This document shows positions 1-64,000 of a stretch of 64,000 nt of DNA, in pieces. Location of the stretch: contig CP084615.1 of the NCBI GenBank assembly GCA_025917655.1, positions 806,001-870,000 of the forward strand. The letters are read 5' to 3'. The notes beneath the pieces were generated by a model that did no database searches, was not told the origin of the DNA, and was given only the letters and a program-made list of their open reading frames with translations. A program made the translations under genes and the position numbers. The stretch comes from Chlorella sorokiniana (taxonomy: Eukaryota; Chlorophyta; Trebouxiophyceae; Chlorellales; Chlorellaceae). How positions within the stretch are numbered: position 1 is the stretch's first letter; each line of letters starts with the position of its first letter.

Positions 1-3000
1 GCGGCGGCGGCGGGCCAAGGCGCCAGGTACGTGTGTGTGCGTGTGTGTGTTTGTGTGTGTGTTTCGGGGGGGAAGAGGGGCCAGGGCAGGGCAGCCAACA
101 GAGCTGCCCCTTACTTGCTTCCTGTGCTTGTGAGCGTCTTGCCTGGGCTGGCCTGCGCCACCCACGCTACCCTGAACCCGCCGCTGGCAGCAGTGCACTT
201 CCCGCAGCAGCCTGCCTCTGCCGAACCGGCTCCGTTCAGCCGCCCGCCGCGCCGCGCCCCCGCCCGCAGGCCCGCTGTGGGAGGTCAGCGCTGAGCTGGC
301 CTGGCTGGGTGTGTCGCTGGTGGGTCCCGCCCGAGAGGTGGCCTACCTGCGTGCCGCCGGCCTGCGCGCGCGCCTGGCGGGCACCGCCGCACACCTGGCT
401 GCTGACCTGGAGCTGCGCCGCCTGCAGGCAAGCAGGAAGGGGAGGGTTAAGCGGTGTGGGGGTCTGGGATGCGGGGGGTGGGGTGGGGGTGGGGGTGGGG
501 GGGAGGGGGATGAAATCGTGGGGGCGAGCGCAAGGGGGTGGAAGGCCGGGGGGGGGTAGAAGCGGCAGGTAAAAGGGATGCGCGTGCTGTTTTGCCTGCG
601 TTCCTGGCAGGCTCCGTTGCCGCTTTCCACTTCGCGCCCTGCCCCGACGCTTGACAACCCCTCTTTGCACGGGGAGTCTGAGGCGCTTTTGTCTGCCGAG
701 CATGGAGTGTTGCCGCGTGGCCGACTGTTGGTTTCGCGCCGCCCCCGGCGCAGCTGGACAACCCGAGCCCCTGGGTGGCGCTGCCCGTCACGCTGCAAGC
801 CCCTGCCCCCACCTCCCGCCTCACCTCCACCGTGGCGGCGGCGGTGGACGCGCAGCGCGCGCGGCCCTCACCGCCCGCCTCGCGCTGTGGCAGCGCCGCC
901 CGCCGGCGTGGTGTGCCTGGAGGAAGCTGAGGTGCAGCTGGCCCCTGTGGCCGTATGCGTGGAGCAGCAGCACGCGCTCGCCCTGGCACACTTCCTCTCG
1001 GGCATGGCAGCGGGGCTGGCCGCGGCAACCGCCGCAGCGGCCGCAGCCGGCGGTGCGCCGGGTCCGACGTCGGCAGCGGAGCCCAGCGCTGCGGCGCGCC
1101 GCCCGGCGGCCTGCCGGGCCTGAGCCCCGAGGTCGGGCGCTGCTGAGCGGCCGCGGGGCCGCCCTGCTGGCGCCAGCGGAGCAAAAGGTGTACCTGGATG
1201 TGCTGCGCATCGCGCCGCTGGAGCTGGTCGTCACCTTCCTGCCCGCCCCCTTCCAGCCAGACCCGGGTGGGGCCTCGACGGGCTGCTTCCGCTTCCCTCT
1301 GGGCAGCGCTGCGTGCGAGCTGGCCGTGCAGGGGGCGCCGTGTGCGGCGCTCTCGGGCAGCAGCCAGGCCGTGCCCGGCTCCTTTCGCCTGCCGCGAGTC
1401 GCCGCCGTTGCCCCCACCCACACCTCCCTCCCCCTCCTGTGCATGCACGCACAATCACTCCTTCTCCCTGCCCCCTGCCTGCCCCCTGGCCGCCCGCAGG
1501 CCACCCGCGCCTGCTGGCCCTGCAGCGCGTGCTGTCGCTGGCCGATGTGGAGGACGCTCGGCTGCGCCTGGCGGCCCTGGAGCTGCGCTCGCCACTCATG
1601 GGGGCCTCCGCCCTGGCGCAGCTGCTGCAGGTGGGGCTGCAGGGCTGGGGGCGTGGGTGTCGGCGCTATGGGCAGCAGCCCTCGCCGCCTGCGGCGCCGC
1701 CATTGTCCCGGACCACCTGCCGCAACACTCGCTCCTCGCTCGTCGCCCCTGGAATGCGCCTGCCACCCTGGGGCCCCCTCCCATCATCCTCGCTTCCCAT
1801 CCACCCCACCCACCTTCTCCCATTCACCTCACCACAACCCCCACACGCTTTTCATGCGTTTTCAACCCCCTCCACACGCACACATACACCCACCGCCCCC
1901 ACCCACCCACCGCAGCGCCACTACTCCCGCGCCCTGCTGCCCGAGCTGGCCAAGCTGGTGGGGTCGGCCTCGCTGCTGGGCGACCCCGTGCGCCTGCTAC
2001 ACCACCTGGGCCTGGGGGTGTGGTCCCTGCTGGCCTCCCCCGCCGCGGGGCTGGTGCTCAGCGCGCGGCAGCGCGGGCCGGCGCAGTTCCTGGCAGGGCT
2101 GGCCTCGGGGTGCAGGGGCTGTTCCAGGTGGGCCGGCGGGCTGTGGGTGGGCTTTTGGTGGTTTAGGTGGGCTGGTGGGCTGTGGGTGGGCTTTTGGTGG
2201 TTTAGGTGGGCTGGTGGGCTGTGGGTGGGGGTGTGGGTTGGGGGGCTGACGCACCGTGTGTTGCGGGGGGGGAGAGGAGAGGGGAGGGAAAGGAGAGCGT
2301 TGCCGCCTTTTAGCGAAGGCGAGGGACCTGCGGCGCGGTTGGGTCCGGGCCTCGCGCCGCCTGCGCCGTGACAGTGCAGCGCGATGGTCGGGCCACCAGC
2401 GTGGGTTTATTCATCAAATGAAAGCTGACTGTGTAACCCCATCAGGGTGACAGTTGACACTATGACTCCCCCGTTCACCCCTCTGCCCCCCCGCTGCCGC
2501 TGCAGAACGTGGTGTTTGCGTTGTCCAATGCCGCCACCAAGGGCTCCACCGCCGCCCGCAAGGCCATCACTGCTCTGGGCCTGGACCGGCTTCAGCCACG
2601 GGAGGCGTGGGCCGCCGCGGGGGGACACCGTTGCGCCGCCGCCTGCGCTGGGAGACAGACGCGGGCATGGGGGCAGCAGCGGCAGCGGCGGAGGAGGAGG
2701 CCGGACGCCGCAGGCGGCAGCGACGGGCGGTGGCCCCGACTCTGGCGCGAGGGCAGTCCTGTTTTCGCCGCGCGATGGCGCCTCCGAGGACGGTCCTTCG
2801 TTCGGCGGCGGCAGCGGCGGCGTGCTGGGGGCGATGTTGATGGGGGTGGCGGGTCTGGCGGCGGAGCCCATTCGCGGCCTGGATGAGGGTGTGAGGGGGG
2901 GGCATGCTTATTTTGGCTGGGCACCTGTTGCCCTGCTTTTGCTGCCGCCAGACATGCCATGCTGGCAGCGGGTTTGTGAGGCAGAGGTCCTGGGATGCCA

Positions 3001-4072
3001 CTCTATGCCTCCGTGCCTGCAGCCCCAACCCTTGTGTGTGCCATCCCTGCTCTGCTGCCCTGTGCCTGCCCGCAGCCGGGCTGGTGGGCCTGCTGGCGGG
3101 CGTGAAGCGCGGCGCGGTGGGCGTGGTGGTGCTGCCGCTGGCGTCGCTGCTGGAGATGCTGGCCTCCACGGCTGACTCAGTCCGCCGCGCGGTGGCTGGC
3201 TCCTCAAACGTGGGCTGGGTGCGCCCGCCCCGCCCCGTCCACCCCACCCTGCCGCTGGAGCCCTACAGCTGGGGGCGGCCATGGGGCGCTGGCTGCTGGC
3301 CGAGCTGGAGGCGAGGGCGGCGGCGCGCCAGCGGGCGCGCAGCGGCGACGGCGCCCGGCCCCCGCCGCCCTCCCTGGGCGCGTTTGTGCTGTGCGTGCCG
3401 CTTGCGGAGCGCGGCTGCTACGCTGTGGTGACGACCAAGGTGCGCTGCGCAACCAACAGCGTGGCCGCGCCGTTCGCAGCCGCGGGGTGCTCCCGCGGCG
3501 CATAGCACCCCAGAGCGCTGCCCCACCGCTTGGCAAGCTTGCTTCGCGGCTGCCGCCCTTGTCCTGGTCTCGGGGCTGGCGGGTCTCGCAACCTCGCTGC
3601 AACCGCCTGATCCCGGCCCACCCTCACTCGCACCTCCCCCACCGCTGTGTGCCCGCAGCGAGTGCTGTACGCCTGCGCTCGCGAGCCCATGTGGGCGCCG
3701 TCGGTGCGCTGGAGCGCCGCCGTCGCCGACCTGGAGCTGGTGGCGGCGGCCGGCGCCCGCCTGGCCCTGGTGGCGCAGCAGCCGCAGCGGCGGCATGTCG
3801 TGCGCGGCGCGCAGGCGCTGCCCCGCGCGCTGGCGGACGTGCTGCGCGCGCGCGCCGCGCCCGCCTTCTCTCACCTGGCGGTGGACTGCGAGGGGGCCGC
3901 GGAGGCGGAGGCGCTGGTCGGCACGCTGCGCGCGCTGCGGGCACGCGTCCCGCCGCCCACCTACATCGGCGGCTGCCTGCTCCTGGCTGGGGCTGGGGGT
4001 AGGTGGCGGCCCCACCGGGAAACTCAAGACGAACAACGCACGACGCCAATCAGCGCACAAACTCAAACTTGA
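1..4072 (+). CDS. VPS13: VPS13-family lipid-transfer protein, C-terminal part (5' end outside window)
   Basis: VPS13 proteins are rod-shaped bridges that carry lipid between membranes at contact sites. Only the C-terminal part is here. Exons I can place: 1-26, 270-426, about 754-1370, 1500-1630, 1916-2127, 2506-2888, 3076-3439 and 3659-4072, ending at TGA 4070-4072. Family landmarks in order are KVYLDVLRIAPLELVVTF (near 1190), RHYSRALLPELAKLVGS then LLGDPVRLLHHLGLGVW (1916-2030), the glycine-rich repeats around GLVGLLAGVKRGAVGVV (3080), the VRPPR motif (3220), and a C-terminal PH-like module starting RVLYACAREPMW (3659). The reading frame breaks near 850-905, 1100-1145, 2107-2110, in the 2620s and at 3271-3275. 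The breaks at 2107-2110 and 3271-3275 are one G short in a G run, and adding it restores SGVQGLFQ and YSWGAAMGRWLL. Donor 427 is GC rather than GT. The VPS13 assignment is firm; which paralog it is cannot be told. Confidence 0.9.
2136..2229 (+). repeat. 39-bp minisatellite in a VPS13 intron
   Basis: Two full copies and about 16 bases of a third copy of a 39-base unit (starts at 2136, 2175 and 2214) are arranged head to tail. The second and third copies begin GTGGGCTGTGGGTGGGCTTT; the first differs from them by one base in the first eight. The array lies directly after the splice donor at 2128 and is strongly G/T-rich on the coding strand. It is intronic, with no sign of coding. Confidence 0.9.
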
Positions 4073-4487
4073 ATGCATTCCGCAACCCACACACTTGTCC
4101 CTGTTTCATTTGCTCTGTTCTGTGCACACCACTGCCCCTCCCGCTTCATTTTCTGTCTGCTAGGCGTTGTTGCCCGCGGTTTTCTGTCACCACTGTCAAC
4201 ACAACAGGAGGGAGGGCAGGTGCCGGGAACAGAGTTGGGCAGGGGGAATGAAACCTTGGCTGACATATTCTGCGGACAGCAACTTGCTGTAGATAGGCAT
4301 CCTTTGTGGTGCCCATCCAGGCCCTGAGACCGTGATGCAGTGATTTGACACGTCCGGGCCGCCTTCTTGGTGCGGCATCCCGCCTGCGCCTGCCCCGTCA
4401 TCAGGCGCCGGTGCTGGCTAAAACTGTCCAGGAGGCGTTGGACCAGCATGTGTGCCAGCACTCTGATCTATAACGCAACCTGGCTCC
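4073..4487. other. Intergenic spacer, VPS13 to methionine gamma-lyase
   Basis: These 415 bases separate two genes on the same strand. They must hold the VPS13 3' UTR and the promoter and 5' UTR of the lyase. I see no convincing coding sequence, repeat or RNA gene. Confidence 0.6.
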
Positions 4488-7400
4488 ATGGCTCACAACC
4501 CACCTTTGAATCAGGCGGAGGGTCGCCCCTTCCTTCAACGCTCCGTGAGTATGCGGCACGCCTCCGAGGAGCACGACCCTGCCGCATGGCTCGCGGCATC
4601 CAGACGCGAGTTTGGCGAGCACGGGGGCGTGAACGCAGGCGCGTAGCTGTTGTTAGCCCAGCCTCGTTGCGCGCGTTAACTCAAACCTCGCCTTTCCCCT
4701 CTACCCTTGCTTTTGCAGGCATTGAAGTCTCCACCACATTCACAGGTGGGTCAAGTAGTACGATGCCGGGGGCTGCCGACACTCAACGGGCAGGCCCCGG
4801 CGGGAGCCTGCGCGGCACTGCTGACCTTCCTGGCTGTGCCTCCATCCGCTGAGCTGCCTGTGGGACTGGGACCCTGGTCAACAAGCTAATAACTTGCAAA
4901 CATCTCCTTGCTACGAGCTGCAGTGCTGCATGCCGACACACTGCCCCAAATTTTTGAGGGCAAGAAGGGCCCCAGCGGCGGCTGCTACTTGTGAGCACCC
5001 TGCATGACCAATATCAGGAGCACTGGCTGCTGCTGCGGCTGGGCCACCGCAACTACATGCCATCCCTGTGCGCCCTTGCCTCGCAGATACGGCCGCAGCT
5101 TCAACCCTACTGTGAGAAATTTGGGGCGCCAGCTGGCCGCGCTGGAGGGCGCCGCCGCCGCCTACTGCTGCGCCTCGGGCATGGCCGCCGTGTCGGCCAC
5201 GCTGCTGGCGCTGTGCTCCGCCGGCGACCACATTGTGTGCAGCAACGCCGTGTACGGCGGCACCTTTGCGCTGCTCAAGGCAAGGCAAACCCGGCAGCGC
5301 TTTGCTGCGTGGTGGCTGCAGGCCAAGCGGGGCCACCCTGGCTGCACGCTGCGTGCTGCTCAGGCCGCCCATGCATCCCCCCTCCCCCGCCCCCACACCC
5401 ACAAACACACCTTCAGGACTTCTTGCCCTCCAAGTGCGGCATCACCACCACCTTTGTGCCCATCGACGACCACGAGGCAGTAGTGGCGGCGGTCACCCCC
5501 GCACCCGCGCCATCTACACCGAATCGCTGAGCAACCCCACGCTGGTTGTGGCCGACATCCCCGCCTGGCACAGATTGCACACGCCGCGGTGAGGCCCTCG
5601 CTCCCTGTGAGCCCGCTTCTGCGTTGCGTTTCCGCGATCGCGCCTTGGGCTGGAGGGGGCGGGAAGGGGATTGGCTGTTTGAGGCAGCGACTAGCGGTGC
5701 CCAACTGCTCCTTTCCTCTTGCACCATCATGCACAGTTGCGGCTGGTCGTGGTGTGTGCGCCATGCCACCCACATGCCGCCACCACCACCCCACTCCCCC
5801 TTTCCTCGCTGCGAACACGCACGCCCTGCCCTTTAGAGCGAGCGACTGTGTCTTTCATGCTGCTTGTGCTGTCCGCAGGGGGTTAAGCTGGTGGTGGACA
5901 ACACATTCACGCCGCTCATCCTGTCACCGCTGCGGTACGCTTTGCGCCCCTGCTGCAGCCTCTGCCGCCGCCAGCACATCGCCGCTGCCAAGGCCCCTCC
6001 TAGCACATGCAGTGCCCCTGGTGGAGGGCACCAGCCCTGTTCTGCCTTTGGCTTGTTTGCAGGCTGGGCGCCGACATCGTGGTGCACTCGCTGACCAAGT
6101 TCATATCGGGGCCTCAGGTTGGGGGCCGGGGGCGGGCTGGGTGGATGGAGCGAAAGGACCATGCATGGGGTCAACTCGCGGCGCCTCAGTGCCAAGCTGT
6201 CCAACTGGACCCCCCTCCCCCCCGTGTGTTCCTCCCAGACATCATTGCGGGCGCTGTGTGTGCTGCGGAGGGCGCCTTCATCAACGCTCTCATGGACCTG
6301 CACACCGGGCCCCTCATGCTGCTGGGTGCGCTGCGCACGCTACGCTGTGCACGCTGGGGTCACCGCCGCTGCAGTTCTCAAAAGCGAGGGCGCGGGATGA
6401 AACGGGAATGAAAAGGGGGCCGTGCTGTGCCGCGCAGGGCCCACCATGGACCCCAAGGTGGCCTCCGAGCTCTCCCTGCGAATACCCCACCTGCCGCTGC
6501 GCATGCGCGAGCACAGCGCCCGTGCCCGCCACTTTGCCACCGGCCTGCAAGCGCTGGGCGCGCGCGTGTCCTACCCAGGCCTCCCCTCCCACCCCCAGCA
6601 CGCCCTGCTGCGCCGCCTGGCCAACCCGGGTGCGCTGCCCGCTGTGCGCCGGCGTGCCATCCTTGCCGCTGCGCGGGGCCTGGCATCCAGCCTCTCCGCC
6701 CCGCACGCCAGCCCGCCGTTCTGTTCAGCCCCCGCCTGCCTGCTTCCCGCACTGGCTCTGTGGCATCACGCGATTCCTTCCTCCCGCGCCTCAGGCGGCC
6801 TGCGAGTGCCTCATTGATCCCCCACCCCCACCCCCACCCACCCACACACCTCCCAGTTTGTCGTCTTCTACCACGCCTCAACCCCCTCCCCCAAAACACC
6901 CGCCCCCAGGTTACGGCAGCGGCGGCATGCTGACTCTGGAGCTGGGCTCGCTGGACGCCGCCAAGTGCTTCATGGAGCGCCTGCAGAACAAGCATAGCTT
7001 CGGTGGGCTGCCCGCTGCTCCGTGTTTGTGCGCCCGCCGGGGGCGGGAGCCGCGCCGCGCCTGCCCTGCTCCCCTGGACCCATCCCCTCCATCGGCCCCC
7101 GCTGCTCCTGTCACCCAGCCCCCGCTTGCATTGCCGCCCGCGCTTCCAAACTGTTCGCTGCTGCCTCCTCCCTCATCCCCTGCTCCTCCCAGCCTGCCTG
7201 CGCCCAGCCAGGATTGTTGTTGTGCCCCCGCAGGCCTGTTGGCCGTGTCTCTCGGCTATTTCGACACGCTGATGAGCGCCTCCGCCGCGTCCACCTCCTC
7301 CGAGCTGACGCCGGCCGAGCTGGCGGCGGCGGGCATCGGCTCGGGCCTGGTGCGCCTGTCGGTGGGGCTCACCGGCTCGCTGGAGCAGCGCTGGGCGCAG

Positions 7401-8155
7401 CTGGAGGAGGCGTACCGCCACGTGGCGACAGTACCGCGGGGGCCAAGCCCGGGTATAAGGCGGTACAGGTGCGGGCTGCGACTGGGCAGCGACTGGTGAC
7501 TTGCCGGCGCGGGCAGGCTGGTGTGTGCACGCAGCAGCCGCCCGCCGGCCACCCCCTGCCTGCACTCTTGCCCTTCGATGCGCCCCCGCTGCTCAGCCTC
7601 GTGCCTCTGGCCGCCTGCTGCCCCCTCACCCCCCGCGCAGGTGACCCGTGACGCGGCCACCGGCGAGCTGAAGCGCACCCCCAGCTGGCACTCCTTTGGC
7701 TCCCTGGACACTGCGGCGAGCGACGGCGACGAGGTGGACGGCGCAGCCCTGGTGGGCACCCCGCGCAACTGGGCGCGCTCCACCGAAAGCCGACGGCAGC
7801 GCTGCGCACCACCCTTTCCTCCCCAGCCCTCCTGCTGCCGCTCGGGCGCCTGCCGCCACAGTTTGTTTGCTTTGGGCTGCCAGCCAGCACAAAGCTCCTC
7901 CTGCCGACCATCCCCCTCTCCGCCCCGGCGCAGAGCGGTGCCGCGGCCGCCACTGCTGCTGGTCCCCCCGTCAAGGTGCGGCGCCTCAGCACCGGCACCG
8001 AAGTCATTTACACGCGGGTGGTGCACGCGCCTGTGGAGCCGGCGGGCCAGGATGCCATCGCCAGCCTGGACTCTCAGCCGCCCTCCTCTCAGGGCTCTGA
8101 GCGCGAGGCGGCCGCGGTGGAGGTGGAGGCGGCCGCTGCGGCGGCGCTGCCTTGA
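4488..8155 (+). CDS. MGL: Methionine gamma-lyase (Cys/Met-metabolism PLP enzyme) with C-terminal extension
   Basis: This enzyme splits methionine to methanethiol, 2-oxobutyrate and ammonia using pyridoxal phosphate. Exons: 4488-4638, 4719-4745, 4924-4990, 5087-5279, 5417-5588, 5879-5934, 6063-6117, 6239-6325, 6438-6629, 6910-7002, 7234-7468, 7641 to about 7800, and about 7935-8155. The start MAHNPPLNQAEGR precedes the plant MGL motif EFGEHGGVN. Further marks are YGRSFNPTV (cofactor phosphate site), VVDNTFTP, the Schiff-base lysine in HSLTKFISG, LMLLGPTMDPKVA, and STSSELTPAEL with GLVRLSVGLTGSLEQRW at the end. Four one-base frame breaks (5501-5506, 5564, 6108-6111, 7438-7442) vanish if one base is added at each, and all exon phases through 7468 then agree. 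Introns after 4638 and 5279 start with GC. About 130-150 residues after the family's usual end are low-complexity and have no recognised domain. The N terminus has no clear transit peptide. Confidence 0.93.
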
Positions 8156-8984
8156 TGGGGTGGCCACCCAAATGCAGCTGGCCTGGGGCCGGGTTTCAGC
8201 CCATAGGGGCGTGCAAAGCGTGCAAAGCGTCCAAAGCGTGCCTAGGGATGCGGCGAGCGTGCACCCGCTTAGTTGTTCCACTGCCGCCCTCCAGCTCTTC
8301 TCCTGCATCCAAAGTGGAGCTGTGCACCCTGGTGGGCTTGCACCTGCCGATTGTGCAGTCCATGTGGTCAACACTGAACGAACCCTGGTCAAACTAACTA
8401 CAAACTCGTGTACACTGCATGTATCGCCGATGTGTTTTAAGAGCAACCCTCCTCCCTGTTGTACCCTGCATGTATCAACCTTGCGCCCCTATTGGCACTT
8501 AACTGTACTCTCCCCCCCCACACACACACACACCTCCCCTCCCCCCACCCGCGGGGGGGGGGGGGCCCCACTGCCCGATGAGCCGTTGAGTGCCCTGGAC
8601 AGAACATTGAGCTTTCATATAAACTGCGTTTGCTTGTGCTGCTGTGAACTAAGAATGTGCAGCCAGCGGGTGTGCAGGCAGGGGCAGAGAAAAGAAGGGC
8701 AGGTGATGGTGTCAAAAGATCGATGAGGGTCAATTGACTGTCAAAAGATCACATGCAGGCCACTATGAGGGGCATGGAGGGGCACTGCTCGGGACAGTGC
8801 AGGGACAAGGAAGGGGACGCATTGCATGCGCGAGAAAACTGTGAAAACAAGGCTGGCAGGGGCTGCCAGGATGTACAATTGGGAAGGAACAGTGTCGGTG
8901 TGCGGCCCGCCTTGGATGTCGGAACCGCGATGAGGTGCGTACAGGGAGATGCAAGCTGTTGATCAAGCGGGGAGGACAGGCCAG
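8156..8984. other. Convergent 3' region with simple repeats
   Basis: This spacer lies between the ends of the lyase gene (+) and the small gene (-). It holds short repeats: GTGCAAAGC-like units near 8213-8245, two copies of CTGCATGTATC (near 8416 and 8467), and two copies of TGTCAAAAGATC at 8710-8721 and 8739-8750. It also holds the CA tract and G run listed separately. No coding sequence is supported. It probably contains both 3' UTRs. Confidence 0.6.
8519..8565. repeat. CA tract followed by a 13-base G run
   Basis: A CA dinucleotide tract at 8519-8533 leads into a C-rich stretch and an uninterrupted run of thirteen G (8553-8565). The exact length of such a run is unreliable in an assembly. 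Confidence 0.85.
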
Positions 8985-9477
8985 CTACCTGACCAGTGCC
9001 ATGCGCTGCTGCTGCGGCACCTGCGGCCGCTGCTGGGACTGCTGCTGGGCAGGCGCCAAGGGGCTGCTGGGCGCTGAGCCGCGCCTGCACTCGCACAGGC
9101 GGCAGGCGTCGGACACGGTTTTGGCTGCATGCCGCCGCAGGAACTCCGCCTGTTCCGGAGTTTGCGCCTCCAGCACTGCTGCTTTGACCACACTGATTTC
9201 GTTCAGCACCTACAATGCAATGATTAAGGGCATGAGGCATGAATAGGGGCCAGCAGCAGCAGCAGTGACTCCAGCGGCCCCCAAGCAGGCCGATGCCGGT
9301 CCTGGACCGAGTCACGCTTAGGCATACCGGCGAGAGCGGGCCTCTTAGACAGCAATCGACCTTCGCGCGTGCCGGGCAGCCTGGCTGCAGCCCAAGCAAC
9401 CCTCCTGTGCACACCTCTGCAAGCTTCAGCTCCAGTGTCTCGAGTTGGACGTAGACAGCTTGCTTATGGGCCGCCAT
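8985..9477 (-). CDS. Small predicted protein of about 96 residues, function unknown
   Basis: Two exons on the minus strand read as one frame: 9477-9415 starting with ATG (MAAHKQAVYVQLETLELKLA), then 9209-8985 ending in TAG. The intron 9414-9210 has a GTGTGC donor and a TTGTAG acceptor and keeps phase. The first 45 residues look like an amphipathic helix or short coiled coil. It is followed by QTPEQAEFLRRHAAKTV, a cysteine cluster CRLCECRRG, and a Gln/Pro-rich tail. There is no signal peptide or membrane segment. I do not recognise the family; BLOC-1-like or small mitochondrial coiled-coil proteins are possible by size only. Support is gene structure rather than homology, so existence is moderately sure and function unknown. 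Confidence 0.55.
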
Positions 9478-10247
9478 AACGGGTAATGCCCGAAAGTGTC
9501 AAGGAGTTAGGGTGGGGCGCCCGCCGCACGAGTCTGGTGGGGAGTGACAAGCAATCGCCTTCTGCGTTGCGCACAAGCCGATTTGATATCGCTATTAGCA
9601 CGAGGGGCACGAAGGCCACGAGGGGCATCTCCGCCAGCATCTCCTGCTTGGCGCGCCGCGCCACTTGGCGCAGCGCGCACTACCGGCGCTTCTCCATTCT
9701 CCTCGTGATTGCGGAGTTGAGTCATTTGGCCCGATCCACGAGGAAACGACTTTGAACTTTCGCCTTGAAGAGCTACGGCTGGTGGCAAAGCACATGGCAG
9801 CTCACAGCGACGGCCATGCCGCCTACAGAGTCGCGCGGTTGGGCTGCACGAACAATGCGTGGTTCTGCTGCCAATTTCATAGCTTGTGCACAGTGAATGG
9901 CTTAAGTGGGGTGTCGGGTTGTTAACATCCTCTAGGCTACACCACTCCATCCCCATTCAGGCGTTGCATGGGCTGTTCACGCCTGCCGCCTTCTGCCGTA
10001 GGGCGGCCGTCTTCAAGGTCAACACCTTCCAGCTTTGCCCCTTCTATGAAGAAACTCTGCTCCTCAACATGAAACACTTGGATTCCTGCTTGAATTTGAT
10101 CCCTAAATGCATGTGGAAGCTGGGCCTGAAGCTTGCTGCGTAGCGGAGCGCGCCACCTCAAGAGTCAGACCAGTTCTCCCGTGGCCCTAAATTGTGCGAC
10201 ACCCGAAAGCTGTTCATGCTGCTGCATTGCTTTATCATTGACCAACC
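9478..10247. other. Divergent intergenic region
   Basis: These 770 bases lie between the starts of the small gene (-) and the CPBP protease gene (+) and should hold both promoters. Several open frames of 60-150 codons occur on both strands, among them one at 9464-9664 (-) with a hydrophobic stretch and one at 9937-10161 (-) rich in charged residues. None has a convincing start, splice partner or family motif, so I do not call a gene. Confidence 0.5.
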
Positions 10248-11594
10248 ATGCTGCTAACGGTGTTGTCGAACTTCTTGCTCGCATGGGGATTTTGGGAGGT
10301 CGCGAGGGCAAACGCCCGTTTTGTGGGCTGCCGCGGCGCCAGCCCGCCTAGTTTATGCTTGCCTGGATTCACGGTGCTCTTCTTGGGAGTAGTGCTGCTG
10401 GAGCTGGGCTGCTGGGCGGATGGCCTGATGGCGGCGCCGCGCGTCGCCGTCTGCTTGGTTGCCCTCTTCCTGCTGGGCCAGCAGCTGTACCACGTGTGGA
10501 TCTCTGGGCAGGAGCTGTCCGACTACCTGGAGGCCGAGCTGGTCCACGTGCTGCCCGTCCCGCTGGTGCTCAGCGCCGCCGCTTGCGCCCTGCTGCCCGA
10601 CGGCCTGCCCACCATCCTGCGCGTCTTCACCCCCACCACCTCCTCGCACACCTGGCCCTTCACCCTGGCGTTTGCCGCCCTGACCGGAGCAGCCCTGAAA
10701 TGGTACATCGGAGGCGGGGGCAAGCAGGACTTCAACGCGCTCTTGCAGGCAAGCACTCGAATTGAGAGGGCACTGCCCTCTCAATGCAGCGGCACGCATG
10801 CATGCCCCGCGGCGCTCGCCTGCAGCCTTCATCCTTCTGCGCGGTCCACCCTGCAGGGACGGCTGCTGCCACTTGCCGCCGCCCACCCCGTTGCGTTGCC
10901 CTTCCTGGCGGTGGCGAATGCCTGGGTGGAGGGTGAGGCGGGGCTGCCATGCAATGAGCATGTGCCGCCCGTGGTCTGATGCTCAACTTCAGCGGCCCAA
11001 AGCAAGCTTTGTTCTTCCACATCAAGCCTTAGGATGTTATCAGACAGGGTGCACTCCTCTCTCACACACCCCCCTTCCTCCTGCAGAGCTCGAGTTCCGG
11101 GCCCTGCTGCAGACCGGCCTTGCCTCCATGGCAGGGCTGCCCCCGGCTCGGCTCCCCAGGGCGGCGAGGCCTGGCTGCAGATGCTGACCGTCATCGCCGC
11201 CACCAGCGGACTGTTCACCCTGCAGCACATGGCGGCGGGGTTCCCGCGGGCGCTGGCTCCAGCCTGCCTGACCTTTGCCTGGGGCGCGGGGCTGGGCCTG
11301 CTGCAGTGCCTGTCGGGCGGCTGGCTGCAGCCCTTCGTGGTCCACCTGACGGCGGACGCCACGCTGGCGCTGGCGGCGCTCAGCGAGGAGCGGCGGCGCC
11401 GCGGCAAGGAGCAGCCCGAGGGGCTGGAGGACGAGGAGTCCGATGTGCTGGCGCCGCTGCTGAACGCGCTGAGCGGCAGCAACCCTTACGGCGTTCGCCG
11501 CGGCCGCAAGGGTGCGTCGCCACCGCGCTGCACCCCGCCGGAAGGCGGTCAGCAGGTCACCCCTCAAGAGATGGTCAGCGTGCTGGTGTGCTGA
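10248..11594 (+). CDS. CPBP (CAAX/Abi-type) intramembrane metalloprotease
   Basis: CPBP proteins are multi-pass membrane proteases of the Rce1/Abi group; plant members act in plastid or ER membranes. Exons are 10248-10748, 10857-10932 and 11087-11594. With one missing C restored in the run 11154-11157 they give 361 codons. The first exon encodes several hydrophobic segments starting MLLTVLSNFLLAWGFW. The three family motifs are all present: EExxxR as EELEFR, formed exactly across the exon 2/3 junction; FxxxH as FTLQH; and HxxxD as HLTAD. The first intron uses a GC donor (gcaagc). After the last membrane segment comes a soluble tail of about 75 residues rich in Glu and Arg, then Pro/Gly. Whether it cuts CAAX substrates or is a plastid-type member cannot be decided; no clear transit peptide precedes the first ATG. 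Confidence 0.85.
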
Positions 11595-12067
11595 CTGGCG
11601 GCATGCTGGCACCTCGTTACCGTCTGCTTCGATGCCACGAGCACCCTCGACACTCAGCTGCGGCCCAGGAGAGGTGCCACCAGACGAATTGATAGGTCTC
11701 GGAATTTTTTAGACTCATTTCAAACACAAAATCTTTCAGCTGCACTTGCAGGAGTTTTGTTCATTTCATCATTGCTTAGACTACTGTGCGTTTGCGCATT
11801 GTGGCGCTTGCAGGATGTGCACAACACCCTCACCAGCGCAGCAGTCAGGGGTGGAGGGGGGCCAACAGGGGGCACGGTGCACCCCGCCCATGCACGCAAT
11901 TTACTGGCCGGCAGGGGTCAAAAGTGGCCGCAAAAAGGCATGGGTGGGTCAAGGGGTCTCGTTGTTTGTGCAAGTTCCTGTCAAGGGCGCGCGGTGAGTG
12001 GCGAATACAAGGCGGAAGGGTTAGGTAGGGATCGGCGGACGGGAAAGAAGGGCAGCCATCGGACAAG
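11595..12067. other. Convergent 3' region
   Basis: These 473 bases lie between the stop codons of the CPBP protease gene (+) and the JmjC gene (-). They are less GC-rich than the flanking exons near 11690-11800. I see no gene or repeat here; they are likely 3' UTRs. Confidence 0.6.
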
Positions 12068-19921
<7,854 letters not shown>

Positions 19922-20424
19922 AGCCGGCTTGGAGCGTTCAAGGCGCCCTCAGGCGTCGCCCCGTCTGCACGCGAGGAAAATGGGTGCTGTGCGTCGTGGG
20001 GTTTCAGGCCGAGTCGGAGCTCGAACCGAGGATCGAAAGAGATGTAGTGCGTCGATCAAAAGCAGCAAGGCGACAGGAGGGCACACTCGCGGCACAGTGA
20101 AAGTAACCATAACAGGCAGCAAGGATAAAAGGCAGGGGGCTTCGACACAAACTAACCAAGCATATTGAAGATTTCTGAGGGCCGCGACGCACCTCCCGAG
20201 CGACCGCCAAAGCCAAGTTCTGGGAGAGCACGACTTGGATCCTCTGCGAGGTATTCTTGATGGACAGCAATTGAAGTCCACATAAAACACGGAGCGAGTC
20301 CCCGACGCTCCACTTCCAAGGTGACCTTCTTCCCCGCCCAGGGTCGCCCTCCATAGTGTCACTCCGCGGCGGGCTCTGTCCTTTCAGGTCGCTGCAGTGA
20401 GGGCGCTGTCAGCGATTGGGCAAG
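19922..20424. promoter_or_regulatory. Shared divergent promoter region, JmjC gene / eS6 gene
   Basis: These 503 bases separate the two start codons of genes that point away from each other. Both promoters and 5' UTRs must lie here. I recognise no specific factor site. A short element at 20015-20035 superficially resembles a tRNA T-arm but does not fold as one. Confidence 0.55.
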
Positions 20425-22527
20425 ATGAAGGTGCGCGCAGCCCCGCAGTCCCTCCCGCATGACTCTTTGGAGTGGGGAGTGCTGTTTGCGTCCGTTGGCT
20501 CCCCGAGCAATTCTGTACGCATATGCATGCATCCAGGGGCCAGCGGCAAGGCCGTGCGGCCCACCATCGCGGCATGACATGCTGCCGAGCGCTGCTGCGG
20601 GCGGCCCGTGCCGCTTTGTCTAGGCAGCGGCCTCTGTATTGAGGAGAACCCACAGTCATTTCAGTGCCGGCCCAGTACCGCGGGAACGCTGCTGGCGCGC
20701 CATCACCACCCCCGCCACCCTATGTTGTCGCTGAGTCGTTCTTCCACGATGCTGCTCTTGCCCTGCAGCTCAACATTGCCTACCCTCCCTGCGGAACACA
20801 AAAGAAGCTGGAGATTGAGGATGACGCTAAGCTGTAAGTTCACTTGTCTGCCTCCTGATCTGCCAGCCGCAGCCACTGGAGCCTCACTGCCGCCGCGGTG
20901 CATTCCTGCAGGCGTGCTTTCTATGACAAGCGCGTGTCCCAGGAGGTGGATGGCGAGTGCCTGGGCGAGGTGGGCAGTGCTGCGGGTCCCTGCAGTCTGT
21001 GGCTGCACGGCACTCGTTGCAGCGCGATGTGTCCCGTCCTGGCCAGCAGCAGAGGAGCAGCATTCATCTGAGCCGCCGGCTGAGCTGGGCCAGCCACTTG
21101 GCGATGTCAGCTCTGCAGCGCTGGCAGCTGCAGCAGCAATAAGCAATACGCCTGCGGGATGGAAGGCCACCCAAAGCCATGGGCGTCACAAGTTTCAGCC
21201 GGACGTCGATCGCCCGACCCACGTCACACCCAGCAGTGCCAGCGTCTGCCTTTCCTGGTTCTTCGCTCAACCAACGTCGTGTATGCCTCGGATGCAGGAG
21301 TTCAAGGGCTACGTGCTGAAGATCATGGGCGGCCAGGACAAGCAGGGCTTCCCCATGAAGCAGGGCGTGCTCACCAACAACCGCGTGCAGGCGAGTGCCG
21401 AGCGTGCGCTCGCTCGCCAGCACACAGCGCCTGCTGCGCGCCCTGCTGCGTGGTTGGCAGCCCGGAGTTGCGTGGCTTGTAGCTTCTTGTGGCAGGGCAG
21501 TGGAACAGCACGCAGGAGCAGCTTGGAAGCGGAGCAGCGGGTTGTGTCGGCAGCAAGAGTTGGCCGGCGCTCGTGCGGGGGATCTTGCAGCCTTTCCAGC
21601 GGAGCGAGCCAGCAGCCCGGCAAGCCGACGCTTGGCAGTGCAGCGCTCTTGTTCAACACCCGCGTCGGGCGGCCCTTTGCAGCCAGCCCAGGCCGCTCAG
21701 CAGCCGTCCATCACGCGTCGGCCCTCACTCTGCCCCCGCCGCCCCCCCCGCCGCCGCCAGGTGCTGATGAGCCCCGGCGACCAGTGCTTCCGCGGCTACG
21801 GGCGCCGCAACGGCGAGCGCCGCCGCAAGAGCGTGCGCGGCTGCATCGTGTCCCAGGACCTGTCGGTGCTCAACCTGGTGATTGTGAAGAAGGGCGAGGC
21901 GGAGCTGCCGGGGCTGACGGACGAGGAGAAGCCGCGCCAGCGCGGCCCCAAGCGTGCCTCCAAGATCCGCAAGATGTTCAACCTGGGCAAGGACGACGAC
22001 GTGCGCCACTACGTGAAGATCTACGGCAAGAAGGTGGAGAAGGTGAGGCGGCGGGCGGCGCCCGCAGGAGAGGGAGCTCCAGCGGCCCCGGCGAGGGGCA
22101 GGGGCAGCGGAGGCAAGGCCTGGGTTGCGGCAGGGGAGGAGGGGTGCTGTCGTTTGGGCGGCACGGGCAGCGGCTGCCCAGGCTCCATAAGATGCGGAGG
22201 TCGTGTGTTGGCTCAGCCGTGCATTGGCTCCTTGCACGCACCGTTGCTCCCCCAACCTGTGTCCCGCTGCCTCCCCTGCCCCCGCAGAACGGCAAGACCA
22301 CCATCAAGTGCCCCAAGATCCAGCGCCTGGTGACGCCGCAGGTGCTGCAGCGCAAGCGCCGGCGGGCCGCCATCAAGAAGGAGCGCATCACGCGCAAGAA
22401 GGCGGAGGCCGCCGACTACCACAAGCTGCTGGTGCAGCGCCTGAAGGAGCAGCGCGAGCGCCGCTCCGAGTCCCTGGCCAAGAAGCGCGCCCTGCGCATG
22501 GCCTCGGTCGCCTCCAAGGAGGCGTGA
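20425..22527 (+). CDS. RPS6: 40S ribosomal protein eS6
   Basis: eS6 is a structural protein of the small cytosolic ribosomal subunit and the classic target of S6 kinase below TOR. Six exons, 20425-20430, 20769-20833, 20912-20969, 21298-21390, 21761-22042 and 22288-22527, join without any frame break to 247 residues, against about 249 in plants. The first exon codes only Met-Lys. Hallmarks are [15 protein letters not shown], the stretch [16 protein letters not shown], the basic [16 protein letters not shown], and a C-terminal tail with serines at RRSESLAKK and SVASKEA, where S6 kinase sites lie in other species. The intron after 21390 begins with GC (gcgagt). The coding exons contain few long homopolymers, which fits the lack of frame errors. 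No snoRNA C/D boxes were seen in its introns. Confidence 0.99.
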
Positions 22528-22673
22528 GGCGACGGCGGCCGCTGAGGCCGCGCCCGCGGCGCGCCCCGCCTCGGGCCGGCCTGCGACAGCCCCAGGGTGG
22601 GGAGGCACGCCCTCCCTGCCGACCCGTACCTTGCAACGTCCCCATGTGTGCAAGCGCTGCGCCAAGCTGTGCT

Positions 22674-22678
22674 TGTAA
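22674..22678 (+). terminator. Likely polyadenylation signal TGTAA of eS6
   Basis: TGTAA is the usual green-algal polyadenylation signal. It lies 147 bases after the eS6 stop codon. Confidence 0.6.
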
Positions 22679-22699
22679 ACATTCTAGCTGAAGCGAAAT

Positions 22700-22704
22700 T
22701 TACA
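22700..22704 (-). terminator. Likely polyadenylation signal TGTAA of the TPR gene
   Basis: TTACA on the plus strand reads TGTAA on the minus strand, 85 bases beyond the TPR gene stop. It sits 22 bases from the signal of the converging eS6 gene, so the two transcripts probably overlap at their 3' ends. Confidence 0.55.
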
Positions 22705-22788
22705 GCCCCAGTGGAAGGGGCACAGCAGCAAGGGAGGGGAGTGAAGGGAAGCGGTGTAGCGGCGTGCTATCTCAGCACAGGTGCGGCC

Positions 22789-24498
22789 TCACACCTGCCA
22801 GCCCCGCCGCTGGCAATGCACCGCCGCCAGCGCCGCCATGTAGTCGCCGCTCTGCTGGCCGTAGGCGGTGCGCACCGCCTGGCGTATGCAGGGAGGGTGC
22901 AGAGGGGAAAGCACGTCAGTCAGTCGTTTGTGTGCGCTTCTCCGCACATTTGCCGGCCAGCAGCACAGGCTGGAGCGGCCGGCCAGGTCATGCTACAGGT
23001 GCTGCGCCTCGCTGGGCTCTGCTGCCACAGCAATCGCAGCAGCAGTGCATGGTGCGCGCGAGCCGCAGCCCCTCCCCACCTCAACGATGGCTCCCTGCGC
23101 TGCCGCCGCCTCGTCCTGCGCCTCATGCCACAGGCCCACGTAGAGGCGGGCGTAAAACGCGTCGTGGCCCTGCGCGTCGCCGCCAGCCGCCGCCAGGATG
23201 GCGGCAGGCGCCGCCCCGTGCGGAAACACTCCTCTGCCGCCCGCATCACGCGGCGGCTGTCACGGCCCACCTGCAGTGGCGCAAGGAAAGGGCATCCTGG
23301 TGGCAAGGCAGACGGGGTGTGGGGGTGGGGGGCAGCAGCAGTGGCGGCGGGGCAGGCGGGCGCGGATGGTGGCGACGCTGCCAGCTGGCCTGTGGGGTGC
23401 CGCTCACGGGGCCAGCCCACGGCAGCAGGCATGCTGGGAGAGGACAGCGCACTGCGCTCGTCTCGTGCGTGCTGCTGCTGTAACTGCGCCCTGCAGCATG
23501 CCCCTGCCCTGCGCCTCTGACAGGAACTGGCAGCAAACACTTGCTACAGGAACACACACACGCACACACACACACACCCCCCCCACCCCACGGCCCCTCC
23601 CTCCCACGCACCCACACACAAGCGCACACAGGAAAGACTTGCCTGCAGGAACTGGCGGCGCGCCTCTTCGGGGCCCACCAGCTGCGCCTCACACAGGAAC
23701 GCCCAGATGGCCTCCTGCAGCAACGGAGGGGCAGGCGCAGCACCCGGCGCGCAGCAGCGCACGCTCAGCAGCAGCAGCTGCAGGCAGCAACCTCCTGCCA
23801 CGCTCGTGCTAGGGCTGCCATCAATCCTTCTTGCTGGCAGGAGGGAGGGGAGTTAAGGTCCCAGACACAGGTGCGGCAGGCGCACCGGCTCCGGTAGGCA
23901 CCGTTTGCAGGCACAGACGGCTGCGCTTGCCGCATGCACCCACACTAACAGCGCACCTCTGTGTCGTTTGGGTTGACGGCGACGTCGTCCCGGAACTGGC
24001 GGGCGCCCTCCTCAAAGCGCTGCAGGTAGTAGAGGGACAGCCCCCGCTGCCAGAGGTACGGCCGTACCGCAGGTCGCGCCGCCAGCGCCGCATCAAAGTC
24101 CTCCAGGGACCCCTCCACGTCGTTGCGCCGGAACTTGTCCATGCCGGAGCGCACAAGGCGGTTGGGGTCGGCCGACGCCGCGCCGGCCGCCATGGCGGCG
24201 CCACCCAGGGCCCCCGCAGCAAGCAAGCCGCCCGCCAGGGCCAGCCCACCGCCCGCACCAGCTAGCAGCACCCGCCTGTGGGTGAATGGCATGAAAGGTG
24301 GGAGTGGCAGGAAGACAGTGCGACCACAACAGCAGGTATAGCGAAATGCGGCGGCTCTGGGGAGGCGCACCTGCCAGGCTGCGACAGTCCGGCTGCTGGA
24401 GCCTTAGCGACCCCTGATCGCGCTTTCTGCCTATCAGCTGTGCTCTGCTTTGCAGCTTGGCGATGCAGCGGTGCAGAAGAGACTCGCAAACTCTGCAT
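22789..24498 (-). CDS. TPR-repeat protein predicted for the thylakoid lumen
   Basis: The protein resembles a conserved plant and algal plastid family of TPR-like proteins of unknown job. Exon 1 (24498-24371) encodes a transit peptide beginning MQSLRVSSAPLHRQAAKQ. Exon 2 (24275-23957) continues it, and the splice creates a twin arginine in PGRRVLLAGAGGGLALAG, followed by a hydrophobic stretch and an AxA site (ASA-DPNR). This is the layout of a Tat signal for the thylakoid lumen. Then come DKFRRNDVEGSLEDFDAAL and YLWQRGLSLYYLQRFEEGA (TPR helices), EAIWAFLCEAQLVGPEEARR (exon near 23724-23653, followed by a GC donor), an exon with DSRRVMRAAEECFRTG, and a last exon ending MAALAAVHCQRRGWQV at the stop 22789. 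A G run on the coding strand (plus 23214-23217) is one base short. The TPR family is sure, lumen location likely, function unknown. Confidence 0.85.
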
Positions 24499-25033
24499 AG
24501 GATTCAAGGCAGCGTAGTTCCGCAACAGGACTTGTATGAGTTGATCAAGTTATTCATCTGGCAACCGGACAATGCAAGGAGTTATTGGCCATGATGCGGC
24601 GCCCGCTGCGGCCGCTGCGGAAGTTCTCTGGGATGGAGTCAACATGCATGATTGCTGTGCTGGAGATGAAGTTTTGAGGATTACCTTGTGTGCATGGCGA
24701 GGTGTGCCTTCTCAGTGATGTAATGACATGCATTTGCCAGGGTTGGCTAGACGGTGAGCGGGCGGCACCCTCTGTGATGCAGTTCCAAACGCAGCCTCAT
24801 TAGTATAAACGGAATTCATATTTTGATATCAGAGAGTTTGTGTTTGACACCGTCCAGAGTGACCAACGACCGCTGTCTACGAGCCCGGACAGGTTGCTCA
24901 TTGCTCTTTGTCACCGCCCGCCTGCCGCCCGCAATTGCATGCAGATGGTGGGAGGGCTGGCCGCGTAGAGATCTATTTACTGCATTCTCATTGTTCCAAC
25001 AGCCGATCAGTGCAAAACAGCAGGCTTTAGGCC
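24499..25033. promoter_or_regulatory. Divergent promoter region, TPR gene / ATP synthase alpha-like gene
   Basis: These 535 bases lie between two diverging start codons. The central part (24540-24840) is clearly less GC-rich than the genes. No coding sequence with a good start is seen; a plus-strand frame running through 24823-25033 lacks an ATG. Confidence 0.5.
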
Positions 25034-27162
25034 ATGCAGGCTGTATCGACAAGCTTGCGCCCATCTCCAGCACTGGGCGGGCGCCTGCTGGCACGCACTG
25101 CCATTGCCCGGAGGCATGCATCGCGCCAGGGCGACCGTCCACGGGCTCAGGAGGGCTCCGAGGCCGAGCCGGACTGGAGGAGGAGCTGGCCATCTTCAAG
25201 CAACGAACATTGAAGCCCAGCCAGCTCGAGGTGCAGCGAAAGATTGCGGAGGAGAAGGTTGACGTCGGCAGGGTGAGCAATCACGCGGGCAGTTGGCTTC
25301 CTGCCGCCGCCGCTGCTGCCGCAAGTGCCGCGTGCCCTGCTTGGAGCAAGGCGTTAGGGCACGGGCTGAGCTGCGCATTGGCCTGCATCCGGGCAGGTCC
25401 TGTACTCCGAGGACAATGTGGCCATCATTGAGGGCCTGAACAACGATGCCGACGTGGGCACCTGCCTGGCCTTCTCCAGCGGCGCTCGAGGTGCGCCGCC
25501 GCCGCTGCAACGTGGCGGCCTGCTCTGCATGGAGGTGGCTGACTGGAACGTGGCTTGGGCTCTCTGTCTCTTGCTTTTTCCATGCCGCCAGACTCATGTC
25601 TGGGCTGTCAGCACCCATTAATCTGCGGTGCCCTCACCGCCCCCTCTGCCTTGAACCGCTGCAGCGTCATGCTGTGGCGCCGCTCCGACAACATCGTCTT
25701 TGCGCTGCTGCTGGGCGGCGCCGACCTGGTGGCGGTGGGGGACGGCGTGGAGTGCCAGGTGAAGGGCATCCTGCAGGTGCTGGACGACCAGGAGGGGGCG
25801 GTGACCAAGCGGGAGTATGCACAGATGATGGTGCCGGGTGCGCCGCCACGGCTGCTGCCTGGCTGCGGCTGCTGCGGTCCATATGTTTGCTGCATGTGCT
25901 GGTGCGAGGCACGTCTGCCAGCCGGCGGGAGGGGGCTGGGTAAGAGCTGGCGTAAACGTTGGCGCATGCCGAGCACCGCACCGCCGCCAGGCTGGCTCCG
26001 CTTCCCGCTCCTGCAGCCCGTGCCCACCGCCGTGCGCCCTCTCCGCTTCTGCAGTGGGCGATGCGTTGATGGGGCAGGTGGTGGACTTCTTGGGGCGGCC
26101 ATACCCGCTGGAGGAGGGCGAGGAGGAGGGGGGGATGGAGGGGCGCAAGCGGCGGCGCAGCCGCTGGGCGCCGACGCGCTGCTGCCGCTGCTCAACGCGC
26201 AGCCGGACATGGACAGCCGGGAGCAGATCCACGAGTCGCTGCTGACGGGGGTGAAGGCGCTGGACATCCTGACCCCCCTGGGGCGCGGCCAGGCACTGCA
26301 GGTGGTGGGCCCGCAGGGTGCGGGCAAGACGCAGCTGTGCGTGGACGCTGTGGCGGGGGCAGCGCGGCAGCGGCGTGCGCTGCGTGTACGCCGCCGTGGG
26401 CGCCACGAGGGAGCAGCTGCGCCGCACCGTGGGTGCGCTGCGCGCCGCCGGCTGCATGGAGCACACAACGGTGGTGGCTGCCACGGGGGACAGGTGGGCT
26501 CGCTCGCGCGGGTGGCGTGCGGTCAGCTGGGCCACACCCGCAGGAATGCCTTGCAGCTGGCTGGCAGCTGGCGGTGGGTTGGCACCCGTGTGCAACCCAG
26601 CCGGAGCCACCCATGCAGCAGCCTCCCGCAGCGCTCCACTCCCACCCACACACCCACCCACCCAGCTGCCCTGCCTACTGCTGCTCCCGATCCTGCGCAG
26701 GCCGCTGGGCGAGCAGTACGCGGCCATGCTGGCGGCATGCAGCGTTGGGGGAGCGGGTGCGGGACGGCGGCGGCCACTCCCTGGTGGTGCTCAACGATGC
26801 GGCCGTCATGGTGCGCTGCCTCCCTGTTCTGCTGTTTCAGAGAATTGCTTTGGTTTCTCTTTCTTGTTGGGAGGGGAAGAAGGGGAGGGAGGAGGGGAGC
26901 ATCAACAGAGCGGGACGTGTGCGCAAAGCTGCGTGGGTGGGCGGGGCATCGTTGGGCAAGCGGCCGACTGCCATTTCCCATGGCGGCCTCCCTGCCGTCG
27001 GTGCAAGCACAGCAACGAGCTGCCTGCTGTAACCTTGCTCCCACCCCAGGTGCGCATGTGGGAGATGATCACCTTTGCGCTGGCCAGGCTGAGCGCCGCT
27101 GCCCAGGCCGCCCAGGAGGATGTGAGGGAGCAGCAGGAAGCGGCGGCGGCGGCGCCCGCCGC

Positions 27163-27200
<38 letters not shown>

Positions 27201-28507
27201 GGCAGCAGGGCGATGCCGGAAGCGGCAGCGCAGCGGGCTCGCAGGATGGCGCCGGCTCTGGCGGCTCTGCCGAGGAGGCGGATGGGGAGGAGGAGCTTGT
27301 CGAGTATGAGGGCATGCTGGTGTCGGCGGCGGCGCGCAGCGGCGCAGGTGGGACCCCGCACCCGCTGCACCGGGCATGGCTGGCTGGCCGCCCCTCCCAG
27401 CGAGCGGCGTGAGGACCCAGCACAGGCCTCCTCGGGGCAGCGGGTCGGACCCTGCAGTGCTGGGCTGGCGGGCGGCGCGGCGGCCTCCGCCAAAAACAGT
27501 GGCTTTCCTCCCCGCCCCCCCTTCCCCTCCTTTCTGCAGGTTCTTCTCCTCGCTCATCCAGCGCGCCGCCAAGATGCACCGGCGCCTACGGGCGGCTCCC
27601 TCTCCATGCTGCTCGTCACGCCCGGGGTGCCCGCCCGCGGCGAGAGCCGCGCCGCCCGCGAGAAGATTGCGGCCTACAAGCACCTGAGCGAGGCGCAGAA
27701 GGCCAAGCTGCTGGCGGCGCTGGAGGCCAAGGAGGCCAAGGAGGCGGCAGCGGGCGGCGACGGCCACACTGCCGGCCCCCAAGAGCTGCGGACCGAGGTG
27801 GTGGAGGAGCTCATGTCCATCACCGACGGCCAAGTGGTGCTGCGGGCGGCGCGGGACGCAGGTGCGGCGCGTGTGGGCGGCCCAGTGGGGTTGGCGGTCG
27901 ACGCGTTGGTGCCTGGTTGCGCTTGGGTGGTGCCCCGCAGAATTGCCTGGCCTGCTGCCGCTGCGGCCCTGCTACAGCGATGGCCCGCACAAGGGGCGGA
28001 ACGTGCATGCCCCTTCCCTTTGCAACCCGCCCGCTGGCCGCCCGCATGCAGCCACGGGGGCGTGAGCGTGGACCCGCAGCTGTCGGTGTCCCGCATCGGC
28101 TCCCGCGCCTACCACCCCGCCCTGGAGGCCCTGGCCCCCGAGGTGCGGCTGCAGCTGGCGCAGGCGGCCGACGCCGCGCGCTTCTCCGCATCCGTGGACG
28201 ACCCGGCGGCGGAGCGGGAGCTGATGCGCGCCTCGCTCGTGGCGGCGGCGCTGCCGCAGCCGCGGGCGCGCCGGTGCCGCTTGAGGAGCAGGTGGTGCAG
28301 CTGCTGGCGCTGCAGCGCGGCTTCCTGGATGGAGCGGAGCCGGAGGGGGTGGCCGCGGCGCTGGCCGAGCTGACGGAGGCCGTGCGGCGCGAAGCGCCCG
28401 CAGCCCTGCGCGAGGTCGCCGACACCAAGCGGCTCACTGCAGCGGCGGAGGCTGCGCTGCTGCAGGCCCTGCAGGGCTGCAGCAAGCAGCCCAGCGCAGC
28501 GCGATAA
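25034..28507 (+). CDS. Divergent ATP synthase F1 alpha-like protein, organelle-targeted
   Basis: The protein follows the F1 alpha subunit order: an N-terminal beta-barrel (YSEDNVAIIEGLNNDADVG, VPVGDALMGQVVDFLGRP), HESLLTGVKALDILTPLGRG, a P-loop GPQGAGKTQ, CVYAAVGATREQLRRTVGAL, CMEHTTVVAATGDR, SLVVLNDAAVM, FFSSLIQRAAKM, LMSITDGQVVL and LSVSRIGSRAY, which keeps the alpha arginine. It starts at ATG 25034 with a basic transit peptide (MQAVSTSLRPSPALGGRLLA). It is not a normal alpha chain. The P-loop differs from the usual GDRQTGKT. An acidic/KRRR insert lies at about 26104-26165. The RRPPGREAYPGD region is replaced by a long Ala/Gln/Glu insert (about 27085-27345), and the QAGDVSAYIP loop by a charged helix (27630-27780). 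Frame breaks occur near 25170, 26165 and 26357. The homology is firm; a role in the real ATP synthase is doubtful. Mitochondrial or plastid location is undecided. Confidence 0.82.
27164..27199 (+). repeat. CAG repeat encoding twelve glutamines
   Basis: Twelve uninterrupted CAG codons sit inside the large insertion of the ATP synthase alpha-like protein, flanked by Ala-rich and Gly/Ser-rich sequence. Confidence 0.9.
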
Positions 28508-29036
28508 GGAGGCAGCCGCGCGTGGATGTGGCAGGGAGCCTAGAAGCACACCCGCCTCCTGAGCCCGGCTTGCTGTGCCTCCCGGCTGCTGCTTGGAGTC
28601 CAATGCTGCTCATTTCATTTCAGTCACAAATTTGATTGTCAAGCGCTTCAATGGCAGTTCGGGAGGGGCCGGGGAGGGCAGGTGGCGGGCAGGGCTGATT
28701 GCGAGGGCAAGTGCGCATCAGGGCTTGTACGCAGGCTGACTCAGGGCCTAATAAAGCAGTGATCACATCAAAATGGGAAGCAGGGGGACAGGTGATGACA
28801 GGGGCATATCCCCGCCACAACGCAGCGCTTGCGCGGGAGGCCTCAATCTCCTCCTCGACAGCGCTCAGCCGTGGAACCAGGCGGGCGCTTTGCCCGGGTG
28901 CCACCTGCGCCGCGGGGCCACAGCATATGCCACCGTCGGCAGCCAGCCGGAGGGGACACGGGGGGGGCACCATTTGCGGCACTCCACACACATACACATC
29001 CATGCCTTGTCCCCAGACCCTGCTTTTCCCGCCCCC
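28508..29036. other. Convergent 3' region
   Basis: These 529 bases lie between the stops of the alpha-like gene (+) and the thioredoxin-like gene (-). Nothing coding or repeated is evident; two 3' UTRs are expected. Confidence 0.55.
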
Positions 29037-30679
29037 TCACTTGATGTTGCAGCCAATCGAGTTGCGGACGGGGCGCTCCAGCGGCTGGCCCGCCAGCGTG
29101 CGGTCCAGGGCATGGCGCAGATCCTCGCCTGCACGACAGGGGCAGGGGCCCAGGAGCGGCGGCGAGCGTGGTTAGAGTCATGCTGGTGTCGCGAGCTGCT
29201 GGCACAAGCAAGCCGTGGCAGCACTTCTCACGAAAACCAGCTACCAAGCTGCATAGGAATCGGCCGGTACACGGGGGGCTGCGCAACGCCTGCTGCCCGC
29301 ACCCGTGACAGGAGTGTCGCCGCCGTACTTGGAGGGGCGGGACGAGTCGTATTGGCCGTGGTACGTCAGCCGCCGCTCGCCGTCAAACACCTGCGTCACT
29401 CACGGGGGGGCGGGGGCGGGGGCTGCTCGCTCACGCTGCCTATTGACTCCAAGCTGCTGCCCTGCTGCATCCCCCGCCCCTCGCTGCGCTGAGATCCCTG
29501 CAGGCCACCCGGCCATCAACAGCTGGCGGCGGTACACAGGCAGGCCAGTGGTTGGGAAGCGCCGCGGCTCACGTAGAACTCTGGCGTGCATGCTGCGCAA
29601 TACGCCTTGGCCACCTCCTGGCTCTCGTCAAACAGGTAGGGGAAGGTGTAGCCCTGGGCGCGGGCATCCTCTGCCTGCACCCAGCAGCAGGCAAGCGCAG
29701 ATTTGAACATGACAGGCGAGGGCCAGCTGTGAGCACAGCTGGAGGGGCCAGCCTCAGATCCCGCCGGCGGCAGCGTGCCGTAGCAGCAGCAGCACTCCTT
29801 TCGGGTTGGTCGAGTTGGACCGGACAAGGGAAGGGGCAGCAGCAGGCTCGCCCGGCCTGCGGCAGCAGGCCAGCACCAGGCGCGCACCATCCTGTCTGGA
29901 CCATCCTGCGGGTGCGTCTCCACAGAGTTTGAGGAGATGGCCACCACCCTGACGCCCCTGGCCTGGTACTCCTTGACCAGCTCGGTGATGGAGGGCTTCA
30001 GGTGCACCACAAACGGGCTGCGAGGACATGGAGGGGATGCGTGTGAGCTGGTGGCTGGCAACCCAAAGGGAGGCAGCGCGGCGGAATGAGCAGGGCCATG
30101 CGCACGATGGACACAGTGTAAGCATACCTGGCAATAAACTGCTGTTCAAGCTGCGGCAAGTAGCCCCGGAAAGAGGCAAGCAAGGGTGCACAACGCGGCA
30201 TGCACGGTCGCGCGCGCACCAGTGGTTGCAAATGAACATGATCAGGGTGGCGGGCGCTCCTGCGGCGTACTCCGACAGCTTGATCGTCTTGCCGGTCAGG
30301 GGCTCGAGCAGCTGCAAGGCAACCAGCGCGCAGGGGTGAGGCGCAGAGGCATGTATGGTCCAGGCAGGGAGGCGACTGCCTCTGGCAAGCAGCAGCGATT
30401 GTAATGTGCGGCAAGGAGCCATCGCAAACGATTATAGATTGACGCTGATTGGGCACAAGCACACCTCAAAGTCAGGGGCCACCGTGCCCAGCGCCACCTC
30501 CTCGTTCTCCACTCGCACTGCAACCACCTGCAGGCTGCCGCGCGCCGGCTGGCCCTGGCACCCGGCCTGCCATGCAGCGCAAGGCGCGCCGAAAATGCCG
30601 CAGCGGTATTAGGACGGAACGCCTGGGCCCGCACCAGGTGAGGCCGGGCGGAGAGCGAAGCAACGGCAGTGGTCGCCAT
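29037..30679 (-). CDS. Plastid AhpC/TSA-type thioredoxin-like (peroxiredoxin-like) protein
   Basis: This belongs to the thioredoxin-fold redox proteins related to AhpC/TSA that carry a CNHC active-site motif. Exon 1 starts at ATG 30679 with a chloroplast-like transit peptide (MATTAVASLSARPHLVRAQ). Later exons give VENEEVALGTVAPDFE, PLTGKTIKLSEYAAGAP, LIMFICNHCPFVVHLKPS (the second Cys codon is split by an intron), EYQARGVRVVAISSNSVETH, QGYTFPYLFDESQEVAKAY, CTPEFYV, an exon with RRLTYHGQYD and GGDTPVT, and the C-terminus PVRNSIGCNIK ending at 29037. The CTPEF and SIGCNIK signatures are typical of the family. A frame break lies near 30535 in the transit region. The substrate is unknown; it may reduce peroxides or protein disulfides in the plastid stroma. 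Confidence 0.87.
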
Positions 30680-31355
30680 TCCTGTGGGAGGGCAGAGCCA
30701 GTCGGCACGGGACGAACTTTAGAAAAAGCTGATCAAAGAGAGAAAAATTCGAGCAATTGGCTGCAATGTTTGGAATGCATGATCCGAGATGATGGCCTGC
30801 TGGGCGTGCTGACGAGCGGCAGCAGAGGTTGGTTGAAGCGACCCTCCATCTGGATGGCGCATGTCCATCTTCCTAGAGCACACCTCATGATACATGTGCA
30901 GCTGCCCCTCCGTGCACGCTATAGATTAGGCGAGCACATTGGTTAGTGAAGCACCGCAGCGGTGAGGAATCCACCGCAGTTCCACCTCTCGCGAAGCACA
31001 TTGTGTATCTGCGTGCAGAGATGGGATGGGGTGACTGGATTCTACTGAACTCAAGCGAAAACCTCCTATTCCAAGCATTCGCTGCCAAGTTGCCCTGTTG
31101 CCGTTGCCCCCGACAGTCCTATGCCGCAGCGCGTAGTGCCCTCCATGTCTGCCGTACTGCTATTGCGAGCACTGCGGATTCATTTTGTCGTGCATCAATG
31201 ACAAAGCCAGTAGCATTGTGAACATAGCTTGTCACCGGCCTGCCCGCCTGACAAACTTCTACCTTCTCCTTTCTTGGGGCCGACGAGCGACTCCTTATCT
31301 CCATCAACGCAGCACTCACATTGCCCGAGAGTGTATAGCCCTCCCGCCAGCTCCG
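30680..31355. promoter_or_regulatory. Divergent promoter region, thioredoxin-like gene / SRP72
   Basis: These 676 bases lie between two diverging start codons. The stretch 30730-31100 is poorer in GC than its surroundings. No exon, repeat or RNA gene is supported. Confidence 0.5.
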
Positions 31356-34300
31356 ATGGCGGAGCACGAGGCGCTCTTTGCCCGGTTGGACACAGCCGTG
31401 AAGAACGGGCAAACCAAGCGTGGATTGAAAGCAGCAGATGACAGTGAGTTGCGAGGCGGCGTTCAGCGCCGCATGGCACAGCTTGCCATCACCGCCCACC
31501 ACCGCTACCCCTGACACTTGCGTCCCAACACCCGCTGCAGTCTTGAAACTGCTGCCTGGCGACGAAGATGCGCTGCGCTGCAAAGCTGTACTGCTAATCG
31601 AAGCAGGCAATCATGAGGAGGCACTCAGGCTTGTCAGTGTGCCACCACTGGCTGCCGGCATGGCTTTTGAGAAGGTCAGCAGCTGCCGCCGCGTTTCGCC
31701 TGCAAGCATCGGCTTTGCTGCCGCTATGTGTAGCCCGCTCAAAGTGGCACTGATGAGACGCATGGGCTGCACACGATGGGTTGGCCGCAGGCATACTGTC
31801 TCTACCGATTGGGCAGGCTGCAAGAAGCGCTGGCGGCGCTGAGCGGCGTCCCGCCCAGCCAGGCTGAGGCCAAGCTGCAACTGGAGGCTCAGGTGGGTGC
31901 CCGTGCAGGCATGCACACCGTTGAATGCACACAGCATGCTCGAGACCGGCGTTGCGCGCTGCGCACTGCCCGCACCACTGCTGCTTTCATGCTATGCCCC
32001 GACCCCAACTGCCTCGCTCAAATGGCCGCGAGCACGCGCCCGTGAGTCGCCCCCTTGAACCCTGCCCATGCCTGCTGCTCTCCTGGACCCCCTTGCCGGT
32101 GCAGATCCAGTACCGCCTGGGCGATTGCAAGGCAGCCATCTCGCTGTACAGCGAGCTGTTCCGCGCCGCGGGGCTGCAGAGCAGGAGGTGCAGACGAACG
32201 TGGTGGCTGCCTACGTGGCGGGGCGCGCCTCCGAGGTCCCCGCAGTCATGCAGGCCATGAAGGTGGGACTGGGGGGTTAGACATGGGGAGGCGTGATGCC
32301 ATGCGTTGGAAACAAAGCAGGCTGGGGAGCAGGAGGGAGGCACGGCGCCGCTGAGTTCGGAGGCAGGCAGTGGCATGGATGAGTCGAAGGCAGCGCGGCT
32401 TCGGGCATGGCATGTATCAGTGGACAGGAAAGGAAAGCAGGAGCGCAGGCATTGCCTGCCTACACCGCCGGCCCGCAACCCGGCAACCTGTTGGCGGCAA
32501 GCTGCACCAGGATCCCGGCGGGGCAGGACTCTGGCCGAGAGCTGGGAAGCGTTCGCAGACCACCTCTGTGTGCAGATCCTGGCGTGGATCCCTCTTGCTA
32601 GGCAGTTCGTTCAGTGCGATCCCCGTCCCATCCCCCTACCGCAGATCTCAGCCAAGGACAGCTTTGAGATCGCCTACAACGCCGCCTGCGGGCTGGTCGA
32701 GGCTGGCCAGCTGCCCGCCGCGGAGGAGCAGCTGCAGCTGGCGCTGCGCGTTGGTGAGCTGGCGGCGGCTGGCAGTACCATGGGCTGCCAGATCTTGCCA
32801 ACTTGGGGCGGGCTGTGCAGCAGGGGGCAGGCTGGGCTGTGTCGCAGCCCTCACTGGCGAGTTGAACGTGCAGACTGGCGCTGCTTGGACGCAGTGGCCC
32901 TGTAGGGGCCCCCCCCTTCACTCGGCCCGCTTCCCTCTACACTCCGCCTGCTGCGCTGCGCTGGGTGCGCTGTGCAGGCGAGGAGGCGCTGTATGAGGAG
33001 GACCTGGGCGAGGACGAGGTTGCTGCTGAGCTGGCGCCCGTCACCGCCCAGCTGGCGTACGTGAACGAGGCGATGGGCCGCGACGACGAAGCTGTCGCCG
33101 CATACGGACGCGTGCTGTCGCTGGCCGCAGACGACGCCACCACCGCCTCAGGCAAGGCAGCCAGGCTTGCCGCCTGTCCGCTCCTGCTGCAACTGCGCAG
33201 CCGAAGAGCCGCTGCGTGCAGAGCAGCTCTTTGTTGTGTGCTCAGCCCAGACAGAGTTCTTGGTTTGGTCAGGGCAAGCGTTCCAAAGGAGTGCGCGCCC
33301 CCCCATTCCACCTCTTGCAGTGGCCACCAACAACTTGTACGCCCAGCTGCTGCGCACCGCTGCTGCCAGCAACAGCCGCAGGGTGGCGGGGGAAGCCGTG
33401 AAGAAGCTGGACACGTTCATGGAGCGCAGTGGTGGGTGGGGCCCCGCCCCATGGGGGCTGCCGTGGGCAGGTTCACGCTTGGATGCCGGTGCCTGTGAGC
33501 AGCGACTAGCCGGGTTTGTTGCTCCTTGATTAGCAGGCTTCCGCGGCGGCGTTTGTTAACGCCCCCAGGCCCTGCACCCCGCCCGCCCCCTGCAGGCGGC
33601 CTGCTGCGGCTGAAGCCTGGGCTGGAGGCGCGGCTGGGCCCGGCGCAGCGCGAGGCGCTGCTGAGCAGCTACGCCATCGCCGCCCTGCTGGCCAACAAGG
33701 TGGATGTGGCCAAGGAGGCAGTCAGGTGCGGTACACTGCGGTACACCTGTACTGCTGCGCTGCTGTCTGCTGTGCTGATGCTGCGCAGCACCGTGGCAGT
33801 GCCGTGGAAGGAAGGAGCAGGCTGCCTTGGAAGGAAAGAGCAGGCTGCCGTGACACCGCATGTGCCCTGACGAACCACGCCTCTGCCATGTGACCGCAGG
33901 TCCATTGAGAAGCAGCTGCCCGGCGCGGCAGCGACCGCCATGCTGCAAGCCTCGCTGATGTGGAAGCAGGGCAAGGCGCGCGAGGCGGACGCTGCGCTGG
34001 CGGCTCTGGCGGCTGGCGGCGGCGGCCACGCCGTCGACGCGCTGCTCATGCGCGCCCAGCTGGCGGCGGCACGCGGCGACTCGCAGCAGGCGCTGGCGCA
34101 CCTGTCGGTGAGTGCCCGCTGGCCTGCCTTGCTTGGTTGTGCCTGCCCTGCTGCACCAGCCGTGCTTGTGTGTCAGGACTGGTTGCCAAGGTTGCGCCAT
34201 GCTGGCAAGTGTTGACCGCGGGGGAGGCAGCCCCTGGTACAAGACCTCCAGCTGCTGCCGAGCCCCGGTGCGTGTGCCGCCTCGCAGGCTGTGCCAGACC

Positions 34301-35815
34301 CCGCCTGGCAGGCGCGGCCCGGCGTGCTGGCGACCAAGCTGGCGCTGCTGGAGGGGCAGGGACAGGCTGATGCGGCGGCGGCGACGCTCAGCGAGGCGCT
34401 CCAACAATGGCTGTCGGGTGGGTGCGCCTAGGCACGCGCTGCTGTGCACGCTGCGCTGCTGCCCCGAGGTGCCAGGGCTACAACTGGCGCGTCCGTGTCC
34501 GTCCGCTCTGCAGCCCCCGACTCGCCGCAGCGAGCGGGCGCGGTGAGCTGGATCTTGAAGCAGCTGGCGGCGCTGCGCTTGCGCCTCGGCGAGCTCGATA
34601 CTGCGGCCGAGCACTATGCGCAGCTGGTGGCGGCGGATCCAGAGGCGCTCTCAGGTGGGCGCACATTCCCACGATCCACAATCATTGAACACCCACGGCG
34701 GTTTGGACGGTGAAGGGTTACAGCGCTTCTGGCACACGTCGGCTGCTTAGCGAGGTGTTGGGAGCGTGACGGAGCCAGCGCCACCCCTCCCTGGCTGTCC
34801 ACTGGCTGTGATGCGACCCCCACCCGCGACCCCCACCCCCCACCCACAACATTCCTCGCCTCACCCCACGCTGCATCCACCCACAGACCCCGAGGTGCTC
34901 TCCAAGTACTCCCAGCTGGCGGCGGTGTGCGCCCCAGAGCAGGCAGCCAAGCTGCAGCAGCGGCTGGGCGCGGCGGGGGCCAAGCTGTCGGCCGCCGAGG
35001 TGGATGCACTGGAGAGCTCCAGCATAGGTGGGGGCTGCAGCCGCCGGGATGGGCGGCGGTGCGTGTGCAGGCAGCACTCGACTGATGCACTGTGTGCAAG
35101 GCCTTTGCCCTTTCCGGCGTTGAGCAGCTTGCCCGCCTGCTCACCCGCATGCCTTTCCCTGCTCCGCAGCCATCACCGGGCTGCGCACGGGCGTGGATGC
35201 AGCGGTGCCGGGCGCAGCGGCGGCGCAGGATGCAGCGGCGGCGGCGGAGCGAAAGAAGCGCAAGCGCAAGCGCAAGACGCGGTATCCCAAGGGGTGAGCC
35301 GGGGGGGCGGCGCTGCTGGCACGCGGTTGCAGAGAGGCCTGAGTCGGGCGTGGCACGGGCTGGTCAGCCGGCCAGCTGTTGATTTCTTGCTCTTCGCCCC
35401 TTTCATGTTTGCTGCTCCTGCTGTCCCTGGCCGCAGCTTCGACCCCGCCAACCCAGGCCCGCCCCCGACCCCGAGCGCTGGCTGCCCAAGTGGCAGCGCT
35501 CGGACGCCAAGAAGCTGCGCAAGAAGCTGAAGGGCAAGGACGCGGGCAAGGGGAGCCAGGGCGCGGGCAAGGCAGACGAGTCGCTGGACAGGAGCAACGT
35601 CAAGGGTGGGTGGGGTGATGGGCTGCGAAGGCAAGATGGTCCCCAGGCTCAGGGACGAGCGCCTGGCTTGCTCTGCCGTGCATCAGCCGATAGTGTGTGA
35701 ACATTCACGGGTCTGAGCGTCTCCGATGCTGCATGCAGACGAGCCAGAGAGCAAGCCCAAGGCACCCGCGCGGCCGGCGGGAGGCAAGGGCAAGAAGGGC
35801 AAGGGCCGGCGTTGA
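31356..35815 (+). CDS. SRP72: Signal recognition particle subunit SRP72
   Basis: SRP72 binds SRP68 and the 7S RNA in the particle that brings nascent secretory chains to the ER. About fourteen short exons run from ATG 31356 (exon 1 31356-31443, MAEHEALFARLDTAVKNGQT) to TGA 35813-35815. The body is TPR solenoid: LLPGDEDALRCKAVLLIEAG, AYCLYRLGRLQEALAALSG, IQYRLGDCKAAISLYSELF, DSFEIAYNAACGLVEAGQLP, LAPVTAQLAYVNEAMGRDDE, NNLYAQLLRTAAASNSRR and AALRLRLGELDTAAEHYAQL. The C-terminal RNA-binding part shows KKRKRKRKTRYPKG, FDPANPGPP and DPERWLPKWQRSDAKKLRKK, the diagnostic SRP72 motif. It then ends in a Lys/Gly/Pro-rich tail. Two frame breaks, a G run at 32170-32173 and a C run at 35462-35466, each need one more base. 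The second lies inside the diagnostic motif. Confidence 0.95.
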
Positions 35816-35876
35816 GCGCCAGGCTCGGCCTGGAGCTCCCTCCGCAGCAGCCATCTGCGGCAGCCCTGTTGCCCTT

Positions 35877-38800
35877 TCAGCAGCCATGCCACTCTTGCAT
35901 CGTAGCAGCAAGTTTGTAAAGAGTTGAGCTGCGAGCAAGGGCTGGAGTTGCGCACACTGGGTCACAGCTCGGCCGCTGCGGCATGGCGCGTGGCGCCCAC
36001 CAGGCTTGGGCCCCGGGCGCGTGCCTCCCGATCCACTTGGCGATGTAGCGTTCCTCCAGGGCGCGTGCCTCCTTCACCGAGGGCGGGTCCAGGGGTGGCT
36101 GAACATGAGGTCCAGATGGTGGGCGCCTGGGGGTGGTGTGGTGGGGGGGGGAGGCGAGAAGGGGGGCATGCGGGTGGATGGATGGTGATTGGCGTATGTA
36201 AGGAGGGACGCGGTCTATGCCCAAAGGTACTGGCGGGGGCGGGCCGGAACAAGTGGATCCCTCGCTGGGGGCATCAGCGCTGGGGGCTGATGCCATCGCC
36301 ACTGCCATTGCCAACAGAGCAATGTGGCACGCGCCAGAGGTGTGCTTCGCTACGGCTGCAGCCCTCCTTCAGAGCTGCAGCATCTGCGCTGCGTCACGCC
36401 ACACCACCCACCCACCCTCTGGTATGATGACGGCCACCAGGTCCCGAGCCTGCGACACGTTGGCCAGCACGCCGCCGCCGCTCCAAGGGTCCAGCAGGCC
36501 GTTGGAGAACACAATGTTGCTGGCGCCGTCCAGGCGCTTGCCGCCCCACTGCGGGGCCGGGGGCGACACCAGGAGCGGGTGGGTGGCAGGCTGAAGGGTT
36601 GAGGGCGGGGGTCGAGCGCACACGGAGGCGGCAACATTGGGGGGGGGCTTGCACGCAGCTGCGTCGCCCACACCGGTGCCCTCTCCCCCTCTTCCTTGCC
36701 TCGATGGTGGCCCACAGGGGCCGCGGCTCCACCCCCCACTCCTCCTTGCACGCCTCCACCGCGGCCTTGGTGCTGAACCGCTCCTCCCAGAACCTGCAGC
36801 CAGCGGCGGCAAACTCGCTGAGCGGGCGGCATAGCCGCATGTGAAGCCCACGCACGTGAGGAGGGTTGAGGGGTTGGGGGCGGCAGTGCTGCGCAATGCA
36901 CTTCAGCATCCCAGCGGCCCCTCCCGGCCAACACATCCGTGTGTCGACATCCGTTTCGGTGGGAGCATCGCAACGCTTTATTGTGCAGCAGGCTCACATG
37001 TCGCGCGTGCCGTCCTTGCTGAAGGGCTGGAACTGCTCGGTGCAGTACTGGAAGCCCCAGAAGTCGGCGTCCTCGTCTGGCGGGGAGCGGTGGTGGTGGG
37101 GGTGGTGGGAAGGGGGAGGAAGGAAAGGTGGGGTTAGGTCACGACTATAGTTGGAAGAGGCGTATGGGAAGCTTTGGGGTTCCTGCAGGTGTTCAAACGA
37201 CAGGCAGCGGCGGCACGGCTCTGCATGCACTGTGCTGATGGCTCTCCCGGGGGCAGGCGCTAAGCCCAGCTCAGTCCGGCGGCGGCCCCACCTGTCTCTG
37301 GGTCGGGGCCCTGCTGCTTGAACGAGAAGCAGTCCAGGTCGTTGGTGTGGTTGTAAAACACGCCCACCGCGGCGGCCAGCCCCTGCAGCAGCGCCTGCCC
37401 CTCCAGCCCCGGCTGCGCCAGGTGCTCGCAGGCGGCGCGGACCGGGAAGGCGGGCAGGGGGCTGGGCCCCGTTTACAATGTAGGAAGAGGGGTAGGGGTA
37501 GCTGCAGGGGGCGAGTGGGTGCGGGGTTTTGTGGGTGTGGGTGTGTTGCGTGGCCACAAGTGGGTGGGGTGCATGGAAGCCGGCGAGCGCGTGCCCATGG
37601 CAGGCAGGAAAGAGCCTAGCAGCAGAGTTGGCACGCACGCGAGGCTGAACACCGTGTGTCAAGCCCGCCAGCCTGGGCCCTGCCAAACACCCGCTGCCCC
37701 CCCACACGCACGCGCGCTGCTGCCCGGCACTCACTTGCCCATTGCCAGGTAGTCCCAGGCCGAGGCGGCCCAGTCGCGCAGCGCATACGCATCACCCTCG
37801 CTCTCCACCGCGCTGTCGGGCACAGGCGCATGGCGGCGCCCAGCGCTGCCCGCCCCTCCTCTGCGGCAGCGCGGAGCGGCGAGGGGCGCAGCAGCACACG
37901 CCGAAGGATCGAGCAGGAGCGGCGGCCGCGAGCTGTGCATTGCAGCAGCGGGTAGCAGCACCACGCACAACACCCTGCGCTCCCGAATAACCCCTCACCC
38001 GTCCTGCCCAGGCGCAGCAGCTCGGGCCAGGCGCTGCGCACGTTGTCGGCGCAGGCGGGGCGGCGCCACCCTCGGGCGAGGCGTCCTGGGTCACAATGGC
38101 GGCGAAGCTGCCCGGGTCGTACGGCGGGTCCTGCGTGGCAGGAACGCAAAGGAACATAACCTTTTCGCATGGCGGCAGCCGATGCCTTGCTGCAGATGTG
38201 ACCCGGCCCGGCAACAAGACAGAAGGACGCCAGCCGGTAGCAGCAGCCCTTCCAGTCGCTGAACGCACCTCGCCCTTGTACGTCCAGATGGGGGCTGCAC
38301 CCAGCATGCACAGGGGCGGAACGGCCGTGCAGTGAGGACGCGCGTGGAGGCAGCACCACGCAAGGAGGGGCAGCAAAAACAAAGCACGGGCAAACAGCGC
38401 GGCGGCTGGCGCTACAAGGCCCCGGTGCGGCGCGAGTGCGGCAGAGGGGGCGCACCCGACCCCGCAATCATGCCGTCCATGAGGTGAGGGTACTTCATGC
38501 GGAACCAGGTGCCCAGCATGCCGCCGTAGCTCCTGCGGGGGTCCGGGGGAGCCAGAGGAAGGGTGCTGGGCGCTACACCTGCTGCATGCACCTGCGCAGG
38601 ACCGGCCGCAGCATGGTCTGCCTTTCCCGCACTCTGCACAAGAACCGCCATAGCACGCCTGGCTGGCTGTCCACGCATAGGAAGAAACAACTGAGCTGTG
38701 CCAGGTGAGAGGCAGCCTGCGTGTGTTCACCCGCCAAAGCCGATGACTGGCACACTTGGGTCCCCTAGCTCCTCCTTCAGCTCCCACAGCAGCGTGGCGT

Positions 38801-39811
38801 AATCGGCCATGGCCTGCGGGGGGTGAGGGTGGGTAGGGAGGGCAGCTCTTTACAGTAAAAACACATGGGGCCAGCCGGCAGGACCGGGCAGCAAACGGCA
38901 GGCGCAGCTCGGCAGCATCGCGCACGCCTCACCTGCTCGCTGGTCAGCCATGCCATGTGCTTGCGCAGGACGTCGGGAGGAAAGGGCTTGGACTGGCCTG
39001 AAGGTTTTTGTGTGCGCGTGGGGAGGGGGAGGGGGCACCAGCTTGTTATGAGGCATGGGTGACGAGCGTTGAAACAGGGTCCATGCCCCGCAGCACAGTC
39101 TGCGAACAGCAGCTTCATCGTAACAAAGATAGAGCAGTTGAGAGTGCAGCGGTTGGTGCAAACGCGCCGTAGAATCTGGCTGCTCAAAGACGAGGAGCGC
39201 GTTGTAGCGCGGCGCCAGCTCCCACATCAGCCCGGTGTTGTTCAGGTAGAGCGTCACATCCTGGGGGCAATTAAGGGCGAAACGGCGGCGCCGTGCTGGT
39301 CGTGAGAGGCTGCCAGAGGCATGCTGCCCCAACGCACACAGAAGATGAGCAGGGAGAGCAAGGCCTGTGCCCCCCGCGCACCGCCTCATTGCCGACGTAG
39401 AAGAAGACTGAACCGCCTTCCCGCCAATGCTCGTCGCACACGTAAAAGCGTTGTTCGAAGTATGTGGGGTTGACCCAGCTGCAGCAGTTGCATGTCATTT
39501 GGTATAGAGTTAAGCGTTGTGTCGCCGACCCTCGTCGCCACCGCCGCTCGTGCCCAGCCATTCTCCTGTCGCACAGCATCCCGACTATTTCGGCCGACTT
39601 CATAAGCTCACGTGAAGTGATCCAGGCGGGTGTCACGCCACCGCTCCTTGCATCGCTCCACCAGGGGCTTTTCGCCTTGTGCTGCACCTAGCTGCTGTCT
39701 GACGCCTCCAGATAACTTGTATGGGCCTATGGGAGGCCCAAAGTGGGTTCTGGCATGGCACACGGTGCTGAGGAGGGCGACGAGCGCGACTCCCGTTCTG
39801 AACGCTGCCAT
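35877..39811 (-). CDS. S28 serine carboxypeptidase, lysosomal Pro-X carboxypeptidase-like
   Basis: S28 enzymes cut C-terminal residues after proline in lysosome-like or secreted compartments. The protein starts at ATG 39811 with a signal peptide (MAAFRTGVALVALLSTVCHA). Next come RWRDTRLDHFT, PTYFEQRFYVCDEHW and SVFFYVGNEA, then MWELAPRYNALLVF. The nucleophile motif is SYGGMLGTWFRMKYPHLMDG with GAIAGS-like MIAGSGAP (about 38530-38450). Later exons give PYDPGSFAAIVTQDAS, AASAWDYLAMG, YNHTNDLDCFSFKQ and FWGFQYCTEQFQP. The acidic residue is in SNGLLDPWSGGGVLANVS (about 36510-36450) and the histidine in GAHHLDLMFS (about 36125-36095). The run at 36092-36095 lacks one base; restoring it links HHLDLMFSHP to DPPSVKEARALEERY. 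The C-terminal stop is placed at 35877 in the frame of that helix, with 35962 as the alternative. All triad residues are present, so it should be active. Confidence 0.92.
35915..35919 (+). terminator. Likely polyadenylation signal TGTAA of SRP72
   Basis: TGTAA lies 100 bases after the SRP72 stop and inside or just beside the 3' coding end of the opposite-strand S28 gene, so the two mRNAs should overlap. Confidence 0.55.
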
Positions 39812-39927
39812 TTCGGCTTTGTGTGAGGCCGCGATTTCAAAATGCGGCTGCCGCAGCGATGGAATTTTATGAAGAATGAAGCAAGCCGCACAGAGCATCA
39901 ACCAGGAAACCCTAGCCGGCGACCAGG

Positions 39928-41396
39928 TCAGCGCCGCCGCTGCTGCTCGCGCTGCCGCCTGCCAGCCCCTCCACTCCTGCCCGCCTTGCCCTTGCCCTTA
40001 GCGGCGGCCTCAGCCGTGTCGGCCTTGCGCTGCACCGCCGCGATTATTTTGTTGGTCATTTCCACCGCCGCGCCGGCCCACTTGACGTAGATCATGGCCA
40101 GGATGACGCTGCCTGCCAGCCATGCCATTCCGTACACGTGATTGAGGGTGCTCATGCCTTCTGGAAGATCCAGCGTCCACAAACTGCGGGGGTACACACC
40201 CACGCGCATGTGAGTGCAAGCTGGCTGGGCTGCACATGGGCGGGAGCGCGGCAAAGGCGGCGCACGCTGGCCACCCCTGCCAGGGGCGGTGCGATGCCGG
40301 GCAGGCGCATCGCCTGCTGTCCTGCGCACGTGCACTTCGTCGCTTTCCCCCACCCTTCCCTTTTCCTGCTGCCGCCTCACTTGTGGCCCCTGATCCAGTA
40401 GAACACAAAGGCCGCGAGCAGGGAGCCGCCGATGGCCTTGGCGGCGAAGGCTCCCATGAAAAAGAGGTAGGCCTTGAAGCGCAGGTGCCAGGGCGCGCCG
40501 TACACCGACAGGAAGCGGCGCACGCAGTCCACCAGGGTGGCGGCCTGGAGCAGCTGCTGGTAGGGCAGCAGGATGAGCGACAGGCGGCAGGGGTACATCT
40601 GGGCGGGGGCGTGGCGGGGCGGGGGTCGGCGAACAGAACGTGGCGGTGAGGAGGGCGTGCAGACGGACTGCGGCAGCGGCTGCCTGCATGTTCTCACTGC
40701 TGAGCGCTGGCGCCGGCTGCTGCATGTGCAGGATACAATAGAAGCTTTGCGTGCTGTCCTTAGGAGACTGCCATCGGGGCACACGCCTGCCGGCCTCACC
40801 AGCGAAATGACGCCCTGCAGCAGCCACACTGTGTCGTGCAGCAGCAGCATCTCGTTCCAGGGCCGCACCAAGCTGCCGTTGTTCTGCCAGAAGACAAAGT
40901 CGTAGAGGCAGAACCCCGCGTGGACGGTCCACAGGCGGCCGCTCATGTCGTCGAAACAGAAGGCTCGGTCGCCGCAGTGTCGCACGTCGCGGCGCACAAG
41001 GGTGTAGAAGGAGGCCATGAGGGAGATGATGGCATGCGTGGCGGCGGTGACGCTGCATACAGCGCCAGCAGACGGGGGAGGCAGGGCCAGTGTGAGAGCC
41101 GGAGCGTTGCCGCCGCCGTCGGCGACACCCTCCTGCTGCTCACAGGGTCCGAGCTGATACAGCATTGCATGATGTGCGTCTCCTGCTCACCCGTATCGCA
41201 GCAGCGCTTGATTGCCTGCGTCCTTTATTTCCTTCCCTTTCCGAGCGAGAATTCTGAACGACACGCTGCTCAGGACATTGAAAGCAATGAAGGACGCGAA
41301 GATCAGCATCGGCACTTGCTTCTTGAACTCGATCCAGTCTTCCTGCTCTTGTGGCGAGAGCCATTGTGCTGCATCGCTGTGATCAGAGGCAGTCAT
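39928..41396 (-). CDS. Multi-pass membrane protein, probable TLC (TRAM-LAG1-CLN8) domain
   Basis: The gene starts at ATG 41396 (MTASDHSDAAQWLSPQEQED) and ends at 39928. Exon 1 holds one hydrophobic segment, VPMLIFASFIAFNVLSSVSF. Exon 2 gives THAIISLMASFYTLVRRDVR, then LWTVHAGFCLYDFVFW and LLLHDTVWLLQGVISL. Exon 3 gives RLSLILLPYQQLLQAATLVD and FKAYLFFMGAFAAKAIGGS with a final membrane span. The last exon has LNHVYGMAWLAGSVILAMIY followed by a basic tail rich in Lys/Gly/Arg. The spacing, a YDF...LHD block and the following conserved Arg-containing helices suggest a TLC domain such as TMEM56-like proteins. The usual second histidine of HH is Asp here, so I hold this at moderate confidence. The stop is only 116 bases upstream of the next gene's ATG on the same strand. 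Confidence 0.7.
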
Positions 41397-41634
41397 GGCT
41401 GGCCTACATCCCCTATGGCCACCACAGCATGAGATAATTTAGGCGCTGTGCATGGTCCGGCCCGACAGAAGATCCACTGCCGCCAGCAGGGCGTGCCGCC
41501 AGCAGAGGCGGGTGCTCAGGCTCCTATGCTCATTTTACAGGAAGAGTCAAAACTGCCGACCGTATCAAGGCTTGGTGCGCGACTATGTGCACTCGGTGAA
41601 CGGGCTGAACTCACGGCTGCCTGAAATGCTCTGT

Positions 41635-44600
41635 TCATGCGCTGGGCGGCGGCGCCGATGGCTGCAGCGGCACCTCCTGCATCCCCAGCACCTTGAGCAG
41701 GAAGGCAAACTCCAGGGCCAGCTCCTTCAGGCGGTCGAACCGGCCGCTTTGGCTGCAGCCATGCACACACAGCCAGGGGACAAACCTAAGTGTATGGGCG
41801 ACGCAACGGGTGCGCGCTTGGCATGCCAGCAGCGCTGCTCTTGCAGGCCTGCCAATGGCGGCGCTCACCTGAAGTGGCCGGCCCCCATGTCGCACTTGAG
41901 CAGCAGCAGGTTGCTGTTGGTGCGCAGCTCCCGCACCTTGGCCACAAACTTGGCGGGCTCCCAGTACCCTGGGGCGCGCGAGCGCGGGCGCTGGTCGGCT
42001 ACAACACTCCACAGCAGCCAGGCTGAGGGCAGGCGCGCCCGAGTTGGCATGCATGCAGCTGGCAGGGCCCCCTCCCCCGCGTGGCTCACCGACGCGAGGG
42101 TCGTGCAGCCCCGCCAGCACCAGCATGTGTGGGTAGTCAGCCGGGTGCACGTTGTCCACGGGGCTGCAGGGGGGTGTGGGGGTGCGGGTGGGCAGGTGGA
42201 GGGTGGGGGTGGGGGCGGCAGCGGCAGGGTGGGTGGGGGCAGCAGCGGCAGGGTGGGTGAGCGCGACCGCAGGTGAGGCGGTGAGCGTAACCGCAGCTGG
42301 GGAGTGCTGCCGCAGGCCCGCCCCCCCCTTCATACACACCTGTAGCTCTTCATGTAGTCATAGTACTCCTTGTCGGCGGGGTTGCCCCACTCCTCCCACT
42401 CAATCACTGCGGTGAGCAGGGGACCAGGGCCGTCAGGGCCAATTCAGCAAGCGCGCGGCGATCGCAAAGGGGCGAGGCTGGCGGCGCACGGTGCTGCGCC
42501 AGCATTGAGCCGCCAGCGCCCGCCTGCAGGCCTGGCTGTGCTCGGCAGGGCGGGGCAGGGCGGCGACGGCGCAGCGTCGCCAGACCTGTCAGCGGGATCG
42601 TCTCGTCCAGCATAGTTGTGAGGCAGTCGACAAACGGCACCCCCAGGATGGCGGCACAGAAGAGGTCGGGCGCTGCGCGGGAGGCGGCAAGGGAGGGCCT
42701 CGCTCGGGTGGACACCAGGACAGAAGCAAGATGGCTGTGTGCTAAAGCTTGGTCCTGTGCAAGGCTCAGACCCCCGAAACAAACCCTCCGGCCTCAAGCA
42801 GGTCAGCCCACCATGTTGATGACGGCGCCCATGGTCAAGCCTCCGGCTGCGGCCAGGGAAGGGAGGGGGACAGGTCAGAACGAGGCAGTGATGCAACCCT
42901 CTGCAAGGCCCGCTGCCTGCCCCTGCAGCCTGACGCCCCAGCCTGGGAGACCCGTCGGCCGGCAAACGCACCGCGCCCAGGAGCCCGGCCTGCCACCCAC
43001 CCGACCGCCCCTCGATGCATAGCCGCTGCGGCGAGGTGTACTTGTGGGCAATGAGGTGCTCCGCACAGGCGATGAAGTCGGTGAACGTGTTCTTCTTCTG
43101 CAGCGCGATCAAACCCAGCACGGCCTTAGTGACAGAGGGGGGCCAGCGCACGTCTGGGCCAGGGCCCAGCGGTGGAGCGGCATTGCAGCAGCCAGCAGCG
43201 CCGCCGAGGAACGCTGCTCGAGTGACAGCTGTGAGGCTGCTTCTGGCTGCTGGCTGCCAGCGATGTGCGGCACAGGCCGGCCCACCTTGAGGTACTTCCC
43301 GTCCTCGTACCAGCGCCGCCCCATCTCGCCTGCGCATGGACGCATGTGATCAGGCAGGCGGCGCAACACTCAGCCGCGCCACTGGCCCGACAGGGCGGCC
43401 AGTGCTGGAGCCCATCCCATTGCGGACCAGCATAAGGACCAGCACACTGCGTCTGCCACCATGCACATGGTTGCACCGCCGCGCAGGGCCGCCGCACCTC
43501 CGCCGCGCACGTGGGCGATCGCAAAGGTGACGCCCCTGTCCAGCAGAGACAGTCGTGAGGAGCGAAAGTCGGGGTCGTTGGGTGCCTCGTACGACCCGTA
43601 CGCATCCAGCAGCAGCGGGTCGGTACCGTCCAGCTTGGCCAGGTCTGTGCGGTACACCAGCGATAGCGGCACGCGCGTGCCGTCGGGGGCGGTGGCCCAC
43701 AGCCGCTCCGTGGTGTAGCGGGCGGGGTCAAAGCCCCCAGCACCGGCTGCACCTTCTTCACCGCCCTGCGTGGCAAGAGCGGGCAGGAGCTTGATGGGAC
43801 GGCCCCACGTCAGCTCCACCGCACTGCAGGCTGGGGCCAGCCCTGTAAATTGAAGCGTTCCCGGCCGCTGGCGTGTCTCCTCGCATGCACTCGCAGCACG
43901 GCCGCCCCACCTCTGCTTGGTGTCCATGTTGAAGTCGATGGTCTGGTCGGGGGAGCGCAGGGAGCAGTAGTGCACGCGCAGCACGGGGAGTCAAAGTCGC
44001 CCTGGGCGCCGCAGCTGGGGCACAACAGGGGGCGGGCGTCGTTCAGTCTTAGTGGTCTTGGTGGTGGTGGTGTGTGTGCATGTGTTTGGGTAGTGCAAGG
44101 ACTAGGGGAGGCATACAAGGCGGCAAAAGCGGCGTGGAAGTGGGTGCAGACTTTGCGCAGGAAGGCAGCGCAAACAGCCAGCGCATCCGTCTTGCCGCGC
44201 CCCCTCCTGTGCAAATCGCCCCCTCCCCAAGCACCTCAGCTCGTAGGCGGGCTCCTCAAAGTTGATGCGCTCGCCGTCTGCCAGCGAGGCGGGTGCGGAG
44301 CCGTCCTCGGGCAGGCGGTACACCACCGCCTGCTGCAGGCCTGCTGGCGCTCAAAGGAGGCCAGGAAGTGGCGGCTGGCCTCCACGTGCTCCAGCTTGAC
44401 GTCCTCCCGGTGCGGCAGCAGCACTGCGGGGAAGCAGCAAGACGGCAGGGGTGAAGGAAGGGGAGGGTGAGCAACGGGTACAGCGTGCGGCGCCTCGGGT
44501 GAAGGTGGACGACATTGGTTCAGATGCAAGCAGCGCAGCCCGAGCCCGATGGCAGCAAAGCAGCAACAGGAGGACGAAAGCAGCGGGTGGACGCCAAAGC

Positions 44601-47600
44601 ACAGAAAAGCAGGCAGCAGCGCCGTGCGGCTTGCCCGTTGTGTCGGTGGGATTGTCCATGGGAGCCACCAGCAGCTCACTGTTTGGCCGTGCCTCGTCCC
44701 TGCAAGCAACAAGAAAGCCGAACACAACATCCCTTTCAACCCTCCCCGCCAACCACAGCCCCTCAAAGGCCCCCCCTGCACACGTTGGCAGGATTCCAAC
44801 TGCCCAGTTTTGCCAGCCAGAAACCCACACAACGCACCGGATGGTGATGAAAAAGTGATCGCCTCTGTCCTCCACCGAATACTCGGTCTCGTTCTTGCGC
44901 GGCAGCACCGGCCGCCACTCGCCCAGCGGCTGGTCGGCGGGCAGGTACCGCACATCGCTGGTAACAGCGGAACCTGAAACAGGTGTGTGCAGTATGTGTG
45001 TGTGCATGTGTGTGGGGGAGGAGGGGGTGGCGCTGGGGTGAGTTGAGGCGAGCGGGCCCATTACAGGCGGCCGCACAGGCGGCCTGCGCAGCCATGAGGT
45101 CTTAGACAGGGACAACACGGAATCCCTGAGGGCCCCCTTGCAGCAGTTGCACCGCACTGCCGCCCACAGGCACTTCTGCCAAGCACGCCAACGCATCGCT
45201 AAGCCTGCGCCGCGCGGTTTGCCCACCTGCGTGCAGGTAGAGCAGGCGCTCGGTGCGGGAGCGGCCGATGCCGATGTAGAACGACTCATCGGCCTCGTGG
45301 TAGACGCACTGGTCCTGGGAGGGGTCGGTGCCGATGACGTGGCGCCACACCTTGTAGGGCCTGGGGGGGAGGGGCAGCGGCAGTGCTGGGGCGATGCCCA
45401 AGGGTGTCGGGGCGGCTGGACAGCGCACAGAAAGGTGTGGGCGACCGCCCTCAGCCTGTTCCTGGCTGGCAGCAAGCGCCTGGTTTGGGTGAGCCCCGCA
45501 GCGGGCGGTGCTGTGCTGGTCCATCCCACCTGTCCAGCTTGTCCTTTGTCACGTAGAACAGCGTGCGGTTGTCGTTGGCAAAGGCGAAGTTGCCGGCGGT
45601 GTCGGGGATGGGGCGCGCCAGCACCTCCCGCCCGGTGGCCACCTCCCGCACCCGCAGCGTGTACTTCTCGCTGCCGCTCGTGTCCCCCCATGCCACCAGC
45701 CTGGGCAGCAGGGAAGCGCGCTGGATGCGCCAGGTGAGCTTTGCTAATGTTGTATTGCACCCCGCTCGGCTTTTTTCGGCCACTCATGTTTGGAGGTGGC
45801 CCCCATATGGGTGCATCCCGGGCTCCCACCCACTTCCAGAACTGCCACATCCTATTCTTGCGCCTGAGCCACAGCTCCACATGCGCAGGCGCCCTCCCAC
45901 CGCCGCCCACTTGCCTGTGGTCTGGCGATTCTGTGAAGCCCGCCACCATGTAAAACTTGTGCTTGACCGCCTCCTCATTCTCATCCAACAGCACCTCCTC
46001 TGCGGCAGCAGAGCGCAAGGGCGGGGTGGGGGTGGGGGTGGGGTGCTTATGGGGAAGCATGCAGACAGGAGGGCTGCAGGTATCTGCGCTCGGGCGCAAC
46101 GCCGGCTCTGCACCCCCAGCCGACGGCTGGCTGAAGCCCCGCCTGAGCCCGTCGCTCGGTGCCGCTGTCCTTGAAAAACAGCGCTGCCTCACCGCTGGAT
46201 ACGTTGCTTCGCTGGCGGGCCCCAGCCAGCCCCGACCCGCCGCCCCGCACCCGGCACCGAGTCGTCCATGGCGTCCGCCTCGCTGGGCGGGCCCGCGCCG
46301 TCGGGCAGGCGTCGCCTGCAGTGCACCGCGTACTGCTGCCCCTCCTCGGTGCGCGTGTAGTAGAAGTAGGACTGGTACCTGCGAGGCGCAGGGGAAGCCG
46401 CGAGGAAACCGCTGTGGGCCGGTTAGACGTCCGGGAGGGGGCAGCTGGAGATGCTCGAAGCATAGTCGCGCCCGCGTGGCACAAGCACTGGATCCAGGCG
46501 TGCTCCTTGCTCCTCAAGATAGGATGGCATGCATGCTTGCTGTGCCACCCCTGCCTGCTTGCATGCCCCCCTTCTGCGTCTTGCCTGAGCGGCGCGCTCT
46601 GGTCTGCCTCTTGGATGCGCCCCCTCATCTCCCGGTACAGCCGCTCCTGCAGCTCCTCCGTATCCGCCAGCGCGCCCGGCAGTAAGCCGCCTCGGCCTGG
46701 CGGTACGGGCGGTGGAGCATCGAGCGCTGAGAGGTGCAGGCAGCTGGAGGCGGTGGCATGCCCAGCGCAGCACCGGCCCATACCGGCACAGTCGCGGCCC
46801 CAGCCCTCCCAGCACGAGGGGCGTGCATTTGTGCAGCGCGCTGCGTTGCTCTCTCAGCCTGCAGCAAACCTCTGGCCATACCGCGAGCACCAGCCAAGCC
46901 CCTCGTCCCAGCCTGGGCAGCTGACGCTGTAGCCAGCCAGCCACCAGCAGGCGTCCCAGCCAGCCTGGCCGCACCTCCAGGTGTGCGATGACATCTGGGT
47001 CGGCACGGTCATCGTCCCGCAGCCAGTAATACGCATCCTCTCGGACGTCGCCGTGGTTCTCCAGCAGCTTGGTGCGGCGGGGGCCACCGGCGCCTGTAGC
47101 ACCTCTGCGAGGCGGCGGCGCGGCAGAGGTGGGTGGGCGCGCAGGGACCACAGCTGGCGGCACCACTGCGGCCGGGGCTGTGATGCAGAAGAAAAAGGTG
47201 GCTTGTGCCCCCTCCCCACCTAGGCGTGCAGTCTCCACCTCGCTGCTGGATGCCCCTGCTGCCGACTTGGCCACAAGGGCGCGCTTGGCGGCGTCGCGCA
47301 CGCCAGGGGAGGGCCAGTGGCGCAGCACATACGCCTGGCGCCCGCCCGCGAGCGTTTGCAGGTGCCTCCGGTGCGCGGCGTTGAAGAGGCACAGATTGTT
47401 GTTCAACAGGCGATTCAGCTTGTAGCCAGGGGTGAGGCGCCTGCGCGGGAGGGAAAACCGCACAAGGGAGTTGCAGCGGCATAGGGCGTATGGCGGCAGG
47501 GAGAGCGGAGGTCTCGCAGCTCATAACCCGTGATCTCGTGATTGCCTTGCGACAATATCACACCTGAAAATGAGCCCGGCAGCCACGGCAGCTGTCGCAC

Positions 47601-47622
47601 TGAGCAGCAACCTGCCCGGCAT
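41635..47622 (-). CDS. Oligopeptidase B-like prolyl oligopeptidase family protease (S9A)
   Basis: Oligopeptidase B cuts small peptides after basic residues; a seven-blade propeller covers the catalytic domain. Start ATG is at 47622 with a short hydrophobic exon ([20 protein letters not shown]), perhaps an organelle or membrane signal. Then a family lead [20 protein letters not shown], the ...[12 protein letters not shown] helix, [79 protein letters not shown] and [20 protein letters not shown] form the propeller. The catalytic part has [34 protein letters not shown] and [15 protein letters not shown]. The serine is in CIEGRSAGG (about 43020 to 42840, across an intron), the aspartate in [11 protein letters not shown], and the histidine in [13 protein letters not shown]. 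It ends [13 protein letters not shown] at 41635. The triad is complete. Confidence 0.93.
42206..42253. repeat. 24-bp tandem repeat in an oligopeptidase B intron
   Basis: Two adjacent copies of a 24-base G-rich unit built on GTGGGGGCAGCAGCGGCAGG lie in the intron next to the exon that carries the catalytic aspartate region. Similar G-rich sequence continues on both sides. Confidence 0.7.
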
Positions 47623-47938
47623 GGTGATGGTCGTCTGTCCACGGCTCTACAGCCTCTACGCTGGCCCTTAATATAGAAACAGGCGATCGTGCAAGAAAAA
47701 GAGCAAATGCAACGCATTTGCTGACAACTCATGAGTGAGCCTGAGTACAGGCACTAAGTACAGGACATCTTTCGAGCGCTGTTTCGCCTTGTTGAAATTT
47801 CTGCATCTACCATTGCTCTGCTTGTAAGTCACCTGCTGTATCGCGCTTCGCTGCCTAGAAGCGCCGGCGGCCGCTGAGCCGTGCGTGCAGGTGTGCTTTG
47901 GACCTAGCACATTTTTGTGAGCCAACAGATTACATTGC
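47623..47938. promoter_or_regulatory. Short bidirectional promoter, oligopeptidase B / HECT ligase
   Basis: Only 316 bases separate the two diverging ATG codons. The region is relatively AT-rich (47660-47850), as expected for a promoter in this genome. No defined factor site is recognised. Confidence 0.6.
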
Positions 47939-50900
47939 ATGGAAGCTGGCGGCGGCAGCAAATCGAGGGAGGGCGCCGGCAGTGGCGCCCTCCGCCCGGC
48001 TGCCGCCGTTTCGTTTGCCGTCTTCGTGCGCACTCCCGACGGGCGCAGCGTCTGCCTAGGTGTGTCAGCTAGGGCGCCCGGCACTTCAATGCTACTGAGC
48101 ATCTGTAGCATCCCAGTCGCCCTGGGCTGCCGTCATATCGGCCATTGCGTCGCGGTCCCGTCCACCCAAACTGGCAGCACCCACAACCCCGCCGACTCCC
48201 CCATGAGGCGCCGCTGCAGATGTATGCACAACGGAGACCGTGGCCGCGATAAGCGAGCGTGCACTGCAACGCTCAGCATGCCGTCAGTTGCCATCAACCA
48301 AACTGTATGTTTCCTGCGATGGCAAGCCACTGGATGTGCTGTCCCCTCTGGCAGCCTACCCCCACATCGGCTCTATGAGCACCCTCACCCTGAAGCCAAA
48401 GTGAGATGAGGCGGGGAATGCACATGTGGAGGGCGGGTATCGCCGCAACAAACCACGCCGTAAGACCGCTTCTGAGAGTGGCTGTCGTCCCACCCCCGCA
48501 GTGTTGCGGCCATTCGCTCGCGCACCACCCTGGCCGAGGTGCTGCACATGCTGTCTTGCAAGCTGGCAGACACGGTCGCCCTGACAGAGGAGGAGAAGCT
48601 GGAGCTGGAGAAAGGCCTTGCCGATGTGGAGGACCTCGCTCAGGCAGAGGAGTTCAAGCAGCGGGATGTGCAGACGGTTGCCGAGGTTGCCAAGGTGGGT
48701 GGCTGGGTGGACGCCCTCGCTGTTGTGCCGCTTGGCGGTCATTGGCCTTCTTATTGACCTTACGCGACGGTTGCATTCGTTGTGACAGGCTCTTGTCGGC
48801 TTGGCGTGCAAGCCGTACGGCAATTCAGGTTTCTGCCTTAAGTGGCTGGACAGCTGCTCATCAGCCCTGACATCCCAGTTCCGCTTGGCGCTCCAGGAAG
48901 CCCCAGGCAACCTTGCACCGTGCTTGACGTGCCTGAAAGGAGCTCTGCGGATGGCGGTGCGTGCTTTGGAGTGCACGTCAAAGCCCTGCAGGTCTCGCGT
49001 GTATCTCGGGACGCCCTGGCAAGCCACCAGCAGATGGGCACTCTGCCTCCTGGGCACCTTGAAGAGCGAAGCTCAGACCCACAAGTTCCTCGTTTGGAGA
49101 AATGCCACCTGCAACACGGACACGCACCAGTGCTGCAGCCTGCTTGGCCTGTTGTTGACCACATGCTGGCGGCTCCTCGCAGCCGCAGTCAATACCTTGG
49201 CAACCCTGCTTTCAGTGGGTGCGCGCTCCTTCCAAATGCGCTCGCAAGGCGGTGCCCTTGCAAACGTCGCACCTCACCAAGATGCCCATGTGTTTGTGCT
49301 GCAGAGTGGGACTGCCAGACGCTGAGTCAGTGGAGGAACTGGCTTCTGGCAGGCGTTGAGGGCACGATGGAAATTGCAGCCCTGCTGCATGTGTTTGCCT
49401 CGCTTCACAGCCTCCCCCAGCACCTGTCCACGACTTGCTGCGACGGCCTGGACACAGTTTGCTCCCTGCTCCAGCTTGCCCTGGACCGGGCCATGCGCCC
49501 CAGCGGGTCACCACCCACGACGCTGAGCCTGCCATGGGTGGACGGTTTGCAGGATGCAGCCCTTTTGTCGCGAAAGTGCTGTCAACCACATGGCTCATTT
49601 CGAAGGTGAGCTGCTCGCCTTGAGCACCTGCTTTCGCGCACAGGAGTTGAACACGGGTGCCAGGACAATGAGGTGATTCCTGGATGTCCTCAGGCTGAGC
49701 CTACCCTTCGGGCACGATCGGCTTTGGTGACTGCAGCACAAGGGCTGCTGAAGCATCCAGCCATGCACACAGTGCTGTTGGTGAGCATTACCGCATGCAG
49801 CATGATGAATGACTCGCGCTGCGCCTGCTTTCAAACTCCTAACTCACCTGCCCTCCTGCTGCCTGTATAGCAGGAACGTAGCGCTCAAGCCGCTCTTCAT
49901 CCAGACTTGTTTAAAGATGCCGTATTGCGCGACTACATCCCAGTTTCGGCCAAAATCCTCCATTTACAGTGGGTGATTGCATTATCGACAGTGCCTCTGC
50001 CTGCTGGTACGTAGCAAAGATTGCATCCTGTGTCGCTTGCAGGCAGTATTCGGATGAGCAGTCGGAGTTATGTGCTCAGCTTAATGAAATCGATGAGGAC
50101 ACCACGGTCACGCTTTCCGTCGTGCGTGCAGAGCTTGTGGAGTCTAGTTACGCCGAGCTGCTGGCGGTGCCGCGCTGGAACCTGACAAGGTGTTTCCTAC
50201 GTGTTGAAGCTGCGGTGTTGCAGCTGCCGCAGGCTGGCAGCGACAGCCAGCGGTGGTCTTGGTTTCAGCGGGGTGGGACCCGCAGATCCACACCGGGTTC
50301 TGCCCCCTCCCCCAATGCTCAGGCACATGCTGGTGGAGTTCAGCGGCGAGCCGGGCTATGGCGCCGGGGTGACACGGGAGTGGCTGACCCTGCTGGCAGC
50401 GCAGCTGTTCCACCCGCAGCTGGGGTTGTTTGTGCGCTGCGCAGGCAACCCGCTGGCCATCATGCCTAGCCCAGGTAGGAACACACCTCAGACGCGTGCG
50501 TGCCCGCCATCGTCACCTTGCCCTGCCTGCGCCCATTGGGTTCCAGAGCTGAAGCTTATGTGCCGCGCTGCACCTGCAGCGGCCTCAGTGCAGCCCAACC
50601 ATCTGCAATACTTGCAAGTGGCAGGGCGCGTCATGGGTGCGGCGCATCGGCAGTTCTTGTCTTGCAACGCGGCAGCTAGCACCATGAGCGGTTTGCCTCG
50701 CTTTCCATTTGCAGCGGCTCCCTGCATGCATGAGCAGAGTGCGCCGTTTGTTGCCCTGCAGGGCTGTGCCTGCTGCACGGCGTGCCGCTGGGCTTCCATC
50801 TGGCGCAGGCCTTCTACCGCAGCCTGGACCTCCCGACCTCACCTGCGACTGGAGGACCCTGCTGGAGTACCAGAGAGAGGTCGATGAGCAGGCACGCCCG

Positions 50901-52053
50901 GCACAGCAGCTGACCCCCTGCTGCTGTTGGTTTGTGCGCACTCCCGCCCGTCCATGGCCCACCTTGCGCCAGGCCTGCCCCTGCAGCTATGGCACACGTT
51001 CAACTCCATCTTGGATGCCTCCCGGCGGGAGGTTCGCTGCATGGGGCTGACCTTCCACATCACGGTTGACCACTTGGGGCAGGCTGTGGAGGTGCCTCTG
51101 GGAGGTGCGCCGCCGGCTGCCCACATGCCCGCCGGCCAGCGCAGCGCTGAGTTCTGGCTCTTGTTGTGCAGGCAGGCCGCAGCGGGCGGTGACGGCCGCC
51201 AACCGGGAAGAGTATGTGCGCCTGGCTCTGTGCCACCTGCTGTACACTCGCGTTGCTGTCGAGGTGACAGCTTTCATGGCTGGTCTCGTCGATGTTCTGG
51301 AGGTGAGCAGGGTTCTGCCTGCCCACCGTACATGCACGTGTCAAACCGATGGAATGAAAGTTGGCAATCGCTTGCGCACCTTGCCCTGCCGCAGCAAAAC
51401 CCCGTGCTCTTGTTCAGCTATGCGGACTTCAACCAGCATCTGGCAGGATCGGGTGGCACCGGCACTGTGGAGGAGTGGCGGCAGCACACGCGCTGCATGG
51501 GGTGGGGCGCCTGGCGCGGCCCAGAGTCAGCTGCAGGCAGGGATCAGGTGGCGGAGGATGGGGCCAGCGAGGAGCCGCAGGTGGGCGGATGCCAGTCAAT
51601 TGGGGTGGTCTTTCTTCATGCAACAAGAAAGCTGCAAGCCTTTTACTGCCAGCCGGCTGTCCATCTGCTGCCGTGCACAGGTGCTCAGGTGGTTTTGGGT
51701 GCTGGTGGGCCACATGAACGAGGCCCAGCGTCAGGCGCTGCTGTACTTTTGGACCAGCCTCCGCAGCCTCCCCTTTGGTGGCTTTGCAGCACTGCCGCAG
51801 AAGCTGGTCATTGTCTGTGCCAGCCACGCCACCCAGCGCCTGCCGCAGGTGCGACCCCTGCTCGCTCTGTGTGCTGGCAATGTGAGGTCGCCAGTGCTCG
51901 AGTCTACATCACGAGGTTGGCGTCTGCCCATGATGCTTGCAGGCACACACTTGCTTCTACCAGCTGCTGCTGCCGGAATACCCAGACATTCTCAGCCTGG
52001 CGGCCGGGCTGCATGAGGCGCTGGCCAACCCCGTCGGCTTTGGCATGGACTGA
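47939..52053 (+). CDS. HECT-type E3 ubiquitin ligase with N-terminal ubiquitin-like domain (UPL5-like)
   Basis: HECT ligases accept ubiquitin on a cysteine and pass it to substrates. ATG 47939 opens MEAGGGSKSREGAGSG, and the next strands SFAVFVRTPDGRSVCLG and, after an intron, YVSCDGKPLDVLSPLAAY and SMSTLTLKPK form a ubiquitin-like fold, as in plant UPL5. A helical exon follows (LAEVLHMLSCKLADTVALTE). The middle (48790-49900) is poorly conserved and its frame uncertain. The HECT N-lobe shows MLVEFSGEPGYGAGVTREWL, LQPNHLQYLQ-type sequence, LLHGVPLGFHLAQAFYRSL and LTFHITVDHLGQAVEVPLG. The C-lobe shows VLRWFWVLVGHMNEAQRQAL and the catalytic cysteine in AHTCFYQLLLPEYPD, with the stop at 52051-52053. 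All key HECT parts are present, so activity is expected. Substrates are unknown. Confidence 0.92.
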
Positions 52054-52311
52054 GCGCGGTTTGCAATGCAAGATCTGAGTTCGCAGCAAGGTTGTTTCCT
52101 TTTTTTGAATTGCCTTGCATTATGTGCTGGCAGTCAGGCTGCAAGGATATACATGTGCAAAGCAAGCGAGTCACAAGGCCGTCTGGCGCGCTGTGAGCGG
52201 CAAGGACCTGACTCTGCATGTTGCACGAACGTGCGCCGATCTCGCTACGGCTGGAAAGTGATCAGTAAACTGTCAACAAGCCACTGATCACATGTAGCGT
52301 CGTGAAAGGAC

Positions 52312-57079
<4,768 letters not shown>

Positions 57080-57594
57080 GCGGGCGCCCCCCGCCAGCAT
57101 GGCATGGCCAGCCCCAGCTGCCAGCACATCCCCTTGCTCCCCACTCCTCGACGCTTTCGCGATTTTGCCGCCCCCGTCTCCTGCACCCGTCCCGCTTCAT
57201 TTCATTCCCTCCTTATGGAAAGCTGCTGTGGCAGCGTCATGGCGCGCATGGTGGGGCGGGGTCAGGAGCACATGCCGCAGGGGTGCGGTGTGAGGGCGGC
57301 GCTCACGTCACGTGGGGAGTCTCAAGGTGGGGGGTGGGGTGTGGTGGTACAGGCAGGCTAGGGAGCAGGCAGGGTAGCGCTGAGAAAAGGGTGACAGTGC
57401 AAGACGAGGAAAATCAGGGGGCGTGCGTGGATACAGAAGGGGGGCTGTGGAGCAGGCAGCCGGCAGAAACTCAAAGAAAAACCAAAGAACGGAACGTGGC
57501 GGTGCACGGAGGCGCGCTGCGTGCACATGTGCTGTGCATGCCGCCACGATTGGCACGCCACGGGCCGCGGCGGCGCGTGCCGTCGCTGCTGGTC
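57080..57594. other. Convergent 3' region, MCM8 / eIF4B
   Basis: These 515 bases lie between two converging stop codons. I see no gene; they are probably two 3' UTRs. Confidence 0.55.
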
Positions 57595-59986
57595 CTACTC
57601 GTCTGCCAGGTTGAGCATCTCAAAGGGGTTGTCCACCCTGGTCTTCGGGGCCTCCTCCTCGCTCAGCGCAGCCCTTGGCCCGCAGGTGCTCCGCCACCGC
57701 TCCCGACACCTTGCTCTCGCCCTGGCAGGGTGGGACAGAGTGTGTGTGTGTGTGTGGGGGGCTCAGCTGCCCCGCAAGGTGGCGATGGGCACGTTGGAAC
57801 GCGAGGGCGACAGCGGCGAGGAAGTCAAGCCATGCCACGCCAACAATACGTGCGCCGCGCACCTTGGCAGCAGGCCTGTCGTTGGAGGTCTTGCTGCCGC
57901 CGCGGCCGCCTTCCGAGCGCCCGCGGGCGCGCCCGCCGTGCTCGCCGCCGCGGCCGCCGCGGCCGCCACGCCCGCCATGCGTCTCGGGGCCTCCTCGCCC
58001 GGCCGCGCCCGCTGTGCGGCTCGGTGGTGCCCTCCCGCGCCCGCGGCCGCCCCGCCCGCGCCCGCCCTCGCCACGCCCAGCGCCGCGCCCGGTTGGCGGG
58101 CCGCCACCGCGTGCCTGGCCGCCACGGCCTCGCCCGCTGCCGCCGTCCTGTGCCCCGCCGCCCACCGTTGGCACCGGCACCAGCACAACTGGTTTAGCGG
58201 CGGCGGGGGCGGCGGCGGCCCACGCGCTGGCGCGGCTCCCGCCCGGCGGTGGCGGCGCCGCACGGGGCGACGCAGCTGCCGGCTCTTTCTCCTTCCTCCT
58301 TCTCCTTCTCTCCCGCCGCAGCCGCCGCCTCCTTCTCCAGCTTGCGCGCCGCCGCCTCCTCCGCTGCCCGCGCCCTCTGCCGCTCTTCCAGTTCACGCAG
58401 CTTGGCAGCGGTGTCTGCGGGCTTGGCATCCCCAAACGGGTTGCTGCGGGGCTGCGCGGCGGCTGTGGCTCCCGAGCCGCCGCCGCCCTCCCCCGCCTGG
58501 CTGCGCGGCTGGAGGTTGAGGCGCGGCCGCCGCGAGGGCTCAGCGGGGCGTCTCCTGCGGCAGCGACGGGCCATGCCGGCTGTCAGCACTCGGCAGGCCA
58601 GCTGGGGGCTGCTGCGCGTGCCCAGCCCTGCTCCTCCGTCGAGGCTGTGTGGTCAGCAAGCAGCTGAAGCAGCCGAAGCAGCCAAAGCAGCACTGTTGAG
58701 AGAGTGCCAAATCAGCGGCGCACCTGGGGCGGCCCACGCCGCGAGGGCCAGTCGCGTTCCCGCTCCCCCAAAGCCGTAGCCCCCCTCTCCCGCTCCCCGT
58801 AGCCGCCGCGGTCGCGGTCGCCAAAGCCGCCGCGCCGCCCGTACCCCCTCGTCCTCGCGCCGCCCAAACCCGCCCCTGGCGGCGGCAAGGCGCAGGCAGC
58901 AGAGCAAAGAGGTCAGGGGCGGCCAGCGGCGCAGATCAGCAGCGTGGGGCGTGCAGAGGCGGAGCCGCAGCAAACTTCAAGCAGCTTTGCAGGTGCGCGC
59001 GTGATTGGGCAGCGGCCGGCGCCGCTCACCGTCGCTCTGCAAAGCCGTCGCGGCGCGGCGGCTCCGCCACCTGGACGCGCAGCGGGCGGCGCAGCATGGG
59101 CTCGCCGTCGAGCGTCAGCGCCTTGGCAAGGTCATCCTGCAGCGGGGGTGCAGGGTGGGAGCAAGAGTTCGGCCGCGTGCTAGCCTTACATAACAGGGTG
59201 GAGGGCGGCAGGCAGGAGCACAGGGCATCCCCGGCCCCTGCTGAGGCCCAGCTTCAAGCCACAGAAGGAGCGCCGCCCCACCTGGCTGCCAAACTCCACA
59301 AAGCAGCCCTTGGGCTTGCCCGTGTCGCGGTGGCGGGTGATGATGACGTCCCGAACCTGCACCCAGTTTCAACGAGTGAACAAGGCATGGCTGTTATGGC
59401 CTTCGCGATGGCTGCGCGCTGGTCCAAACAGCGGCACAAGGGCCCTGGGGCAGCTGCCAATGCGGAGACACGTGCGGTGCGCTTTCAGGCCGCTTTAGCG
59501 GCGGCACAGCTCAGGCAGTCCAAGGCGCCCCTCTCACGTCCAGCCCGCGAAAGTGGTGGGCCACAACATCCTCAGTGAGCTCGTAGGGGATGTTGCCCAG
59601 GTAAACCTTGAAGGGTGGCTGCTCGGGCAGGGGCGGCCCCGCAGGGAACGGCGGCGGCCCGCCGTAGCCGCCGCCGCCGTAAGGCCCCCGCTCCTCGGGA
59701 GGCGGGTAGGGCCCCCGAGGCGACCGCGATGGTGGGGTGCCTGGATGAGGTCCCCGCGGGGAGGCCACGACTTGCAGGCTCTCCACTGCAGATGCATACA
59801 GAGGTGGCGTCGGTGGGCAACGGCCAGCCTGTGCAACCTCAAATCACTTCATACTTGTACCAGAGTAATAAGGACCGCCCTATCCACCGCCATGCTTCGG
59901 CTCGGACGATCAAAGTATAACAAGAGCTTACCCCTCTGCATCTCGGCCTCCTCCTCCTCGACATCATCAGCCCACGTTGTACTCAT
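57595..59986 (-). CDS. Translation initiation factor eIF4B with an RRM domain
   Basis: eIF4B helps eIF4A unwind mRNA 5' leaders. ATG 59986 opens MSTTWADDVEEEEAEMQR. The second exon (59785-59538) is Gly/Pro-rich and enters an RRM: FKVYLGNIPYELTEDVVAHH (RNP2), then VRDVIITRHRDTGKPKGCFV with EFG (RNP1, exon 59356-59282) and DDLAKALTLDGEPMLRRPLR with VQVAEPPRR. Downstream sits the eIF4B signature RPRLNLQPRS followed by NPFGDAKPADTAAKLRELEE, then a charged Lys/Glu helix. A long Arg/Gly-rich stretch (58190-57880) follows, and the end TRVDNPFEMLNLADE with TAG at 57595-57597. A G run on the coding strand (plus 57672-57674) lacks one base just before that end. The RGG region may bind RNA. Exon limits between 59100 and 58300 are uncertain because of frame breaks. 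Confidence 0.88.
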
Positions 59987-60860
59987 GGTTTGAGAGCGGC
60001 TGAACGCCATAGTGCGGCTGGCGGAAGAGGCCTGTCTGTTCCAACCTTGCGAGCTGTTGCTGCTCGTAGGAAGTTACAATCCAAAGATCTATGCATGTAT
60101 CTTGTCGAGATGGTGCCCATCAAGGGCATTCACGTGCGTTTTGGCCGGTCCAGCAGGGCGCCTGAGCCAGCATGGTGTCGCCAAGGCGCTGGGCCAGATG
60201 AGGCAGATTCATGTGTGTCTGATGATAGTTTCTTTGGCTCGAAGCGCGATGTCGAATTTTGCAAGGCATGATAGACGGGCCATGGCAAAGATACACGCTA
60301 AGGGGAGGACTGAACCAGCCGCAGCGCCCGACCGGCGTCCTTCCCAAAAGCCCTAATGGGTAATGCAAGCCCCATGCCCTGGCTTGAACATCCAGTGGAT
60401 GACAAGCAGAGAAGTGAACAGGAAAGGCAGAGGGGCGGCAACACTTGCAAATGACAGCATCTGAAGCACAGGCTCGGGGCCCCGGCATCCCCGTCTGCCT
60501 GCATAGTCCTGTTTGGCTGCAGCATGAACTTATCACCATTGATTTGTGAACTGCATGGATCTCTGCTTGCCATGCACGCAGACACGAAGGGTTTGAGCGG
60601 CGTGGTAAGGCTCTGGTCATGCGCCTGCCAGCAAAGCAGGGAAGTGCAGTGGCAATGGCGTTCCCCGCTTGTCGGGGGCGCTCCGTGGGTTTCCATTCAG
60701 TTCAAGAAGGTGCTAGACCTAGTGCGCGCTGTTTAATACGTTGTTGCCCCTTCCACCAGCAGGTTGGGCTCCTGCGTGGGCCGCCCTTGTGGCGGACACC
60801 GGGCATCATCGCGTGCAGCACCCGAAATCGGAGCACTAGCAGCGCAGTGAAGTAGCCAAA
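59987..60860. promoter_or_regulatory. Divergent promoter region, eIF4B / GAF-PAS kinase
   Basis: This 874-base region separates two diverging start codons and is the largest gene-free stretch. It is noticeably poorer in GC than the coding parts. Short open frames are present on both strands but none has a splice partner or family motif. Confidence 0.5.
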
Positions 60861-63800
60861 ATGGGCGCTTGCCTGACCAAACCCATTGTGAGTGCTCGCG
60901 CTTCGTGCCTGACTCAAGGCTTGCCGCCTAGACTGGTATTTTTCGGAACCCTCTTTAAACGCGCTCACGGGCCATATGCAGGGCGACGCCCCGCATGAGG
61001 CGCGGCCACCGCCGCAGGGAAAGCTCGTCGCTGGCACCGACATCGCTCCCACGAGCGCTGCGGTTGCAGCTCCAGCACAGCCGCCTCCCAACGGCAAGCA
61101 CTTGGAGGTACACGACGTGCCAAAGGCCATGGAGTCACCAGACGAGGAGGGGCGTCGGCGGGCCGTGCGTGCGCTCCAGCTCATTGGCGTGCCGCCGCAG
61201 CCCCAGTTTGAATCCATCACGGCCCTCATGAAGCAAATGTTCGAGACGCCTGTGGCGGCTGTGACCCTGATAGATGAAGAACTGCACTTCATCTCGAGAG
61301 CTGGCGACTGGGCTTGCAGCGCAGGCCGGCCAGGTGCGAGGGGGAGCGCATGCGCAGCGGCAAGGGGCCTGCTCGAGCTCCTGCAGGGTCAGCCACAGCC
61401 CTCCTCCTGGCCTGTTGTGTTCCTGTCTGTGGCATGAAACCTGTGCCGTGGTTGCGGCACGCCTCACATTTCGCTCAATCGCCGCAAGCCGAAGCAGCAT
61501 TTCCTCAGCCAGCAGTGAGCCTCGAGGAGCGAAGGCTGCCCCCAGCCCCGCCCTGCAGAGCCCCAGGCCGCTTGCTCAGGCCGCTTGCTCCCCGCCCGCA
61601 GGCTCCTTCTGCGACTGGATCCTGGTGCCGGAGACGCCCCAGATGCTCATTGTCGAGAACGCCCTGGAAGATGTCAGGTGCTGCGCCGCCGCCTGCACGC
61701 TTGTGCGGCCACGCCTGCCTCCTCGCCGGCCTCCCCCTCACCCACAGCCAACCCCCCCTCCTCCGCGCGCATCTCCGGCTGCAGGTTCAGGAGCAACAAG
61801 TTTGTGGTGGACGACCCGCGCATACGCTTCTATGCCGGCGCCCGCTCGTCTCCTCCTACCGAGAGGGGCACCGCTACGGTGAGCGCCGGCAGCGGCATGC
61901 AGTGCGGCAGCCGCGCGCGCGCCATTCTCGGCGGGGGCTGGCCAGCTGCGGCCAGCCTGCCGCAGTGTCACGTGCACCTGCCAAACACCTCGTCGTCTGC
62001 AATCCTTTGGGCATGCTGCAATCCTTTGGGCATGCTGCAACGCTTTGGGCATGCTGCAACGCTTTGGGCATGCTGCTGTGCAGGCACTCTGTGCGTGTTT
62101 GATTTCAAGCCCCGCCGCTTTGATGCCTCCAAGTATGCGATGCTGGTGAGGCACTAGAGGGGCCTGGTGCAGTCGCTGCCGCGTGAGCGCATGCTGCGGC
62201 TCTGCACCCTGGGCGCCCAGCCTGTGCCCCCGCCCCTATGCCCTCCCACCCCACCGGCCCGGCCACGTGGCCCTGCCCTTCCATCCCGCTGTCCCCCCGC
62301 CCCCGCGCCTGCCTGCCCCCAGGCCCACTTTGCCGAGATCGTGGTGCGGGAGATGGAGCGGGAGCTGGTGATGATGCTGCAGCAGCGGGAGGCGGGGCGG
62401 GTGCGCACCGCGGAGAGCCACCTCGTGCGCGCCATGGACGCCTTCCACGGTGCGCCAGCCCCTCACCCTGCGTGCCGCTGTGTGCCGCTCGCGCGCGTGT
62501 GCACGTCTTTGCACGCCTTGTTGCCGCCGGCTATGGCCTGCTGGCGGCCGGAGGCTGCGTGTGTGTGTTGTTTGATGGCCAGGAAAGGCTGCGCATGGCA
62601 CAGGGCGCGTGCCCGCTCACCCTGGCCCTGCACTCCACCTGGGGCCTCAGCTTGTGCTCAGGCACCCTGGTGCATGGCTGCCTGTGGGCCTGCACCAACC
62701 CACCCGCCACCCCGCCCATGCACACCCTGGCGCAACCCACAGAGGGCATCTTGCTGCTTGACTTGCGCGCCGCCTCGTGGCAAGTGCTCTACGCAAACGA
62801 CTCGTTCCGCGCCGCCACGGGCCTGCCGCACCTGCTGGCGCCAGGCCGACAGGAAGACGGCAAACCCGTCGACTTCTGGCAGCTGTTTGCCCACGCCTCC
62901 GCCGGAAGCGGTGGATCGTACAACGTGTGTGCTGGGGAGGGGGAGGGCTGCGCGCGTGTGGGCGGTAACGTCGCATTGTGGGAGGAGGGGTGTTGGCTGC
63001 TGGCGAGCGACGCTTGGCCTGCACTTGGCCTGTCTGTGTGCACTGACTGGCATGCCGCATGCCCCATCCCATCCCACGCAGGCCGCACTTGTAGCCATGG
63101 CCACGGGCCGCGACTTCACGCTGCGCGTGCGGCTGGCGGCCACGAGCGGCGGCGACGGTGGCAGCACCAGCAGCAGACGGCGAGGCAGACGGCGCGGCAG
63201 GCGGCGCGGCCGGCGGCGCGGCCGGCGGCATCTTTGACCTCCTGTTCCGGCCGGCCGACACGGGGCAGCTGCGCACGGGCATGCCGCACATCGGCGTGCC
63301 TGCGTTTGTTGACGAGGGGGAGCAGCATGGGGAGGCGGGGGAGGAGGGCGGCGACGACGGCGTCAGCGCCACACGAGACATGGTGACCGCCACTTTCGGG
63401 CCCTCGCCCTCCAAGTCGGGCCGCACCCCCGTCTACTACTTCGCCCTGGTCAAGGGGCGGGGCCAGCCTGGCTCTTCCGTGTCAGAGGCTGCCCAGTCGG
63501 CCGGTGCCACGCCGGCCGCCACGCTGGACCCTGCGGCGCCCTCCACCGCTCTGGGCTCTGAAGCGGTGGGCTTGCAGCGCCTGCGTGGCCTCCCTGCTCT
63601 CGCCGCCTGCCTGCCTGTGCCACTGCGCTGCCTGCACCTGCGGCCTCCATGCCCCCGCTTCCCCTCCCATCTCCCCGCACACACACCACCACACACACAC
63701 ACCGCCCACCCCACCCCTGCCTCCTGCCTGGCGCAGAACGTGAGCGAGGCCGGCGCTCAGCTGAGCGGCGCCGCCCAGCTTCTGCCCAGCTTCATCGCCA

Positions 63801-64000
63801 TGCGGCCCGAGGTGATGGAGGAGGTGCACCTGGGCCCCCTCATAGGCACCGGCTCCATGGGGCGCTGCTACCGCGGCATGTGGCAGGTGGGCGGCAGGCG
63901 CGGCAGCTGCTGCCGTCTGGGAGCCACCTGGGGTGGTGGCCTGCCACCAGGCCTGTCAGCGCAGGGGCCAGGTGCTGCGGCATGTGGCTGCGCCTGCCAC
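60861..64000 (+). CDS. GAF-PAS protein kinase, lipid-anchored N-terminus (3' end outside window)
   Basis: Exon 1 (60861-60887) codes MGACLTKPI, a likely myristoylation (Gly2) and palmitoylation (Cys4) signal. Exons 60982-61333, 61602-61677 and 61785 onward build a GAF domain: ALQLIGVPPQPQFESITALM, VAAVTLIDEELHFISRAGDW, SFCDWILVPETPQMLIVENA, FVVDDPRIRFYAGAP and TLCVFDFKPRRFD. A coiled linker (IVVREMERELVMMLQQREAG) leads to a PAS fold with EGILLLDLRAASWQVLYAND. After low-complexity loops (63140-63240, 63320-63580) the kinase domain begins with a glycine loop, LGPLIGTGSMGRCYRGMWQ (near 63825), and is cut by the window end. A C run at 61841-61843 is one base short within the GAF domain. The layout fits tyrosine-kinase-like MAP3K-type sensors common in green algae. 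The ligand of the GAF and PAS domains is unknown; conserved Cys or His for heme or bilin is not evident. Confidence 0.9.
61999..62074 (+). repeat. Four-copy 19-bp tandem repeat in a kinase-gene intron
   Basis: Four head-to-tail copies of GCAATCCTTTGGGCATGCT (copies 1 and 2) and GCAACGCTTTGGGCATGCT (copies 3 and 4) occupy 61999-62074, ending about ten bases before the splice acceptor. The paired variants suggest a duplication of a two-copy array or local conversion. Confidence 0.95.

Follow-up and report, generated by a model that had tools for sequence, protein, structure and literature searches.

Many conserved exons in the Chlorella sorokiniana assembly analysed here look broken, and these breaks are very probably residual consensus error of long reads, that is, bases lost from the assembly rather than biology. 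The window, a stretch of 64 kb, is part of a green-algal assembly of 38.8 Mb in 15 contigs, one of which is a plastid contig of 117.8 kb. Several observations point in this direction: breaks are biased towards losses and associated with G/C runs, G/C runs pile up at a length of 5, nuclear contigs and the plastid are both affected, highly conserved genes are involved, and single histone copies are broken. They support the preliminary description of the window, which had proposed consensus error of uncorrected long reads.

Outside the window, the genes studied were 13 conserved ones and 17 for histones; they were aligned by an intron-aware method that allows GT/GC-AG introns in all phases. Aligned codons with masked bases were left out, and 4 of 25 candidate breaks were dropped for a gain below 10 half-bits. 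Over the 7,479 codons aligned, 21 breaks have support, a rate of 0.94 per kb. All of them shorten the sequence (18 by one base, three by two) and none is a gain; such an outcome, 21 short versus 0 long, has a P of about 1e-6 under equal odds. One-base losses, as claimed before, thus account for 18 of the 21 breaks but not for the remaining three. The count of 21 includes a break in plastid atpB, which is excluded from the 20 nuclear breaks used for the G/C-run context, and it leaves out plastid rbcL and psbA as well as a break in a kinase domain.

Breaks are present in 11 of the 13 conserved genes (atpB included), in 2 of the 17 histone genes and, in addition, in plastid rbcL. Highly conserved genes are affected, such as those of histones, tubulins, HSP70, GroEL and calmodulin. 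With respect to histones, one of eight H4 genes and one of nine H3 genes are broken; in both, about 60 compared bases match the sister copies save for one missing base, the copies being too diverged for indel counting beyond these short stretches. The broken H4 copy is at about 1,579,753 on contig C11 and the broken H3 copy at about 1,517,063 on the same contig. The plastid genes atpB and rbcL are both broken, with alignment gains of 56 and 64, respectively; the site in rbcL is at about 30,978 on contig C15. Consensus error is favoured because the losses extend over contigs sampled outside the window, over highly conserved genes and over atpB and rbcL, and because single copies among near-identical histone genes are affected.

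The same breaks could be taken for real mutations, the genes carrying them being pseudogenes or decaying copies. The broken frames themselves, and the 2 of 17 histone genes broken beside intact sister copies, would fit such decay. However, the broken genes keep their exons and a high protein identity, which ranges from 43 to 97% with respect to reference proteins (for instance, 76% in HSP70, 86% in alpha-tubulin, 87% in calmodulin and 97% in H3 and H4). The identity of the broken plastid genes is 89% for rbcL and 71% for atpB, and the loss of both would be difficult to reconcile with a photosynthetic alga. Real decay should also bring gains and in-frame stops, but none of the 21 breaks is a gain. 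Neither relaxed conservation nor gains and losses in like measure, the marks of pseudogenes, were found. Pseudogenisation is therefore highly unlikely, as had already been suggested for the window, where mass pseudogenisation was disfavoured.

The sequence context of the breaks agrees in part with a tie to homopolymers. A G/C run of at least 4 lies within 5 bases of 9 of the 20 nuclear breaks, whereas 8.7% of positions drawn at random from exons are so placed (P = 2e-5). The preliminary description had put the losses usually in G or C runs, but 7 of the 20 have no nearby G/C run longer than 2, which counts against consensus error. The three two-base losses, which affect both beta-tubulins and BiP, all occur at Pro-Arg-Gly codons in a stretch of alternating C and G. 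A fixed octamer was considered as the cause of these two-base losses and rejected: it occurs 48 times where 40.1 would be expected, which is no depletion, and two examples are intact in aligned exons.

Programmed ribosomal frameshifting takes place at short runs of bases, where the ribosome changes its reading frame, and the frame changes of the alga are also found at short runs. If the losses were truly in the DNA, this process or RNA editing would have to restore the frame. The Pro-Arg-Gly context common to three two-base losses in unrelated genes, and the one break common to both beta-tubulins, could be read in this way. Nevertheless, most breaks have no site in common in the sequence contexts compared, and no slippery site shared and conserved in related genes was seen. 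Neither the three GroEL genes nor the histone copies have their breaks in common; many unrelated genes are involved, in the nucleus and in the plastid alike. Moreover, a mechanism acting on mRNA leaves the region-wide pile-up of run lengths unexplained. Restoration of the frame by frameshifting or editing is accordingly extremely improbable, in line with the earlier judgement that it was far less likely than error. The same very slight chance is given to an alga that carries true losses in nucleus and plastid, restored in RNA or at the ribosome, with a recurrent Pro-Arg-Gly context.

Consensus error is also favoured because G/C runs accumulate at 5 and fall at 6, as run-length compression predicts. 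Counted over 264 kb, the G/C runs with lengths 4, 5, 6, 7 and 8 number 2,163, 1,025, 123, 29 and 24, respectively. The ratios for the steps from 4 to 5, 5 to 6 and 6 to 7 are 2.1, 8.3 and 4.2, whereas about 3.3 is expected from dinucleotide content; A/T runs in the same 264 kb show no comparable step. Runs of five outnumber G/C runs of at least 6 in all 20 sampled loci, and among hexamers with at least 30 expected occurrences the strongest depletion is that of CCCCCC. A bacterial control, Thermomicrobium, also drops steeply from 5 to 6 (ratio 5.9), its proportion of fives to six-or-more being 5.9 versus 5.3 in the alga. Since Thermomicrobium falls at 6 without a pile-up at 5, it is the pile-up, not the fall alone, that is telling. 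The other bacterial control, Variovorax, gave irregular run lengths with small counts. Two observations count against consensus error: runs of 8 nearly match runs of 7 in the alga, and in telomere arrays the result is mixed, G runs being mostly short (49 versus 5) and T runs mostly long (51 versus 7). Taken together, losses exceed gains, are tied to homopolymers, are accompanied by truncated run lengths and occur independently of gene and compartment, the pattern expected of consensus error.

Within the window, sites were tested with Pfam profile scores, comparing joined with separate frames, and with alignment gain in half-bits (own threshold 10). The claim that small losses interrupt conserved exons was borne out at part of the 15 sites proposed, 5 being well supported and 5 weakly, but one shows the opposite frame change. 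A series of sites lies in MGL (Cys_Met_Meta_PP, plus strand). Separate frame pieces match PF01053 with 89.0, 16.8 and 52.7 bits at profile positions 46-136, 138-157 and 160-202, compared with 206.2 bits when read through. The break at 5501-5506, beside a run of 5 C, is well supported by this joining, although its alignment gain against solved MGL is 7 half-bits, below the threshold. A second break at 5564, near C runs and within the joined PF01053 match, is well supported too, with a gain of 18-22 half-bits against the same protein. Support is weak for a third at 6108-6111 (run of 4 G), where the gain is only 2-4 and the joined PF01053 match continues beyond the site. The break proposed in the C-terminal exon at 7438-7442 (run of 5 G) lies past the end of the aligned homology.

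In MCM8 (plus strand), the break in the ATP-binding loop exon at 54147-54151 is well supported, with a gain of 17-20 against solved MCM8. The S28 peptidase exon (minus strand, 36092-36106) is also well supported, near a run of 4, with a gain of 21 against solved PRCP; the alignment puts the break at 36106, about 11-14 bases from the 36092-36095 proposed before. A further well-supported site is the VPS13 C-terminal exon (plus strand, 3271-3275, run of 5 G), in which VPS13_C reaches 21.8 bits when joined (cut-off 21), single frames being without a match at E <= 1. At least two breaks in the window had been missed earlier. One is in MCM8 at about 54500-54518 (plus strand, run of 4 G; gain 19-22). 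The other is in the zf-C5HC2 domain of the JmjC protein at about 13708-13727 (minus strand), where pieces in different frames cover profile positions 1-16 and 22-47, and joining gives 46.9 bits over 1-53 versus 18.6 and 14.3 for the pieces. Support for the zf-C5HC2 site at 13625-13628 (minus strand, run of 4) is weak because most of this joined gain is owed to the second break.

Other weak sites are the CPBP/Rce1-like exon (plus strand, 11154-11157, run of 4 C), with 21.0 bits joined versus 17.3, both below the cut-off of 22.4, and two in SRP72 (plus strand). At 32170-32173 (TPR-like exon, run of 4 G), SRP_TPR_like scores 21.8 joined versus 19.5, but ANAPC3 gives the reverse, 20.5 joined versus 23.4. 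At 35462-35466 (RNA-binding domain, run of 5 C), PF08492 scores 25.1 joined versus 22.2, with a cut-off of 25. The eIF4B-like exon (minus strand, 57672-57674) has a frame change of +1, which means one base extra or two too few and not a one-base loss; it has no Pfam match when joined. Rfam and tRNA scans of the 64-kb window returned no matches.

Three of the 15 proposed sites have no Pfam match at E <= 1, joined or not: the VPS13-like exon at 2107-2110 (plus strand, run of 4 G), where the frame change was seen by eye, the TPR-like exon at 23214-23217 (minus strand, run of 4) and the GAF-like exon of a kinase at 61841-61843 (plus strand, run of 3 C). Such sites raise the question of whether introns or diverged exons have been misread, by the earlier reader and by the alignment, as breaks. 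The genes are rich in introns (as many as 10 were called), a false one appeared in one of the two bacterial controls, and the four candidates dropped for low gain point the same way. Against this, the alignment permits introns in every phase, and the histone and plastid breaks sit in genes aligned without introns. Besides, the same method left actin, nuclear ATP synthase beta, psbA, 15 of the 17 histone genes and both bacterial controls without a break. Misreading has therefore very little probability.

The consensus error very probably arises in the following way. Run lengths, chiefly those of G/C runs of at least 4, are underestimated at the signal or consensus step, and an occasional base is dropped elsewhere as well, which shortens exons by one or two bases and shifts their frame. 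Given that the breaks are error, the platform was probably of nanopore type, and the assembly presumably lacks effective polishing. Among the results of PMC8486125 are that nanopore errors are chiefly deletions and that homopolymer reading is reliable up to 5 bases, or 4 at high GC. The alga resembles this profile in that deletions prevail, runs above about 4-5 are underestimated and GC-rich DNA fares worse; the measurements described there concern reads, whereas here only the consensus is seen and some losses lie outside homopolymers. One of the points made in the Kastor study (PMC12007338) is that such indels yield frameshifted pseudogenes in long-read assemblies, deletions being commonest after runs of 4-5. 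False frameshifted genes of this kind are also what the alga presents, although the genomes described there are bacterial with mostly A/T runs, and here a GC-rich alga has mostly G/C runs.

The breaks would thus not be a real biological feature, and their significance is practical only. Frame-breaking losses occur about once per kb of coding sequence; at a uniform rate, tens of thousands would be present over 38.8 Mb. With losses this frequent, gene models, counts of pseudogenes and protein searches are unreliable until the assembly is polished. The G/C pile-up at 5 together with the collapse at 6 offers a fast quality check that does not require reads. Contiguity is no guide to quality: telomere repeats fill more than 60% of the last 300 bases at 22 of the 26 ends of contigs C1-C13, yet base-level accuracy is poor.

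The preliminary description had listed 15 one-base losses in conserved exons of the window. Fourteen of these breaks in reading frame were tested by Pfam searches with the frame pieces versus the read-through protein, by a custom-written, intron- and frameshift-aware alignment program, or by the printed frames; the other site, MGL 7438, lies beyond the homology. The list stands in part: five sites are well supported (two in MGL and one each in MCM8, S28 and VPS13) and five weakly (MGL 6108, CPBP, JmjC 13625 and two in SRP72). These tests gave no call either way at VPS13 2107, TPR and GAF (3 of 15), and at eIF4B 57672 (1 of 15) the frame change is +1, not the loss of one base that had been proposed. 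MGL is the clearest case: PF01053 matches the joined protein with 206.2 bits versus 89.0, 16.8 and 52.7 bits for the pieces in their own frames, which cover profile positions 46-136, 138-157 and 160-202, respectively. Unlisted breaks are also present in the window, one in a zf-C5HC2 domain (46.9 bits joined versus 18.6 and 14.3) and another in MCM8 (alignment gain of 19-22 half-bits). Elsewhere on the window's own contig, at C5:1514000-1514508, two kinase-domain matches lie in different frames with a 28-base overlap and continuous profile positions; judged by sequence, this domain likely holds a further break.

Outside the window, reference proteins were aligned to 13 conserved genes (plastid atpB included) and 17 histone genes, and a break was accepted if the alignment containing it scored at least 10 half-bits above the best one in which no break was allowed at that place. 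This threshold was passed by 21 of the 25 breaks proposed in 7,479 aligned codons, a rate of 0.94 per kb (95% range 0.58-1.43). All 21 are losses, of one base (18) or two bases (3), and none is a gain of a base. The same method found no break in actin or nuclear ATP synthase beta, nor in psbA or two high-GC bacterial MGL relatives; in one of these two relatives a false intron was called. Plastid rbcL showed one break (gain 64), which was kept out of the 21. Two nuclear fragments similar to rbcL (82% and 73%) occur at C8:363962-364274, in two frames with an 8-base overlap, and their sequence suggests that plastid DNA may have inserted into the nuclear genome here.

Selection holds the H3 and H4 proteins nearly fixed. 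One of eight H4 genes and one of nine H3 genes are broken, and the approximately 60 bases printed around each break equal the intact sister copies except for the missing base; over longer stretches, histone copies diverge by a few percent. Pseudogenisation of these copies is a poor match, since exactly one base is missing in each.

Among the 20 nuclear breaks, the longest G/C run no more than 5 bases away was of 2 (n = 7), 3 (n = 4), 4 (n = 4), 5 (n = 3) or 6 (n = 2) bases. Only 8.7% of random exon positions have a G/C run of at least 4 nearby (P = 2e-5 versus breaks). Thus, homopolymers are a good explanation for about half of the breaks and no explanation for some. All three two-base losses (the beta-tubulins tubB1 and tubB2, and BiP) are located at Pro-Arg-Gly codons where C and G alternate, a context weakly shared by window positions 54408-54428 in MCM8 (gain only 2). 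A fixed octamer was rejected as their cause, since the suspected octamer shows no depletion.

According to one study (PMC8486125), homopolymer counts in genomes drop exponentially, deletions make up most nanopore errors, and nanopore reads homopolymers well up to length 5, with the limit at 4 when GC is high. In 264 kb (the window plus 20 sampled loci), G/C runs of 3, 4, 5, 6 and 7 number 7,134, 2,163, 1,025, 123 and 29, giving step ratios of 3.3, 2.1, 8.3 and 4.2 where dinucleotide content predicts about 3.3, that is, an excess of fives and a shortage of sixes. Fives outnumber runs of at least 6 in 20/20 sampled loci, and no hexamer with at least 30 expected occurrences is more depleted than CCCCCC. 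A/T runs in the same 264 kb show no comparable step. The bacterial Thermomicrobium control (150 kb, 66% GC; step ratios 3.8, 4.5 and 5.9 from 3 to 6) falls steeply at 6 but without a pile-up at 5; run lengths in the second bacterial control, Variovorax (50 kb), are irregular, with small counts. In the window and sampled loci, G/C runs of 8 (n = 24) almost match runs of 7 in number, so long runs would be only partly compressed.

The breaks are almost certainly best explained by long-read consensus error, most likely nanopore-type and under-corrected. This cause had already been proposed, and it is supported by the loss bias, the run association and the pile-up at 5, as well as by breaks in both nucleus and plastid and by single broken copies, all of which are observed; the sequencing platform and processing behind the errors we infer. 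Awkward for a simple account are the two-base losses at Pro-Arg-Gly, the similar numbers of runs of 8 and 7, and the long T runs of the telomeres.

The assembly comprises 38.8 Mb in 15 contigs, with a nuclear GC of 66% (20 sampled 10 kb loci pooled). The window corresponds to C5:806001-870000 of this assembly. The plastid is contig C15 (117,793 bases), which carries atpB, rbcL and psbA and has 32-36% GC in the loci read. We judge the organism to be a green alga capable of photosynthesis that resembles Chlorella in size and GC. Contigs C1-C13 have 26 ends; at 22 of these, plant-type TTTAGGG repeats make up over 60% of the terminal 300 bases, and the survey found no arrays at two (L056 and L064). 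The units counted were TTTAGGG (686), TTTTAGGG (51), TTTAGG (49), TTAGGG (7) and TTTAGGGG (5). G runs are mostly short (49 versus 5 long) and T runs mostly long (51 versus 7 short), a pattern that may reflect natural variation or a different error.
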